Below are positions 1 through 64,000 of a DNA stretch of 64,000 bases, piece after piece. The stretch lies in NCBI RefSeq assembly GCF_011305995.1, contig NZ_CP049910.1:558001-622000 (forward strand), read 5' to 3'. Numbering within the stretch: the first letter of the stretch is position 1; the number at the start of each line of letters is the position of its first letter. Position numbers and translations under genes: made by a program. The notes below the pieces were generated by a model. That model made no database searches. It saw nothing but the letters and a program-made list of their open reading frames with translations, and was not told the DNA's origin. This stretch comes from Diaphorobacter sp. HDW4A (GTDB lineage Bacteria > Pseudomonadota > Gammaproteobacteria > Burkholderiales > Burkholderiaceae_C).

Positions 1-803
1 CCGATGACCAGGTCGAACCAGCCATTCGGGAAGGCTTGCCTCTCGAACGGCGCGACATGGACCGCGACCCCGGCCGGCGCATACAGCGCCTGCAGCATTC
101 GACCCGACAGGCGGTCGATTTCCACCGCGGTGACCTGTGACTTGGCCTGCAGCGTTTCCGGCATGGCGCCGATGAAGTGGCCGATGCCGGCGGCGGGTTC
201 GAGGACGCGTCCACCGGCAAAGCCCAAGCGCTGAACCGCCGCCCACAGGCCGGCAACCACGTCCAGCGACGTGTAGTGGCTGTTGTTGACGGAGGCTAGT
301 GCAGACGCGTGGTCGGTTTCGTCCAGCACGGCTTGCAAGCGCTGGGCTCGTGCGGTCCATGCCGGTTCCTTGCCGGCGAGGTTGAAGGCCGCCGGCAGGC
401 TGCCCCAGCCGGTGTAGCGCACCATGGCGCGGCGCTCGTCCTTGTCCGGCGGGCGGCGCTCGGTTTCGATGCGGGTCAGCATCTCGATCGCGCGCAAGTT
501 GGCGTCGAACTTGGCCACGGCGCTCCCCAGGCCGTCCAGATCGGCGGGGCGAAATGGCGGGACGGTCTCACGAGCAGTGCTGCTCGCTTCGGCGACGGCG
601 GGCCACCAGTTCCGCCCATGAAGAACATGGACTTCGGCGGCTTCATCGCGGCTGGCGTTGGTGACCGGCCCCGGAATCGATGTCGCCTGGGTTTCCGCAG
701 CCGGCACATTCGAGGCGCCGACCAGCCTGTTGGATGGCGTGGCGTCGGGCTCGAAACCCGGAAGCCAATAGGACGCTGAGATATCTGTGGCTTTTTTGGC
801 CAT
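1..803 (-). CDS. Island helicase/adenine methylase, N-terminal part (runs off left edge)
   Basis: An open frame runs leftward from an ATG at 801-803 to the window edge without a stop, giving 267 visible residues. The segment ends in a methyltransferase-like fold: a SAM-binding motif (VLEPAAGIGHFIG) is followed by a hydrophobic strand and FDLVIG, the start of the NPPF-type catalytic motif, which lies just outside the window. An upstream GWGSLP motif is typical of the very large SNF2-helicase plus N6-methylase proteins carried by proteobacterial integrative and conjugative elements. Family membership is from recognition; the helicase part is not visible. A Shine-Dalgarno AGGAGT lies about 8 bases upstream, inside a perfect hairpin (see 809-832). 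The gene diverges from the recombinase-like gene at 1544. It is an island marker and is not part of the siderophore pathway. Confidence 0.8.
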   Translation of the reverse strand, partial: MAKKATDISASYWLPGFEPDATPSNRLVGASNVPAAETQATSIPGPVTNASRDEAAEVHVLHGRNWWPAVAEASSTARETVPPFRPADLDGLGSAVAKFDANLRAIEMLTRIETERRPPDKDERRAMVRYTGWGSLPAAFNLAGKEPAWTARAQRLQAVLDETDHASALASVNNSHYTSLDVVAGLWAAVQRLGFAGGRVLEPAAGIGHFIGAMPETLQAKSQVTAVEIDRLSGRMLQALYAPAGVAVHVAPFERQAFPNGWFDLVI

Positions 804-808
804 CTTGA

Positions 809-832
809 GGACTCCTGATAAACAAGGAGTCC
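809..832 (-). promoter_or_regulatory. Leader hairpin that buries the Shine-Dalgarno of the helicase gene
   Basis: A perfect 8-bp inverted repeat (GGACTCCT and AGGAGTCC, 8-nt loop) lies in the minus-strand leader. Its 3' arm contains the AGGAGT Shine-Dalgarno of the gene starting at 803, so folding would hide the ribosome site. A second hairpin (GAGGAG, 5-nt loop, CTCCTC) lies at 846-862 and offers a competing CTCCTC. Regulation is inferred; the structure is directly visible. Confidence 0.45.
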
Positions 833-1543
833 CCCGTCCCGTCATGAGGAGTGGAGCTCCTCGATGAGGGTTGAAGAAGTGGACCGATGCAGCGCGGCCT
901 CGAAGGAAGTCCCGTGTCGGGATGGAAGTCCTGAAGGGGATGCAACGAGCGATGTCCGCGCGCCGAGCGGCGCGAGCAGCATGTTTCTGCCAGCCCCCGC
1001 GTGCGCGGCGGGGTGGCAGGTTCGTGTCGCAAGGCGGGTATCGACCGCGACGCCGATCGGTGTCGGAATGTCCCGTAGGACAAGCGTCGGGCCGCGATGG
1101 CCCATGAGCCCGGTCAGTGTCTCGCGCTTTGATCCGCGTGTCCCGATGGCAGCAGAAACGCTTCTCTCAAAGCCCCCGAACGGCGGTCGGATGGGGATGG
1201 TGGTGTTACCCGTCAGCCTGCCAGCCGGGAAGGCAAACCGATTTGAATCGCGGCGATCACTGCCGAGTGGGTGGCGAGGAGGGGGTTCTGAAGGTTTGGT
1301 TCAGGCGGTAACGCCTTTGTCCCACCACGAAGGATCCCTCGAACGGGGGTGCAACTGGTGGAGCGTGCATGGGCGACGCGGATCGACGCAGGTTGGGCTG
1401 GCGGGCCCAGGCATCGACGGGACTGTTGGCCGGTCCGGAGCTGATGTCGAGTTCTCCCTTCTTTGGGGTGAATTTCGGCTGTCTCGCCAGGGCGTGCAAC
1501 GAGAGCATCGGAAGCAGGTTAATCCGTATGCCACGCGCCTGAA
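833..1543. other. Intergenic region between divergent island genes
   Basis: About 710 bases lie between the two divergent genes. Several frames are open because GC is high, but none has a convincing start, Shine-Dalgarno and recognisable product together. Apart from the GAGGAG/CTCCTC hairpin at 846-862 I see no clear element. It presumably holds both promoters and any island control sites. Confidence 0.5.
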
Positions 1544-2524
1544 ATGCACAGTGAGTCGACCCGCCTGTCCATCGCCATTCTGAGGGCAGTTCTTGCCGGG
1601 GAGACCTATGACACCGTCGCCGCAGACTACCACCTGACCCGCACTGCCATCGAACATCGGGTCAAGCGCCTTGCCAGGTTGTTGCAGCGACAGGTCGGAA
1701 TCGACGGGTTCAATCCGGAGGCCACGGGTTACGTCCACAAGTTGCGCGCCCACAAGGATGACGTCGAGGCTGCCCTTGTCCGCTTCGAGGCGGGTGAGCT
1801 GCGCCCGCCGGCGCAACCGCAAATCCTTACCGACAAGGATGTATGGACGGTCATCCGCCGCGCGGGCCTGCGCAGCCCGATGCCTTTGCGGGACATGGCG
1901 CTCATCCACATCGTGCTGGCAACGGGTGCGCGACCGCTGGAGGTTGCCCGCCTTGAGATTGGTGACTACCTGAATCCGGATGGCTCGGTTCGCAGTTGCT
2001 CCGAGATGCGGACGGAGGTGTCGGTCAACCGGAAGCCGCGTCCGCTGTTTTTTCGGAGTTCGGCGGCCATCAAGGCCATCGATGCCTATTTGGACCATCG
2101 GCTTGTCCAGCAGGGCAGGGCGCCGCAGGCGGGCGAGACCTACCGGGGGTTCGACGCCTCTGCCCGGCTTTTCCTGAACGATGCCGGCCTGCCCTACGTC
2201 GTGCACTGCCTTGATGCCGAAGGCCGTCCCCGCTTTTTGTGCCGGCAGATGCTCGACACCTATCGCAAGATCTTCAAGCGCGTCAACATGCAAGGTCTGT
2301 CGGCCGTGGCCTTGAGACGCACGGTGGCGCTGCGCCTGGATGCCCGCGGAGCGGACGAAGAGCAGATCGGGCTCATCCTGGGCATCACCGAGAAACAGGC
2401 TGTCCGCGAGCTGTTGCCGCCTCGCCCCGATACGGTCGAGCTGATGACCGACTTGTATCCGGACGCGGACATCCCTGCGACTCCCTTCTCCCGCACCAAA
2501 CTGTCGGATCGAGTGACGAGCTGA
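1544..2524 (+). CDS. Tyrosine-recombinase-like protein with incomplete catalytic set
   Basis: This 326-residue protein resembles site-specific integrases. Residues 128-141 (TGARPLEVARLEIG) match the first catalytic-arginine box of tyrosine recombinases with Arg130. Residues 255-260 (VALRRT) occupy the HxxR box, but the histidine is replaced by Val255 while Arg258 is kept. The second histidine (LGH) is replaced by LGI at 279-281. A possible nucleophile, Tyr305, follows in LMTDLY. An N-terminal segment around residues 21-45 looks like a helix-turn-helix. The gene diverges from the island helicase and precedes the siderophore locus, so it may be an island-borne recombinase or a DNA-binding derivative of one. 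With two histidines gone, strand-exchange activity is uncertain. The ATG start has no strong Shine-Dalgarno. Confidence 0.65.
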   Translation: MHSESTRLSIAILRAVLAGETYDTVAADYHLTRTAIEHRVKRLARLLQRQVGIDGFNPEATGYVHKLRAHKDDVEAALVRFEAGELRPPAQPQILTDKDVWTVIRRAGLRSPMPLRDMALIHIVLATGARPLEVARLEIGDYLNPDGSVRSCSEMRTEVSVNRKPRPLFFRSSAAIKAIDAYLDHRLVQQGRAPQAGETYRGFDASARLFLNDAGLPYVVHCLDAEGRPRFLCRQMLDTYRKIFKRVNMQGLSAVALRRTVALRLDARGADEEQIGLILGITEKQAVRELLPPRPDTVELMTDLYPDADIPATPFSRTKLSDRVTS

Positions 2525-2724
2525 AGCGAATTGCCCTTGATGGGGACGCAGTCGCACCGTTGGCTCACAACGGCCCGGCAACGGGCCCATTGCACCATGT
2601 TCATCACCATGGCCGAAGCGCAGACCGGTGGTTCCAAGCGCCAGTTTGTACTTCGGGTTCAGTGTGACGGTGCGCAAGTTCCATCGCTTGGCCTTGAGTC
2701 AAGCACTGGATGCGGTCGGAACGG

Positions 2725-2758
2725 TTGACTTCTTGCGCCATGTGAATAAGAATTATTC
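2725..2758 (+). promoter_or_regulatory. Sigma-70-type promoter overlapped by a Fur box, upstream of the sigma factor gene
   Basis: A -35 TTGACT (2725-2730) and a -10-like AAGAAT (2748-2753) are separated by 17 bp. Over the -10 lies an inverted repeat, GAATAA-GAA-TTATTC (2744-2758), with the symmetry and AT content of a Fur box. The layout predicts Fur repression in iron-rich cells and release in starvation. Confidence 0.65.
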
Positions 2759-2812
2759 GCAGTTATGATGTGCAAGTAAAACAACGATTCACCTGAATAG
2801 AGAGGCGCTGCA

Positions 2813-3337
2813 ATGCCGATGGACTCGCCGGGAGCGGCGCTTAAGGAGGTCTTCGTTGCGCACAGAGCGCAACTCCGCCGCATCGCCCAGAAGATCGTGG
2901 GCACCCCAGAGATTGCGGACGAGGTGACGCAGGACGCCTACTTGAAGCTTGTCGAAGGTGCGTGTGCGCGCAATGTGGACAAGCCTTACTGCTACTGCTG
3001 CCAAGTGGTCCGCAATCTGGCTCTCGACCACTGCCGTCGCCAGGCTGTCGAGTCGACGTACCGCATCCACACTGAGGACGGGGAGCTTCCACAGGTCGCG
3101 GGCGGTTGTGTCCCGGAGCGTTGTCTGCATGAGCGGCAAGTTCTCGATGCCATTGACAGGGTTCTCGGAACCCTGGCGCCGAGGACGCGGCACGCATTCG
3201 AACTCTACCGGCTGGGCGGGCTGACGCAGCGCGAAATTGCGCAGCAACTGGGATGCTCTGCCACACTTGTGAACTTCATGCTCAGGGACGCAACACAAGC
3301 CATCGCCTCGTGCCGCGATTTGCTGGACGATGCATAA
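2813..3337 (+). CDS. ECF sigma factor, iron-starvation type (PvdS/OrbS/FecI-like)
   Basis: This 174-residue protein has the two-domain layout of ECF sigma factors. Sigma-2 spans about residues 8-80 (IADEVTQDAYLKLVE, then a C-rich stretch and VVRNLALDHCRRQ). Sigma-4 spans about residues 115-165, with the helix-turn-helix LTQREIAQQLGCS. It should direct RNA polymerase to the siderophore promoters; five sites of one architecture (TAAA, 17 bp, CGTC) lie in this window and resemble those described for OrbS-type sigma factors. A Fur box and a sigma-70-like promoter lie just upstream, so expression is probably set by iron through Fur. The start could be ATG 2813 or 2819; a GAGAGG element favours the first. 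A small FecR-like gene follows. The family is clear; the regulon is inferred from the promoter matches. Confidence 0.9.
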   Translation: MPMDSPGAALKEVFVAHRAQLRRIAQKIVGTPEIADEVTQDAYLKLVEGACARNVDKPYCYCCQVVRNLALDHCRRQAVESTYRIHTEDGELPQVAGGCVPERCLHERQVLDAIDRVLGTLAPRTRHAFELYRLGGLTQREIAQQLGCSATLVNFMLRDATQAIASCRDLLDDA

Positions 3338-3491
3338 CGCTGCCAAGCCCCGTTGCGTGGGGCGTCGGATAAAAGGGGTAGGGCGCACAGGCGTCCCGTG
3401 GGTTTTGCGTCTTGGTCACATAGCTGTCATCATTCAATGACCTGTGCTATTTGATAGCGCCATCAGCCACCCAGTGTTCAAAAGGCAGCCA

Positions 3492-3740
3492 ATGGGCGAA
3501 GAAGTGAATCCGAAGCAGGATCCGGTTTGGGATTTCGCCTGGTCCTGGGTGATGCGCCAGCATGAGCACCAAGGCTTGGATGCAGCCGCCGAGGTCGAGC
3601 TGGCACACTGGCTTGCTGCCGACCCTGCCCATCGTCAAGCCTACGACAAGGCCGGTCGCTTGTGGCTGATGGCAGGTCTGGTTCCTCCTGCCAACGATAT
3701 CGACATCCCCGGCTGTACGAAACCCGACGGCGAGCGCTAG
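3492..3740 (+). CDS. Small DUF4880/FecR N-domain-only protein
   Basis: This 82-residue protein matches only the cytoplasmic N-terminal domain of FecR-type sigma regulators: a helical segment with a tryptophan-rich stretch and WLAADPAHRQAYD, then a short tail. There is no membrane segment and no periplasmic FecR domain, so it cannot relay a signal from an outer-membrane receptor in the usual way. In agreement, neither TonB receptor in this window has an N-terminal signalling extension. The ATG at 3492 follows an AAAGG element; the frame is open upstream to 3444 but that start is less likely. It lies 154 bases after the sigma factor gene and ends inside a terminator. It could be a cytosolic anti- or co-sigma factor, or the remnant of a full FecR. 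Confidence 0.65.
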   Translation: MGEEVNPKQDPVWDFAWSWVMRQHEHQGLDAAAEVELAHWLAADPAHRQAYDKAGRLWLMAGLVPPANDIDIPGCTKPDGER

Positions 3741-3753
3741 AAGTCGGGTTTTT
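3721..3753 (+). terminator. Intrinsic terminator after the sigma factor/FecR-like genes
   Basis: AACCCGAC (3721-3728) pairs with GTCGGGTT (3743-3750) around a 14-nt loop and runs into TTTTT (3749-3753). It overlaps the last codons and stop of the FecR-like gene. A further hairpin, GTCGGGT/ACCCGAC (3771-3791), follows without a T-run. Confidence 0.65.
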
Positions 3754-3984
3754 CCTGCTCTCAGTCGAGCGTCGGGTCCATTGCACCCGACCAGTGACGT
3801 TCATCGCTTCCGGAATCAACGAGATCACTGATTGACGTCGCGATTTGCGTCGGCGGTGCTTCTTTGCGCATTCTTTGTCCCTGTGCTTTTCGCGTGTGTC
3901 GCCAAGGGGAGGCGCTGCGCGCCTTGCGACGATCGGCTCCCTCGTTTCCGGTTCGCCATGGGCCGGCGTGAGATGTTCTGCGAC

Positions 3985-4009
3985 TAAACAAATCGACGGC
4001 TGTCTCGTC
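3985..4009 (+). promoter_or_regulatory. Predicted ECF-sigma promoter of the assembly-line operon
   Basis: TAAA (3985-3988, extended TAAACAAA) is followed after exactly 17 bp by CGTC (4006-4009). The same architecture recurs at 37563, 43311 and 50898 and, on the minus strand, at 37524. It lies about 80 bases before the mbtH start, in a stretch (3754-4089) that otherwise holds only the small hairpin at 3771-3791. Confidence 0.7.
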
Positions 4010-4089
4010 TTTGAAGGCAGTGACCAGCGTGTCGGCAAACGGGCCGGCAAAGCGTGAGGTCGCTTTCTCTTCACTGCACGAGGATGCCC

Positions 4090-4344
4090 ATGTCGACCAG
4101 TTGCTTTGACCGTGAGGACGAGACTTTCATCGTTCTTGTCAACCACGAAGAACAGTACTCCATCTGGCCCCACTGGAAGGCCGTACCCGGCGGCTGGAAA
4201 GCCGTTGAAGGGGTCAAGGGTGACAAGAAGACCGTCCTCGAATACGTCGAAAAGACGTGGACGGACATGCGTCCGCTGTCGCTGCGTAAATGGATGGACG
4301 AGCAGGCCGAGAAAGCTGCCCAGTCTGCTGCTGCGACTGCCTGA
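4090..4344 (+). CDS. mbtH: MbtH-like NRPS chaperone
   Basis: This 84-residue protein carries the family signature: [10 protein letters not shown], then PGGW and a C-terminal [10 protein letters not shown]. MbtH proteins bind NRPS adenylation domains and are often needed for their folding and activity. It is the first gene of the assembly-line operon, preceded by the predicted ECF-sigma promoter. The start at 4090 is preferred over the ATG at 4084 because GAGG sits directly against the latter and at a normal distance from the former. Its stop overlaps the start of the next gene by one base. Identification is secure. Confidence 0.95.
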
Positions 4345-5096
4345 TGACTGGTTCCATGAGGTCGCCGTTCATCGATCTGCTGACCCTGCCGTGTGCGGGC
4401 GCGAGCGCCACCATGTACCTGCGGTGGCGCCGTCTGCTGCCGGAGTGGATCCGCGTGGTGCCGGTGGAACTGCCGGGGCGGGGCGGTCGCCTGGGCGAGC
4501 CTTTCGTCGAGGACTTCGGGCGGCTCGTGGCGCAGATCTGTGATGAGCAGGCGGCGGCGATGCAAGGTCGCTATGCCCTGTTCGGTCATAGCATGGGTGC
4601 CTTGTTAGCCTACGGAATGGCGCAGCACCAGCGGGCCCTGGGCAAGCCCCTGCCCCGGGCGATGTTCGTGTCTGGCAGTCCTGCGCCCTCGCGCCGCGAT
4701 CCGGACCGGTTTGCCGGCAAGGGCGACGATGCGGCCCTGATCGCCGACCTGCGCAAGCAGGGCGGTACGCCCGAGGAGGTGCTGGCCAGCGACGAACTGT
4801 TGCGCCTCACGCTCGACACCCTGGGCGCGGACTACCGTGTCTGCGAGAGCTTCCGATACCAGGCGGGCGAGCCACTCTCCGTGCCGATGCACGCCCTTGC
4901 AGGGCGGCAAGACGACATTGCCGCTGAGCGTGTCGAGGCCTGGCGGCGCGAGGCCGGCAGCATGTTCACGCTTGATTGGTTCGATGGCGGGCATTTCTTC
5001 ATTCGTCAGCACGAGCAGCGGGTGGTTGCTGCGGTGGTGCGGGAGTTGACGCATCAGTTTGCGGGGGTGTGCCATGCAGCCGCGGCGTCTGCCTGA
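4344..5096 (+). CDS. Type II (external) thioesterase
   Basis: This 250-residue alpha/beta hydrolase has the nucleophile elbow GHSMG (Ser83), an Asp in AGRQDDI and a His in DGGHFF, forming the catalytic triad of NRPS-associated type II thioesterases. Such enzymes clear misprimed or stalled acyl groups from carrier domains. The ATG at 4344 overlaps the mbtH stop by one base (TGATG), so the two are probably translationally coupled; upstream in-frame codons lie inside mbtH and are ignored. Length matches the family. Final release is more likely done by the thioesterase domain fused to the last NRPS at 32.3-33.1 kb. Confidence 0.92.
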   Translation: MTGSMRSPFIDLLTLPCAGASATMYLRWRRLLPEWIRVVPVELPGRGGRLGEPFVEDFGRLVAQICDEQAAAMQGRYALFGHSMGALLAYGMAQHQRALGKPLPRAMFVSGSPAPSRRDPDRFAGKGDDAALIADLRKQGGTPEEVLASDELLRLTLDTLGADYRVCESFRYQAGEPLSVPMHALAGRQDDIAAERVEAWRREAGSMFTLDWFDGGHFFIRQHEQRVVAAVVRELTHQFAGVCHAAAASA

Positions 5097-5775
5097 TTCG
5101 CTGCCGCCCGGCATCGACGTGTTCCAGCTTGCGCTCGATCTGGCGGCGCCGTTGTCAGACGCCGACTGGGGCTTGTTGAGCGAAGAAGAGGGCGTGCGCG
5201 CACTGCGCTTCCACAGGCATGACGACAAGGTCCGCTTCGTGGCCACGCGTGTGGCTCTGCGGCGACTGCTGGGTGCGCGTCTGCGTTGCCGCCCGCAGAC
5301 CTTGAGGTTCGTGACCAACCCATATGGCAAGCCACGCCTGGAGGCGGCTTGCTCGTCCAATCCGCCCGTCTTCTTCAACGTGTCCCATGCAGGCAGCTTC
5401 GCCTTGATCGCCCTGTCCGAGCGCGCGCCTGTGGGTGTCGACATCGAGCGTCGCGATCCGCGCTGCGATGTGATCGGCTTGTCGGCCCAGGCGCTGTCGG
5501 TGTTTGAGCGCCGACTGTCGGACGATCGGCACATCGACTTCTTCGAGTGCTGGACGGCCAAGGAAGCGGTGTTGAAGGCTCTGGGCCTCGGTGTTGCGGA
5601 GCATCTGCAGCAACTCTCGGTGTTGAAGCTCGGACCTGCCGAGGGGGCTTCCTATGACATACGCCACGAAGGGATGGACTGGCCTCGCGTGAGCGCCCTT
5701 CGCCTTGATTCGCCGCCCGGCTATGCCGCCACCCTGGCGTGGCAACCGGACGGCAAGGGAGAAATGAAGTGGTGA
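5074..5775 (+). CDS. 4'-phosphopantetheinyl transferase, Sfp type
   Basis: This 233-residue protein carries both hallmark motifs of Sfp-type transferases: GVDIE at 121-125 (Asp123 and Glu125 bind magnesium) and WTAKEAVLKALG at 160-171. It should attach phosphopantetheine to the carrier domains of the NRPS and PKS proteins encoded downstream. The ATG at 5074 has GGGGG about 7 bases upstream and overlaps the end of the thioesterase gene by 23 bases. Its stop overlaps a GTG that opens a 42-codon frame (5772-5900). Position in the operon supports dedicated activation of this pathway. Confidence in family is high; carrier specificity is inferred. Confidence 0.93.
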   Translation: MQPRRLPDSLPPGIDVFQLALDLAAPLSDADWGLLSEEEGVRALRFHRHDDKVRFVATRVALRRLLGARLRCRPQTLRFVTNPYGKPRLEAACSSNPPVFFNVSHAGSFALIALSERAPVGVDIERRDPRCDVIGLSAQALSVFERRLSDDRHIDFFECWTAKEAVLKALGLGVAEHLQQLSVLKLGPAEGASYDIRHEGMDWPRVSALRLDSPPGYAATLAWQPDGKGEMKW

Positions 5776-5900
5776 ATGAGTCGATATTCCGGGTTGAACG
5801 AAGGGCGCAGCTTGAATCCGGGTCTCTACCGCTGATCAACCAGTGGTGCTTTGTGTTCAGCGACGGGGTCGGATCCCGCCCTCATATGGGCGAATCCTGA
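5772..5900 (+). CDS. Possible 42-residue ORF coupled to the PPTase gene
   Basis: A GTG overlaps the PPTase stop as GTGA and opens a 42-codon frame filling most of the 151-base gap before the first NRPS. The product (starting [10 protein letters not shown]) matches nothing I recognise and has no membrane segment. The overlap is typical of translational coupling, but conservation is unknown, so it may be chance or the remnant of a larger gene. Confidence 0.25.
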
Positions 5901-5926
5901 GCGCATTTACGAGTGAGGGAAACCTG

Positions 5927-8900
5927 ATGACGACACAGTCCGTGTCGCAAGAGAACGCATTTGTTCATCCTGCGAATTTTGTTGAACGCCTGCAGCAACT
6001 CGTCGCCAATCGGCCCGAGGACATTGCACTGACCGTCGTGGCAGAACGCGACGACCATCTCGTCGAAACGGCCTTGAGCTATCGTGTTTTCGGGCAGCGC
6101 GTGCAAGCGCTCGCCGCCGTGCTGCAGGGCCGCTTCGAGAAGGGCGACCGGGTACTGATTCTGCTCGACAACGATGAGCACTATGCGGTCAGTATGTTTG
6201 CGTGCTTCCACGCAGGGGTGATCGCGGTGCCGGTGTTTCCGCCGGAGTCGACGCGCCCTCAGCACCTCGCTCGACTCGCAGGTATTGCCGCCGATGCGCA
6301 GGCGCGGGGCATTCTGACCTTGAGTTCACTCCAAGCCTTGGTGGGTGCTGCTGCCGGCCAGTTTGGTGTATCGGCGGCGGTGGCTGTGGATGAAGTCGAT
6401 CCGGCCGCTGCAGGCAATTGGCAGTCATATCAACCTGCCAGCGAGGACGTCGCCTTCCTGCAGTACACGTCCGGCTCCACCTCAGCCCCCAAGGGGGTGA
6501 TGGTGACGCACGGCAATCTGATGGCCAACGAACGGGCGATCCGTGAGGGGCTCTCGATTGGCGCCGATGACAAATTCGGCGTGTGGTCGCCCCTGTTCCA
6601 TGATATGGGCCTGATCGGTGGACTGCTGCAGCCCTTCTACAGCGGCATTCCCTGTGTGCTGTCTTCGCCGCGCTTTTTCCTGGAGCGTCCGGTGCGTTGG
6701 CTGGAGATGATTTCGCGTCATAAGGTAACGATCAGCGGTGGCCCGGACTTTGCATACCGCCTGTGCCTGGATCGGGTCAAGGAGGCACAGACCGAGGGGT
6801 TGGATCTGTCGAGTTGGCGCGTGGCCTACACCGGCGCCGAGCCGGTGCGGCAAGACACGATGGACGCGTTCATCGAGCGATATGCCCCAGTGGGATTCAG
6901 CGCCGGAGCGGTATACCCCTGCTATGGCCTGGCCGAGGCCACGCTTTTCATCACCGGAGGGCGTCGGGGCAGCGGCATGGTGGTGAGTCGCTTCGATACC
7001 GAGGCGCTCGCGAGGCGGCAGGTGGCAGTCGATGGCGACGGTGCCGCCTTGGTCGGCTGCGGCAGCGTTCCTTCGGATCATGAAGTTCGGATCGTCGACC
7101 CGCAGACCGGAGAAGTCGCTCCTGGGTGCGCCATTGGCGAGATCTGGGCTACGGGGCCCAGCATGGCGGCGGGCTACTGGAACAAGCCCTGCGAAACCGC
7201 GGAAGCGTTCGTCGAGCGCGACGGGCTCCGCTGGCTGCGTACCGGCGACCTGGGCTTCATGCACGAGGGTCAGATTTTCGTGGCCGGGCGGCTCAAGGAC
7301 ATGATCATCGTGCGTGGGCACAACATCTACCCGCACGACATCGAGCGCGTGGTCGAGGCCGAGGTGGAAGCGGTGCGCAAGGGCAGGGTGGCGGCCTTCG
7401 CGGTGGATTTGGATGGGCAGGAGGGGATCGGCGTCGCAGCCGAGGTATCGCGCGGTTTGCAGAAACTCGTGCCTCCGCAGGTGTTGGTTGATGCTCTGAG
7501 CTTGGCAGTGAGCGAGCAGTGCGGCGAGGCGCCGAAGGCGGTCGTACTCCTCAACCCCGGAGCGCTGCCCAAAACGTCCAGCGGCAAGCTGCAGCGCGCT
7601 GCCTGCCGCAGAGGTTGGGCGGAGCGTTCGCTCGATGCCTATGCGCTTTTTGAGAGCGGACGTTTCGTGACGGGCGAAGGCCGGACCGGTGGTGATCCGG
7701 CCACTGGCGATGACGCCGTTCAGGATGAGACGGCGCAGATGCTGGCTGGCATGTGGCGCCAAGTACTTGGCCACGAGTCGACGCGGACATACGCCAACGA
7801 CGCGCACTTCTTCACCCTCGGTGGCAACTCGCTGGCTGCAGTGCAACTGGCTGTGCGCATCTCGCAGAAATGGGGAATCGACTTCCCGATCAGGCAGATT
7901 TTTGAGTTGCCGCGCCTTGGGCGGCAGGCCGATGGCATTCGGGCTTGTCAGAAGGCCGGTGTCCGGACGTCGGTGGCCGGAATTCCTGTTCTGCCTCCTG
8001 AGCGTCGCGCCGAGCCTTTGCCTTTGTCCTCGGCCCAGCAGCGGCAGTGGTTCCTGTGGCGGCTCGATCCGCAAAGTACCGCCTACCACGTTCAGGGCGC
8101 GTTGCGCATTGCGGGCGTGTTGGATGCTGAAGCAATGCGCATGGCCGTCGATGGTTTGGCCAAGCGCCACGAGTCCCTGCGCACCGTGTTCCGGGCACGG
8201 CCGGATGGTGAGGTCGAGCAGATCGTTCGGGGAAATGGGGGCTTGGCTCTTCAGTTGTTCGACCTTCGCAGCACGGCGGACGAGGAGCGCGAAGCTCACG
8301 CCTCAGAAACACTGCGAGCGCTCCAGGTGCAGCCCTTCGATCTGACGGTCGGTCCCTTGGTTCGTGCGGCGCTCGTGCGGCTGGAAGATCAGGTCCACAT
8401 TCTGGTGCTGGTGATGCACCACATCATCTCCGATGGCGCTTCGATGCAGGTTCTCGTGGATGAGTTGGCTGCGTTGTATGCGGCTCGACACGCAGGTGAT
8501 GAGGCGTTGCCACCTCCCGCGATTCAGTATGCGGACTACGCGGCTTGGCAGCACGACCATCCCAACCAGGAGGCGCGAGCGCGTCAACTGGCGTACTGGG
8601 TGAAACAGCTCGGCGTGCCGCTGGGCGAAGCGCAGCCGGTTCTCGCCTTGTCTGTCGATCATCCACGTCAGGCGGTTGCCCGGTACCGGGCTGGGCGACA
8701 CGGCTTTGACCTCTCCGAGGGGCTGTCGGTCGGGTTGCGCGCGCAGGCGGAAGCCCATGGCGCCACGCTCTTCATGCTGTTGCTGGCGGCTTTCCAGGCG
8801 CTGCTATATCGCTACACCGGGCAGCACGACATCCGTGTTGGCACGCCGGTGGCCAATCGCTCGCGTGCCGAGCTTCAGCGTGTGGTCGGCTTCTTCGTCA

Positions 8901-11263
8901 ACACGCTGGTGCTGCGCAATAGCGTCGAGGGGCAGATGAGCCTTGCCCAGATGCTGGCGCAGGCCAGGGAGGCCGCGCTTGATGCTCAAGCGCATCAGGA
9001 ACTGCCATTCGAGCAGCTCGTGGAGGCGTTGCGGCCGGAGCGCAATCTGAGCGCAACTCCGCTCTTCGACGTGATGTTCAACCACTTACAGAGGGATCTT
9101 TCCCCATTGCAGCGGCCATTAGGCTGGTCGGTGTCCGAAGTGTCCATTGGGAATCAGCATGCGCAGTTTGAACTGACAGTTGACACGGTCGAAGACGCCG
9201 ACGGCCAGGTGCGTGTGAGCTTCACCTACGCCGAGGAGTTGTTCGAGGCGAGCACGATCGAGCGGATGGCGGGGCACTACGTGGCGCTGCTGCAAGCATT
9301 GGCTGATCGGCCACAGGAAGCGGTGGGGGATGTGGAGTTGCTCACTGACGCTGAGCGTCAGCAACTCAAGGGCTGGGGCGAGAACCTGCAGCGTTACCCG
9401 GGTGCTGATCCGGTGCACCGGCTGATTGAGCAGCAGGCCCAGGCCCATCCTGAAGCGGTGGCACTGCTCTTTGGTGACGAGGTACTGAGCTACGGCGAGT
9501 TGAACACGCGAGCCAACCGGTTGGCGCACCGGCTGATCAAGCTGGGTGTGAAGCCTGAAGTGAAGGTGGGCATTGCGGTGGAGCGCTCCCTCGAGATGGT
9601 GGTGGGGCTGTTGGGGATACTGAAGGCGGGCGGAGCGTATGTGCCGCTGGACCCGGAGTACCCGGCGGACCGGCTGGCCTACATGGTCGGGGACAGTGGG
9701 ATTGGGCTGCTGCTGACGCAGCGTGCGGTGAAGGAGCGCCTCCCGGTGGCCGAAGGGCTGGTGGTGCTGGAGCTCGATGGGCTGGATCTGGCGAAGGAGC
9801 CCATGCACAACCCTGATGTGGCGGTGCATGGGGAGAACCTGGCGTATGTGATCTACACCTCGGGATCGACGGGCAGGCCCAAGGGGGCTCAGCTTTGCCA
9901 TCGCAACGTTACCCGGCTGCTCAGCGGCACCGATGCATGGTTCCGGTTCGGTACGAATGACGTCTGGACGATGTTCCACTCCTACGCCTTTGACTTCTCG
10001 GTCTGGGAGATCTTCGGTGCGCTGTGCACCGGCGGACAGCTGGTCATCGTGCCCCACTGGGTCAGCCGATCGCCGGAAGACTTCCTGAAGATACTGCGCC
10101 GACACAGGGTGACGGTTCTCAACCAGACGCCTTCGGCCTTCAGTCAGCTTATGCATGTGCCTAGCCTCTACGACGAGTGCTTGGCGCTGCGTGCCGTGAT
10201 CTTTGGAGGCGAAGCGCTGGATCCACAGCGGCTGCGCCCGTGGATCGAACACTGGGGAGACCAGCTCCCTCAACTGGTCAACATGTACGGCATCACGGAG
10301 ACGACCGTACACGTCACCTACCGCCTCATCACCGAAGCGGATCTGCAAGGCCAGCGCAGCCCGGTCGGCGTAGCTATCCCGGACCTCGGCCTAAGAGTGC
10401 TGGACGGTTCGCTGAGTCCTGCACCGATTGGTGTGGCCGGCGAGTTGTATGTGGCCGGCGACGGCCTGGCGCGAGGCTACCTGGGCCGCCCGAGTTTGAG
10501 CGCGGAGCGCTTCGTGGCGGACCCGTTCGGCGAGGCGGGAGGTCGGCTGTACCGGACGGGGGACCTGGTGAGGTGGAACGGCGAAGGGCAGTTGGAGTAC
10601 TTGGGTCGGATCGACCACCAGGTCAAGATTCGGGGGTTCCGGATTGAGCTGGGGGAAGTGGAGGCGCAGTTGCTGTCGCAGCCCGAGGTGAGGGAAGCGG
10701 TGGTGGTGGCCAAGGAAGGTCCGGGCGGAGCGCGGCTGGTGGGTTACGTGTCGGCGCAGGCCGGGAAGGTGATTGAGGTGAGCGAGCTGCGCGAGCGGCT
10801 GGGCCGGGCGTTGCCGGACTACATGGTGCCCAGTGTGATCGTGGCGGTGGAGAGCTTGCCGCTCAATGCCAACGGCAAGGTGGACAGGAAGGCGCTGCCG
10901 GAGCCGGGGTTCGAGAGCGGGCAGGAGTACGAAGCGCCGCAGGGTGAGGTGGAAGAGGCGCTGGCCAGGATCTGGTCGGAGGTGCTGGGTGTGGAGCGCG
11001 TGGGCCGGCACGACAATTTCTTCGATGTCGGCGGGCATTCTCTGCTGCTGCTGAAAGTGCATCGTCGTATTGAGCAGGAACTGAAGGTGGAGGTCTCGGT
11101 GGTTGACCTATTCAAGTATTCGACGGTTGGGGCAGCGGCTGGGTTCTTGCGCGAAGGTGGGCGTCAGCCCGCCACAGATACCAAGCGTGTGGAAGAACGC
11201 GCGCGCAGACAGAAGGGAGCGTTTCTTGTGCGCAAACCCGTCGCCGAAAGGACTCCTACATGA
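5927..11263 (+). CDS. NRPS 1: FAAL-ACP-C-A(Thr)-T loading protein
   Basis: This 1778-residue enzyme starts the assembly line. A fatty-acyl-AMP ligase fills about residues 15-590 ([10 protein letters not shown] from 181). A carrier domain follows with LGGNSL (Ser635), then a condensation domain (about 695-1125, HHIISDG at 831), an adenylation domain (about 1150-1640, [10 protein letters not shown] at 1311) and a T domain (GGHSL, Ser1705). The specificity residues read D-F-W-N-I-G-M-V-H, which is the threonine code. It should activate a free fatty acid and condense it onto Thr. The ATG at 5927 has GAGGGA upstream; an in-frame start at 5843 is less likely. The stop overlaps the PKS start (ATGA). 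The adenylation flanks are nearly identical to those of all later modules. Confidence 0.95.
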
Positions 11264-14200
11264 GCAGCTCCATTGAGTACAACGCAAGCGGCGTCGAAGT
11301 GGCCATCGTTGGCATGGCCGGCCGTTTTCCTGGGGCTAACGACATCGATGCGCTGTGGCGGAACATTCGCGACGGTGTTGAATCAGTGACGGCATTTGCA
11401 GACCAAGAGCTGCGCGAGCGCGGTGTGTCCGAGTCCGACCTGACCGATGCGGAATATGTCAAGGCTGGGGTCTTGCTGGAGGGAATAGACCAGTTCGATG
11501 CTGGATTCTTCGGCTATTCACCGCGAGATGCCGAGCAACTCGATCCGCAGCACCGCATCTTCTTAGAAACTGCTTGGCACGCACTCGAACATGCAGGCCA
11601 TGCCGGAGGCGACCGGACGAAGCTCTTTGGCGTCTACGCGGGAAGCGGTGCCAACGTCTATTTGCTGCGTCACTTGCTGGCGGGAGTGGACTGGCGTTTC
11701 AGTGACATTGCTTCGCTGCTGGGCCTGATGAATGGCAACGACAAGGATTCTCTGGCAACCCGCGTGGCCTACAAACTGGATCTGCGTGGTCCGGCGGTCT
11801 CTGTGCAAACAGCTTGTTCGACTTCGCTGGTCGCGGTGCATCTGGCATGTCGCAGTCTGTTGAATCACGAGACCGACATGGCCTTGGCCGGCGGTGTCTG
11901 GCTCAATCTGTTGCAGGACGGTGGATACCACTACCAGCCCGGGGCGATCCTATCCCCTGATGGTCACTGCCGCGCCTTCGATGCTCGGGCGGCCGGTACT
12001 GTGATCGGTAGCGGTGCGGGCATCGTGGTGCTTAAGCGCCTGAGCGATGCGCTGGCCGAGGGTGACACGATCCATGCAGTGATCAAAGGCTCTGCCCTCA
12101 ACAATGACGGTGCAGCGAAGGTGGGTTACACCGCTCCCAGCGTTGATGGTCAGGCGGAGGTAATTCTGGCCGCACAAGCGATGGCAGAGGTGTCGCCGGA
12201 CTCAATCGGCTACGTGGAGGCGCATGGCACGGGCACCACGCTTGGCGACCCGATTGAGATCACCGCATTGACGCAGGCCTTTCGCACTGGTTCGAGCCGG
12301 CTAGGCTACTGCGCCATTGGGTCAGTGAAAACCAACGTCGGTCACCTTGATGCGGCCGCCGGTGTTACCGGTCTGATCAAGGCCGTTCTGGCGCTCAAGC
12401 ACCAGACGTTGCCGCCCAGCCTGAACTTCGAACAACCCAATCCGGCGATCGATTTTGCCAACAGCCCCTTCTATGTGAACACCGAAGCGCGGCCGTGGCC
12501 TGCGGGCGAGATGCCGCGCCGGGCCGGCGTCAGTGCCTTTGGTATGGGCGGAACCAATGTGCATGTCATTTTGGAAGAAGCGCCCTCGATGAGCGAAGGC
12601 AGCACTCCGCACGTGAATGGCGCCGAGCTGCTTTTTCTCTCGGCTCGCAGCGAGGAGGCACTGACTAGGTCTATCGAACAATTGGCACGACACCTTGGTC
12701 AGCGTCCTGAGCAGAATTTGTCCGATGTGGCGCATACCCTGAGGCGGGGGCGCAAGCATTTTGGACATCGGGCTGCGGTGCTCGCTCGCGAGCATGCCGA
12801 AGCCATAGGCGCGCTGACCTCTCGTACCGGCGCTTCATTCGTCAGCGGACACGTTCTGTCGGAGTGCCCGACGGTGGCCTTCTTGTTCCCCGGCCAAGGG
12901 GCGCAGCATGTCGACATGGCGCGTTCGCTCTATGAGCGTGAACATGTGTTCCGCGACACGGTGGATCGTTGCTGCGTGCGCCTGGCCTCACATTTGGCCT
13001 TGGACCTTCGTGAACTGATTTATCCGAAAGTTGTATCGGGGAACGAGGCGACCTTGCGTTTGGCTCAGACCGCCATCACTCAGCCGGCGCTGTTCGTGAT
13101 CGAGTACGCCATGGCGCAGCTCTGGATGAGTTGGGGGCTTAAGCCCGATGCAATGCTAGGGCACAGCATTGGCGAGTACGTGGCTGCTTGCCTTGCTGGT
13201 GTGTTTTCACTTGAGGACGCACTTGAGCTGGTGGCAGCACGCGGTCGGTTGATCCAGTCCACGGCATCTGGGGCCATGCTGGCTGTGAGCCAGCCAGAAG
13301 CAGAGCTGCGCCTGTTGGCTGTTGGCTGTGATGTCGCTGCGGTCAATGCATCCGAACTGGGTGTGCTCTCAGGGCCTGTCGAGGTGATCGATGCTGTCGA
13401 GCGCCAATTGGTCGAGCGTGGTGTTGCCTCGCGGCGTTTGCATGTCTCGCACGCCTTTCACTCTCATTTGCTCGACCCTGTTCTGCCTGATTTCCGGGTG
13501 ATGGTTTCGCGCATCGTCTTGAGCCCGCCGAAGATTCCCTTTGTATCCAATTTGACAGGCCGTTGGATCAAGCCTCAAGAGGCTTGTAGCGCCGACTACT
13601 GGGTACAGCACTTGCGGGGCACCGTGCGGTTTTCCGACGGTCTCGGCGAGTTGCTCTCCAAACCAGACCGTATGCTGCTTGAGGTGGGTCCAGGGGACGG
13701 CCTCAGTGGTCTTGCTCGGCGGCATCCACTGGTGGGTGCGCGCAGAGCTGTTCTTGCATCTCAGTGTCATCCTCGCGATCCCGCTTCAAGCGCGCAACAG
13801 CCGCTACGCTGCCTAGCTCAGCTTTGGACGCACGGAGTGGTACTCGATGCCGGCATGGCTTCTGACCACGGCAACCTTCGCCGGGTGCCTTTGCCCAGTT
13901 ATCCGTTTGAACACCAGTCGTATTGGGTTGAGGCACCGAGAGGAGATGCCGCTGGTGCTGTGGTGGTGAACCGGGCAATCGACCGGCGTGAGTTAGCCGA
14001 CTGGTTCTACGTGCCCGTTTGGCAGCGTACTGATCCCGTCACTCCTTGCATTGCGGCAGACCAAGGCGGTGTCCTGTTGATGCTGGGGGATGCGATAGGC
14101 GTCGGCAGGCGCATGGTCGAACATTTGCGGGCCGCAGGGCGATTGGTCGTATGCGTTGGCCGAGGAGTGCAATTCAGGCAACTGGACGCAGATCACTTCG

Positions 14201-15852
14201 AACTGCGACCCGCTGAGCGGAGTGACTTTGAACAACTGCTGAGAGCGGTTGAGGTGCGGCACGGTCTTGTGACCGACATTTGCCACCTGTGGAGTCTCGA
14301 CGCTGCGGGTATTCCTGCGCATGGAGATGCACTGGAACACGGCTTTTACGCCTTATTGGCTTTGGCACAGGCGTTGGATACCGTGAAACCTCTTGCGGGC
14401 GTGCGTCAGGTTGCAATCACCGTGGTAGCCAATCAGGTGGAGGATGTGAATGGTACCGAGCCCTTGTGTCCCGAAAAGGCCACCCTGCAAGGGCCGTGCA
14501 AGGTCATTCCACAGGAGTACCCGAAGCTATTGTGCCGGCTCGTCGATGTCGTTCTGCCCGTTGGCGATGATGGGACAGACCGTCTCGTGCATCAGATCGT
14601 TGCAGAGATGCATACGACGAGGGTAGGGGGTACTGTGGCTTACCGTGGCCCCCATCGCTGGATCAAGGTCTTCGAGCCCGCACGCCGTGATATTCCGGTC
14701 GCCCAGCGGCTGCGGAAGCAAGGTGTCTACCTCATCACAGGCGGTTTGGGTGGCATTGGGCTCACACTGGCGGAACATTTGGCTCGGCATTGGCAGGCGC
14801 GCCTAGTATTGGTTGGGCGTACGGTCCTGCCGCCCAGGGACCAGTGGTCTGCAATATTGGCGGCCGGGGAGCACGCGAATGACCATGGGGTAAAGTTGGC
14901 GCGACTCCTTGAGTTGGAGTCCTTTGGTGCCGAGGTGATGGTCTTACAGGCCGATGTCGCTGATGCCCATCAGATGCATAAGGTGGTCGAAGTGGCGCGG
15001 CAGCGCTTCGGGGCCGTTCATGGGGTCATTCATGCCGCAGGGCACGCTGGTGGCGGTGTGATCCCACTGAGGACTCGCTCCTTGGTGGAGCAAGTGTTCT
15101 CTTCTAAGGTGCGTGGGACGCAGACGTTGCTGGAGTCCTTGGCGGGAGAGACTTTGGACTTCGTGCTCCTATGCTCGTCGTTGGCAAGCTTGGCGGGAGG
15201 GGTCGGCAAGGTCGACTACGCTGCTGCCAATGCTTTCATGGACGCAGTAGCAGCTGTTACGCAGCGCACTTCTGGTCGGATGGTGGTCTCGGTCAATTGG
15301 GACGGCTGGCGCGAGGTCGGCATGGCTGGCGGCATGCGACTGTCGGAGCAGGTCGGGATAGAACCGGATCAGGGGGCGCTGGCCTTCGAGCGCATCGTTA
15401 ACGGGCCATCGCTGCCCCAGTCGATCGTTTCGACGACTGATCTGGTTGCCCGCCTGACTATGACGGATGACGACGTTTTTGCGGCAGCGGTCATGACCTC
15501 CACGAATGAGGTGGTCAGTCGACACCACCCCCGTCCACCGCTTTCGACAGCGTACGTCGCGCCTGTCGGAGATCTTGAGGATCGGATCGCCAATATCTGG
15601 TGTGAGTCCCTTGGTATCTCTGCTATCGGCGTCCACGACAACCTGTTCGAACTGGGAGGGGATTCGCTGCTCGCCATTCAACTGCTCGCCAAGGTGCGGG
15701 GCGTCTACGGCACGAATCTACCGCCGGCAGTCTTTTTCAAGGAACCGACGATTGCTGCGCTTGCGGTCGTCGTCGAAACCAAATTGATCGAGGAGATCGA
15801 GCAGGCAGATCTTCTTGCCTCGATTCCCGCTGACGCGTCCGCTAGCGTCTGA
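11260..15852 (+). CDS. Type I PKS: KS-AT-KR-ACP
   Basis: This 1530-residue single-module polyketide synthase has a ketosynthase (about 10-440; TACSTS with Cys186, HGTGT, KTNVGH), an acyltransferase (about 545-850; GHSIGEY with Ser636; HAFHS, the malonyl-CoA-type signature), a ketoreductase (GGLGGIG near 1160; YAAAN near 1319) and an ACP (GGDSL, Ser1469). No dehydratase or enoylreductase is seen. It should extend the Thr thioester from NRPS 1 by one malonate and reduce the ketone, giving a statine-like 4-amino-3,5-dihydroxyhexanoyl unit; this product is inferred. Start and preceding stop overlap as ATGA. The sequence between domains is less GC-rich and not part of the repeated NRPS blocks. Confidence 0.94.
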
Positions 15853-15861
15853 GAACATATC

Positions 15862-18800
15862 ATGCCTGACATTCAAGATATTGCCCAACGCAGAGCGAGG
15901 CTGGGGCCAGCGCAACTCGCGAAGTTACAAGAGCGCTTGCGCGGTGAGGCGCAAGCCATTGAGGTGCTGCCAACAATCCCGCGCCGCGCCGTAAATGACG
16001 GAAGTCTTCCTTTGTCATTTTCCCAGCAGCGATTGTGGTTTCTGTGGCAACTTGATCCAGCGAGCTCTGCTTACCACCTTTGCGGTGGTTTGCACTTCAA
16101 AGGTGATCTCGACGTGCCGGCGCTCCATGAGAGCCTTCAGACTCTCGTGGACCGTCACGAGTCGATGCGAACGGTCTTCGAAAATGGTGTCGACGGGAGG
16201 GTCGAACAGTTCATCCGGCCGGCCGCCAGCGTTCAGTTACCGCGTGTCGATCTGAGCGCGGTTGACATCGGGTCTCGCGCATTCAGAATCAATGAAGAGG
16301 TTCGGCGTGCCTGCGATATGCCGTTTGATCTCATGCACGGGCCCCTGCTTCGGACCGTACTGCTTGAACTGGGGCGTGGCGAAAACCAACTGCTCGTGGT
16401 GATGCACCACATCATTTCGGATGCATGGTCGGTTCAGCTCATCCTTGATGAACTTGCTGAGCTATATCGGGGTGCCGTGCATGGGGTGGTAACGAGCCTG
16501 TCAGCGCCGACCATTCAATATGCCGACTTTGCCGTATGGCAGCGCCAGTGGCTCGAAGGTTCTGAAGGCGAGCGACAATTGGCCTATTGGCGTCGGCAGC
16601 TCGGTAATGAGCATCATGTGCTTGCCTTGCAAGCGGATCATCCGAGAAAGCCTGATGGACGGTATGTAGCAGCCTTGCACACGGTCGACTTGAAGGTCGA
16701 TCTCTTGGTTGATTTGAGGCGCGTAGCCACGGGGCATGGGGCAACCCTGTTTATGGTGCTTCTGGCAGCGTTCCAGGCTTTGCTTTACCGCTACGCAGGG
16801 GGGGCTGAAGTCCGAATCGGTGTTCCTATCGCTAACCGAAATCGCACAGAAACAGTGGGAGTGGTCGGGTTCTTCGTGAACACCTTGGTGCTGGGCGGAG
16901 TAGTCGATGCACGCATGACGTTGACAGATCTGCTGGCCCAGGCCAGGGATACTTCGGTCGGCGCACAGGCCCATCAGGATCTCCCGTTCGAACGTCTTGT
17001 CGAGGCCAGTGGGGCCGAACGCAACCTTGGTCAAACGCCGTTGTTCCAAGTGATGTTCAACCACGTCCGGCGGGATCATCGTTCTCTTGGCGAATGGCCT
17101 GGCCTGACTGTTTCTCGTTTGGATTTCGAAGCTGAAGCTGCAATGTTTGAGCTAACGCTCGAAACGCTTGAGAGTGAAACGGGCGATGTCAAGGCGACCT
17201 TCCGTTACGCCGAGGAGTTGTTCGAGGCGAGCACGATCGAGCGGATGGCGGGGCACTACGTGGCGCTGCTGCAAGCATTGGCTGATCGGCCACAGGAAGC
17301 GGTGGGGGATGTGGAGTTGCTCACTGCTGCTGAGCGTCAGCAACTCAAGGGCTGGGGCGAGAACCTGCAGCGTTACCCGGGTGCTGATCCGGTGCACCGG
17401 CTGATCGAGCAGCAGGCCCAGGCCCATCCTGAAGCGGTGGCACTGCTCTTTGGTGACGAGGTACTGAGCTACGGCGAGTTGAACACGCGAGCCAACCGGT
17501 TGGCGCACCGGCTGATCAAGCTGGGTGTGAAGCCTGAAGTGAAGGTGGGCATTGCGGTGGAGCGCTCCCTCGAGATGGTGGTGGGGCTGTTGGGGATACT
17601 GAAGGCGGGCGGAGCGTATGTGCCGCTGGATCCGGAGTACCCGGCGGACCGGCTGGCCTACATGGTCGGGGACAGTGGGATTGGGCTGCTGCTGACGCAG
17701 CGTGCGGTGAAGGAGCGCCTTCCGGTGGCCGAAGGGCTGGTGGTGCTGGAGCTCGACGGGCTGGATCTGGCGAAGGAGCCCATGCACAACCCTGATGTGG
17801 CGGTGCATGGGGAGAACCTGGCGTATGTGATCTACACCTCGGGATCGACGGGCAGGCCCAAGGGGGCTGCCAACCGACACCGCTCACTCTACAACCGTCT
17901 GGAGTGGATGCAGCAAACCTATGGGCTGACCGAATTGGACACGGTCCTGCAGAAGACCCCCTTCAGCTTCGACGTGTCGGTATGGGAGTTCTTCTGGCCA
18001 TTGATGACGGGTGCCCGACTGGCTGTGACCAAGCCGGGCGATCACCGCGACCCGCAACGCCTGGTTGAACTGATCCGACAACACCACGTCACCACGCTGC
18101 ACTTTGTTCCCTCGATGCTGCAAGCCTTCCTCGCGCACGAAGGCATCGAAGCCTGCGCCAGCCTAACGCGCATCGTGTGCAGTGGCGAAGCACTGTCGGC
18201 CGAAGCGCAGAACGACGTGTTCAAGCGTCTGCCGCAAGCCGGGCTCTACAACCTCTACGGTCCCACTGAAGCGGCCATCGACGTCACGCATTGGACCTGC
18301 CGCAACGATGGGCGCAGTCAAGTGCCGATCGGCCAGCCGATCAGTGACATCCAGACGCATGTGCTCGACAAAGGCCTGAACCTGGTGCCCGCCGGTGTGG
18401 CGGGTGAGCTGTACCTGGGTGGCATCGGCCTGGCGCGAGGCTACCTGGGCCGCCCGAGTTTGAGCGCGGAGCGCTTCGTGGCGGACCCGTTCGGTGAGGC
18501 GGGAGGTCGGCTGTACCGGACGGGGGACCTGGTGAGGTGGAACGGCGAAGGGCAGTTGGAGTACTTGGGTCGGATCGACCACCAGGTCAAGATTCGGGGG
18601 TTCCGGATTGAGCTGGGGGAAGTGGAGGCGCAGTTGCTGTCGCAGCCCGAGGTGAGGGAAGCGGTGGTGGTGGCCAAGGAAGGTCCGGGCGGAGCGCGGC
18701 TGGTGGGTTACGTGTCGGCGCAGGCCGGGAAGGTGATTGAGGTGAGCGAGCTGCGCGAGCGGCTGGGCCGGGCGTTGCCGGACTACATGGTGCCCAGTGT

Positions 18801-21800
18801 GATCGTGGCGGTGGAGAGCTTGCCGCTCAATGCCAACGGCAAGGTGGACAGGAAGGCGCTGCCGGAGCCGGGGTTCGAGAGCGGGCAGGAGTACGAAGCG
18901 CCGCAGGGTGAGGTGGAAGAGGCGCTGGCCAGGATCTGGTCGGAGGTGCTGGGTGTGGAGCGCGTGGGCCGGCACGACAACTTCTTCGAGTTGGGCGGGC
19001 ATTCGTTGATGGCCTTGAGTGTGCTTGAGCGCATGCGCACACAAGGTATGGCCGTGCAAGTGCGCACGCTGTTCCAGCAGCCTGAACTGTCGTCCTTTGC
19101 ACAGGTTGTTGCGCAGAACGAGGATCGTCGCGAAGTAGCTGTTCCACCCAACCTCATCCCGCTGGATTGCCAGGCAATCCAGCCTGAGATGTTGACGCTG
19201 GTCGAACTGGACGCGGAGCAAATCAGGTGCATGGAAGCGGCAGTGCCGGGTGGTGCGGCCAACATCCAGGACATCTATCCTCTAGCGCCGCTGCAGGAAG
19301 GCATTCTGTTCCACCACATGTTGCAGCAGCAGGGCGATGCTTATGTCACCTCGTGTCTGTTGAGCTTCGACAGCCGGGGGCGACTGGAGCACTTCATCGC
19401 TTGCTTTAATCGGGTGATTGCGCGCCATGACATCCTGCGCACGGCGGTGCTGTGGGAAGGGCTCAAGGAACCGGTGCAAGTCGTCCATCGACAGGCCCAC
19501 CTGCAGATCGAGTGGCTTCAGGATGCGGTCCCAGGCAACGTGGCCGAGCGGCTGAACGAACAAGTTGATCCCCGGCACCATCGCATCGATGTGCGGAAGG
19601 CACCGATGATCCGGGCTGTGGCAGCGCATGACACGGAGCAAGGGCGCTGGCTGCTGCAGTTGCCCAGCCACCACCTGGTGCTGGATCACACGACGCTTGA
19701 TCTGATCGTCGAAGAGATTGCCCTGATCCAGCAAGGCCGGGAGGCGGAGTTGCCTGAGCCGGTGCCGTTCCGGCGCTTCGTGGCGCAGGCACGGCTGGGC
19801 ATGAGTCCGGTCGAGCATGAGGCCTTCTTTACCAAGATGCTGGGCGACGTGGATGAGCCGACGGCGCCGTTCGGGCTGCTGGACGTGCAGGGTGATGGTA
19901 GCGACATTGAAGAGGTGAAGCTGCCACTGGAGGCGGAACTGTCCGCGCGGATTCGGCAGCAAGCCAGGCGGCATGGGGTGAGTGCGGCCAGCTTATTCCA
20001 CTTGGCATGGGCCCTGGTGCTGGCCAAGACCACGGGCAAGAACGACGTGGTGTTCGGCACCGTGCTGTTCGGGCGCATGCAGGGTGGTGAAGGTGCAGCG
20101 CGGGCACTGGGGATGTTCATCAATACATTGCCCATCCGCATCAAGCTGGGTGCGAGAAGCGTGGCACAGAGCCTGCGCGAGACCCATGCGGTGCTGACTG
20201 GTCTGCTAAACCATGAGCACGCCAGTCTGTCGCTGGCACAGCGCTGCAGCGGGCTGCCGGGTGGCACGCCGCTGTTCTCGGCCTTGTTCAACTACCGCTA
20301 CAGCGGAGGGCAGGAGGCGGAGGCAGCCATCCTTGCGTGGGACGGCATGGAGTCGCTGGGCGGGGCGGAGCGCACCAACTATCCGGCAGGCATGTCGGTG
20401 GACGACCTGGGGCAAGGCTTCGAACTGGTGGGGCAGGTCAGCAAGTCCATCGGTGCGCGGCGGCTGTGCGAGTACACGCAGGCTGCCGTCGCCGGTATCG
20501 TCGAAGCGTTGGCTGATCGGCCACAGGAAGCGGTGGGGGATGTGGAGTTGCTCACTGACGCTGAGCGTCAGCAACTCAAGGGCTGGGGCGAGAACCTGCA
20601 GCGTTACCCGGGTGCTGATCCGGTGCACCGGCTGATCGAGCAGCAGGCCCAGGCCCATCCTGAAGCGGTGGCACTGCTCTTTGGTGACGAGGTACTGAGC
20701 TACGGCGAGTTGAACACGCGAGCCAACCGGTTGGCGCACCGGCTGATCAAGCTGGGTGTGAAGCCTGAAGTGAAGGTGGGCATTGCGGTGGAGCGCTCCC
20801 TCGAGATGGTGGTGGGGCTGTTGGGGATACTGAAGGCGGGCGGAGCGTATGTGCCGCTGGACCCGGAGTACCCGGCGGACCGGCTGGCCTACATGGTCGG
20901 GGACAGTGGGATTGGGCTGCTGCTGACGCAGCGTGCGGTGAAGGAGCGCCTCCCGGTGGCCGAAGGGCTGGTGGTGCTGGAGCTCGATGGGCTGGATCTG
21001 GCGAAGGAGCCCATGCACAACCCTGATGTGGCGGTGCATGGGGAGAACCTGGCGTATGTGATCTACACCTCGGGATCGACGGGCAGGCCCAAGGGGGCGT
21101 CGATCCGGCATCGGGCACTGAGCAGTTGTATGACCTGGATGCAGCAGACCTACGGCCTGACGGTGGTCGACACCGTGCTGCACAAGGCACCGTTCTGCTT
21201 CGACGTGTCGGTATGGGAGATCTTCTGGCCCTTGACCGCCGGCGTGCGGCTGGTGGTGGCCAATCCGGGAGATCACCGAGATCCAGCGAGGATCACCGAT
21301 CTGATCCTCAAGCATGAGATCACGACGCTCAACTTCGTGCCTGCGATGCTACAGGCCTTCCTGGCACATGAAGGCATCGAGGCGCAGACACGACTGCGTT
21401 ATGTGATTTGCGGTGGCGAAGCCATGCCGGCGGCCACGCAGAGCGAAGCACTGCGTCGGCTCAAGGGTGTGAGCCTGCAGAACCTGTATGGGCCGACCGA
21501 GACCACCATTCACGTGACCCGCTGGACCTGTCGGGATGACGGTCAGAGCCAAGTGCCAATTGGGCAGCCCATCTCCGAGACGCAAGCTTACGTGCTGGAC
21601 GAATCTCTGGAGCGAGTGCCGCAGGGCGTGGCGGGCGAACTCTACATCGGCGGAGAGCTACTGGGCCGCGGTTACTTCAACCGCCCGAGTCTGAGCGCGG
21701 AGCGCTTCGTGGCGGACCCGTTCGGTGAGGCGGGAGGTCGGCTGTACCGGACGGGGGACCTGGTGAGGTGGAACGGCGAAGGGCAGTTGGAGTACTTGGG

Positions 21801-22428
21801 TCGGATCGACCACCAGGTCAAGATTCGGGGGTTCCGGATTGAGCTGGGGGAAGTGGAGGCGCAGTTGCTGTCGCAGCCCGAGGTGAGGGAAGCGGTGGTG
21901 GTGGCCAAGGAAGGTCCGGGCGGAGCGCGGCTGGTGGGTTACGTGTCGGCGCAGGCCGGGCGGGTGATCGAGGCGGGCGAGCTGCGCGAGCGGCTGGGCC
22001 GGGCGTTGCCGGACTACATGGTGCCCAGTGCGATCGTGGCGGTGGAGAGCTTGCCGCTCAATGCCAACGGCAAGGTGGACAGGAAGGCGCTGCCGGAGCC
22101 GGGGTTCGAGAGCGGGCAGGAGTACGAAGCGCCGCAGGGTGAGGTGGAAGAGGCGCTGGCCAGGATCTGGTCGGAGGTGCTGGGTGTGGAGCGCGTGGGC
22201 CGGCACGACAACTTCTTCGAGTTGGGCGGGCATTCGTTGATGGCCGTGCAGGTGGTGGCACGGATCCAATCATCCTTACATACCGATTTGGCAATTCAAG
22301 AAGTCTTCAGTTATTCGACTCTGGCAAGCATGGCGTCAATTCTGCCTGATTCCTTGCACCCTAGATCCAGGGCCCAGTCCATTTCTGATATCGAATCCTT
22401 CATTGATAGTTTGGAAGCTGCAGAATGA
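15862..22428 (+). CDS. NRPS 2: C-A(Ser)-T-dual E/C-A(Ser/Thr-like)-T
   Basis: This 2188-residue bimodular protein has C (HHIISDA at 182, with Ala for the usual Gly), A (TSGSTG at 659), T (GGHSL, Ser1048), a second C-family domain (about 1130-1600), A (TSGSTG at 1736) and T (Ser2125). The first adenylation code reads D-V-W-H-V-S-L-I-D, close to serine. The second reads D-V-W-N-I-G-L-I-H, which mixes Ser- and Thr-like positions and which I cannot assign firmly. The middle C domain has HHMLQQQGD near 1151, matching the extra N-terminal motif of dual epimerisation/condensation domains, and HHLVLDH at 1270 in place of HHxxxDG. It would therefore set D-Ser before condensing. The ATG is 9 bases after the PKS stop. 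Confidence 0.93.
18431..21096 (+). repeat. 2.7-kb near-identical module block, copy 2 at 25027-27691
   Basis: The block runs from the end of one A domain through T, the dual E/C domain and the front of the next A domain. The copies correspond at a constant offset of 6596 bases until the single-G deletion in copy 2. Recent duplication or gene conversion is implied. Confidence 0.85.
20510..22230 (+). repeat. 1.7-kb near-identical A-T block, copy 2 at 30459-32180
   Basis: The adenylation domains with code D-V-W-N-I-G-L-I-H in NRPS 2 and NRPS 4 correspond at a constant offset of 9950 bases, with small differences near 21957-21985. The copies part abruptly after the T-domain GG. Confidence 0.85.
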
Positions 22429-25400
22429 ATAGTTTGACGACCTATCAAATCGCGGAGCGTTTTGCTCAACTTAACCTTGAGCAACGTCGCGCGGTCTATC
22501 AAAAAATCAAACTCGAAGGCTTGGTTATTGGGCAATTCCCAATTCTTGCACGCCACGAGTTTCTGCAGGCATTATGCGCTCTCTCCTACGCGCAGGTACG
22601 TCAGTGGTTTCTGTGGCAGCTGGAGTCTGGGAGCACGGCGTACCACATCAGCGGGGCGCTGAAGCTGCGGGGCGATCTGGATGTTGAAGCGCTGAAGACG
22701 AACTTCGAAGCACTGGTGGTGCGGCACGAATCGCTGCGCACGGTGTTCCGAGCGGGGGAAGACGGGCTGGCTGAGCAAGTCATCCAGGCGGATGGTCAAG
22801 CGCAGATCGAAGAGATCGACCTGAGTGCGGTGGCTGACGAAGAGCGCGAGGCGAAGGTGCGAGAGGTCGCGGCGCGGCTGCACCAGACCCCCTTCGACCT
22901 GAAAGCGGGCCCGTTACTGCGAGTGGGGCTGATCCGGGAGGCGGCCGACGAGCACGTGCTGGTGGTGGTGATGCACCACATCATCTCCGACGGCTGGTCA
23001 ATGCAGATCATCGTCGACGAGTTCGTGGCGCAATACCGCGCGCAGGTGCAAGGGCAAGCGCCACAACTGGCGCCGCTGCCGATCCAGTACGCCGACTACG
23101 CAGTGTGGCAGAGGAACTGGCTGGAAGCCGGAGAGAAGGACCGGCAACTGGCTTACTGGAAAGCACAACTGGGCGACGATCACCCGGTGCTGCAATTGCC
23201 GGCGGACCACCCTCGCAAGGCTGATGGCGTCTACAGTGCGGCCCGCCATGGTCTCGAACTGCCGAGCGAACTGGTGCAGGGCCTGCACCAGCGGGAGCGA
23301 GCCGAAGGGGCGACGCTGTTCATGGTGCTACTGGCCGGGGTGCAAGCGCTGCTCCACCGCTACAGCGGCCAGCAAGACATCCGGGTGGGGGTACCCATAG
23401 CCAACCGTCACCGCGTGGAGACCGAAGGCGTGGTGGGCTTCTTCGTTAACACGCAAGTGCTGCGCAACGTAATTGGTGGGCGGTTGAGTCTGGCGCAAGT
23501 ACTCAAGCAGGCCAAGGAAGCTGCCCTCGGTGCGCAGACGCACCAGGATCTGCCCTTCGAGCAATTGGTCGAGGCGCTGCAGCCGGAGCGCAACTTGGGC
23601 ACCAACCCGTTGTTCCAGGTGATGTTCAACCACCAGCGGCAAGACCATCGGGCGCTGCAGCAATTGCCCGGACTCACGCTGGAAGACTATGCGCTGGGCG
23701 AACAGCATGCGCAGTTTGAACTGACAGTTGACACGGTCGAAGACGCCGACGGCCAGGTGCGTGTGAGCTTCACCTACGCCGAGGAGTTGTTCGAGGCGAG
23801 CACGATCGAGCGGATGGCGGGGCACTACGTGGCGCTGCTGCAAGCATTGGCTGATCGGCCACAGGAAGCGGTGGGGGATGTGGAGTTGCTCACTGACGCT
23901 GAGCGTCAGCAACTCAAGGGCTGGGGCGAGAACCTGCAGCGTTACCCGGGTGCTGATCCGGTGCACCGGCTGATTGAGCAGCAGGCCCAGGCCCATCCTG
24001 AAGCGGTGGCACTGCTCTTTGGTGACGAGGTACTGAGCTACGGCGAGTTGAACACGCGAGCCAACCGGTTGGCGCACCGGCTGATCAAGCTGGGTGTGAA
24101 GCCTGAAGTGAAGGTGGGCATTGCGGTGGAGCGCTCCCTCGAGATGGTGGTGGGGCTGTTGGGGATACTGAAGGCGGGCGGAGCGTATGTGCCGCTGGAC
24201 CCGGAGTACCCGGCGGACCGGCTGGCCTACATGGTCGGGGACAGTGGGATTGGGCTGCTGCTGACGCAGCGTGCGGTGAAGGAGCGCCTCCCGGTGGCCG
24301 AAGGGCTGGTGGTGCTGGAGCTCGATGGGCTGGATCTGGCGAAGGAGCCCATGCACAACCCTGATGTGGCGGTGCATGGGGAGAACCTGGCGTATGTGAT
24401 CTACACCTCGGGATCGACGGGCAGGCCCAAGGGCGTTGGCATTCCTCATCACAGTTTGGTCGAGCACGCTCAAGTGGCCGTTGACTTCTTCGGTCTGACC
24501 AATGCAGATCGGATGCTCCAGTTCGCCACGTTGAACTTCGATGGTTGCATCGAGCAGTTGTTCCCACCACTCGTCAAGGGGGCATCCGTGGTGCTGCGCG
24601 GTCCTGCTTTGTGGGATAGCACCACGTTTCATCAGCAACTGCTAGACAAGCAGATCAGTGTTGTGGATATCACGACGGCGTACTGGCTGTTGCTGGTGCA
24701 GGACTTTGCCCGGCAAGGCATCCATGATTACGGCGTGTTACGCCAGCTTCATGCTGGCGGCGAAGCCATGCCACCGGAAGGTCTCAATGCTTGGCGTGCA
24801 GCGGGTCTGGCGCACGTCAAGCTGCTGAACACCTATGGTCCGACCGAGGCGACGGTGACAGCCTCGATCCTGGATTGCCACCCCTACGTGAGCGGGGGCA
24901 AGCTGCTGCCGCTGCAAATGCCGATTGGCACACCCTTGGCAGGACGGGCGCTATGGGTAGTGGATGCGGATCTAAACCCTGCGCCTTCTGGCGTTGCCGG
25001 TGAGTTGCTCATTGGTGGTGATCTCTTGGCGCGAGGCTACCTGGGCCGCCCGAGTTTGAGCGCGGAGCGCTTCGTGGCGGACCCGTTCGGTGAGGCGGGA
25101 GGTCGGCTGTACCGGACGGGGGACCTGGTGAGGTGGAACGGCGAAGGGCAGTTGGAGTACTTGGGTCGGATCGACCACCAGGTCAAGATTCGGGGGTTCC
25201 GGATTGAGCTGGGGGAAGTGGAGGCGCAGTTGCTGTCGCAGCCCGAGGTGAGGGAAGCGGTGGTGGTGGCCAAGGAAGGTCCGGGCGGAGCGCGGCTGGT
25301 GGGTTACGTGTCGGCGCAGGCCGGGAAGGTGATTGAGGTGAGCGAGCTGCGCGAGCGGCTGGGCCGGGCGTTGCCGGACTACATGGTGCCCAGTGTGATC

Positions 25401-27230
25401 GTGGCGGTGGAGAGCTTGCCGCTCAATGCCAACGGCAAGGTGGACAGGAAGGCGCTGCCGGAGCCGGGGTTCGAGAGCGGGCAGGAGTACGAAGCGCCGC
25501 AGGGTGAGGTGGAAGAGGCGCTGGCCAGGATCTGGTCGGAGGTGCTGGGTGTGGAGCGCGTGGGCCGGCACGACAACTTCTTCGAGTTGGGCGGGCATTC
25601 GTTGATGGCCTTGAGTGTGCTTGAGCGCATGCGCACACAAGGTATGGCCGTGCAAGTGCGCACGCTGTTCCAGCAGCCTGAACTGTCGTCCTTTGCACAG
25701 GTTGTTGCGCAGAACGAGGATCGTCGCGAAGTAGCTGTTCCACCCAACCTCATCCCGCTGGATTGCCAGGCAATCCAGCCTGAGATGTTGACGCTGGTCG
25801 AACTGGACGCGGAGCAAATCAGGTGCATGGAAGCGGCAGTGCCGGGTGGTGCGGCCAACATCCAGGACATCTATCCTCTAGCGCCGCTGCAGGAAGGCAT
25901 TCTGTTCCACCACATGTTGCAGCAGCAGGGCGATGCTTATGTCACCTCGTGTCTGTTGAGCTTCGACAGCCGGGGGCGACTGGAGCACTTCATCGCTTGC
26001 TTTAATCGGGTGATTGCGCGCCATGACATCCTGCGCACGGCGGTGCTGTGGGAAGGGCTCAAGGAACCGGTGCAAGTCGTCCATCGACAGGCCCACCTGC
26101 AGATCGAGTGGCTTCAGGATGCGGTCCCAGGCAACGTGGCCGAGCGGCTGAACGAACAAGTTGATCCCCGGCACCATCGCATCGATGTGCGGAAGGCACC
26201 GATGATCCGGGCTGTGGCAGCGCATGACACGGAGCAAGGGCGCTGGCTGCTGCAGTTGCCCAGCCACCACCTGGTGCTGGATCACACGACGCTTGATCTG
26301 ATCGTCGAAGAGATTGCCCTGATCCAGCAAGGCCGGGAGGCGGAGTTGCCTGAGCCGGTGCCGTTCCGGCGCTTCGTGGCGCAGGCACGGCTGGGCATGA
26401 GTCCGGTCGAGCATGAGGCCTTCTTTACCAAGATGCTGGGCGACGTGGATGAGCCGACGGCGCCGTTCGGGCTGCTGGACGTGCAGGGTGATGGTAGCGA
26501 CATTGAAGAGGTGAAGCTGCCACTGGAGGCGGAACTGTCCGCGCGGATTCGGCAGCAAGCCAGGCGGCATGGGGTGAGTGCGGCCAGCTTATTCCACTTG
26601 GCATGGGCCCTGGTGCTGGCCAAGACCACGGGCAAGAACGACGTGGTGTTCGGCACCGTGCTGTTCGGGCGCATGCAGGGTGGTGAAGGTGCAGCGCGGG
26701 CACTGGGGATGTTCATCAATACATTGCCCATCCGCATCAAGCTGGGTGCGAGAAGCGTGGCACAGAGCCTGCGCGAGACCCATGCGGTGCTGACTGGTCT
26801 GCTAAACCATGAGCACGCCAGTCTGTCGCTGGCACAGCGCTGCAGCGGGCTGCCGGGTGGCACGCCGCTGTTCTCGGCCTTGTTCAACTACCGCTACAGC
26901 GGAGGGCAGGAGGCGGAGGCAGCCATCCTTGCGTGGGACGGCATGGAGTCGCTGGGCGGGGCGGAGCGCACCAACTATCCGGCAGGCATGTCGGTGGACG
27001 ACCTGGGGCAAGGCTTCGAACTGGTGGGGCAGGTCAGCAAGTCCATCGGTGCGCGGCGGCTGTGCGAGTACACGCAGGCTGCCGTCGCCGGTATCGTCGA
27101 AGCGTTGGCTGATCGGCCACAGGAAGCGGTGGGGATGTGGAGTTGCTCACTGACGCTGAGCGTCAGCAACTCAAGGGCTGGGGCGAGAACCTGCAGCGTT
27201 ACCCGGGTGCTGATCCGGTGCACCGGCTGA
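22425..27230 (+). CDS. NRPS 3, first fragment: C-A(hydroxy-Orn)-T-dual E/C, frameshifted at 27131-27134
   Basis: The frame starts with an ATGA overlap on NRPS 2 and encodes C (HHIISDG at 184), A (TSGSTG at 661), T (GGHSL, Ser1059) and a dual E/C domain that is a near copy of that in NRPS 2. The adenylation code D-G-E-D-H-G-T-V-T fits N5-hydroxyornithine-type substrates, in agreement with the hydroxylase and formyltransferase genes nearby. At 27131-27134 a run of four G replaces the five G present at the same place in the other modules (for example 20535-20539). After that the frame is wrong, so the last 32 residues are not native. Restoring one base joins this to 27137-29044 as one gene, 22425-29044. 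The shift may be a sequencing or assembly error. Confidence 0.88.
22580..24434 (+). repeat. 1.85-kb near-identical C domain and A-domain front, copy 2 at 29194-31046
   Basis: The condensation domains of NRPS 3 and NRPS 4 correspond at an offset of 6614 bases, interrupted only by the two single-G deletions in copy 2. The upstream linkers and the downstream substrate-binding cassettes differ completely. Confidence 0.85.
23848..25600 (+). repeat. 1.75-kb near-identical hydroxy-Orn A domain, copy 2 at 27106-28857
   Basis: Both adenylation domains of NRPS 3 correspond base for base (offset 3257-3258), including the substrate-binding centre. It is a tandem module duplication within one gene. Confidence 0.85.
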
Positions 27231-29044
27231 TCGAGCAGCAGGCCCAGGCCCATCCTGAAGCGGTGGCACTGCTCTTTGGTGACGAGGTACTGAGCTACGG
27301 CGAGTTGAACACGCGAGCCAACCGGTTGGCGCACCGGCTGATCAAGCTGGGTGTGAAGCCTGAAGTGAAGGTGGGCATTGCGGTGGAGCGCTCCCTCGAG
27401 ATGGTGGTGGGGCTGTTGGGGATACTGAAGGCGGGCGGAGCGTATGTGCCGCTGGACCCGGAGTACCCGGCGGACCGGCTGGCCTACATGGTCGGGGACA
27501 GTGGGATTGGGCTGCTGCTGACGCAGCGTGCGGTGAAGGAGCGCCTCCCGGTGGCCGAAGGGCTGGTGGTGCTGGAGCTCGATGGGCTGGATCTGGCGAA
27601 GGAGCCCATGCACAACCCTGATGTGGCGGTGCATGGGGAGAACCTGGCGTATGTGATCTACACCTCGGGATCGACGGGCAGGCCCAAGGGCGTTGGCATT
27701 CCTCATCACAGTTTGGTCGAGCACGCTCAAGTGGCCGTTGACTTCTTCGGTCTGACCAATGCAGATCGGATGCTCCAGTTCGCCACGTTGAACTTCGATG
27801 GTTGCATCGAGCAGTTGTTCCCACCACTCGTCAAGGGGGCATCCGTGGTGCTGCGCGGTCCTGCTTTGTGGGATAGCACCACGTTTCATCAGCAACTGCT
27901 AGACAAGCAGATCAGTGTTGTGGATATCACGACGGCGTACTGGCTGTTGCTGGTGCAGGACTTTGCCCGGCAAGGCATCCATGATTACGGCGTGTTACGC
28001 CAGCTTCATGCTGGCGGCGAAGCCATGCCACCGGAAGGTCTCAATGCTTGGCGTGCAGCGGGTCTGGCGCACGTCAAGCTGCTGAACACCTATGGTCCGA
28101 CCGAGGCGACGGTGACAGCCTCGATCCTGGATTGCCACCCCTACGTGAGCGGGGGCAAGCTGCTGCCGCTGCAAATGCCGATTGGCACACCCTTGGCAGG
28201 ACGGGCGCTATGGGTAGTGGATGCGGATCTAAACCCTGCGCCTTCTGGCGTTGCCGGTGAGTTGCTCATTGGTGGTGATCTCTTGGCGCGAGGCTACCTG
28301 GGCCGGCCGAGTCTGAGCGCGGAGCGCTTCGTGGCGGACCCGTTCGGTGAGGCGGGAGGTCGGCTGTACCGGACGGGGGACCTGGTGAGGTGGAACGGCG
28401 AAGGGCAGTTGGAGTACTTGGGTCGGATCGACCACCAGGTCAAGATTCGGGGGTTCCGGATTGAGCTGGGGGAAGTGGAGGCGCAGTTGCTGTCGCAGCC
28501 CGAGGTGAGGGAAGCGGTGGTGGTGGCCAAGGAAGGTCCGGGCGGAGCGCGGCTGGTGGGTTACGTGTCGGCGCAGGCCGGGAAGGTGATTGAGGTGAGC
28601 GAGCTGCGCGAGCGGCTGGGCCGGGCGTTGCCGGACTACATGGTGCCCAGTGTGATCGTGGCGGTGGAGAGCTTGCCGCTCAATGCCAACGGCAAGGTGG
28701 ACAGGAAGGCGCTGCCGGAGCCGGGGTTCGAGAGCGGGCAGGAGTACGAAGCGCCGCAGGGTGAGGTGGAAGAGGCGCTGGCCAGGATCTGGTCGGAGGT
28801 GCTGGGTGTGGAGCGCGTGGGCCGGCACGACAACTTCTTCGAGTTGGGCGGGCATTCGCTAACCGTTCTGAGGTTGCAGACAAAGTTGCTGGAGAGCTTT
28901 TCGGTCAGCCTTCCGCTACGTGACTATTTTGAGAGTCCCACGCCGGTTCTGCTGGCCGGGAAATTAACCCGAAAAATGGCGACAACCGAAAGAGCTTCGG
29001 ATATTGAGCAAATGGCTGTCCTCATGGAGCTTCTGGAGACTTGA
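27137..29044 (+). CDS. NRPS 3, second fragment: A(hydroxy-Orn)-T
   Basis: This is the second adenylation-thiolation unit of NRPS 3, apparent as a separate frame only because of the missing G at 27131-27134. The ATG at 27137 is accidental. The adenylation domain repeats the first hydroxy-Orn domain almost base for base (23848-25600 against 27106-28857), with the same specificity residues D-G-E-D-H-G-T-V-T, so a second hydroxyornithine is expected. The T domain (FFELGGHSL) then diverges into a unique, less GC-rich C-terminus ending at 29044, directly against the next start codon. The preceding dual E/C domain implies the first hydroxy-Orn is turned to the D form before condensation with this one. 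Confidence 0.85.
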   Translation: MELLTDAERQQLKGWGENLQRYPGADPVHRLIEQQAQAHPEAVALLFGDEVLSYGELNTRANRLAHRLIKLGVKPEVKVGIAVERSLEMVVGLLGILKAGGAYVPLDPEYPADRLAYMVGDSGIGLLLTQRAVKERLPVAEGLVVLELDGLDLAKEPMHNPDVAVHGENLAYVIYTSGSTGRPKGVGIPHHSLVEHAQVAVDFFGLTNADRMLQFATLNFDGCIEQLFPPLVKGASVVLRGPALWDSTTFHQQLLDKQISVVDITTAYWLLLVQDFARQGIHDYGVLRQLHAGGEAMPPEGLNAWRAAGLAHVKLLNTYGPTEATVTASILDCHPYVSGGKLLPLQMPIGTPLAGRALWVVDADLNPAPSGVAGELLIGGDLLARGYLGRPSLSAERFVADPFGEAGGRLYRTGDLVRWNGEGQLEYLGRIDHQVKIRGFRIELGEVEAQLLSQPEVREAVVVAKEGPGGARLVGYVSAQAGKVIEVSELRERLGRALPDYMVPSVIVAVESLPLNANGKVDRKALPEPGFESGQEYEAPQGEVEEALARIWSEVLGVERVGRHDNFFELGGHSLTVLRLQTKLLESFSVSLPLRDYFESPTPVLLAGKLTRKMATTERASDIEQMAVLMELLET

Positions 29045-30013
29045 ATGAAAATTGATAAGCATGAGATCGTCAGGCGCTTCGCCTGTCTTCCCCAAGAAAA
29101 GCAAAAGGCATTTCTGGAGGTTCTGAAGGATAAGGGGATCGATTTCGGGCAGTTGCCAATCTATCCGGCCGGGAGGAATGGCGTCCCATTGGCTCTCTCC
29201 TACGCGCAGGTACGTCAGTGGTTTCTGTGGCAGCTGGAGTCTGGGAGCACGGCGTACCACATCAGCGGGGCGCTGAAGCTGCGGGGCGATCTGGATGTTG
29301 AAGCGCTGAAGACGAACTTCGAAGCACTGGTGGTGCGGCACGAATCGCTGCGCACGGTGTTCCGAGCGGGGGAAGACGGGCTGGCTGAGCAAGTCATCCA
29401 GGCGGATGGTCAAGCGCAGATCGAAGAGATCGACCTGAGTGCGGTGGCTGACGAAGAGCGCGAGGCGAAGGTGCGAGAGGTCGCGGCGCGGCTGCACCAG
29501 ACCCCCTTCGACCTGAAAGCGGGCCCGTTACTGCGAGTGGGGCTGATCCGGGAGGCGGCCGACGAGCACGTGCTGGTGGTGGTGATGCACCACATCATCT
29601 CCGACGGCTGGTCAATGCAGATCATCGTCGACGAGTTCGTGGCGCAATACCGCGCGCAGGTGCAAGGGCAAGCGCCACAACTGGCGCCGCTGCCGATCCA
29701 GTACGCCGACTACGCAGTGTGGCAGAGGAACTGGCTGGAAGCCGGAGAGAAGGACCGGCAACTGGCTTACTGGAAAGCACAACTGGGCGACGATCACCCG
29801 GTGCTGCAATTGCCGGCGGACCACCCTCGCAAGGCTGATGGCGTCTACAGTGCGGCCCGCCATGGTCTCGAACTGCCGAGCGAACTGGTGCAGGGCCTGC
29901 ACCAGCGGGAGCGAGCCGAAGGGGCGACGCTGTTCATGGTGCTACTGGCCGGGGTGCAAGCGCTGCTCCACCGCTACAGCGGCCAGCAAGACATCCGGGT
30001 GGGGTACCCATAG
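29045..30013 (+). CDS. NRPS 4, fragment 1: docking segment and front half of C domain
   Basis: The ATG directly follows the NRPS 3 stop. The first 45 or so residues resemble the N-terminal linker of stand-alone NRPS subunits (FACLPQEKQKAFLEVL, then GIDFGQLPI). The condensation domain follows with HHIISDG and is almost identical to that of NRPS 3. The frame breaks at 30001-30004, where four G replace the five G of the other copy (23388-23400 region), and stops at 30013. With one base restored it continues into 30028-30585. The intact gene would be 29045-33131: C-A-T-TE. Confidence 0.82.
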   Translation: MKIDKHEIVRRFACLPQEKQKAFLEVLKDKGIDFGQLPIYPAGRNGVPLALSYAQVRQWFLWQLESGSTAYHISGALKLRGDLDVEALKTNFEALVVRHESLRTVFRAGEDGLAEQVIQADGQAQIEEIDLSAVADEEREAKVREVAARLHQTPFDLKAGPLLRVGLIREAADEHVLVVVMHHIISDGWSMQIIVDEFVAQYRAQVQGQAPQLAPLPIQYADYAVWQRNWLEAGEKDRQLAYWKAQLGDDHPVLQLPADHPRKADGVYSAARHGLELPSELVQGLHQRERAEGATLFMVLLAGVQALLHRYSGQQDIRVGYP

Positions 30014-30027
30014 CCAACCGTCACCGC

Positions 30028-30585
30028 GTGGAGACCGAAGGCGTGGTGGGCTTCTTCGTTAACACGCAAGTGCTGCGCAACGTAATTGGTGGGCGGTTGA
30101 GTCTGGCGCAAGTACTCAAGCAGGCCAAGGAAGCTGCCCTCGGTGCGCAGACGCACCAGGATCTGCCCTTCGAGCAATTGGTCGAGGCGCTGCAGCCGGA
30201 GCGCAACTTGGGCACCAACCCGTTGTTCCAGGTGATGTTCAACCACCAGCGGCAAGACCATCGGGCGCTGCAGCAATTGCCCGGACTCACGCTGGAAGAC
30301 TATGCGCTGGGCGAACAGCATGCGCAGTTTGAACTGACAGTTGACACGGTCGAAGACGCCGACGGCCAGGTGCGTGTGAGCTTCACCTACGCCGAGGAGT
30401 TGTTCGAGGCGAGCACGATCGAGCGGATGGCGGGGCACTACGTGGCGCTGCTGCAAGCATTGGCTGATCGGCCACAGGAAGCGGTGGGGATGTGGAGTTG
30501 CTCACTGACGCTGAGCGTCAGCAACTCAAGGGCTGGGGCGAGAACCTGCAGCGTTACCCGGGTGCTGATCCGGTGCACCGGCTGA
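30028..30585 (+). CDS. NRPS 4, fragment 2: rear half of C domain
   Basis: This frame encodes the C-terminal half of the condensation domain (GFFVNT, then [11 protein letters not shown], then the linker to the A domain) and is a near copy of the same region in NRPS 3. It is separated from fragment 1 by the missing G at 30001-30004 and from fragment 3 by a second missing G at 30486-30489, the same G5 position that is lost at 27131-27134. The residues after that point are out of frame. It is not an independent gene. Confidence 0.8.
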
Positions 30586-33131
30586 TTGAGCAGCAGGCCC
30601 AGGCCCATCCTGAAGCGGTGGCACTGCTCTTTGGTGACGAGGTACTGAGCTACGGCGAGTTGAACACGCGAGCCAACCGGTTGGCGCACCGGCTGATCAA
30701 GCTGGGTGTGAAGCCTGAAGTGAAGGTGGGCATTGCGGTGGAGCGCTCCCTCGAGATGGTGGTGGGGCTGTTGGGGATACTGAAGGCGGGCGGAGCGTAT
30801 GTGCCGCTGGATCCGGAGTACCCGGCGGACCGGCTGGCCTACATGGTCGGGGACAGTGGGATTGGGCTGCTGCTGACGCAGCGTGCGGTGAAGGAGCGCC
30901 TCCCGGTGGCCGAAGGGCTGGTGGTGCTGGAGCTCGATGGGCTGGATCTGGCGAAGGAGCCCATGCACAACCCTGATGTGGCGGTGCATGGGGAGAACCT
31001 GGCGTATGTGATCTACACCTCGGGATCGACGGGCAGGCCCAAGGGGGCGTCGATCCGGCATCGGGCACTGAGCAGTTGTATGACCTGGATGCAGCAGACC
31101 TACGGCCTGACGGTGGTCGACACCGTGCTGCACAAGGCACCGTTCTGCTTCGACGTGTCGGTATGGGAGATCTTCTGGCCCTTGACCGCCGGCGTGCGGC
31201 TGGTGGTGGCCAATCCGGGAGATCACCGAGATCCAGCGAGGATCACCGATCTGATCCTCAAGCATGAGATCACGACGCTCAACTTCGTGCCTGCGATGCT
31301 ACAGGCCTTCCTGGCACATGAAGGCATCGAGGCGCAGACACGACTGCGTTATGTGATTTGCGGTGGCGAAGCCATGCCGGCGGCCACGCAGAGCGAAGCA
31401 CTGCGTCGGCTCAAGGGTGTGAGCCTGCAGAACCTGTATGGGCCGACCGAGACCACCATTCACGTGACCCGCTGGACCTGTCGGGATGACGGTCAGAGCC
31501 AAGTGCCAATTGGGCAGCCCATCTCCGAGACGCAAGCTTACGTGCTGGACGAATCTCTGGAGCGAGTGCCGCAGGGCGTGGCGGGCGAACTCTACATCGG
31601 CGGAGAGCTACTGGGCCGCGGTTACTTCAACCGCCCGAGTCTGAGCGCGGAGCGCTTCGTGGCGGACCCGTTCGGTGAGGCGGGAGGTCGGCTGTACCGG
31701 ACGGGGGACCTGGTGAGGTGGAACGGCGAAGGGCAGTTGGAGTACTTGGGTCGGATCGACCACCAGGTCAAGATTCGGGGGTTCCGGATTGAGCTGGGGG
31801 AAGTGGAGGCGCAGTTGCTGTCGCAGCCCGAGGTGAGGGAAGCGGTGGTGGTGGCCAAGGAAGGTCCGGGCGGAGCGCGGCTGGTGGGTTACGTGTCGGC
31901 GCAGGCCGGGAAGGTGATTGAGGTGAGCGAGCTGCGCGAGCGGCTGGGCCGGGCGTTGCCGGACTACATGGTGCCCAGTGCGATCGTGGCGGTGGAGAGC
32001 TTGCCGCTCAATGCCAACGGCAAGGTGGACAGGAAGGCGCTGCCGGAGCCGGGGTTCGAGAGCGGGCAGGAGTACGAAGCGCCGCAGGGTGAGGTGGAAG
32101 AGGCGCTGGCCAGGATCTGGTCGGAGGTGCTGGGTGTGGAGCGCGTGGGCCGGCACGACAACTTCTTCGAGTTGGGCGGGGACTCTCTTCGCGCGCTCAG
32201 ACTTGTTGCCGCAGCCAAAGGAGCTAGCCTAACTTTACGAGATGTGATGGCTCGACCTACTCTGGCAGGGATGCTGAAGAATCGAGAGACGGTACGCCAC
32301 AACGCAGAGCACTTTGCTCGCCTTAATAGCCTGTGTTGGACCAGATCTCCGCTGTTCTGTCTCCATGCGGGAGAAGGTACCTCATTTCCATATTTGCCGC
32401 TTGCACGGCATTTGGATCAGGTCCGTACGGTTTTCGGAGTCTCGTGCCGAAGGATTCTAAATCATGATCACCATGACGAATCTCTTGTAACCATGGCCGC
32501 AGACTACGCACAGTCCATTCGGCATATCCAGCCCAAAGGCCCTTACTACCTGCTTGGTTGGTCGCTTGGAGGAGCGTTGGCGTCGTTGGTTGCAAACCAA
32601 TTGGAGACTCAGTGCGAGCACGTCGCAATGCTGAGTCTTGTTGATCCACTCATTCCAGGAACAGATGAAGCTCAGGAGGAGAACTGGAAGGAGTCGTTAC
32701 GAGAGTTTGTTGAAACAGTGCTACCGAATTCGTATATGAATCGATTTGATGAGTTAATAATGCGTGCCGAGAACAGCGCTGAGGAGACTGTCGCTGGCAT
32801 TTTGAGAGAGTTGGTTGCAGATGAGAAAGCGCCGGACGCGATTGCACTACCTAAGTTGGAGATGGGCATAGCAGGCGTTGGGCCAGACTTGCTGGCGCGA
32901 GGTTTTTGCGTAGCAAGATATCTCCGAGAACTGGCTCGGTCTATTGACGCGCTGCCCCCGACTTTTGTTGCTCCCCATTGTTGGTGGGATTCGAATCGTC
33001 CAGAAAGCCATCGACTGGCGCTGTATGCGCAACTGGGGCAACCCGCAGCATCGACAGAACTGGTGTCCGCACATTCGGAAATGATGAATGATGACGCGCT
33101 TTCGATGGCTCTAGTACAGTTACTGTCTTAA
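30492..33131 (+). CDS. NRPS 4, fragment 3: A(Ser/Thr-like)-T-TE termination module
   Basis: The frame holds an adenylation domain almost identical to the second one of NRPS 2 (code D-V-W-N-I-G-L-I-H), a T domain (FFELGGDSL) and a C-terminal thioesterase of about 260 residues. The thioesterase shows GWSLGG (nucleophile Ser), LVDPL and SAHSEMM for Asp and His. It should release the finished peptide by hydrolysis or cyclisation. The true start is the ATG at 29045; the ATG at 30492 is apparent only because of the missing G at 30486-30489. From about 32180 the GC content drops sharply against the repeated modules, so the TE looks like older, unhomogenised sequence or a separate acquisition. Confidence 0.87.
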
Positions 33132-33189
33132 AAACCGGGCGGTCTCAAATCTGGAGTGCAACACCTTGCCCCTCTGGTAAGGTGTAACG

Positions 33190-33264
33190 ATGACTAGAAA
33201 ATTCCAACAGATGCAAGCCGAAGAGCGCATGGCGCTGGCGGCGATGAAGCTGCAGGGGATGTCC
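33190..33264 (+). pseudogene. IS30-family transposase remnant (N-terminus)
   Basis: The first 25 codons of a 171-codon frame (MTRKFQQM, then EERMALAAMKLQG) match the N-terminus of IS30-family transposases. The match ends before the helix-turn-helix is complete. It lies 58 bases after the NRPS operon and is fused in frame to an unrelated IS3 remnant. Confidence 0.6.
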
Positions 33265-33279
33265 CTGGGGAGCAGGGGC

Positions 33280-33393
33280 ATTGAAGCGCTCAACCGCAAG
33301 CCCAACACCAGTCGCAAGAAAGCCGGCGAGCAGATCCATTCGTACCTGCTGCGCGAGCTGACGATCGATCGGCCCGACCAAGTCTGGGCAGCC
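33280..33393 (+). pseudogene. IS3-family transposase remnant
   Basis: Residues 31-68 of the same frame (KPNTSRKKAGEQIHSYLLR, LTIDRPDQVWA) match the segment of IS3-family OrfB just before the first catalytic Asp. The catalytic DDE core is absent, and the sequence switches abruptly to an IS66 fragment. Confidence 0.65.
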
Positions 33394-33537
33394 TGCGAAG
33401 AAGCTGTCTACATGAGGCTTGCTGTGGGTCAAGCGGTGCTGCCGCTTGGCTTGACCTGTGAGCGCCTTGCTGCGGATCTCTTGCTCGATCTTGTACAGCG
33501 CGCCGATGCGCCGCAGCGCCTCGGCGGCTGCCTGCGG
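33394..33537 (-). pseudogene. IS66-family transposase remnant
   Basis: On the minus strand about 48 codons (EALRRIGALYKIEQEIRSK and following SKPHVDSF) match the C-terminal part of IS66 TnpC. The fragment abuts the IS3 remnant directly. The stretch 33538-33874 holds no further gene I can support; it is probably more insertion debris. Confidence 0.6.
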
Positions 33538-33874
33538 TTCAGCACCCCGATGGCCAGTGCAAACTCCCCCGTCTGTGGCCACCCCAAGCTCCCCCAGGCA
33601 AGGACGGCGGATTATGAAGGCTCGGTGCTGAGGGCCAGGCGGCTGGCGGCCTCCTTGAGCCACACAAACCTGGGAGTTCTGACCATCCCCAGTTGCCAGG
33701 TTTGATCAGTGTTCATCGGGGTTGTGGCAGTTTTGCAAGGCCGACTACAGAGCGGGCGGCGGCGCCGTGGATAACGCTACGCCGCAGGGCTCCACTTAAC
33801 CGAGGGGATTTCCAGTCCAAGCAAACGGGGCCACCTCTAAGTTGGAATTGCCGCATGGCGCGCCACGACAAATA

Positions 33875-36067
33875 TCAGAAGCGATATGTCGTACTCAGGT
33901 TGACCGTTCGTCTGACCCCCGGATAGTAGCCATAGGCGAAGGATCCAACATAATCTTTATTAAGTGCGTTGTTTATGTTCAACACGGTAGACCATTGCTT
34001 CGCATCGTAGCGGATCGCCACGTCCATCAGCGTATGCGACGGAATGGTCACGAGGTTCTCACTGTCAGCGTAACGCTTGCCGACGTGGCGTACTCCCATA
34101 CCGAAGCCGAGCCCGCGTAGATCTCCACCCTGAACACGGTAGTCCAGCCAAGCCGAAGCCATCTGTTGGGGTACATTGACGGGACGTTTCCCAAGATCTA
34201 TATCGTTGCTGCGTGTGACCTCAGTTTTGCTCAAGGTATATTGCGCGGAAACGTTTAATCCTCGGGTTATCTCCTGCTTGACTTCCACTTCCAAGCCGCG
34301 TGACAGGATCTCGCCAGTCTGAACCGCGTAGCCCACATGATCCGGGTCGGTTGTTTGTACGTTCGTTTTACTCAGGTTGAATAGCGAGGCAGAGATCAGA
34401 CCATTGCCCTGATTAGGTTGGTATTTCACACCCACTTCATACTGCTTCCCGCGGGAAGGATCGAAGCGTTTGCCCGAAAAATCCGCACCGGTCTGAGGCA
34501 GGAACGATTCAGTGTAGCTTGCATACGGCGCCCATCCGGAGCTCGTGAGATAGCTTATTCCCAGGCGTCCTGTGACCGCTGAGTCATTAACCGAAGTGCT
34601 GGTGCCAGTTAGGTGGTCACTGCTGCGGGTTTGGACTGAGTCATGACGTAAACCCGCGTTCAGGCGCCAATGCTGTCCCAACTTCATCTGGTCTTGGATA
34701 TACACGCCGGTTTGCCGCTGAACGTCTTGTGAGTCGGAATACGCTGTTTGCGGTTCGGATACGGCGAGACCATAGAGTGGGGATAGAACATTCAATCCCG
34801 GCGCCGCGCCAATTGTGGCCTTGGCTTTGTAATTGATTCGAATCCAGTCTAGGCCCAATAGCGTTGTATGCTCAATACCGCCAAGCTGGAACCGTCCCAT
34901 CAGCTGATTGTCAATGGCCGTGTGACGCATCGACTCATAGTGGCCGTAGGCATCGCGCGTCATGTTTCCCAGGGTGTCTGCGCTTTCGACGCCCCAGCCC
35001 CATACGAACCGGGTGTCGACATTGTTCGACGCCGTGCGCATGTTTTGACGGAACGTCCATGTGGCGTTGAGTCGATGCTCAAACTGATACCCAAGACTCC
35101 ATTGCCGTTGGTTGTGTCGATCAAAAGCCGGCTCACCGGTTAGCACTCCGGAGCGCTGTTGGCCCGGTCCTAGATACTCGGTCGCATTTGTCCCCGCGCG
35201 GATATCCAGAAAATCAGAAAGCAGAGTCAATGAAGTGTCATCAGACTGACGCCAGGTAATTGACGGAGCCAAGTAGACGCGCTTCGTACGTTTATCGTCA
35301 TAGTTTGGATAGTCGTTTTGTGGTTGATTGTCACGGCCGAGTGCAATCAGTCTATACATCAAACTTCCGTCCTCTGAGAGGAGGCCCCCTACGTCAGTTG
35401 CCAACTCTCGTCGGCCGAAGTTGCCGATTTGAACCCGTACTTCATTGTTGGGGGCTGCATCGGGGCGCTTACTTACGCGCGCCACTACGCCACCAGCATC
35501 GCCCTGGCCGTACATAACCGATGACGGACCGCGAAGAACTTCAATCCGCTCCAACCCATAGGGTTCGTTCTGCTGGCTTGTGTAACCACTTCCCGGCTGG
35601 CGCAAGCCATCTAGATAGCTGGCAGAGTAGATGTTCTCAAAGCCACGGATGGTGAACCACTCAAAGCCTCGATCATCGCGACCGTAGGTTTCCGCAAGAA
35701 CACCAGGCACATAGCGGATGGCTTCGATGACCGATGTTGCTCCGCGCGCGTCAAGCTCCTCCCTAGTGATCACCGAAACTGACTGCGGCGTTTCAAGGAT
35801 CGAAGTGTCGGTTTTTGTTGCGGTGGAACTACGCTTCGCTACATAGCCTTGCACCGGTCCTGTCGCCGTTTCCTGATCAGCTCTTGCCTTAACAGACACT
35901 ACCGGTAATGTGGCTTCCAGAGGTTCATTTTGAGTATCCGCGGACTCGGCAGCGCAGGCAATGCTGGTGACAAATAACCCGAGAAGGCCCGCTTGGAGCG
36001 CGCGCGCGATTGGGGTGAGTTGTGCGACAGGCACCTCTCTTTCATACAGATTGCTGAGATTGAGCAT
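33875..36067 (-). CDS. TonB-dependent ferric-siderophore receptor
   Basis: This 730-residue outer-membrane protein has an N-terminal signal segment (cleavage probably after SIACA, near residue 40), a plug domain (TPQSVSVITREEL, then IRGFENIYSAS and IEVLRGPSSVMYGQGDAGG) and a 22-strand-type barrel ending in a terminal Phe (STTYRF). No STN signalling domain precedes the plug, so it should import but not signal through a FecR. It lies 57 bases downstream of the ornithine monooxygenase gene on the same strand and probably shares its ECF-sigma promoter at 37500-37524. It is the likely receptor for the siderophore made here. Its GC is visibly lower than its neighbours, suggesting a different history. 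The start has no strong Shine-Dalgarno. Confidence 0.92.
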   Translation of the reverse strand: MLNLSNLYEREVPVAQLTPIARALQAGLLGLFVTSIACAAESADTQNEPLEATLPVVSVKARADQETATGPVQGYVAKRSSTATKTDTSILETPQSVSVITREELDARGATSVIEAIRYVPGVLAETYGRDDRGFEWFTIRGFENIYSASYLDGLRQPGSGYTSQQNEPYGLERIEVLRGPSSVMYGQGDAGGVVARVSKRPDAAPNNEVRVQIGNFGRRELATDVGGLLSEDGSLMYRLIALGRDNQPQNDYPNYDDKRTKRVYLAPSITWRQSDDTSLTLLSDFLDIRAGTNATEYLGPGQQRSGVLTGEPAFDRHNQRQWSLGYQFEHRLNATWTFRQNMRTASNNVDTRFVWGWGVESADTLGNMTRDAYGHYESMRHTAIDNQLMGRFQLGGIEHTTLLGLDWIRINYKAKATIGAAPGLNVLSPLYGLAVSEPQTAYSDSQDVQRQTGVYIQDQMKLGQHWRLNAGLRHDSVQTRSSDHLTGTSTSVNDSAVTGRLGISYLTSSGWAPYASYTESFLPQTGADFSGKRFDPSRGKQYEVGVKYQPNQGNGLISASLFNLSKTNVQTTDPDHVGYAVQTGEILSRGLEVEVKQEITRGLNVSAQYTLSKTEVTRSNDIDLGKRPVNVPQQMASAWLDYRVQGGDLRGLGFGMGVRHVGKRYADSENLVTIPSHTLMDVAIRYDAKQWSTVLNINNALNKDYVGSFAYGYYPGVRRTVNLSTTYRF

Positions 36068-36124
36068 GGCTAGTTAGCTTGGTTGGAGGATAAAGTGCTG
36101 GGGAGGAGGCAAGAGCAGGCCCAA

Positions 36125-37414
36125 TCAGAGGGCGCTAACTGCCATTCGTTGCTTGGGAGACTGTGTCGTTGAAAACAAGGCTTCACCGATCTCGCCCGTA
36201 CGCACCGCAGTCACTGACAGCAGCGTGTCACTCAGGCCGTGTGTTGGTTCGCTGGCGCCCTGCACGAAGATCGCCGGGTGGAAATCGGGAGCGGTCTGGA
36301 GACGATAGTGACGGTCGATTTCGAAGCTGCCGAGATGCGGAGCCAGGGAGGTGAGCACGGTCTTGTGGTACTCGCGCTCGTAGCCTGTCGCCAGTACTAC
36401 TGCGTCATAGCGGGTGGTGCTGGTTCGTTCGCTGTTCAGGTCATGCAGCGTCAGGTGCACGCCGTCGTTGGTGGCACGGACATCCCTAACCTCATGTCGG
36501 CGCAGGAATTGGTGGCGTGTCTCTGCCTTGACCTTCTGTTCGTAGAACACCTTGAAGATCTGCTGGATCAATTCCAGATCCGGGCAGGCGTAGTTCGTAT
36601 GGCGAAACTCGCGCAGCAGTTCAACGCGCTCGGCCGGGGTGCGGCTGAACATGTGGTCGACGAAATCGACGTTGAAGATCTCGTTGACGAAGGGACTGTC
36701 GTCGGACGGCTTGATCGCCCGGGCGCGCATGACGAGGTCGACCTGGGGAGTGTTGGGCCGGCCGTGGAGATCCATGAAAATCTCGGCAGCGCTCTGGCCG
36801 GCGCCGATGATGGCGATCTTCTGGGCATCGGGATTGGCTGCGATGCTGCGCAGGTAGTTGTGGGAATGAAAGACTCGCGGATCGTCCTTGAAGGGACGGA
36901 AGCACTCGGGCACATGAACGGTGCCGCCAACGCTCACGACGAGGTTGCGGGCCAGGCGCTCATGCACTTCGCCGGCCTGGTCGCGTGAGCGCACGCGCAG
37001 CAGGGCGACTTCGCCGCCGCGCTTCTCCGGCAACACCTCCACTACGTCCTCGCCATAGACGCAACGATCCTCGAACTGGGCCGCAGCCCAAGCGAAGTAG
37101 TCACTGAACTCGTGGCGGCTGGGGAAGAAGGTTTTCAGGTTGATGAAGTCCTGCAGACGCTGCTTTTCGTGCAGGTAGTTGACGAAGGTGAAGCGGCTGG
37201 TCGGGTTGCGCAGCGTGGCGAGATCCTTGAGGAAGGAGATCTGCATGTGTGCGTGATCAAGCACCATGTTCGGGTGCCAGGTGAAGGCGGCTTGCCGTTC
37301 GATGAACAGTGAGCTGATGTTGTGGGCGCCGGTCTGCCGCTTCTCGTCCAGGGCGATGGCAAGCGCGATGTTGGATGGACCGAAGCCGATGCCGATGAAG
37401 TCATGAATGAGCAT
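36125..37414 (-). CDS. L-ornithine N5-monooxygenase (PvdA/SidA family)
   Basis: This 429-residue flavoprotein begins with the FAD-binding motif GIGFGPSNIALA, has the NADPH-binding GAGQSAAEIFMDL in the middle and the ATGYE motif near the C-terminus, as in ornithine and lysine N-hydroxylases. The substrate is probably ornithine, since the context has a hydroxyornithine formyltransferase and adenylation domains with hydroxy-Orn codes. The ATG at 37414 has AAAGGAG about 7 bases upstream; an earlier in-frame start at 37450 is less likely. An ECF-sigma promoter lies about 85 bases upstream on the same strand, and the receptor gene follows downstream. It supplies the hydroxamate precursor. Confidence 0.94.
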   Translation of the reverse strand: MLIHDFIGIGFGPSNIALAIALDEKRQTGAHNISSLFIERQAAFTWHPNMVLDHAHMQISFLKDLATLRNPTSRFTFVNYLHEKQRLQDFINLKTFFPSRHEFSDYFAWAAAQFEDRCVYGEDVVEVLPEKRGGEVALLRVRSRDQAGEVHERLARNLVVSVGGTVHVPECFRPFKDDPRVFHSHNYLRSIAANPDAQKIAIIGAGQSAAEIFMDLHGRPNTPQVDLVMRARAIKPSDDSPFVNEIFNVDFVDHMFSRTPAERVELLREFRHTNYACPDLELIQQIFKVFYEQKVKAETRHQFLRRHEVRDVRATNDGVHLTLHDLNSERTSTTRYDAVVLATGYEREYHKTVLTSLAPHLGSFEIDRHYRLQTAPDFHPAIFVQGASEPTHGLSDTLLSVTAVRTGEIGEALFSTTQSPKQRMAVSAL

Positions 37415-37499
37415 GCCGCACTCCTTTGTCAGGTTGGGTTGGCACCACATGGGTGCGCCAAGTTGCCGACCACATGTCCGGCCGGATTACAGATACCTA

Positions 37500-37524
37500 G
37501 ACGGGGTGCCCCGGCGTTTGTTTA
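37500..37524 (-). promoter_or_regulatory. Predicted ECF-sigma promoter for monooxygenase and receptor
   Basis: On the minus strand TAAA (37524-37521, extended TAAACAAA) is followed after 17 bp by CGTC (37503-37500). It faces away from the plus-strand promoter at 37563, 38 bp away, giving a compact divergent control region. Confidence 0.7.
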
Positions 37525-37562
37525 GTCGACCAGCCTGAGTGCTTTCTTCGGGGGGTGGTTCT

Positions 37563-37587
37563 TAAACAATCGAGCTGGTTGTTCGTC
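37563..37587 (+). promoter_or_regulatory. Predicted ECF-sigma promoter for formyltransferase/HDAC-like/acylase
   Basis: TAAA (37563-37566, extended TAAACAAT) is followed after 17 bp by CGTC (37584-37587). It lies about 150 bases before the formyltransferase start. Confidence 0.7.
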
Positions 37588-37740
37588 TTGCATGCGTGAT
37601 GTGTCGATCTGTCTGGAGGGTTGAGCGCCCTCCTTCGTGATCGGGCACGGAAGTGCTGCTGCGTTGCCGTCGCGTCGGGGCGCTCGGGTGCGGGCATGCG
37701 GGTCATTTCTTCCTTCAACTTTTTTGGCGATTGGGCGCAG

Positions 37741-38592
37741 ATGGCAAAGACGAAGCTTGTTTACATTTGGTCGTTGAGGAATGCGGCGGCCGACAAGGCT
37801 GGGCAGTACATCGAGTACAAGGGGGAGCGGCGTTACATGAAGTCGCCGCTCGAGGACCTGGTCGAAGCCTTGAATGGGACGGGGCTGGGGGATGCCTACT
37901 CCCTGGAGGCGGTCGTGTTTGACGACGACGAGGAGTCGGCTCGGGACGGGGTGGCAGTCAAGGACTACGGCTTTTCGTATCAACCTGGCAGGCAGTGGTT
38001 CTATCCGCCGGCGCTCGAGGTGGGTGGGCGGCGGGTGAACGATCTGCTGTGTGCCATCCCTTCGACATACCGCCGGCTGCCCCTGGACGCGGCTGAGCGT
38101 GTTGCGGGCAAGAGCGCTTTCGAGGCTCGCCTACTGGACAAGTTGCTGACGCTGGGCGCGGAACTCGTGGTGCTGGACGGATTGCTGGTGATCCTCGATG
38201 AACTGGTGCGTCCGGGCGCGCCGTTCGACCGCAAGATCGTCAACATCCACCCCGGCATCACCCGGATCGAGTCGCCTTACGAGCGCCGGGGTGCCTATGC
38301 AACCCTCGATGCGCTGCATGGGGCAAAGGGGAAAAAGGTGGTGAACTGGCAGACGATGGAGGTGAAGCCAGTGCCGGTGGTGGACATGACCGGGGCATCG
38401 TTTCACTACGTCGATAACGGTATCGATTCCGGCGAGGTGATCGTCGACGTGCTCAATACCCGGATCGATCCGCGGGACACCATCCTGGAATTGCGCTGGA
38501 ACAATTTCAACAACAGCCTGTTCCCGGCGCTGCGGCAGGGGCTGGCGCACATGGCCGGGCTGTCTGACGTGGTTGGGAACGAGCCGGCATGA
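37741..38592 (+). CDS. N5-hydroxyornithine formyltransferase (PvdF-like)
   Basis: This 283-residue protein has the formyltransferase-fold motif with NIHPGIT followed by ESPYERRGAYATLDAL, and a C-terminal GASFHYVDNGIDSGEVI, where the Asp/His arrangement of formyl-THF-dependent enzymes is found. It should formylate N5-hydroxyornithine to give the hydroxamate, working after the monooxygenase encoded divergently. I place the start at ATG 37741 because the next residues (KTKLVYIWSLR) look like the family N-terminus; an ATG at 37696 is also in frame. Its stop overlaps the next start (ATGA), and the ECF-sigma promoter lies at 37563. Whether one or both hydroxy-Orn residues are formylated cannot be read from sequence. 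Confidence 0.85.
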   Translation: MAKTKLVYIWSLRNAAADKAGQYIEYKGERRYMKSPLEDLVEALNGTGLGDAYSLEAVVFDDDEESARDGVAVKDYGFSYQPGRQWFYPPALEVGGRRVNDLLCAIPSTYRRLPLDAAERVAGKSAFEARLLDKLLTLGAELVVLDGLLVILDELVRPGAPFDRKIVNIHPGITRIESPYERRGAYATLDALHGAKGKKVVNWQTMEVKPVPVVDMTGASFHYVDNGIDSGEVIVDVLNTRIDPRDTILELRWNNFNNSLFPALRQGLAHMAGLSDVVGNEPA

Positions 38593-39635
38593 TCACGTTC
38601 TTCAATGCCGATCACGTTCATCACCAAGGCAAGCTGGAGATGTTCCGTGGCGAGCTGGTGCCGTGCTTCGAGGTCTTGGCGCGAGCCGAGCGCGTTCTAG
38701 ACGAACTGCAGCGGCGTCGACTGGGTGCCATCGAGGCGCCGTTGCCTTGCGGCGATTCTGCGTTGTACCGGGTTCATGCGCCGCGCTACGTCGATTTCCT
38801 TCGCGGCGCCTGGGACGAGTGGGTTGCCCTGGATCCGGCGCACGGGAATCGTGATGCGCTGCCTTCGGTTTGGCCGGTGCGGCAACATCGCAGCGACGTC
38901 CTGCCCGAGAACTTTGCGGCACGCATGGGTCTGTTCTCATTCGATGTGGGTACGCCGCTCACCAGCGGTACTTGGTGTGCTGCGCGTGGTGGTGCGGCGT
39001 GTGCGCTGTCTGCCGTCGAATGCATCCGCTCAGGCGCAAAGTCGGCCTTCGCGCTGACGCGTCCGCCAGGCCATCATGCCGGCCATGACTTCTTCGGGGG
39101 CTACTGCTTCTTGAACAACGCCGCCATCGCGGCGCAGGCGCTGCGCGACGGCGGTGCGGAGCGGGTGGCGGTGCTGGACGTCGACTACCACCACGGCAAC
39201 GGCACGCAGAGCCTCTTCTACGAGCGTGCCGATGTCTTTTTCGCGAGCATTCACGGCGATCCGCGAACCGAGTACCCGTTTTATCTCGGCTATGCCGACG
39301 AGGCGGGGGTGGGGGCCGGATGTGGCTTCAATTTGAATATTCCGTTGCCGCGAGGAACCGAGCTCCCAGTCTGGCGTGCGGCGCTGGCGGATGCGCTGCG
39401 CGCCATCGGCGACTTCCGCGCCGATGCCCTGGTGGTGTCGCTGGGGGTCGATACCTTCGAGGCCGACCCGATCTCCGGGTTCCGATTGCGCAGTGACGAC
39501 TACCTCCGGGTCGGCGAGGACATCGCCCGCGCCGGGCTGCCCACGGTGTTTGTGCTGGAAGGCGGCTACGCGGTAGAGGAGATCGGAGTCAATGTGGTGA
39601 ACGTACTGGAAGGGTTTGAAGCGTGTTCTTCTTGA
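38589..39635 (+). CDS. HDAC-like amidohydrolase (acetylpolyamine amidohydrolase family)
   Basis: This 348-residue zinc amidohydrolase carries the class motifs RPPGHHAG, GYCFLNNAA, DVDYHHGNGT and LGVDTFEADP, which contain the zinc ligands and the His-Asp charge relay of histone deacetylase/acetylpolyamine amidohydrolase enzymes. Family members remove acetyl or other short acyl groups from amines. It overlaps the formyltransferase gene by 4 bases and the acylase gene by 13, so the three are co-translated in the ECF-sigma regulon. A role in trimming acylated ornithine or an N-acyl intermediate of the siderophore is plausible but unproven. The length and catalytic residues appear complete. Confidence 0.9.
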   Translation: MITFFNADHVHHQGKLEMFRGELVPCFEVLARAERVLDELQRRRLGAIEAPLPCGDSALYRVHAPRYVDFLRGAWDEWVALDPAHGNRDALPSVWPVRQHRSDVLPENFAARMGLFSFDVGTPLTSGTWCAARGGAACALSAVECIRSGAKSAFALTRPPGHHAGHDFFGGYCFLNNAAIAAQALRDGGAERVAVLDVDYHHGNGTQSLFYERADVFFASIHGDPRTEYPFYLGYADEAGVGAGCGFNLNIPLPRGTELPVWRAALADALRAIGDFRADALVVSLGVDTFEADPISGFRLRSDDYLRVGEDIARAGLPTVFVLEGGYAVEEIGVNVVNVLEGFEACSS

Positions 39636-42124
39636 GCGGGTTGTCGGGAGTGGGGCGAGGCGCGCTTGCATGGCGCGCTTGGGCGTTGATGCTTTGTGGC
39701 GGGCTGCTGCTGTTGGCGGGGGGCTCGCATGCGAAGGAGCGCGTGCCGTTGGAGCAGTCGGTTGTGACAGGTGTCGAAATTCGGCGCACCACGGATGGCA
39801 TTCCGCATCTGCGGGCGGGCAGTTGGCGTGAGCTCGGGATCGGCGTTGGCTATGTCCAGGCGCAGGACGCGCTGTGTACCTTGGCCGAAGCGTTCGTCAC
39901 CTACGAGGGGAGGCGCGCCTGGTTCTTCGGGGCCGATGGCAGGCCGGCGCGGGACTCCACCTTCGGAAGGCCGAAGAATGTCGATCTGGATTTCTTCTTC
40001 CGCGCCTTCGCTGATGACGTCGTGTTGGCCCGTTACCGGGAGCAGCATCCGCCCGAGCTGAATGAACTCATCGACGGATTTGCTGCGGGTTACAACCGCT
40101 ATCTTGCGGATGCTCGCAACGGCCGTGCTCGGGCCGTCGGTCGGTCATGCCTGAAGCAAGCTTGGGTTCGGGACATCACGGCGGACGACATTCATCGGCG
40201 CATGTATGCGGCCCAGATTGCCGCGGGCTATGCCAAGTTCGTGACCGAGATGGCCAACGCCAAGCCCACGAAGTCCGCAGCAGTGGCTGAAACGGGGAAG
40301 GGGGGCGATACAGCGCTGCGCGCTCGGCTCGCCCAAAGGATAGGCACGCAGCCCGGCATTGGCAGCAACGTCCTCGCTTTCGGCCGCGAGGCCACGGGGG
40401 GTGACGGAGCAGTGTTGTTTGGCAATCCTCATTGGTATTGGGGCGGGCCGGATCGCTTCTACCAGATGCACCTGACGATCCCCGGCAAGGTCGATGTGGC
40501 GGGTGTCGCCTTTCTGGGTGTGCCGGTGGTCATGATCGGTTTCAACGATCATGTGGCCTGGAGTCATACGGTCTCGGAAGCACGCCGTTTCGGGCTGTTC
40601 GATGTGGCGCTGGATGAAGCCGATCCGACGCGTTATCGGGTCGATGGAAAGACCGAGGAAATGATGGCGTACGAGGTTGGCGTTGACGTGCGTGGGGATG
40701 ATGGGCGCGTGCGCCGCTTGACACGCACCTTCTATCGAACCCGTTTCGGACCGATGGTGGATCTTGGTGACCACAACGCCGCCTTCGGCTGGGGCTCGGC
40801 CCACGCATTGGTCATTCGGGATGTGAATGCGGAGAACTTTCGCATCTTCCGCAATTTCTTCTACTGGAATCAGGCGAAGTCGCTGGATGACTTCATCGCG
40901 ATCCAGCGCCGCGAGGCGGCCGTGCCATGGGTTAATACGGTGGCCATTGGCCAAGGGGACGGGCGGGTCTGGTACGGCGATGTCGGAGCGGTGCCCAATG
41001 CCCCGGACGATCTGCGCAAGGCGTGCATGACGCCGCTGGCAACGGGCTTCGCGAATGTGGATCCGCTCACTCCCGTCCTCGACGGCAGTCGCTCGGCCTG
41101 CGATTGGCGGGCCGATTTGTCCGCGGTGCAGCCGGGTGCCATGCCGGTTGCTGCATTGCCCTGGCTGCTGCGCGAAGACTATGTGGCGAACATGAACGAC
41201 AGTTACTGGCTCAGCAGTGTCCGCCAGCCGTTGGAAGGGTTTCCTTCACTGTTGGGTGGCGAGCGCCAGCCGTTGGGGCTGCGGGGTAGATTGGGGCACC
41301 ACATGGCGCTTGATCTGCTCCAGTGGCAGGCCGCATCGGCCGAAGCCCTGAGTCGCCGCGCGATGAGGGACGTGCTGACGCCACGGGCCTATTCGGCCGA
41401 ACTGTTCAAGGATGAGGTACTCGCCCAGGCTTGTGCTCAGCGGTTGGTCCAACTGGATGCCGCCGCGCTGAAGGCAGCGGGGCTGGATGGGCTGGTGAAG
41501 GTTTCGTCAGCGGTGCGCAAGGTCGACATCGGACGGGCTTGCACAGTCCTGCGCCGCTGGTCGAACAAGGCCAATGCTGACGACCGTGGTGCCTTGCTTT
41601 GGGAGGCGCTCTGGGCTCGCCTGGAGCAGATTCCGGCCGACGACCTCTACGGGGTCGCGTTTTCCGGCGACGCACCCTTGGATTCGCCTCGCAAGCTGCA
41701 GGTGGGCGACGGACGGGCGACCAAGGCTTTGGCTGTGACCGTGCTGGAGTTTGGTGCCAAAGGCTGGCCGTTGGATGAGGCGTTGGGTAACCGTCGCTTC
41801 GTGGCAAGCGGCGGGCATCGCTATCCGATCTATGGCGGATGTCATTCGGCGGGCTATTTCACCGTGGCCTGCGATGATGACGGTGGCAACCGAATGGGGC
41901 CGGACTCCTTGGCGAACAGCTACCTTCAGGTGGTGCGCTTCGGTTCTTTCGGAGTGGAGGCCCACACGCTGCTTGCACACGGCCAGGACGAAGCCGCAGT
42001 GGTCGGCGGTCAAGGTGCGGCCCCGGTTGCCCGGTATGCCCGCAAGGCTTGGCTGCGCTTCCCGTTCCGTGAGGACGAGATCAGGCGCGATCCAGGGTTG
42101 AAACGCACCGTACTGCAGCGCTGA
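39623..42124 (+). CDS. Periplasmic penicillin-acylase-type Ntn hydrolase (PvdQ-like)
   Basis: This 833-residue protein starts with a signal peptide (hydrophobic LMLCGGLLLLAGG, cleavage after SHA). The alpha-chain has the family start VEIRRTTDGIPHLRA. The autocatalytic site is GIGSN, where Ser248 becomes the N-terminal nucleophile of the beta-chain, followed by GNPHW and later WSHTVSE. PvdQ-type acylases remove the fatty acyl chain from pyoverdine precursors in the periplasm. The presence of a FAAL starter and a PvdE-like exporter in the same regulon suggests the same job here. The start is GTG 39623 with AAGGG upstream, overlapping the amidohydrolase gene. Acyl-homoserine-lactone degradation is a possible side activity. 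Confidence 0.9.
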   Translation: MFFLSGLSGVGRGALAWRAWALMLCGGLLLLAGGSHAKERVPLEQSVVTGVEIRRTTDGIPHLRAGSWRELGIGVGYVQAQDALCTLAEAFVTYEGRRAWFFGADGRPARDSTFGRPKNVDLDFFFRAFADDVVLARYREQHPPELNELIDGFAAGYNRYLADARNGRARAVGRSCLKQAWVRDITADDIHRRMYAAQIAAGYAKFVTEMANAKPTKSAAVAETGKGGDTALRARLAQRIGTQPGIGSNVLAFGREATGGDGAVLFGNPHWYWGGPDRFYQMHLTIPGKVDVAGVAFLGVPVVMIGFNDHVAWSHTVSEARRFGLFDVALDEADPTRYRVDGKTEEMMAYEVGVDVRGDDGRVRRLTRTFYRTRFGPMVDLGDHNAAFGWGSAHALVIRDVNAENFRIFRNFFYWNQAKSLDDFIAIQRREAAVPWVNTVAIGQGDGRVWYGDVGAVPNAPDDLRKACMTPLATGFANVDPLTPVLDGSRSACDWRADLSAVQPGAMPVAALPWLLREDYVANMNDSYWLSSVRQPLEGFPSLLGGERQPLGLRGRLGHHMALDLLQWQAASAEALSRRAMRDVLTPRAYSAELFKDEVLAQACAQRLVQLDAAALKAAGLDGLVKVSSAVRKVDIGRACTVLRRWSNKANADDRGALLWEALWARLEQIPADDLYGVAFSGDAPLDSPRKLQVGDGRATKALAVTVLEFGAKGWPLDEALGNRRFVASGGHRYPIYGGCHSAGYFTVACDDDGGNRMGPDSLANSYLQVVRFGSFGVEAHTLLAHGQDEAAVVGGQGAAPVARYARKAWLRFPFREDEIRRDPGLKRTVLQR

Positions 42125-42415
42125 TAGAAGGCGCGCTTGCAGAGAAAAATGGAGCGGAGTTGAATCCGATGAGCCGGGCTGCGCCGTGTCGCATTGCTGG
42201 CACGGTGGCGGTTCTGCGGTGGGGGTAGGGTCTGGTTGGGCCTTTCTCCCGCGGATTCGCCGTTGCAGCGACGCCTTTCATTTGCCCTCCTCCATCGGAA
42301 GCCTCGTGTCGGCCGTCGATCTGGCCATTCACCAACAGGTTCATGCGCTCTACAGTGACCACCACGGTTGATCGCACGGGTCATCATCCGGGCGCGATGA
42401 CCGGGGTGGATAATT
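42125..42415. other. Convergent intergenic region
   Basis: About 290 bases separate the convergent acylase and FhuF-like genes. Open frames exist on both strands but none has a plausible start signal or recognisable product. No clear terminator is visible. Confidence 0.4.
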
Positions 42416-43198
42416 TCAATCTGGCTGTCCCGTCGGACCAAGGTATCGACCGTCTGCGCGGTGCGCCGGTGCCAGCGGGCAGGCGCCACAGTAGTCCTGA
42501 CCAGGCACACGGTAGAACAGGCAGCACTGACGGTGCAGGGTGATGGTGCTGGCTGCCCCATCCTCGACATGCACCGCCGTGCGCTTCCGGCCGTAAAGGG
42601 GATTGGGACGGCCATCGGGATGTGTCGGCTGTTGCAGCAATGTTTCCCGGTCCGCGGCGATGTGATCGGCGTTGTTGGTCAGTGCCAGCGCCTGCTCGAG
42701 AATGACCTCCAGGTAGCGTGCCGCGTTGCCCCAGAGAATCTTCTGCGCAAGGCGAGTCTGCCGGCCGATGGCCTTGAAGAGCGGGTCGAGGTGCTCCTCC
42801 AGCAGCGGGGCATAGCGGGTAGTTGCCGGGGTGCCGGGCATCGCGTGGCCTTCATGCCTGATGTGAAAACGGACGGGGGTGCCGATATCGTTCAGGCTCA
42901 ACGCAACGTCGTCCGCGTGCATCGGAAATCGGTGTTGCAGCACGCTTGCCGCGGCGGCGGTCGGTGGCAGCAAGGCCCACAGGTAGTCCAGGCTCCAGGC
43001 GGAGGCCGCAGCGCGCAGGTCATTGCCTGTGACGCCGAGGTGGGTCGCGTAGCGCCGAATCGCATCGCCAAGCAGCGAGTCGTGGCTCACCAAGCGGGAG
43101 ATGGGGACTCCCTCGGACGGCCAATGGGAAGCCAAGGCGAGCGTCTCGCCATGGGCGGCCCATTCACCCTGGAACAGAGGCGCGAGCAGGAGAATCAA
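42416..43198 (-). CDS. FhuF-like siderophore-iron reductase
   Basis: This protein of 260 residues ends in the FhuF [2Fe-2S] cysteine pattern: CC, ten residues, then C-GA-C (CCLFYRVPGQDYCGAC). FhuF-type proteins reduce ferric hydroxamates in the cytoplasm and free the iron. I prefer the TTG at 43198 because GGGGGA sits just upstream and the length then fits the family; an in-frame ATG at 43279 would add 27 unlikely residues and lies only 4 bases from the putative promoter. The gene is divergent from the exporter gene and convergent with the acylase. A variant ECF-sigma promoter (TGAA, 17 bp, CGTC) is present at 43284-43308. Confidence 0.85.
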   Translation of the reverse strand: MILLLAPLFQGEWAAHGETLALASHWPSEGVPISRLVSHDSLLGDAIRRYATHLGVTGNDLRAAASAWSLDYLWALLPPTAAAASVLQHRFPMHADDVALSLNDIGTPVRFHIRHEGHAMPGTPATTRYAPLLEEHLDPLFKAIGRQTRLAQKILWGNAARYLEVILEQALALTNNADHIAADRETLLQQPTHPDGRPNPLYGRKRTAVHVEDGAASTITLHRQCCLFYRVPGQDYCGACPLAPAHRADGRYLGPTGQPD

Positions 43199-43283
43199 TG
43201 GGCTTCCCCCGGATTGGTGCTGTTCCTTCGTTCGCGAAAGGCAACTTGGGGATGGATCTGATAGAGATGTCTCATGCACCCAT

Positions 43284-43308
43284 GACGTTCTGGCCGGGTG
43301 GATGTTCA
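43284..43308 (-). promoter_or_regulatory. Possible weak ECF-sigma promoter for the fhuF-like gene
   Basis: On the minus strand TGAA (43308-43305) and CGTC (43287-43284) are 17 bp apart, one base off the TAAA found elsewhere. It sits back-to-back with the plus-strand promoter at 43311, as in the divergent region at 37.5 kb. Confidence 0.4.
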
Positions 43309-43310
43309 GC

Positions 43311-43335
43311 TAAACAAATGAGCATGCTGCTCGTC
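43311..43335 (+). promoter_or_regulatory. Predicted ECF-sigma promoter for exporter-TonB operon
   Basis: TAAA (43311-43314, extended TAAACAAA) is followed after 17 bp by CGTC (43332-43335), 80 bases before the TTG start of the ABC exporter. Confidence 0.7.
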
Positions 43336-43414
43336 TTCGTGTTGTTGGCTCCAGAACGCGCGGTTACGCGAGCTGTTTCCGCCGCCCTTCCATTTCTTCT
43401 CAAGGTGAACCGGT

Positions 43415-45076
43415 TTGCTTAGCTATCTGATTCAACAGTCGCGCAAGCTGCTGATCGCCGCGGCGTTGGCCAGTGTTACCAGCGGTGCATGCAGCGTGCT
43501 GCTCCTCACGCAGATCAACGCGGCCTTGACGGCGACGTCTTCGGCGGAGCACATGATGTTGGCGTGGCGTTTTGCGGCCTTCGCGGTGGCAGCGATGTTG
43601 AGCCAGATGGTGGCGTCGGTGCTGTTTGAGCGCTTGAACCAGCGTGCCCATGCCGACCTGCGGCGCTTCATTTCCGCGCGGGTGATCGCGGCAGACTTTC
43701 GCCGGCTGGAGGAGATCGGCGGCCCGAAGGTGCAGTCGGCCCTGTCGGAGCACAGCACGCAGGTGGCCGAGTTCTTCGTGAGCTTCCCGACGATCCTGGT
43801 CAACGCCATCATCGTGTCGGGATGCCTGGTCTACATGGCGTGGCTCTCCTGGCAGATCTTCCTCGCGGCTGTGCTGGTCATCGGGCTGGGCTCGCTGGGT
43901 TACCACTTGGCGCACCTGCGGGCGATCCGCCACCTGGACGTGGCATCCAAGGAGCAGGATCGCCTGTTCGACCACTTCCGCTCGCTGATGGAGGGGGCCA
44001 AGGAACTGCGTCTGCATGCTGCGAAGCGCCGTCGATTCTCTGATGATGTGCTGGGTGGCTCGATCGAGACGGTGCGGCGAGAACGCGCGTTCGGCATGTC
44101 GGTGTTCCTGGTGTCCTCCGCCTGGGGCAACTTCCTGATCTACGGCTTCATCGGGCTGGTGCTGTTCGTGCTCGTGGGCGACGTGCCCGAGCGGGGGCGC
44201 ATCATGACCGGCTTCGCGCTGGTCTTTGTGTACATGGTGGCGCCGCTGGAGAACCTGCTGATCGCGTTGCCGCGCGCCAATCTGGCCAAGGTTTCCGGTG
44301 CCCGCATCGATGAAATTACGCAGCAGCTGGAGCACACCGAGCGCGATGCCGCGTCCGAGACTCCATCTGGCTTGGAGAGCGCCGTGCTGCAGGGGGTCAG
44401 TCACCGTTACTACCATGAAGGTGTGGACGATCTGTTCACCCTGGGGCCCGTCGATCTGACCTTCTCACCCGGGCAAATCACTTATCTGGTGGGGGGTAAC
44501 GGCAGCGGCAAGACCTCGCTGGCCAAGCTGCTGGTGGGCCTGTACCGGCCGGAGCAGGGCGCCATCCTGATCAACGGCGAGCCGGTCGGCGACGCAAACC
44601 GCGATCGCTACCGCCAGAGCTTCTCGGCAATCTTTTCGGACTTCCACCTGTTCGAGCAAATGCTTGATGCTGCATCGGCCGAACTGGATGCGCAAGGCAA
44701 CGCCTTGCTGGAGAAGCTCCACCTGCAGCACAAGGTGCAGGTGCGCAACGGGGCCTTCACGACGCGGGCCTTGTCCCAGGGGCAACGCAAGCGGCTGGCC
44801 CTGGTGGTCGCCTATCTCGAAGATCGGCCCTTCCTGGTGTTCGACGAATGGGCCGCGGACCAGGATCCGGTGTTCAAGGATGTGTTCTACCGGGAGCTGC
44901 TGCCTGAGCTGAAGATCAAGGGCAAGGCGGTATTGGTGATCTCGCACGACGACCGCTATTTCCATCTGGCCGATCGCCTGATCCGCATGGAGAACGGACA
45001 GGTCGTGGCCATCGAGACGCCTGCCGAACGCACACTGCAGAAGTCACCGGCTGCGAATCTGACCGCCGTGTCATGA
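43415..45076 (+). CDS. Siderophore-precursor ABC exporter (PvdE/SyrD family)
   Basis: This 553-residue half-transporter has an N-terminal membrane domain (about 1-300, six predicted segments) and a C-terminal ATPase with Walker A GGNGSGKT near 360, signature LSQGQRKRL near 452 and Walker B FLVFDEWAADQDP. The DEWAADQDP form is typical of the cyclic-peptide/PvdE exporter family. It should move the acylated precursor to the periplasm, where the PvdQ-like acylase acts. The start is TTG 43415: AAGGTGA lies 7-8 bases upstream and no in-frame ATG is available. Its stop overlaps the PepSY gene (ATGA). The ECF-sigma promoter is 80 bases upstream. Confidence 0.92.
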   Translation: MLSYLIQQSRKLLIAAALASVTSGACSVLLLTQINAALTATSSAEHMMLAWRFAAFAVAAMLSQMVASVLFERLNQRAHADLRRFISARVIAADFRRLEEIGGPKVQSALSEHSTQVAEFFVSFPTILVNAIIVSGCLVYMAWLSWQIFLAAVLVIGLGSLGYHLAHLRAIRHLDVASKEQDRLFDHFRSLMEGAKELRLHAAKRRRFSDDVLGGSIETVRRERAFGMSVFLVSSAWGNFLIYGFIGLVLFVLVGDVPERGRIMTGFALVFVYMVAPLENLLIALPRANLAKVSGARIDEITQQLEHTERDAASETPSGLESAVLQGVSHRYYHEGVDDLFTLGPVDLTFSPGQITYLVGGNGSGKTSLAKLLVGLYRPEQGAILINGEPVGDANRDRYRQSFSAIFSDFHLFEQMLDAASAELDAQGNALLEKLHLQHKVQVRNGAFTTRALSQGQRKRLALVVAYLEDRPFLVFDEWAADQDPVFKDVFYRELLPELKIKGKAVLVISHDDRYFHLADRLIRMENGQVVAIETPAERTLQKSPAANLTAVS

Positions 45077-46434
45077 CGATTGGGCGGATTGGAGTCGCTC
45101 GTCTGCGTTGGGGCATCGATCGTCCTTTGCTCGTGCTGGTGCACCGCTGGGTTGGGCTGGTCATGGCGGGTTTTCTGCTGGTCGCCGGGCTGACGGGGGC
45201 GCTGCTGGCCTGGAACGAGGAGTTGGAAGCGGCCATCAGCCCGCAACTGTTTCGCGTGATGCCACCGGCACCCGATGCCGCGCCCATGGATCCGCTGGTG
45301 TTGCGGGAGAGGGTGCAGGCAGCCTATCCGCAGGCATTGGTGGCCTATGCCCCGCTGGCGGTTGAACCGGGGCACGCGCTGGTGCTGCGCGTGTTCGCGC
45401 TGCCGGACCCGGCCACGGGCATCGCGCCCGATCTGCCCAACAACCAGGTCTTCGTAGATCCGTATACCGGCCGCGTGCTGGGCGAGCGCAACTGGGGCGA
45501 CATCTCCCAGGGCTTTAAGAACCTGATGCCCTTCATCTACCGGCTGCACTACCAACTCGCACTGGGTGTGGTGGGCAGCTATGCCTTTGGTGTCATCGCG
45601 CTGCTGTGGACGCTGGATTGTTTCGTCGGTGCGTACCTCACCTTTCCGGCTCCGGTGCGCAAGGGGCCCAAATCGAACTCCGCGGCAAAGACCGGCGGCA
45701 AGCCCTGGCTGACGCGCTGGTGGCCTTCGTGGAGAGTTCGCTGGACGGGTGGCAGCTACAAGGTCAATTTCGATCTGCATCGCGCGGGCGGCCTGTGGAT
45801 GTGGGCCATGCTGTTCGTGCTGGCCTGGAGCAGCGTGGCCTTCAACCTCTCCGAGGTGTACGACCCGGTGATGAGAGCCGTCTTCAGGCACCAGCCCGAC
45901 GGTGGCACCTTGCAAGCGCTGCCCGCGCCGAAGATCGATCCCGCCATCGGCTGGCACAAAGCGCGCGAACTGGGCCGCCGGCTGATGGCCGAGCAGGCCC
46001 GGGTGCAGGGCTTCACCATCCAGCGCGAGGATGCGCTGATGCACGATCCGCGCAGTGGCCTCTATCGCTACAACGTGATCAGCAGCCGCGACGTCAGTCA
46101 TCGTTGGGGTGGCTCCAGCGTGGTGTTCGATGCCGACACCGGCGCCCTGAAAAGCCTATGGCTGCCGACCGGCGTGGCCAGCGGCGACACCATCCGAACC
46201 TGGCTGACCAGCCTGCACATGGCGGCGGTGGGCGGCGTCGTGGCCGGTCTGCCGATGAAGCTGTTTATCTGCACCATGGGTCTGGTGGTGGCCATGCTGT
46301 CGGTTACCGGTGTGATCATCTGGTGGAAGAAGCGCCAGGGGCGTGCGCGTCTGGCGGCTCGGGATCTGGCGGATCGGCCCGCCGACGGTGCAGGGTTGCC
46401 CAAGAAGGCAGCCACGCAGGACAGGGCTGCGTGA
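45073..46434 (+). CDS. PepSY-associated membrane protein (putative ferric-siderophore reductase)
   Basis: This 453-residue inner-membrane protein has a first segment LVLVHRWVGLVMAGFLLVAG, a PepSY-like periplasmic region, a conserved LHYQLALG helix, a third segment after FDLHRAGGLW and a C-terminal helix MGLVVAMLSVTGVIIWW. Such PepSY-TM proteins (PiuB, FoxB, FegB types) are linked to iron uptake and are thought to be membrane reductases using heme-binding histidines; several histidines lie next to its helices (HRW, LHYQL, DLHRAG, LHM). It overlaps the ABC exporter gene by 4 bases and is followed after 4 bases by the DUF5916 gene. It could reduce ferric siderophore in the periplasm, complementing the FhuF protein. 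Confidence 0.85.
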   Translation: MTIGRIGVARLRWGIDRPLLVLVHRWVGLVMAGFLLVAGLTGALLAWNEELEAAISPQLFRVMPPAPDAAPMDPLVLRERVQAAYPQALVAYAPLAVEPGHALVLRVFALPDPATGIAPDLPNNQVFVDPYTGRVLGERNWGDISQGFKNLMPFIYRLHYQLALGVVGSYAFGVIALLWTLDCFVGAYLTFPAPVRKGPKSNSAAKTGGKPWLTRWWPSWRVRWTGGSYKVNFDLHRAGGLWMWAMLFVLAWSSVAFNLSEVYDPVMRAVFRHQPDGGTLQALPAPKIDPAIGWHKARELGRRLMAEQARVQGFTIQREDALMHDPRSGLYRYNVISSRDVSHRWGGSSVVFDADTGALKSLWLPTGVASGDTIRTWLTSLHMAAVGGVVAGLPMKLFICTMGLVVAMLSVTGVIIWWKKRQGRARLAARDLADRPADGAGLPKKAATQDRAA

Positions 46435-46438
46435 CCTC

Positions 46439-48718
46439 ATGGGCAGACCATTCGGCACGCATTGCCCGGCCGGCTTTCGGCACCATGCGCCCACGGGTGG
46501 GCGCAGGTCTGGCCTTGTCCGCCGGGCAGCAGCCTTCGCCGTTGTATTGACCGTATCTTCGGTGATGGCATCGCAGGATTCCGTTCCTCCAGCGCCGACA
46601 CGTTTGGCCGCTGCCGTGCGTCTGCCTGCGACGACGCCCGCTGGCGATCCAGTGTCATCACTGGCTGATGCGGCACCGATCGGCGGCTTCGTCCAGGTGG
46701 CTCCCGTGTCTGGGGGTGCCCCCACTCGCCGAACCGAATTGCGCATGGCTCACGACGGCAAGGCTTTGCACATCCACGTGCATGCCTACGACCCCGAGCC
46801 CTCTGCCATCGTGGCGCAGCAGATGCGCCGGGACGTGGAGGGCATGCTCACCGAAGACCAGGTAACGCTGGTGTTCGACCCCGATGGGGACGGCCGCAAC
46901 GGCTACCTCTTCGCCGTCAATGCCAACGGTGCCCAGTTCGACGCCCTGATCTTCGACGGCGGCCAGATGCGTTTCGACTGGGATGCGCTGTGGCGCAGCG
47001 AGGCGCGCATCGAGGCCGATGGTTGGAGTGCCGACATCACGATCCCCCTGTCGGTGTTCGGGCGCGGGCGCCGAGTCAGCGGGGACGAGGTGCGCAACTG
47101 GCGCGTCAATGCCGAGCGCTGGATGCCGCGGGGCAGCGAGCGTGTGCGGCTGGCCGGCATCCAGCCCGACAAGGAGGTGTACTCCCTGGGCGACGCCCTG
47201 CCCATGCCGGCTGTCGTTGCCGAGGACCAGGACGGATGGGGGCTGCGCCTGAAGACATCCTTGCGCGCCACCAGCGAGTCGGCCGCCGCGTCGGGTACCG
47301 GCCGGGCGCGGCAGCGCCTGGAGCCCGGCCTGGAAGTGTTTCACGAGAGTCCCTCGGGGCTGCGCACGACTGCCGCGTTGAACATCGATTTCGGTGAAGC
47401 CGAAGCAGATGAGCGCACCGTCAACCTCACGCGCTTCGAACTCTTTCGCCCCGAGAAACGCGAGTTTTTTTTGCAAGACGCGGGGCGTTTCACCTTCGGT
47501 GGATTGGTGGAGAGCGCCGTCATCCCGTACTACTCGCGCCGGGTCGGGCTGGACGCGACCGGGCGAAGGCGCAGCCTGGATGCCGGTCTCAAGTTCTCGG
47601 GCCAGCTCGCCGGGACTGACTTTGGCCTGTTCGGCGCACGCGTGGCGGGAGGGCCGACGGAGCCCGGCGAGCCCAATCAACGCGCCGCCGAAGTGGCGGT
47701 GTTGCGCGTCGCGCGTCCGCTGGACAGCCGCAGCCGCGTAGGACTGATGGCCACCCGCGGCAACCCTGAAGGTACCTCAGGCAGCAGCCTGTGGGGTGTG
47801 GACTACCAGTTCCGGGACACCAACTGGGCGCCGCCGGGCGGGGAGGGGGGCAAGACCCTGGAGACGCATGCCTGGATGCTGGAATCGAGCAATGCCGGGT
47901 TGGGCAACGGCCGCTCCTGGGGCGCCAGCGTGAAGTATCCCAACGTGGGTCTCACCGGCAATGCCGAAGTGCAGCACATCGATGCACGCTTCAATCCGGC
48001 CCTCGGCTACCTCGCCGAAGCCGGCGTGACGCGAGGGCAGGGCGAATTGGGGTGGTGGCATCGCACGCGCAGGGGCGAGAGCATCATCCCCGAACTCGAC
48101 TGGAGTTTTCGGCGCAAGCAAGACGGCAGCGAGCACTCGTGGCTGTTGAATCCCGAGCTGGGTTACATCAATGCGGCGGGCGATACGGCGATGGTCGAAG
48201 TGTTCTTTGAGGGCGACCAACTGGCCTCTGCCTACACCCCGGTGCCCGGTGTCACCGTGCAGCCCGGCAGCTACGGCTGGCACTACCTGTTCGGCTACCT
48301 TGAGACTTCGGCGTCCCGCCCGGTTTCGGCACATGCGGAGTTGCGCAGCGGCGGGTACTACGACGGCCACCGTGACGACCAGGTCCTGCAACTGGCCTGG
48401 AAACCCAGTCCGTACTGGGGCTGGCGGGCCGGCCTGGCCAGGAACGCGATTCGCCTGCCGGCGGGCAGCTTCACCGTTCGTACGGCCACCTTGCGACTCG
48501 ATCACACGCCCAACACGCGCCTGGCGCAGAGCCTGCTGCTGCAGTGGGACAACGTGTCGAACGAAGTGGGTGTCAGCGCGCGCCTGCGCTGGTTGCTGGC
48601 ATCCGATCGGGAGCTCATTTTCTCACTCGACCGTCTGGGCTACACGGGAGCGCAACGCGATCTGCTTCCCAACCAGACCCGCGCCATGCTCAAGCTGGTG
48701 TGGAACCTGGAGCGTTGA
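46439..48718 (+). CDS. DUF5916 outer-membrane barrel with CBM9-like N-terminal domain
   Basis: This protein of 759 residues has an N-terminal signal region (AAAFAVVLTVSSVMAS), a CBM9-like beta-sandwich (LRMAHDGKALHIHVHAYDPEPS, then DQVTLVFDPDGDGRNGYLFAVN) and a long C-terminal region with alternating beta-strands (RFELFRPEKREFFLQDAG, then repeated barrel strands) typical of the DUF5916 family. The function of this family is not established. Its place between the PepSY protein and TonB, 4 bases from the former, puts it in the siderophore regulon; it may help release or capture the siderophore at the outer membrane. I start it at ATG 46439, just after the PepSY stop; an upstream in-frame start at 46343 lies inside that gene. 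Confidence 0.75.
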   Translation: MGRPFGTHCPAGFRHHAPTGGRRSGLVRRAAAFAVVLTVSSVMASQDSVPPAPTRLAAAVRLPATTPAGDPVSSLADAAPIGGFVQVAPVSGGAPTRRTELRMAHDGKALHIHVHAYDPEPSAIVAQQMRRDVEGMLTEDQVTLVFDPDGDGRNGYLFAVNANGAQFDALIFDGGQMRFDWDALWRSEARIEADGWSADITIPLSVFGRGRRVSGDEVRNWRVNAERWMPRGSERVRLAGIQPDKEVYSLGDALPMPAVVAEDQDGWGLRLKTSLRATSESAAASGTGRARQRLEPGLEVFHESPSGLRTTAALNIDFGEAEADERTVNLTRFELFRPEKREFFLQDAGRFTFGGLVESAVIPYYSRRVGLDATGRRRSLDAGLKFSGQLAGTDFGLFGARVAGGPTEPGEPNQRAAEVAVLRVARPLDSRSRVGLMATRGNPEGTSGSSLWGVDYQFRDTNWAPPGGEGGKTLETHAWMLESSNAGLGNGRSWGASVKYPNVGLTGNAEVQHIDARFNPALGYLAEAGVTRGQGELGWWHRTRRGESIIPELDWSFRRKQDGSEHSWLLNPELGYINAAGDTAMVEVFFEGDQLASAYTPVPGVTVQPGSYGWHYLFGYLETSASRPVSAHAELRSGGYYDGHRDDQVLQLAWKPSPYWGWRAGLARNAIRLPAGSFTVRTATLRLDHTPNTRLAQSLLLQWDNVSNEVGVSARLRWLLASDRELIFSLDRLGYTGAQRDLLPNQTRAMLKLVWNLER

Positions 48719-48851
48719 GGGGATGAGCATGGCACCACTCTTTCTGCGAAATCTCTCCCCTGTGGCTGAGGGGCCCTGCGGCGTTCGCCCTGCGTCCGAC
48801 ATCGAACTCGAACCCATCATCAAAGACAAGACCGAACGAAAGGGCGCCCGT

Positions 48852-49547
48852 GTGACGCGATCCTCCCCATCATTCCACGCTGAACATTGGCATCGCCTGG
48901 CCTGGGAACACGGCGCGCCACTCGTCCTGATCTGTACCGCACATCTGGCCGCGCTGTGGTGGTTGACGACCACGCTGAACCGCAGCCCGGTGCTGACCAC
49001 GCCGCCAGCGGTAGTGGGGGTGCTGGTATCGGCGCCTGCCGCGACGGTCGAGCCCAAGCCGCTACCGATGGCGCAGCAGCCTCGGCCCACGCCAGTGCCG
49101 CGCCGACGGCCGACGCCGCTGCCCCCGAAAGCCCCACCCTCGGAACGTGCTGTGGCGGCATCGCCGCCCGAGCCAGCCGCCCAGCCGCAGGCGGCAACTG
49201 CGGCTGTTGCGCAGGCGGCGCCACCTGCCGCCGCTCCTGAGGCCAAACAACCCGCCGCGCCCGTCACGCCACCACGCGCGGACGCGGCCATGCTCAACAA
49301 CCCCGCCCCGGCATACCCGGCGCAGTCGCGCCGCCTGCACGAAGAGGGCCGCGTGCTGTTCGATGTGTACATCCTGCCTAACGGCAGCGTTGGTCAGATC
49401 AAGCTCAAACGCAGCAGCGGCTTCCCGCGGCTGGACGATGCGGCGCTGGAGGCGATCCGCCGCTGGCGCTACGTCCCCGCCAAGCGGGGCGATGAGCCCA
49501 TTCCGTACTGGTACGTGCAGCCGCTCGATTTCCAGTTGGATTCGTAG
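48852..49547 (+). CDS. tonB: TonB energy-transducing protein
   Basis: The protein has an N-terminal membrane anchor (LVLICTAHLAALWWL), a long periplasmic spacer rich in Pro and Ala (about 95 residues with repeated KP, RP and AP dipeptides) and a C-terminal TonB domain (AYPAQSRRLHEEGRVLFDVYI, then GSVGQIKLKRSSGFPRLDDAALEAIRRWRY). It should couple the proton-motive force to the receptors. I place the start at GTG 48852, giving 231 residues, with AAAGGG upstream; ATGs at 48723 and 48729 in the same frame, after GAGGGG, are possible and would add about 42 residues. ExbB and ExbD follow directly, forming a dedicated Ton system inside the siderophore regulon. Confidence 0.88.
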   Translation: MTRSSPSFHAEHWHRLAWEHGAPLVLICTAHLAALWWLTTTLNRSPVLTTPPAVVGVLVSAPAATVEPKPLPMAQQPRPTPVPRRRPTPLPPKAPPSERAVAASPPEPAAQPQAATAAVAQAAPPAAAPEAKQPAAPVTPPRADAAMLNNPAPAYPAQSRRLHEEGRVLFDVYILPNGSVGQIKLKRSSGFPRLDDAALEAIRRWRYVPAKRGDEPIPYWYVQPLDFQLDS

Positions 49548-49596
49548 GCGCGGCATCCGAAATGCATTCCCTGTTCCCCAAGAAAGGACTCACTCC

Positions 49597-50334
49597 ATGA
49601 CCAACAACCCATATGGCATTGCCGCGCTGTGGAGCGGCGGCGATCCGGTGATCCGTACCGTGGCTGTTTTGCTGCTGCTGATGTCGATCGCCTCATGGTT
49701 CATCATCGTCACGCGCGTCTGGCGTGTGGTGAAGTTGCGCCGTTCGGCCCGCGCCTCGGCCGACTTCTGGCATGCGCACAGCTTCGGCGAGGGGCTGCAC
49801 ATGCTCGGTGGTGATGCGGAGGGCAATCCGTTTCGCCACCTGGCCGAAGAGGGCAAGGCCGCCATCGACCACCACGCCAGCAATCGGGAAGACCTGCACG
49901 GTCAAATCAGTCTGGCCGAATGGCTGACCGAGAGCCTGCGTGGTGCCATCGACGAGAGCGCCGAGCGCCTGCAAAGTGGCCTGTCGGTGCTGGCTTCGGT
50001 AGGGGCCACCGCGCCCTTTGTCGGCCTGTTTGGCACCGTGTGGGGCATCTACCATGCGCTGGTGGGCATCGGCGTGGCAGGACAGGCCAGCATCGACAAG
50101 GTGGCCGGCCCGGTGGGCGAGGCGCTGATCATGACGGCCTTTGGTCTGGCCGTCGCCATCCCCGCCGTGCTGGGCTACAACGCGCTGATGCGGGTCAACA
50201 AGGGCATGCTGGGCAGGCTCAACCGATTCGCTCGGCAACTGCACGCCTACTTTCTGACCGGCGCACCGGTGGCGCGCGGCAATGGGGCCGGCAACGGCAA
50301 GGCCGTGCCCGCACGCGCCCTGGCCCAGGCTTGA
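49597..50334 (+). CDS. exbB: ExbB-type proton channel protein
   Basis: This 245-residue MotA/TolQ/ExbB-family protein has three membrane segments: IRTVAVLLLLMSIASWFIIV near the N-terminus, then LSVLASVGATAPFVGLFGTVWG and GEALIMTAFGLAVAIPAVLGY in the C-terminal half. The conserved GLFGTVWGI stretch is diagnostic. With ExbD and TonB it forms the inner-membrane motor for outer-membrane uptake. The ATG at 49597 follows AGAAAGGA; the frame is open upstream into tonB but without a plausible start. It lies 49 bases after tonB and 11 bases before exbD. Confidence 0.93.
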   Translation: MTNNPYGIAALWSGGDPVIRTVAVLLLLMSIASWFIIVTRVWRVVKLRRSARASADFWHAHSFGEGLHMLGGDAEGNPFRHLAEEGKAAIDHHASNREDLHGQISLAEWLTESLRGAIDESAERLQSGLSVLASVGATAPFVGLFGTVWGIYHALVGIGVAGQASIDKVAGPVGEALIMTAFGLAVAIPAVLGYNALMRVNKGMLGRLNRFARQLHAYFLTGAPVARGNGAGNGKAVPARALAQA

Positions 50335-50345
50335 GGAGTACCGCC

Positions 50346-50759
50346 ATGGCCTTTGGAAGCGGACTCGACAGCAGCGACGACATGGTCAGCGAGATCAACA
50401 TGACGCCGCTGGTGGACGTGATGCTGGTGCTGCTCATTATCTTCATCATCACGGTGCCGGTGCTCACGCATTCGGTGAAGCTGGATCTGCCGCGTGCGGA
50501 CAATACTCCCAACCTTGTCAAACCCGAGAGCGTGAATGTCTCAGTCACCGCCGACGGAGCGCTGCACTGGAACGACGACACCATCAATGAGGCGCAACTG
50601 ACCTCACGCCTTGAAGCGGCCGCCACGCAGCAGCCTCAGCCTGAAATCTTCATTCGCGGCGATCGCAAGGTGGACTACGAGCGCGTCGTGAAGGTGATGG
50701 CGGCTGTGCAGAAGGCCGGGGTGTTGAAGCTGGGCTTCGTCACCGAGCCGGGGGGCTGA
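50346..50759 (+). CDS. exbD: ExbD-type protein
   Basis: This 137-residue protein has the family start EINMTPLVDVMLVLLIIFII, with the functional Asp in the single membrane helix, followed by a periplasmic domain. It completes the TonB-ExbB-ExbD complex encoded here. The ATG at 50346 has GAGG at a normal distance. The gene is the last of the plus-strand block from the exporter; a promoter of its own for the next gene lies at 50898. Confidence 0.93.
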   Translation: MAFGSGLDSSDDMVSEINMTPLVDVMLVLLIIFIITVPVLTHSVKLDLPRADNTPNLVKPESVNVSVTADGALHWNDDTINEAQLTSRLEAAATQQPQPEIFIRGDRKVDYERVVKVMAAVQKAGVLKLGFVTEPGG

Positions 50760-50897
50760 GCAAGGTATTGCCGCGGTGCTTACCGGGCATGCAGTGATAG
50801 CTGGCTTCTGCCCCCACCGGGTTCTTGCCGACCTGATCTGTGCAAATTGGGTGCGGACGGGGTTCCAAAGAGAGTTGAGTGGAAAGACCGCTCGAGC

Positions 50898-50922
50898 TAA
50901 ACAAACTCACGGATTGGACGTC
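50898..50922 (+). promoter_or_regulatory. Predicted ECF-sigma promoter for the Fur paralogue
   Basis: TAAA (50898-50901, extended TAAACAAA) is followed after 17 bp by CGTC (50919-50922), about 86 bases before the Fur-family start. The rest of 50760-50947 shows no other element. Confidence 0.68.
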
Positions 50923-50947
50923 CTGGTTGACAGAGTGGTGGGCTGCC

Positions 50948-51022
50948 ATGAGCGATGGTCGCGAAGGCCTGTGGAGCGAGATCGTATTCAACAAATCGGT
51001 ATCTGTGTATGAGGACCATTGA
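50948..51022 (+). CDS. Possible 24-residue leader ORF overlapping the Fur-family gene
   Basis: An ATG at 50948 opens a 24-codon frame (starting MSDGREGLWSEIV) that ends at 51022, overlapping the Fur-family start at 51009 in another frame. It lies just after the ECF-sigma promoter, so it would be the first thing translated. No strong Shine-Dalgarno is seen. It may be a coupling leader or chance. Confidence 0.2.
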   Translation: MSDGREGLWSEIVFNKSVSVYEDH

Positions 51023-51455
51023 GGGGACGGACAACCAGGATCTGAAAAGTGTCGGCCTGAAGGTAACCCTGCCGCGTCGCCTCGTTATGGAGATCTTCCG
51101 CACTGGTAGCGAACGTCATCTGTCCGTTGAAGATGTCTTTCGGCGGCTGGTCCAGCAAGGGAGCGACGTGGGGTTGGGCACCGTGTATCGGGTGGTGTCA
51201 CAACTCGAGTCGGCCGGCCTGTTGTCCCGCAACGTTTTCGAGTCGGGCAAGACACTCTACGAAGTCAACGAGGGCGGCGACCACGATCACTTGGTCTGCC
51301 TCGGGTGCGGTCGGGTGGACGAGTTTCGCAACGAAGCGATAGAGGGGCTGCTGCTGGATGTGGCTGCGACCCATGCGTACAAGCTCAGCCGTCACAGGCT
51401 GGTTCTCTACGGCTACTGCCCGGATTGCGCCGGCATGCACCAGCCGGACCGATGA
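51009..51455 (+). CDS. Fur-family transcriptional regulator
   Basis: This 148-residue protein has the Fur winged-helix N-terminus (LKSVGLKVTLPRRLVMEIF, then VGLGTVYRVVSQLESAGLL) and the metal-binding C-terminal half with HDHLVCLGCGRVDEF and a second CPDC near the end, giving two CxxC pairs for structural zinc. The start at ATG 51009 is chosen because the alignment to Fur begins there; the frame is open to 50955. It is preceded by an ECF-sigma promoter, so unlike a housekeeping fur gene it should be induced by iron starvation. Pseudoazurin and an unknown gene follow. It may be a feedback regulator of the locus, or it may sense another metal. Confidence 0.9.
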   Translation: MRTIEGTDNQDLKSVGLKVTLPRRLVMEIFRTGSERHLSVEDVFRRLVQQGSDVGLGTVYRVVSQLESAGLLSRNVFESGKTLYEVNEGGDHDHLVCLGCGRVDEFRNEAIEGLLLDVAATHAYKLSRHRLVLYGYCPDCAGMHQPDR

Positions 51456-51493
51456 AGCGATTGAATTCCATTTGCCCGTGAAGGAGCTTTGCC

Positions 51494-51973
51494 ATGTTTC
51501 TTGCTGTTTCCCACCGCTCTTCTGTTGCCCATCGCCCGAGCACTTTCCTGGGCGCGCTTCTGTTGCTGGCGGCCATGTCGTCGGCGCAAGCCTCGGACCA
51601 CACCGTGAAAATGCTCAGCTCCGGCAAGGATGGGGCCATGGTGTTTGAACCCGCCTTCGTCAAGGTGGCGGTGGGTGACACGGTCATCTTCACTCCGACC
51701 GAGAAGGCGGCTCATAACAGCGCTTCGCTGCTGGTGCCGGCGGGCGCGACCGGCTGGAAGAGTGACCCGGACAAGGAGTTCAAGGTCAAGATCGAGAAGG
51801 AGGGCGTCTACCTCTACGCCTGCCAGCCACACAAGATGATGGGTATGGTCGGTGTGATCCAGGCTGGTAAGCCGGTCAATCTGGCCGATGCCAAGGCCGC
51901 AGCGGCGAAGGAGCAGGCGACCTTTGCCATGGGCAAGGACCGCTTTGACAAGGCGTTGGCCCAGGCCAAGTGA
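51494..51973 (+). CDS. Pseudoazurin-type blue copper protein
   Basis: This 159-residue cupredoxin has a signal peptide ending near SSAQA (residue 33) and the four type I copper ligands in pseudoazurin spacing: His74 (AAHNSAS), Cys110, His113 and Met118 (YACQPHKMMGM). Pseudoazurins are periplasmic electron carriers, known as donors to copper nitrite reductase and other reductases. It lies 38 bases after the Fur paralogue on the same strand with a Shine-Dalgarno GAAGGAG, and so is probably expressed with it from the ECF-sigma promoter. A copper carrier in an iron-starvation unit could replace cytochrome c; that is my inference. Confidence 0.88.
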   Translation: MFLAVSHRSSVAHRPSTFLGALLLLAAMSSAQASDHTVKMLSSGKDGAMVFEPAFVKVAVGDTVIFTPTEKAAHNSASLLVPAGATGWKSDPDKEFKVKIEKEGVYLYACQPHKMMGMVGVIQAGKPVNLADAKAAAAKEQATFAMGKDRFDKALAQAK

Positions 51974-52002
51974 TCCCGGCCTGGTGATCGTTGAGGCAAC
52001 CC

Positions 52003-52518
52003 GTGAGTTCTCCGGAATTTGCTCCCCAACCCCATCCTGGGCCGGTACAGATTTGGGAGGAGCTCGCCCGCCAGAGCAAGGATCTGTTCCGCCGCGGCGA
52101 GTTGTTGCGGGCACTCGCCGTTTGCGAGGCGGCGCGGGTCTTCGCGCTCGCGCACTTCAACCAGTGGCCGACTCCCGACGATGCACTGGCCGCTGCCATG
52201 GTGAGCCATTTCAATCTCGCCGACACGCAGGCCCGTGCCGGCTGGCTGCCCGAAGCCTCGGCGACCCTGTGTCATGCGCACGGCAGCCTGCTGGCGGTCA
52301 TCAACGACGCGCAGGCGCATCCCGGGCTGCGCCAGGCCGCATCGCGCCACATGCACCGCTCGCTTCTCGCGCTGGCGCAGTTTCAGTCGGCTCATGGTGA
52401 GCGCAGGGAGATTGCCCAACTGCTGCGCCAGCACGGCCAAGCCATCAGCGCAACTCGGGCTGAACGCGATCATGGCGGCGAAGCCGAAACGACCGAAGTT
52501 CCACGTGTTCTGCATTGA
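52003..52518 (+). CDS. Helical protein of unknown function
   Basis: The product (171 residues from GTG 52003, with GAGG 7 bases upstream) is rich in Ala, Leu and Arg and reads as paired amphipathic helices (SKDLFRRGELLRALAVCEAA, later LADTQARAGWLPEASATLCHA), reminiscent of TPR-like repeats. It has no signal peptide or membrane segment. I do not recognise the family. It starts 29 bases after the pseudoazurin stop and may be the last gene of the Fur-pseudoazurin unit. The 113 bases after it, before the convergent AraC-type gene, hold nothing clear. Confidence 0.6.
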   Translation: MSSPEFAPQPHPGPVQIWEELARQSKDLFRRGELLRALAVCEAARVFALAHFNQWPTPDDALAAAMVSHFNLADTQARAGWLPEASATLCHAHGSLLAVINDAQAHPGLRQAASRHMHRSLLALAQFQSAHGERREIAQLLRQHGQAISATRAERDHGGEAETTEVPRVLH

Positions 52519-52631
52519 CCCTGATCCAGTCCACCCGCTATGAAAGGAATCAAGACATGTGCATGACTTTGGCATGATCTTGACGAGGCTTCTTCGCGTT
52601 GTGCTGGGGAGGGTCCTCCCGCTCGGGGATG

Positions 52632-53558
52632 TCAACCCGGGCTCACCGACTTGGGCACCTGCCCGAAGTAGCGCGCAAAGGCCGCACTGAAGCTGGCCGG
52701 GTGCCTGTAACCGACCGCGTAGGCGGCCTGCGCTACCTGACAGCCGGACTGCAGCAGCGTTCGTGCTCGCCGCATGCGCAGTTCAAACAGGAACTGGTGC
52801 GGCGTGGCGCCGTAGAGCTCACGAAACCCCTGCTTGAATTTGCACTCGTTGAGCCCGACGGTGACGCTGAGGTACGGAATCGTCAGCGCGCGATCCATCT
52901 GGGTGTGCATCAGATCGCGGGCTCGGGAGAGTTTTTCCACGTCGGCTGCGCTCAGGCGCAGGGATGAGGTGCTCGGCACCGATGCTGGCATGAGTGGGCG
53001 CAGGTGTTCGGCCGCCAGGGTCAGGGCGGCGATGTGCCGATCCACGGGCGTTGCCGCTTCGGGCGACAGCAGCGGATGGAGCAGAGTGCGGCACCAGGCC
53101 GTCGTCGGGTGCTCACCCAGCAGACGAATTCCCTTGCGACTGGCCAAGTGCGTCATGGCCGCCTCGCCGAGGTAGCGCGAGAGCGCGTTGCCGTTGAGCA
53201 CCAGCCTGAGCTGGCGAACCGCCGTCTCCGCCCGAAAGTGCCGCTCGCCGCGCGTGTGAGCAAAGGCCGCGAGGGTGGTGCGTCCGGCGCCAAAGCGCAG
53301 GCTGGCGCCATCCTCGGCCACGAAGCCGGACTCGCCCGACAAGCCGTACGTGATCACCAGTGTCGGCCCTGCCTCGTTCTGGGTGGATGCCTCGGCGAGG
53401 TCCCGCGTCGGTTGGTAGTGCGAGCGAACCACCGTCAGCCCATCGTCGAGTGTGGCGCGGTCGATCCAGCAGCCGTTGCCTGAGATGGGAAGGCGGCCTG
53501 TCGTCCCCACGGCGCGCGCCTCTTCAACCTTCGTGCCCAACCTCGCTCCCGTTTGCAT
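52632..53558 (-). CDS. AraC-family regulator (PchR-like)
   Basis: This 308-residue protein has a C-terminal AraC DNA-binding domain (about 205-305): IPYLSVTVGLNECKFKQGF, then GATPHQFLFELRMRRARTLL and AAYAVGYRHPASFSAAFARYFG. The N-terminal half resembles PchR-type effector domains that sense siderophore. It is divergent from the TonB receptor gene, with a Fur box between them at 53590-53606. By analogy with PchR, it would activate the receptor operon when the cognate metallophore is present and iron is scarce. The ATG at 53558 is taken as start. Confidence 0.88.
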   Translation of the reverse strand: MQTGARLGTKVEEARAVGTTGRLPISGNGCWIDRATLDDGLTVVRSHYQPTRDLAEASTQNEAGPTLVITYGLSGESGFVAEDGASLRFGAGRTTLAAFAHTRGERHFRAETAVRQLRLVLNGNALSRYLGEAAMTHLASRKGIRLLGEHPTTAWCRTLLHPLLSPEAATPVDRHIAALTLAAEHLRPLMPASVPSTSSLRLSAADVEKLSRARDLMHTQMDRALTIPYLSVTVGLNECKFKQGFRELYGATPHQFLFELRMRRARTLLQSGCQVAQAAYAVGYRHPASFSAAFARYFGQVPKSVSPG

Positions 53559-53589
53559 ACGAAACCCTCCCGATTGCCATCGAAATTAC

Positions 53590-53606
53590 ATGAGAACAAT
53601 TCTCAT
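53590..53606. promoter_or_regulatory. Fur box between the AraC-type gene and the receptor gene
   Basis: ATGAGAA-CAA-TTCTCAT is a perfect 7-bp inverted repeat around a 3-base centre, resembling Fur-box half-sites. It is 32 bases from the AraC-type start and 46 bases from the receptor start, so it could control both. No ECF-sigma promoter is present here. Confidence 0.65.
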
Positions 53607-53651
53607 TGCTTCTTAGCATGGAAGTCGTCTGATACTCAAGGAGAACGACTC

Positions 53652-55685
53652 ATGCCCACCCTCTACTTGCGGGCAAGCGGGCTGCTGCCGCTGATGGTGA
53701 CAGCCCTGTCGGCGACGGCGCAGCAGGCACCTGAGCCGCAGCGGGAGCAGGAACGGGAGCACGTGCTGCCGGCTGTCACCGTTACGGTGAACAAGCAGTC
53801 TCAAACGCTCGAGCGTGTGCCCGCCAGCGTGTCCGTCTTCGACGGTGAGCAGCTCGAAGCCGACGGTGTGCGCGGTCTGGAGGGCGTGGCGGCGATCACC
53901 CCGGGTTTTGCGTTCCAGACCATGGGGCAGTCGGGCGCACAGCCGCCGGTGATGCGCGGGCTGTCGGCCAACGTCACCTCGTTTTCGTCATCGACCGCGC
54001 TGGTGGTGGATGGCGTGGCGACGCTGCGCGGGCTGGGCTTCGACGACGCCTTGCTGGGAGTAGAACGCGTGGAGGTGCTGCGCGGCCCTCAGTCGACGCT
54101 CTATGGACGCAATGCCGAGGCCGGTGTGGTGAACATCGTCACCCGTCGACCGGGCAATGAACCGCATGCCGCCGTCTCGCTCGACCTGGGCAGCCGCAAC
54201 AAGCAGGCCCTGCGCTTCGATGCGAGCCGGGCCCTGGTGGACAACACGCTCTTCCTGGGCGTGGCCGGCGAATTCGCTCGGCAGGACGGTTTCATCGACA
54301 ACACCTACTCTGGCCGCAAGGAGGATGACCGCGAGCGCAAGGGCGGCCGCGTGGCCTTGCGCTGGACGCCGAGCGCCCGGACCGATGCCACGCTGCGGCT
54401 GAACCAACGTGAGTACGACGACGGTGGTTCGCTGTGGGGGCCGACGGGCGGTGCACGAGAGAGGGTGCGCTCCGGAACCGAGAGCTGGAACCGATCCCAG
54501 GCCCGTTCGGCGTCGCTGGATGTCTCCCATGAGCTGGCCGACGACCTGCGCTTGCGCTCGATCACGGCACACAACGAGTACTTCGACCGCATTCTTCAGG
54601 ACACCGACTTCCAGCCGGCCGATCTCCTGCACCTGGGGCGCGATTACCACTTCAAGACCGTGTCGCAGGAGCTGCGCCTGGAGGGCAAGGCCGGTGAGGC
54701 GCGCTGGCTCGCCGGCGTCTACCTCGACCGCGAAGACAACGCCTTGAACTTCGAGCAGAAGACGCCGTTCGCACTGGCGCGCACGCGGTCGACGCAGAAG
54801 GGGGACTCCACTGCCGTCTTCACCCACTGGGACGTGCCGCTGACGGCGCTGGGGTTGGCGCTGTGGTCCATCCAGGCCGGCCTGCGCGTCGAGCGCGACG
54901 AGATGCGCTTTGCACTGGCCGGCGGCAGCGAGCAGACGCGGAGCTGGACGCATGCCAGCCCCAAGCTCGCGCTGCAATACCAGTGGCAGCCTGCGGCGCA
55001 ACTCTACGCCAGCGTGTCCGACGGGTTTCGTGCGGGGGGATTCAATGCCTTCGCGCCGGAAACCCATCGCCGCTATGAGCCTGAGAAGGTGCGTGCCTTC
55101 GAACTGGGCGCCAAGGGCCACCTCTTGAACCGGCGCCTGCGCTACAGCGCGGCCGTCTACCGCATGGACATCGACGACATGCAGGTGCAGCAGATGGGCT
55201 CGGTGGCCGGGCAGGTGTTCATGACCAACGCCGCCTCGGCCCGCTCGACCGGCGCCGAGGCCGAATTGCGCTGGCTGGTCGGCAGCGGCTGGCAGGCGCA
55301 GATGGGGCTGGGGCTCAACCACACGCGCTTCCGAGAGTTTCGCGACGGCGCCAACGACCACGCCGGCAAGCGCAACCCCTTTGCGCCCGACATCAACGGC
55401 CATCTCGGCGTGCGCTACGACGCGCCCTCGGGCTGGTTTGCGCAGGCCCAGGCCGCCGGCGCCGGCAAGGTCTACGTCGACGCGGCCAACACGGCGGCCA
55501 ACAAGCGGTCGGGGTATGCCGTCATCAACCTGTCGGCCGGCTATGCGTGGACCCGCACCGAACTGACGGCCTACGTCAACAACGCTGCCGACAAGCACTA
55601 CGACGTGATCGGGTTCCCCGCGAGCACGATCACGATCTACAGCCCACCCCGCGAAGCCGGGCTGCGCCTGACCTTCCGTCTTTGA
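53652..55685 (+). CDS. TonB-dependent receptor of the AraC/Fur-box locus
   Basis: This 677-residue protein has a signal peptide (LLPLMVTALSATAQQA), a TonB box region (LPAVTVTV), a plug (RVPASVSVFDGEQLE, then VEVLRGPQSTLYGRNAEAGVVNIVT) and a barrel ending in RLTFRL. There is no STN signalling domain. Several long loops carry acidic residues. It differs clearly from the 34-36 kb receptor and has a Fur box instead of an ECF-sigma promoter. AAGGAG lies 7 bases before ATG 53652; the frame is open upstream to 53553 inside the control region. An O-methyltransferase gene follows after 19 bases. The ligand is unknown; it may be a small metallophore handled by the downstream enzymes. Confidence 0.9.
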   Translation: MPTLYLRASGLLPLMVTALSATAQQAPEPQREQEREHVLPAVTVTVNKQSQTLERVPASVSVFDGEQLEADGVRGLEGVAAITPGFAFQTMGQSGAQPPVMRGLSANVTSFSSSTALVVDGVATLRGLGFDDALLGVERVEVLRGPQSTLYGRNAEAGVVNIVTRRPGNEPHAAVSLDLGSRNKQALRFDASRALVDNTLFLGVAGEFARQDGFIDNTYSGRKEDDRERKGGRVALRWTPSARTDATLRLNQREYDDGGSLWGPTGGARERVRSGTESWNRSQARSASLDVSHELADDLRLRSITAHNEYFDRILQDTDFQPADLLHLGRDYHFKTVSQELRLEGKAGEARWLAGVYLDREDNALNFEQKTPFALARTRSTQKGDSTAVFTHWDVPLTALGLALWSIQAGLRVERDEMRFALAGGSEQTRSWTHASPKLALQYQWQPAAQLYASVSDGFRAGGFNAFAPETHRRYEPEKVRAFELGAKGHLLNRRLRYSAAVYRMDIDDMQVQQMGSVAGQVFMTNAASARSTGAEAELRWLVGSGWQAQMGLGLNHTRFREFRDGANDHAGKRNPFAPDINGHLGVRYDAPSGWFAQAQAAGAGKVYVDAANTAANKRSGYAVINLSAGYAWTRTELTAYVNNAADKHYDVIGFPASTITIYSPPREAGLRLTFRL

Positions 55686-55704
55686 TCGACAGGGAGCCGA
55701 TCTC

Positions 55705-56799
55705 ATGAATCTCGAACAAACACATGAGCTGCGCCGCTGGTGGGATCTGGCGGTCGCTCCCGTGCAGGCCGAGGGCCTGCGGCTTGCCGTCGAACTCGGC
55801 GTGCTGGATGCGCTCTTCGAGCCGGCCGGCGCCGCGACGCTGGCGCAGCGCCTGCAACTGCACCCCGTCGGCACCGCCCATCTGCTGGAACTCCTGTGGA
55901 GCATGGGGGTGCTGGAGCGCGAAGGCCATGGCCGCGACCACGACGAAGGCCAGGTCGATGACGACGGCGCCACCGATGACAAGCCGACCTATCGCCTTGA
56001 AGCGGGCGTGCGGACCTATCTTGGCCACGGCTCGGAGCTGTCCTGCGCCAAGGCCTGGCTGTTCCGGCTGCGGTCCATGCGCGGGTTCGTCGACAGCCTC
56101 GGTGAGCATGTCCGCCACGGTCCGGGCGTGCCGAAGCTCCCGCTTTCGGCTGACCACGGCCCCTCCGGTGGCGCAGCGCAGTGGGCGGCCGCCGCGCGGG
56201 TGCAGATCGCGCAGGAGCAGCGTGCGGTGACCGCGCCGGCCGCCGTCGAGGTGATGGCGCGCCTGCCGGAGTTTCAGCGGGCGCAGCGCCTGCTCGATCT
56301 GGGTGGCGGCCCGGGTCTGGTGGCCATCGCGCTGGCCGAGCGGCGCCCGGACCTTCAGGGCGTCGTGTTTGACTTCCCCGAGACGGTCGCCGTGGCGGCC
56401 GAGAACATCATGGCACGGGGGCTTGGCCACCGGCTGTCCACGCGCGGCGGCAGCCTGGCCGCGGACGACATCGGGTCGGACCACGACCTGATCTGGTGCT
56501 CATCGGTGCTGCATTTTGTGCCGGACATCGAATCCGCCCTGCGCAAGATCCTCGCCGCCCTTCGACCGGGTGGCGTGCTGGTGGCGGTGCATGCGGAACT
56601 GCCCGAGGAGCAGGGTGGAGCGCGCAGCGTGGTGCCGTGGTACCTGCCGCTGCGCATGCTCGGGCGGCACGTGACGCATGAGGGGGAGCTGGCTGCGGCC
56701 ATGGCGCGTGTCGGCTTCGTGCGCATCGAGCAATTCGCGTCCGGTCAGTTTCCCATGGCCGTGCAGCAGGTCGTCGTGGCGCGGCGCGAGGTGCCATGA
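55705..56799 (+). CDS. SAM-dependent O-methyltransferase (COMT-like)
   Basis: This 364-residue protein has an N-terminal dimerisation winged-helix region (GLRLAVELGVLDALFEP, then GTAHLLELLWSMGVLEREG) and a C-terminal Rossmann SAM domain with LLDLGGGPGLVAIALAE near residue 197, VVFDFPETV and LHFVPDIESALRKILAALRPGG. This is the layout of plant-type and antibiotic O-methyltransferases acting on small molecules. Between residues 75 and 100 an Asp/His-rich stretch (GRDHDEGQVDDD) is unusual. Its stop overlaps the MFS start (ATGA), and it follows the receptor by 19 bases. A role in making or modifying a small metallophore is inferred from context only. Confidence 0.8.
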   Translation: MNLEQTHELRRWWDLAVAPVQAEGLRLAVELGVLDALFEPAGAATLAQRLQLHPVGTAHLLELLWSMGVLEREGHGRDHDEGQVDDDGATDDKPTYRLEAGVRTYLGHGSELSCAKAWLFRLRSMRGFVDSLGEHVRHGPGVPKLPLSADHGPSGGAAQWAAAARVQIAQEQRAVTAPAAVEVMARLPEFQRAQRLLDLGGGPGLVAIALAERRPDLQGVVFDFPETVAVAAENIMARGLGHRLSTRGGSLAADDIGSDHDLIWCSSVLHFVPDIESALRKILAALRPGGVLVAVHAELPEEQGGARSVVPWYLPLRMLGRHVTHEGELAAAMARVGFVRIEQFASGQFPMAVQQVVVARREVP

Positions 56800-58076
56800 A
56801 CGGTACGCTGCGTCCTGGCGTCCAGCAGCTGCTGTTTGGTTGGGTGAACTTTGCGTTGACGGCGCCCGCCATCTACCTCTGGCTGGGCCTGCCATTGATC
56901 ATGCGGCAACAGGGTTGGTCGGGTACGGAGATCGGTGTCTTTCAACTCGCCGGTCTGCCCGCTGTGTTCAAGGCGCTGCTGGCGATTCCGGTGGAGCGCT
57001 GGCTGCTCCGGCGGCGCTCTGCCTTGTCGTCGGATCCAGCGTTCGACCCGTCGAACAGGGTCTTGGCCTGGCAGCGCTGGGCTTGGCTGACGGGCGGCGG
57101 CTTCACGCTGTGCCTGCTGGCTCTGGCGGCAGTGGGTGAGGATGCCGGCAAGGGAACGCTCTTTGCGCTGGCCCTGCTGGCGGCCCTGCTGTCCACCTGG
57201 GCCGACATCCCGGTGCAGGCGCTGGCCATCGGGCTGCTGCCACCTCAGGCCCGGCCGCTGGCCGGCGGCATCCGCGCTGCGGCCACGTTTGCAGGTGCAG
57301 TCGTGGGCGGTGGCCTCATGCTGCTGCTCCAGCAGGCCAGGGGCTGGGCGCTTCCTTTCCTGATTCTGGCCGCAGCTGTGTCGAGCGCCTTGGTGATCGT
57401 CGCTGTGCTGGGCCGTGGATCCGCTCCATCGCCGCAGGCGATGTCTTCAGGGGCCGCCGTGTCGAGGCTGGCGCCCTGGCGTGTCTGGAGAGGCTTCTTT
57501 CAGCAGCCGGGGGCGCCGGCCTGGACGCTGCTGCTGGCCGGGCAGTTTCCTTTCGTCGCGGCCGCCTGGGTGTTCCTCAAACCGCTGCTGCTGGACCATG
57601 GACTGCCCGCTGCGCAGGTGGCGCTGGTCGCCGGTGTGGGGGGAGGGGCCTTGGGCGCTGGCGCCAGCCTCGCGGCAGGCTGGGTGCGGCGGGAGCGCCT
57701 GATGTCGATGGCGTGGCTGTCGGCGTGGGCCAATGTGCTGGCCCTCGGGTTGTTTGCCGCTGTCCTGGGTTTTCAGCTTGGCGTGGAGGCGCGTTGGGGA
57801 CTGTTGGCGGGCAGCGCCGCGCTGGCCCTGGCGATGGGGCTGGCGTCTTCGCTCGCCTTTGCCTTGATGATGGAGTTCTCTCGCGATGCCTGCCGGGCCA
57901 CCGACTACGGCCTGCAGGCCGGGCTGTTCGCGCTGAGCCGCGTGCTGGTGCCGCCCGTGGCGGGCCTGCTGCTTGACCGTTTTGGCGACGCGGCGATGTT
58001 GGGTGCACTGGCGGCGCTCGCGCTGTGCACGGCGCTGGCCGGACGCCGTCTGCGGCAAGGAGCGTCCACGTCATGA
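56796..58076 (+). CDS. MFS permease, possibly RhtX/FptX-like siderophore transporter
   Basis: This 426-residue protein has about 12 hydrophobic segments in two halves separated by a polar loop (near residues 205-235). The N-terminal YLWLGLPLIMRQQGWSG and the C-terminal ATDYGLQAGLFALSR resemble the RhtX/FptX and AmpG-like permeases, single-protein inner-membrane importers of ferric siderophores. Direction of transport cannot be proven from sequence, and export is possible. Start and stop both overlap neighbouring genes by 4 bases (ATGA), so it is tightly coupled to the methyltransferase and oxidoreductase genes. Confidence 0.8.
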   Translation: MNGTLRPGVQQLLFGWVNFALTAPAIYLWLGLPLIMRQQGWSGTEIGVFQLAGLPAVFKALLAIPVERWLLRRRSALSSDPAFDPSNRVLAWQRWAWLTGGGFTLCLLALAAVGEDAGKGTLFALALLAALLSTWADIPVQALAIGLLPPQARPLAGGIRAAATFAGAVVGGGLMLLLQQARGWALPFLILAAAVSSALVIVAVLGRGSAPSPQAMSSGAAVSRLAPWRVWRGFFQQPGAPAWTLLLAGQFPFVAAAWVFLKPLLLDHGLPAAQVALVAGVGGGALGAGASLAAGWVRRERLMSMAWLSAWANVLALGLFAAVLGFQLGVEARWGLLAGSAALALAMGLASSLAFALMMEFSRDACRATDYGLQAGLFALSRVLVPPVAGLLLDRFGDAAMLGALAALALCTALAGRRLRQGASTS

Positions 58077-59173
58077 CGAACAAGAGAGATGACGTGACGG
58101 TGGTCGCCGACCCGGCGGTACTGGTTGTCGGCGGCTATGGCGCGGTGGGGGGCGGCATCGTCCGCGCCCTGCTGCGCGACAGCCCCTGCCATGTGCTGGT
58201 CGCTGGACGCAGCCTGGAGCGGGCTCGCGCGTTCTGCCAGGCCCATGGCCCTCGGACGACGGCGGTTGCCTTGCGTGATGAGGATTTCTCGCTGATCGAG
58301 GTGTTGCCGCACCGAATCACCGTGGTGGTCAACTGCGTCGAAGAAGCGAGCCTGCGAATCGCCCCGCAGTGCCAGGCCGCCGGCGTTCACTACGTCGACG
58401 TCTCGGCCACGGCTTCGGTGCTGGATGCAGTGCAGACCCGATGGGCGCTGGGCGAAGGTCGGCGCTCCTGTGCGGTCCTGAGCGTCGGCGTCGCGCCGGG
58501 GCTCACCAATCTGCTGGTGCGCCAAGCCTGCGACCACCTGGGGCCGCTGCGGCACGTGGACGTCACGGTGCTGCTGGGTGCAGGCGAGGTCCACGGCCTG
58601 GCCGCCATCCGCTGGACGCTGGACCGTTTGGGCGCCGCGTTCACGCTCCAGACCCCAGCCGGTCCAAGAGCGGTTCGGGCCTTTGGCGATTCGCGGCCGG
58701 TGCGGCTCGCAGCGCCCTACGGCCGAAGAACCGCCTACCGCTTCGACTTCTCGGAGCAGCACACGCTGCCGCGTACCCTGGCTTTGCAGTCGGCCGCTGC
58801 CTGGCTGTGTTTCGATTCCCGGCTGGTGACGCAGGCCTTTGCCTGGATGGCGCGCCTGCGCGTTCGGCGGTGGCTGCCGCTGGACGGCTTGGCGAAGTCA
58901 CTGGCCTGGGCGGCCGCGCATGCGCCGGTCGGCGGCAATGGATTCATGGTCCAGGTCGATGCCCTCAGCCAGGCTGGGGATCGCGCGAGTTGGGCCGTCG
59001 CCGGAGAGGGGGAGGCGGCATGCACGGCTGCGGTGGCCGCCTGGGTGGCTCGCACGCTGCTGGCTGGCCGTCTGACACCGGGCGCCCATCACATTGAGGA
59101 GGTGCTGACGTTGGACGAGGCGTTGGCGGGTTGCGCGCCAGTCCTTCGGCGGGTGGGGTTCGACCCGATGTAG
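58073..59173 (+). CDS. Saccharopine-dehydrogenase-like NAD(P)-binding oxidoreductase
   Basis: This 366-residue protein starts with a Rossmann motif (VLVVGGYGAVGGGIV) followed by VLVAGRSLERA, as in saccharopine and related opine-type dehydrogenases, and has GVHYVDVSATA and VGVAPGLTNLL of that family. Opine-type dehydrogenases join amino acids with keto acids reductively; in opine metallophores (staphylopine, pseudopaline) such an enzyme makes the final step. No nicotianamine-synthase-like gene is seen here, so the product would be different. It overlaps the MFS gene (ATGA) and ends the operon. Function beyond the fold is unknown. Confidence 0.78.
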   Translation: MTNKRDDVTVVADPAVLVVGGYGAVGGGIVRALLRDSPCHVLVAGRSLERARAFCQAHGPRTTAVALRDEDFSLIEVLPHRITVVVNCVEEASLRIAPQCQAAGVHYVDVSATASVLDAVQTRWALGEGRRSCAVLSVGVAPGLTNLLVRQACDHLGPLRHVDVTVLLGAGEVHGLAAIRWTLDRLGAAFTLQTPAGPRAVRAFGDSRPVRLAAPYGRRTAYRFDFSEQHTLPRTLALQSAAAWLCFDSRLVTQAFAWMARLRVRRWLPLDGLAKSLAWAAAHAPVGGNGFMVQVDALSQAGDRASWAVAGEGEAACTAAVAAWVARTLLAGRLTPGAHHIEEVLTLDEALAGCAPVLRRVGFDPM

Positions 59174-59246
59174 GCGCTTCTCGCCGACTTGACAAGGCTC
59201 GGATTCGCCTGGATTGACCGCGTGGCTGCGCTTTGTCGCGGGTGCC

Positions 59247-59747
59247 TCAGCCACGGTGTTGCGGACAGAATCGCCGCTCGAACCACTCGGTGAGCATGGC
59301 CTTGTCGTACACCAGCGGATCGCCATCGGAGCGGACAAAGGCACTGCGAGACAGGTAGTCCATGTCCGAAACACGCTCCTGCTGTTCGGCGAGTACCTTG
59401 CCCTGAGCGTCCTTCCAGAGGTACTCGAGGTCCGCCCGCGGCCACGTGACACCGCGCATGATGCGCACATCGTACGTGCCAGGGCGCCACCACTCATGTC
59501 GGCCCGCCAGGTCGAGGTCGGTGATTCGGATGTCCAGCGTATGGCCCGCCGGCAGGCAGCGATCTCCCAGGGCCTGCAGGTGCCGCCTGATGGACTCAAG
59601 GTTGCGCTGGGAGCGCACGCCGTAGTCGCCCGCGTCGGCATAGTGCTCGGGATGGACGAACTGCACCCCGACGTCGGCTGCAGCAGGCGGCACGGGTGCC
59701 GACAAGGCTGCGACACAGCACAGCGCGCGGAACGTTCTGGTGGTCAT
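59247..59747 (-). CDS. DUF3016-family secreted protein
   Basis: This protein of 166 residues has a signal peptide (ALCCVAALSAPVPPAAA) and a small domain with VQFVHPEHYADAG, LDIRITDLDLAG and an acidic DPLVYDKAMLTEWFE, recognised as DUF3016. Function is unknown. The start at 59747 is chosen because GAGGG lies 6-7 bases upstream and a signal peptide follows; an in-frame start at 59795 is less likely. It is convergent with the oxidoreductase gene and appears unrelated to the siderophore pathway. It may be the end of the chromosomal or cargo part before island genes resume. Confidence 0.75.
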   Translation of the reverse strand: MTTRTFRALCCVAALSAPVPPAAADVGVQFVHPEHYADAGDYGVRSQRNLESIRRHLQALGDRCLPAGHTLDIRITDLDLAGRHEWWRPGTYDVRIMRGVTWPRADLEYLWKDAQGKVLAEQQERVSDMDYLSRSAFVRSDGDPLVYDKAMLTEWFERRFCPQHRG

Positions 59748-59905
59748 GGTGAACCCTCGTATTGCTACAAGGTATTCGACTCCGTAGACCTTCATCTGGT
59801 TGCACCGCGCACACGGGGGCTGACATCGAAATCGGGCCGATAGAGCAGTGATTTTGGATGGCGTTCCTGCCTTGCTGGCGGCACGATGGGCTTTTCGAGA
59901 CCTCC

Positions 59906-61111
59906 ATGGACGCTCAGCGCTATTCCATCGCCGGACAGGTGTATGACGCTTTGGATCCTCGCTTGCAGGAGGTTCTGGCGCGCGTGCGCGAGGGGGTGGA
60001 TCGGCCGCGTTGCCTGTGCGTGCCTGACGGTGTCGAGATGTACGTGGCGCGCCACCGGCAGTACGTCGTCAAGCGCATGCCGGGCACTGGTGGGCAGCAT
60101 CATCCGCAGTGCCCGTCCTATGAGCCGGATGCCCAGCAGTCCGGGCTCGGCGAACTGATGGGGGAGGCCATCATCGAGACCCTGGCGGGCAGCGTCGAGT
60201 TGCGCGTGGATTTTCCGTGGGTGCGCGTCCTCGGACGGGGTGTCGCGCCGGGCGAGCCCCATGATCCGGGTGAGATCAACGTCCCGCGTCGCCGGATGAG
60301 CCTGCGCGCCTTGACGCACTTCCTTTTCGAACGGGCGGGCTTCAATCGCTGGTTGCCCGCCATGGCGGGCAAGCGCAACCAGGGTGTCATCTGCAAGCAC
60401 TTGCTGGAGGCTGCGGCGGAGATGATCGTCAAGGGACAGCCGCTTTCTCAACGCCTTCATGTTCCCGAGCTCTTCAGCGAAGCTTCGAAAGCTGCGGCCG
60501 CCCAGCGCCGCCGCGATAAGCTCGCGGTCCTGCAACCTCGTGATGGCCATTCGCCGCTGGCGGTGGTTCTGGGCGAGTTCAAGACCTGCGAGGCGACAGC
60601 GTTCGGGCGTCGCGTGTGGATCAAGCACATGCCCGACGCGCCGCTGCTCATCGCCGACAAGACCTGGGAGCGCGCTCGGCGGGCCTATGCGGCGTACTTC
60701 GAGGTGCAGGACGCAGATGTGGGCTACCGGCCGCGCTTGGTGTTGACGGCCTTGATCCGTGCCAAACGTGAGCACGTCTATGAAGTGGATGCGTTGAGCT
60801 TGATGTTGACGACCGAACACTGGATTCCGGTGGAGGGCGCGCACGAAATTGAACTCATCCACGCCCTGGTGGAACAACAGCGGCGTTTCATCAAGCCCTT
60901 GGGTTACGACGCGAGGAGCACGGCGGGGTTTCCGAACGCACTGCTGACTGACACCGGCGCCGAGCCAGTCGCCCTTCACGTGGTCAGCGCGTTCGCCGAG
61001 GCAAAGGAACGTGCGGCCAAAATGCAGGTGATTGCGCGGATATCGCCGCCGCCCTGGACCTGGTGGACCGATCAGCCGATGCCGACATTGCCTGCTTGTG
61101 CGGTGTGCTGA
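59906..61111 (+). CDS. DUF1173 island protein
   Basis: This protein of 401 residues starts with a Cys/His cluster (RCLCVPDGVEMYVARH, then a GGQHHPQC segment) that could bind zinc. It continues with FLFERAGFNRWLPAMAGKR and a C-terminal helical part. I recognise it as a DUF1173 protein, a family found mainly on integrative and conjugative elements; function unknown. The start could be ATG 59906 or 59858; the first fits the family N-terminus (YSIAGQVYD) better. It is transcribed toward the MerR-like and methyltransferase genes. With the helicase at 1-803 it shows that the siderophore locus lies inside or beside a mobile island. Confidence 0.78.
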   Translation: MDAQRYSIAGQVYDALDPRLQEVLARVREGVDRPRCLCVPDGVEMYVARHRQYVVKRMPGTGGQHHPQCPSYEPDAQQSGLGELMGEAIIETLAGSVELRVDFPWVRVLGRGVAPGEPHDPGEINVPRRRMSLRALTHFLFERAGFNRWLPAMAGKRNQGVICKHLLEAAAEMIVKGQPLSQRLHVPELFSEASKAAAAQRRRDKLAVLQPRDGHSPLAVVLGEFKTCEATAFGRRVWIKHMPDAPLLIADKTWERARRAYAAYFEVQDADVGYRPRLVLTALIRAKREHVYEVDALSLMLTTEHWIPVEGAHEIELIHALVEQQRRFIKPLGYDARSTAGFPNALLTDTGAEPVALHVVSAFAEAKERAAKMQVIARISPPPWTWWTDQPMPTLPACAVC

Positions 61112-61141
61112 ACACGGCGTCCTCCGAGGGAGGAAAAGTTC

Positions 61142-61185
61142 GGGTACGGTACCCTACCTTTGGAGGAAATCGGGTACCATACCCG
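61142..61185. promoter_or_regulatory. Tandem palindromes upstream of the MerR-like gene
   Basis: GGGTAC-G-GTACCC (61142-61154) and CGGGTA-CCA-TACCCG (61171-61185) share GGGTA/TACCC half-sites, and their centres are 30 bp apart, about three helical turns on one face. They lie 31-74 bases before the MerR-like start and look like an operator pair, possibly for autoregulation. Confidence 0.55.
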
Positions 61186-61215
61186 ACGTTGGCGAACTCT
61201 GTTGAAAGGATGGCT

Positions 61216-61722
61216 ATGCGACTGGTTCCGACCCCGGTGGCATCGAAGCTTACGGGCCTTTCGATAGAGAAGCTTCGCGAGTGGACCAGTCGACGTGCGC
61301 TGGTGCCGGCGGACGTGCGTCCGAAGACGAAAGGATCGCCTGCACAGTTCAGTTGGCAAACCATCCTCGTTCTTCGGCTGGCCGTGCTTCTTCGCGACCA
61401 GTTTGCTGTTGAGCTGCAGACGCATCAAGGCGCGTTCGCCCAGTTGCGCAAGGCACTGCGATCAACCTCTTTCATTGCGCTTTGGGGCCGGCGCTTGGCG
61501 TTGGCTCCCGGAGGCGCATGGTTCTTTCTGGATGATGGGTCGCTGCCGTCCGAAGCCGATGCCATCGTTGTTCGTCTCGATCCGCACCTTGCTGTCCTGC
61601 GGGACGGTTTTGCCTTGCCTGATGTGGCTGCTGGTCAACTCGATCTTTTCTCCTTGCCTGCCACGCGCGATACCCCGACGGTCAAGGCGGTGAGTCGCCC
61701 CCGCCAGAGGAGGTCGGCATGA
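61216..61722 (+). CDS. MerR-like DNA-binding protein
   Basis: This 168-residue protein has an N-terminal MerR-like helix-turn-helix (ASKLTGLSIEKLREWTSRRAL, then a wing-like FSWQTILVLRLAVLLR) and a C-terminal part of unknown fold (LALAPGGAWFFLDDG, then VVRLDPHLAVLRDGF). The ATG at 61216 has GAAAGG 6 bases upstream; an ATG at 61210 is also in frame but too close. Two matching palindromes precede it. The N6-adenine methyltransferase gene follows after 63 bases, so it is probably the regulator of that defence or modification module. A 21-codon frame overlaps its stop (ATGA, 61719-61784) but is likely incidental. Confidence 0.65.
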   Translation: MRLVPTPVASKLTGLSIEKLREWTSRRALVPADVRPKTKGSPAQFSWQTILVLRLAVLLRDQFAVELQTHQGAFAQLRKALRSTSFIALWGRRLALAPGGAWFFLDDGSLPSEADAIVVRLDPHLAVLRDGFALPDVAAGQLDLFSLPATRDTPTVKAVSRPRQRRSA

Positions 61723-61785
61723 GCCGCCAAGCTTGGAGCGTCGCAGTGCGTGGTAGGCACGGTTTGATGCGCAGAGGGGTGTAGC

Positions 61786-64000
61786 GTGGCGGGCGCAGTG
61801 CTGAAGCAGTGGCTGGACAGGCTCGGCTATGCCGCCGAGCCTGCGGCGCTTCACGTCCGCGGTGCGGCGATCTCCGAAGCGCACCCTTATGCGTTGGAGA
61901 TCAAGTCGCTGCTCAAGCCGGACGGGGCCGTTCGGGCTCAGGCGGTCTTCGTGGTGGAAGGCGTGCCAACCGTTGTCTTCATGGCGGATGACCAGCCTTT
62001 GTCGGCTTCTGCGCTCGACGATGTCCGCAAACGCATTTGGAATCAGAACCTGGCAACGGTGGTGATCGAGCTGCGCGACCGCGAAGCGGTTGCGCTTCCG
62101 GTACGAAAGCTCCAGAAGGCTGAGCAGCGTTTCAGTTTGCAAGAAGCCAGGCCGGATGGTCCGTTTTCCGCCCTCGACGTCGCCACTGCGAATCTGTCGC
62201 GAAGGCTGCCGGCTTGGTTCGACGTCAAGGCTCGGGTGGACAGCAAGCTGCTTGCGAACTTGTCGGTGACAGTGTCGAAACTTGCGGGTACTGGTTTTCG
62301 TGGCGCTGCAAAGACCAGTGACCGCAAGCGATGGGCAGAGCTGCTCATGGGGCAGGTGCTCTTCATCTCCTATCTGGAGCATCGGGAGATTGTTGGAGTG
62401 ACCTATCGCGGGCGTCGCGATGTCGGTGAGCTTCATGACCTCGTTGCGCGAATGGACCGCGAGGGCGTGCGCGTGCTGGTCGATCGTCTGCGCGGAGATT
62501 TCAATGGCGATTTCCTGGGCGACGACCGGCACGATCCCTGGACCGCCCTCACAGATGACGGATTCGATTTTCTGAACCAGTTTCTGCGCCGAACCGACAT
62601 GGAGACGGGGCAGGGCGATTTCTGGAATTACGATTTCAGCTACATCCCCGTCGAATTGCTCTCCGGTCTCTATGAGAAGTTTCTGACGCCAGAGCAGCAG
62701 GCCAAAGATGGCGCCTACTACACGCCCCGCAACCTGGCAATGCTGGCGGTTGAACAGGCGCTCATGGCCTCGCCCGATCCGCTGGCGGAGACGATTTTTG
62801 ATGGAGCCTGCGGTTCAGGCATCCTGCTGACCACAGCCTATCGTCGCCTGATTGCACTGTGCGAGGCGCGGCAGGGGCGGCAACTCGGATTCGCCGAGCG
62901 GGGTGAGCTCCTCAAGCGCAGCATCTTTGGCGGCGACATCAATTTCATGGCGTGCCGCGTGACGGCCTTCAGCCTGTACCTATCCCTCCTTGAGGGGCTG
63001 GCCCCAGCGGACATCTTGGCGGCACAGGAGCGCGATGGAACGAAGCTGCCCTCCCTCAATGGGAGCAACCTCGCCCATGGCAGCCAACGGGCCGACTTCT
63101 TCCGGACTTCCCACACGTTCCACACGCGCCGTTTTTCATTGGTCATCTCCAATCCTCCCTGGGCAGAACCTGAGGGCGAGAGCCGAACGTCGGCGGATGA
63201 CTGGGCGGATCGCGCTGGTGTTCCTTTTGCACGGCGGCAGATCGCCGGTGCCTACGCGCTGCGCGCGCTTGAATTTCTCTCGGAAGGCGGTAGAGCTTGC
63301 CTGATCCTTCCCATCGGCCAATTTCTTGGCGCCTCCAGCGCGGACTTTGTCGCTCACCTTCTCAAGGGATACCGACCGTCGCGCCTGATCAACTTTGGCG
63401 ATCTGCAGGGGCTGCTGTTTCCTACGGCTGAAAACACGTGCCATATCTTCCTGGGGGAGAGACGTCCGGATGGTTTGTTGAGTCACATTCCGTTTGGGGA
63501 GACGTTCGACTATTTGGTGCCGAAAGCCGACCTTAGTCTTGCCCTCGGTCGGTTGACCATGCAGTCCGCCGATCGCCACACGCTGCAGACCCGCTCGGTT
63601 GCCGAGGATCCACAACTGCTTGTCGCCATGATGTGGGGAGATGCCAGTGACCTGTCCATCTGGACGCGGTTGACCTTGCGCGGTACGTTTGCCGATTTCT
63701 GGCGTGGGCCCCGCGAGTTTCGGCGCTGGGTATATCGAAAGGGGATCCATCTCCATGACAAGAGCCGTGAGGCTGTCGATCCCGGCGAGCTGCGCAAGAT
63801 GCCATTCGTGCCCATTGTGGCGCTGCGTGCGGGATCGCCTGTTCTTCATCCCGAACTGCTAGCCAAGTGGCCTGAGGCTCAGGACACGGTCGTGGGTTTG
63901 AACGAAGGGGTGCGTGCCGTTTTCGATGGACCGCGAGTGCTTTTTCCGGATGGTTTCTCCAAGGGTGAGCAGAACATTCGCGCGGTCTACTACGATGGGC
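61786..64000 (+). CDS. N6-adenine DNA methyltransferase, partial (runs off right edge)
   Basis: The frame is open from GTG 61786 (AGAGGGG upstream) to the window end, 738 codons. It has a long N-terminal part without recognised motifs, then EQQAKDGAYYTPRNLA and the SAM motif DGACGSG (near 339), GGDINFMACRVTA, and the catalytic NPPW (near 456) of class gamma N6-adenine methyltransferases. C-terminal sequence after about residue 560 would be target recognition. The size and layout fit type IIG, BREX- or DISARM-like methylases, but the partner genes lie outside the window, so the system type cannot be named. The MerR-like gene just upstream probably belongs to the same unit. Confidence 0.8.
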   Translation, partial: MAGAVLKQWLDRLGYAAEPAALHVRGAAISEAHPYALEIKSLLKPDGAVRAQAVFVVEGVPTVVFMADDQPLSASALDDVRKRIWNQNLATVVIELRDREAVALPVRKLQKAEQRFSLQEARPDGPFSALDVATANLSRRLPAWFDVKARVDSKLLANLSVTVSKLAGTGFRGAAKTSDRKRWAELLMGQVLFISYLEHREIVGVTYRGRRDVGELHDLVARMDREGVRVLVDRLRGDFNGDFLGDDRHDPWTALTDDGFDFLNQFLRRTDMETGQGDFWNYDFSYIPVELLSGLYEKFLTPEQQAKDGAYYTPRNLAMLAVEQALMASPDPLAETIFDGACGSGILLTTAYRRLIALCEARQGRQLGFAERGELLKRSIFGGDINFMACRVTAFSLYLSLLEGLAPADILAAQERDGTKLPSLNGSNLAHGSQRADFFRTSHTFHTRRFSLVISNPPWAEPEGESRTSADDWADRAGVPFARRQIAGAYALRALEFLSEGGRACLILPIGQFLGASSADFVAHLLKGYRPSRLINFGDLQGLLFPTAENTCHIFLGERRPDGLLSHIPFGETFDYLVPKADLSLALGRLTMQSADRHTLQTRSVAEDPQLLVAMMWGDASDLSIWTRLTLRGTFADFWRGPREFRRWVYRKGIHLHDKSREAVDPGELRKMPFVPIVALRAGSPVLHPELLAKWPEAQDTVVGLNEGVRAVFDGPRVLFPDGFSKGEQNIRAVYYDG

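Follow-up and report, generated by a model that had tools for sequence, protein, structure and literature searches.

The ECF sigma factors OrbS and MbaS of Burkholderia (for ornibactin and malleobactin; ECF09, now ECF243) are Fur-controlled and each serve a siderophore cluster through several of its promoters (PMC9023288; PMC8908255). The published OrbS consensus consists of TAAA and CGTC, arranged as in the sites reported below (PMC4786211), and the accessible portion of one account describes this subgroup as having no adjacent anti-sigma gene (PMC8908255). In Pseudomonas, the IS box of PvdS reads TAAAT-N16-CGT (PMC2235872; PMC6037834), and FpvR spans the membrane (PMC4256889). For PfrI of Herbaspirillum seropedicae (serobactins), an IS box before mbtH has been reporter-tested in pfrI and cirA mutants; an STN-domain receptor takes part in this system, and the available part of the study reports that no anti-sigma gene was found nearby (PMC6037834). 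Sigma-70 family genes are reported at the del, dlc and dlp clusters, and the available text of that work describes neither a promoter set nor a small sigma partner for delftibactin-type clusters (PMC13122642).

Here we analyzed a 64 kb stretch of DNA (the window) carrying a siderophore cluster. Judging from sequence comparison, it holds a PvdS/OrbS-like iron-starvation ECF-sigma regulon with a probability of roughly 0.87. Its features are as follows.

819..843 (+): exact match within a conserved hairpin block of the island backbone, 0.7 kb upstream of the recombinase-like gene; possible sigma site
1544..2524 (+): island-encoded tyrosine-recombinase-like protein (Pfam Phage_integrase, 27.9 bits against a cut-off of 27.1)
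2725..2753 (+): sigma-70-like promoter of the sigma gene (TTGACT-17-AAGAAT; consensus scan 9/12, such matches not being proof)
2742..2760 (+): GTGAATAAGAATTATTCGC, a Fur-like box that overlaps the sigma-70-like promoter (12/19 to the E. coli consensus)
2813..3337 (+): ECF sigma factor of 174 aa (Sigma70_r2 and Sigma70_r4_2 of Pfam, both above cut-off)
3492..3740 (+): DUF4880 protein of 82 aa (Pfam DUF4880), a putative soluble partner of the sigma, anti-sigma or else pro-sigma
3985..4009 (+): predicted sigma promoter of mbtH and the assembly line (exact; equivalent site in 68/70 testable loci)
4090..33131 (+): MbtH (by similarity to an annotated MbtH protein), thioesterase, phosphopantetheinyl transferase, NRPS/PKS assembly line
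33875..36067 (-): TonB-dependent receptor without signalling domain (domain match)
36125..37450 (-): lysine/ornithine N-monooxygenase (domain match)
37500..37524 (-): predicted sigma promoter of the ornithine monooxygenase and TonB receptor genes (exact)
37563..37587 (+): predicted sigma promoter of the formyltransferase, HDAC-like and acylase genes (exact)
37621..42124 (+): formyltransferase, histone-deacetylase-fold protein, PvdQ-like acylase (domain matches; the PvdQ model matched below its cut-off)
42416..43279 (-): FhuF-like ferric reductase (domain match)
43284..43308 (-): predicted variant sigma promoter (TGAACATCCACCCGGCCAGAACGTC) of fhuF (same place in related loci)
43311..43335 (+): predicted sigma promoter of the exporter/PepSY/TonB-ExbB-ExbD operon (exact)
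43415..50759 (+): ABC exporter, PepSY protein, unnamed protein, TonB, ExbB, ExbD (domain matches)
50898..50922 (+): predicted sigma promoter of the Fur-family and copper-protein genes (exact)
50955..51973 (+): Fur-family regulator, plastocyanin/azurin-type copper protein (domain matches)

The original prediction listed five TAAACAA sites in which TAAA and CGTC stand exactly 17 bp apart, each preceding a functional block. All five are exact at the claimed coordinates and strands; the list was incomplete, as the exact match at 819..843 (+) had been overlooked. The promoters also recur before orthologous monooxygenase, formyltransferase, exporter, fhuF and Fur-paralogue genes. The divergent pair at 37524 (-) and 37563 (+) is found again in three related loci (L137, L139 and L038) and is partly kept in L108, while L139 has the 43311-type promoter ahead of its exporter and L136 has it ahead of the 46343-type gene. 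In L136 the 50898-type promoter also precedes the Fur paralogue. The fhuF variant site occupies the same place in L136 (TAAACG..CGTC) and L139 (TGAACG..CGTC). The further claim of a complete, readable circuit failed on completeness: the DUF4880 partner, the fhuF site at 43308 (-) and the 819 match had been missed, and no promoter of the sigma form serves the receptor/methyltransferase/MFS block at 53-58 kb.

Exact matches to TAAACAA-N14-CGTC number six in the window (819, 3985, 37563, 43311 and 50898 on the plus strand and 37524 on the minus strand), all with C as the fifth -35 base, and no near-match with 10 of the 11 letters was found there. The 6.76 Mb genome contains seven, so that six of the seven lie in about 1% of its length; the reversed control pattern had six matches genome-wide, and 100 dinucleotide-preserving shuffles of the window yielded none. 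The Poisson probability of at least six exact matches per 64 kb is 5e-11 at the control rate and 1e-15 at the rate outside the window. Instead of many equally good matches inside genes, the genome-wide scan returned a single exact match outside the window (C1:3703530), which overlaps a gene end immediately upstream of aspS, is shared with one genome of the same genus (G018) and has no visible iron link. TAAA alone is unconvincing, because the looser TAAA-N17-CGTC is rarer genome-wide than its reversed control (45 versus 184 matches), and the specificity comes from the CAA extension, as had been claimed. Although this loose core is common, we give practically no credence to a chance or compositional origin of sites devoid of function, which for the five claimed sites is refuted by the shuffles and genome-wide count together with their conservation in related loci, that is, the footprint in 68 of 70 loci and the recurrence before orthologous genes.

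That footprint was assessed in 81 related loci, in 70 of which mbtH adjoins the sigma gene. T[A/G]AAC-N16-CGTC occurs between the two genes in 68 of these 70 testable loci, with no case of a spacing one base shorter or longer and none of the reversed control; the pattern itself demanded C at the fifth -35 base, hence its presence in all 68 sites. A sister clade has TGAAC in place of TAAAC and a changed recognition helix, in which columns 150, 151, 155 and 158 have no letter common to the 27 TAAAC and the 41 TGAAC loci. From this joint switch we infer direct contact between sigma and DNA at the -35 element. One locus, L110, carries TAAATT. The genome has other FecR-type genes, two full-length DUF4880 proteins, so other iron-group sigmas are likely, and one of them might read these sites as real promoters. 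We consider this improbable, since 68 of 70 testable loci have the promoter next to the window-type sigma, the window sigma is the only sigma-profile match inside the island (with one weak match outside it), and the -35 element and helix of this sigma type change together.

The distribution of the sites points to the window sigma as their reader. A sample of 150 genomes of the family contained 49 exact matches, 16 of them in four sigma-positive genomes; in two of these four they are clustered near siderophore genes, and such clusters are confined to sigma-bearing genomes. One ECF-sigma regulon, as originally proposed, is thus the best reading of the footprint, the recurring promoters and these clusters. 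A plasmid search with positions 2700-6700 returned related NRPS clusters, among them those of Methylosinus, Variovorax and Eleftheria: Methylosinus keeps TAAACAA..CGTC before mbtH with no sigma annotated in the stretch shown, and Eleftheria has TAAACAA and then one extra base before CGTC. Transfer between bacterial families rests partly on MAG contigs (L031 and L032) that are possibly misbinned; L049, L054 and L058 are not labelled as MAGs.

The window sigma is of the ECF type with regions 2 and 4 only, and 505 relatives were found at E 1e-3. Upstream of position 2813, where a Fur-box sigma gene had been described earlier, a Fur-like box lies over a sigma-70-like promoter. Since 14 window positions score at least 12/19 to the Fur consensus, the candidate box rests mainly on its location; scores of at least 12/19 to the E. 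coli consensus occur within 300 bp upstream of the sigma gene in 59 of 81 loci. The sigma is probably switched on by iron shortage. An OrbS-type C-terminal cluster of four cysteines is absent, the last 27 residues holding C148 and C167 only; C62 and C63 of domain 2, present in 67/68 and 60/68 loci, respectively, were considered as a candidate cysteine iron sensor.

A stand-alone ORF of about 82 aa with DUF4880, the FecR/PupR-type anti-sigma domain, adjoins the sigma gene in 68 of 81 loci, stopping 0-28 residues past the domain end, and 37 relatives of the window protein were found. The 82-aa protein has no membrane-spanning part or periplasmic domain. Its structural model is closest to the cytoplasmic domain of PupR; querying the sequences of solved structures with the DUF4880 alignment gave no match at E 1. 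We infer that the 82-aa protein and the sigma bind each other in the cytoplasm; of its two possible roles, soluble anti-sigma buffer is likelier than pro-sigma helper. An activating or stabilizing role remains a respectable minority reading: FecR fragments of 51-85 residues activate FecI, and the stand-alone domain resembles such a freed fragment, whereas the same source, in its accessible portion, reports that a 67-residue FpvR fragment inhibits PvdS and FpvI, the closer sigma type (PMC9249621). The ORF is also missing in 13 of 81 loci, an absence that fits a brake more readily than a helper on which the sigma depends. The two window receptors contain only plug and barrel, with no STN signalling domain at E 1e-3, and the one further receptor examined, in the island outside the window, also has none. 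With no membrane part in the putative buffer and no signalling domain found in the window's two receptors, the regulatory input probably arises in the cytoplasm and not by signalling from the cell surface.

The siderophore cluster is carried by a PRTRC-type island, with PRTRC ParB and PRTRC D proteins above cut-off. An integrative conjugative element (ICE) was dropped as a description, as none of the selected large island ORFs scanned matched a conjugation family. The 819 match belongs to the island and was therefore not counted as a siderophore promoter. The ORF following it (864-1583) was rejected as a gene because substitutions between the window and G015 fall evenly over codon positions (38/39/46), unlike those of the recombinase-like gene (30/16/79), whose pattern marks it as coding. 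The hairpin block at 819 was found in 1 of 399 genomes of an order sample (the host itself) and in 3 of 399 of a family sample (G000, G013 and G015); an Rfam scan of the window gave no match at the gathering score, a viral-contig scan for the block found nothing, and a plasmid search with window positions 1-2800 gave only distant helicase matches.

Three island sites of the sigma-promoter form are found again in two related islands, and the sigma may therefore act on its carrier as well: 819, C1:653953 (before an unnamed conserved protein) and C1:671650 (before a second stand-alone DUF4880 gene, next to an integrase). We lean towards regarding them as conserved island DNA that matches by chance, as the hairpin block at 819 is conserved beyond the motif, two of the three sites do not have the full TAAACAA, the islands are 71-88% alike in aligned backbone around the sites and beyond, and nine such letters are kept in both relatives at 15% of aligned positions anyway. 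Against this, three conserved sites were observed versus 0.07 expected (P 6e-5), 17 other spacings together gave one, and C1:671650, the site before the DUF4880 gene, keeps all nine motif letters with only 9/16 in the spacer. Tentatively, then, the sigma could be wired into its own island, with low iron inducing backbone transcription at the three sites. The second DUF4880 protein would then give feedback on the sigma, sigma and soluble DUF4880 protein would amount to a cytoplasmic remake of cell-surface signalling, and iron shortage would be coupled to the expression, possibly the mobility, of a mobile element that moved siderophore clusters between bacterial families.

For the siderophore regulon itself, we propose that in low iron Fur would leave the promoter of the sigma gene, and that the sigma would bring RNA polymerase to the TAAAC-N16-CGTC sites that precede mbtH with the assembly line, the monooxygenase/receptor genes, the formyltransferase/acylase genes, the exporter/TonB operon and the Fur-paralogue/copper-protein pair. 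fhuF would join through its variant site, and the 82-aa DUF4880 protein would bind the sigma in the cytoplasm, probably as a soluble buffer. Sequence and comparison show that the sites exist, that their spacing is fixed, that they precede orthologous genes and that they are associated with the sigma clade. Through the promoter set, the regulon of a delftibactin-like siderophore cluster becomes open to direct testing, and TAAACAA-N14-CGTC offers a genome-readable signature for this sigma branch. The two promoter types constitute a natural experiment, in which one -35 base and four recognition-helix positions changed jointly, that can inform the specificity code of ECF sigmas.

The window resembles delftibactin-type clusters in its NRPS with one PKS module, monooxygenase and formyltransferase, and is presumably similar to del at the gene level. 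It shares with OrbS/MbaS an ECF sigma beside mbtH and NRPS genes, and differs in the fifth -35 base (A/T for OrbS, C here) and in its sigma of only 174 aa without the four C-terminal cysteines. The DUF4880 ORF beside the sigma, here and in 68 of 81 loci, is a further difference: a dedicated soluble FecR-type domain with a putative anti-sigma role beside biosynthesis sigmas contrasts with the absence of an anti-sigma gene described in the available part of the OrbS/MbaS account (PMC8908255). This domain is the counterpart of the cytoplasmic domain of FecR/PupR in the FecI-FecR and PupI-PupR systems, from which the window departs in having no transmembrane or periplasmic part in that protein and no STN domain in its two receptors. 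PfrI shows the reverse combination, with an STN receptor and no anti-sigma gene. The PvdS system is similar in its PvdQ-like acylase and in its IS box, which has the same spacing, TAAA and CGT; its regulator FpvR is membrane-spanning, whereas the putative regulator here is soluble and no receptor signalling domain was found in the window. As the window box is the published IS box with C for T at the fifth base (TAAAT in the PvdS regulon, TAAAC or TGAAC in window-type loci), its kind is already known, and the regulon is a variant of the PvdS/OrbS iron-starvation regulon that is real and new.

Five promoters of the form TAAACAA-N14-CGTC had been claimed in the original prediction as one ECF-sigma regulon. 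All five are present exactly as claimed; a further exact match lies in the backbone of the surrounding mobile island, and a candidate promoter for fhuF had been overlooked.

819-843 (+): exact match, island backbone
2725-2753: sigma-70-like promoter of the sigma gene
2742-2760: Fur-like box (score 12/19) overlapping that promoter
3985 (+): exact match
37524 (-): exact match
37563 (+): exact match
43308-43284 (-): candidate fhuF promoter, TGAACATCCACCCGGCCAGAACGTC
43311 (+): exact match
50898 (+): exact match

Shuffled window sequence contained no TAAACAA-N14-CGTC match. The genome-wide scan that had been proposed returned seven exact matches in 6.76 Mb, six of them inside the window, while the seventh overlaps the end of a gene directly ahead of aspS. 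The reversed pattern occurs six times across the whole 6.76 Mb genome, and at this control rate the probability of at least six exact matches per 64 kb by chance is 5e-11. Since the looser core TAAA-N17-CGTC is rarer than its reversed control (45 versus 184 genome matches), the set is distinguished by its CAA extension, as had been argued.

The genes following these promoters include an assembly-line block (thioesterase, phosphopantetheinyl transferase, NRPS proteins and one PKS protein), a block with an ornithine monooxygenase and a TonB receptor, and another with a formyltransferase, an HDAC-fold protein and an acylase. The MbtH assignment comes from its likeness to a protein annotated as MbtH. 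Also downstream of the promoters are an ABC exporter, a PepSY protein, TonB, ExbB, ExbD, a Fur-family protein and a plastocyanin/azurin-type copper protein; among NCBIfam matches, a cyclic-peptide exporter scored above the cut-off and PvdQ below it. The fhuF gene is encoded on the opposite strand; in two family genomes (G013, L136; G052, L139) it has its own site, divergent to that of the neighbouring operon, which suggests TGAACATCCACCCGGCCAGAACGTC as the fhuF promoter here.

When species genomes were scanned with a sigma alignment, 244 relatives emerged; the 80 best, selected on sigma similarity alone, were compared together with the window (81 loci). In this set of the best 80 of 244 plus the window, mbtH lies downstream of sigma on the same strand in 70 of 81 loci, and T[AG]AAC-N16-CGTC stands between the two genes in 68 of these 70, where its CGTC ends 57-112 bp upstream of the region homologous to MbtH. 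Neither spacings one base shorter or longer nor the reversed pattern gave any site between sigma and mbtH in the 70 loci. The two loci lacking the site are L035 and L110, the latter with TAAATT. The 68 sites comprise 60 distinct sequences (23 + 37); L031 and L032 nearly duplicate the window, and L049, L054 and L058 nearly duplicate one another. A divergent site pair separates monooxygenase from formyltransferase in G013 (L137), G052 (L139) and Cellvibrio (L038), and monooxygenase from exporter in Derxia (L108); in G013 a site also precedes the Fur paralogue.

A sigma relative passes E 1e-30 in eight of 150 genomes of the host's family, the host itself among them. Four of these eight hold 16 of the 49 exact matches (7, 5, 2 and 2) and the other four hold none; the remaining 33 are scattered over 25 of the other 142 genomes. 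On a plasmid of the alphaproteobacterium Methylosinus trichosporium, a related NRPS/PKS cluster keeps TAAACAAATCGAAAGCTGCCACGTC before mbtH (L118:20009-20033), and no sigma gene is annotated in the 43 kb examined; this may be an orphaned regulon.

The 68 footprint loci divide into 27 with TAAAC and 41 with TGAAC, and at four columns of the recognition helix the two types have no letter in common.

Recognition-helix residues by promoter type
Column 150: TAAAC, A, once V; TGAAC, L
Column 151: TAAAC, T, once A; TGAAC, G
Column 155: TAAAC, F, once I; TGAAC, G, R, A, S
Column 158: TAAAC, K or R; TGAAC, A

A tree that leaves out region 4.2 needs at least two changes of promoter type, though the switch may have had a single origin. 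The co-switch fits direct contact between sigma and promoter, but counts as one or two events.

In 59 of the 81 loci (best 80 of 244 plus the window), the 300 bp ahead of sigma contain a Fur-like box scoring at least 12; the mean best score is 12.4, versus 10.3 in base shuffles. Fourteen window positions score at least 12, so the case for Fur rests on place and recurrence. L049, L054 and L058 score just 9-10, and in G015, another family genome, AATGATAATCGTTATC precedes the sigma gene.

The cluster lies on an island of about 535.6-673.5 kb of the host contig (C1), with limits from alignment with G013 and G015. The island encodes PRTRC ParB and PRTRC D proteins and ends on the right in an integrase, beyond which lie dihydrofolate reductase and thymidylate synthase genes. 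A 691-kb Zoogloea MAG contig ends in sequence 99.4% identical to the window's first 9.9 kb. Related clusters, with sigmas of 55-57% identity, sit on islands of Roseateles, Acidovorax and Thauera (L049, L054, L058), which are mutually 95-96% identical over the ~20 kb compared. In a sigma-profile search, the window's sigma was the only match inside the host island; G015 and G013 gave weaker sigma-like matches at the island border.

Window 52632-58076 (AraC regulator, TonB receptor, O-methyltransferase and MFS genes) encodes proteins 89-91% identical to those of G013, against 37-85% for neighbouring siderophore proteins; DNA at C1 610.6-635.3 kb is 93% identical to G013. This segment is a putative separately moving module, and a Fur-like box at 53592 extends over the start of its TonB receptor gene.

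Apart from the promoters of the siderophore genes, three TAAAC-N16-CGTC sites lie in the host's island backbone.

C1:558819 (+): site 819
C1:653953: 31 bp ahead of an ORF for an unnamed conserved protein
C1:671650: TAAACA-N15-CGTC, directly ahead of a second stand-alone DUF4880 (FecR/PupR-type anti-sigma domain) gene

These sites raise the possibility, towards which we remain somewhat sceptical, that sigma is wired to the mobile island itself. Three sites compare with 0.07 expected in 81 kb of host backbone (P 6e-5), and 17 other spacings gave one match in total there. In a scoring that covered the sites other than 819, the C1:671650 spacer keeps 9 of 16 letters, while all nine motif letters are retained. 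Both G013 and G015 have all three; across 149 kb of G015 no further site of this form occurs, the reversed pattern gives none and four neighbouring spacings give one between them. The sigma of G015 (85% identical) is accompanied neither by these siderophore promoters nor by a neighbouring DUF4880 gene. The second DUF4880 gene (L116:13678-13971, C1:671678-671971), whose product scores slightly under the Pfam cut-off, sits at the end of the island in convergent orientation to the integrase, and is kept in G013 and G015. It occurs in four of 200 family genomes (G000, the host; G013; G015; G122), all with a sigma relative. The island's helicase-like gene occurs in nine of the 200. Once G000, G013 and G015 are set aside, none of the remaining six has the second DUF4880 gene; the four of these six covered by the sigma search gave no match, and the hairpin block around 819 was not found in the six genomes' seven helicase loci with 1.5-kb flanks. 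Against such wiring, general likeness of the islands accounts for part of the conservation: by similarity alone, 15% of aligned positions retain all nine letters in both relatives. Site 819, moreover, lies within a hairpin block whose conservation extends beyond the motif.

That block (window 795-900) has two adjacent hairpins, GGACTCC..GGAGTCC and GAGGAGT..ACTCCTC, beside the helicase-like gene; they are nearly invariant among the sigma-bearing islands examined, and the block may act in cis for the island, e.g. as an origin. The helicase-like protein (a 1.8 kaa frame; window 1-803, minus, and L112:15785-19975) gives weak matches, every one well under the cut-off, to DISARM DrmD and phospholipase-D anti-phage families. 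In L033 (Achromobacter aegrifaciens), an 81% sigma relative and a DUF4880 gene are present; neither there nor in G015 does the DNA examined contain a siderophore cluster of this kind.

Earlier papers already describe the IS box, TAAAT-N16-CGT, and the OrbS consensus (PMC2235872, PMC6037834, PMC4786211), as well as an OrbS regulon of three promoters (PMC9023288). In the open-licence literature searched, no description was found of such sigmas having a stand-alone DUF4880 protein as partner, or of a mobile island served by an iron-starvation sigma. Domain 2 of the sigma is rich in cysteines (residues 51, 62, 63 and 74), possibly a metal or redox site; among 68 aligned sigmas, 67 have C62 and 60 have C63, whereas the cysteine cluster of OrbS is described at its C-terminus.
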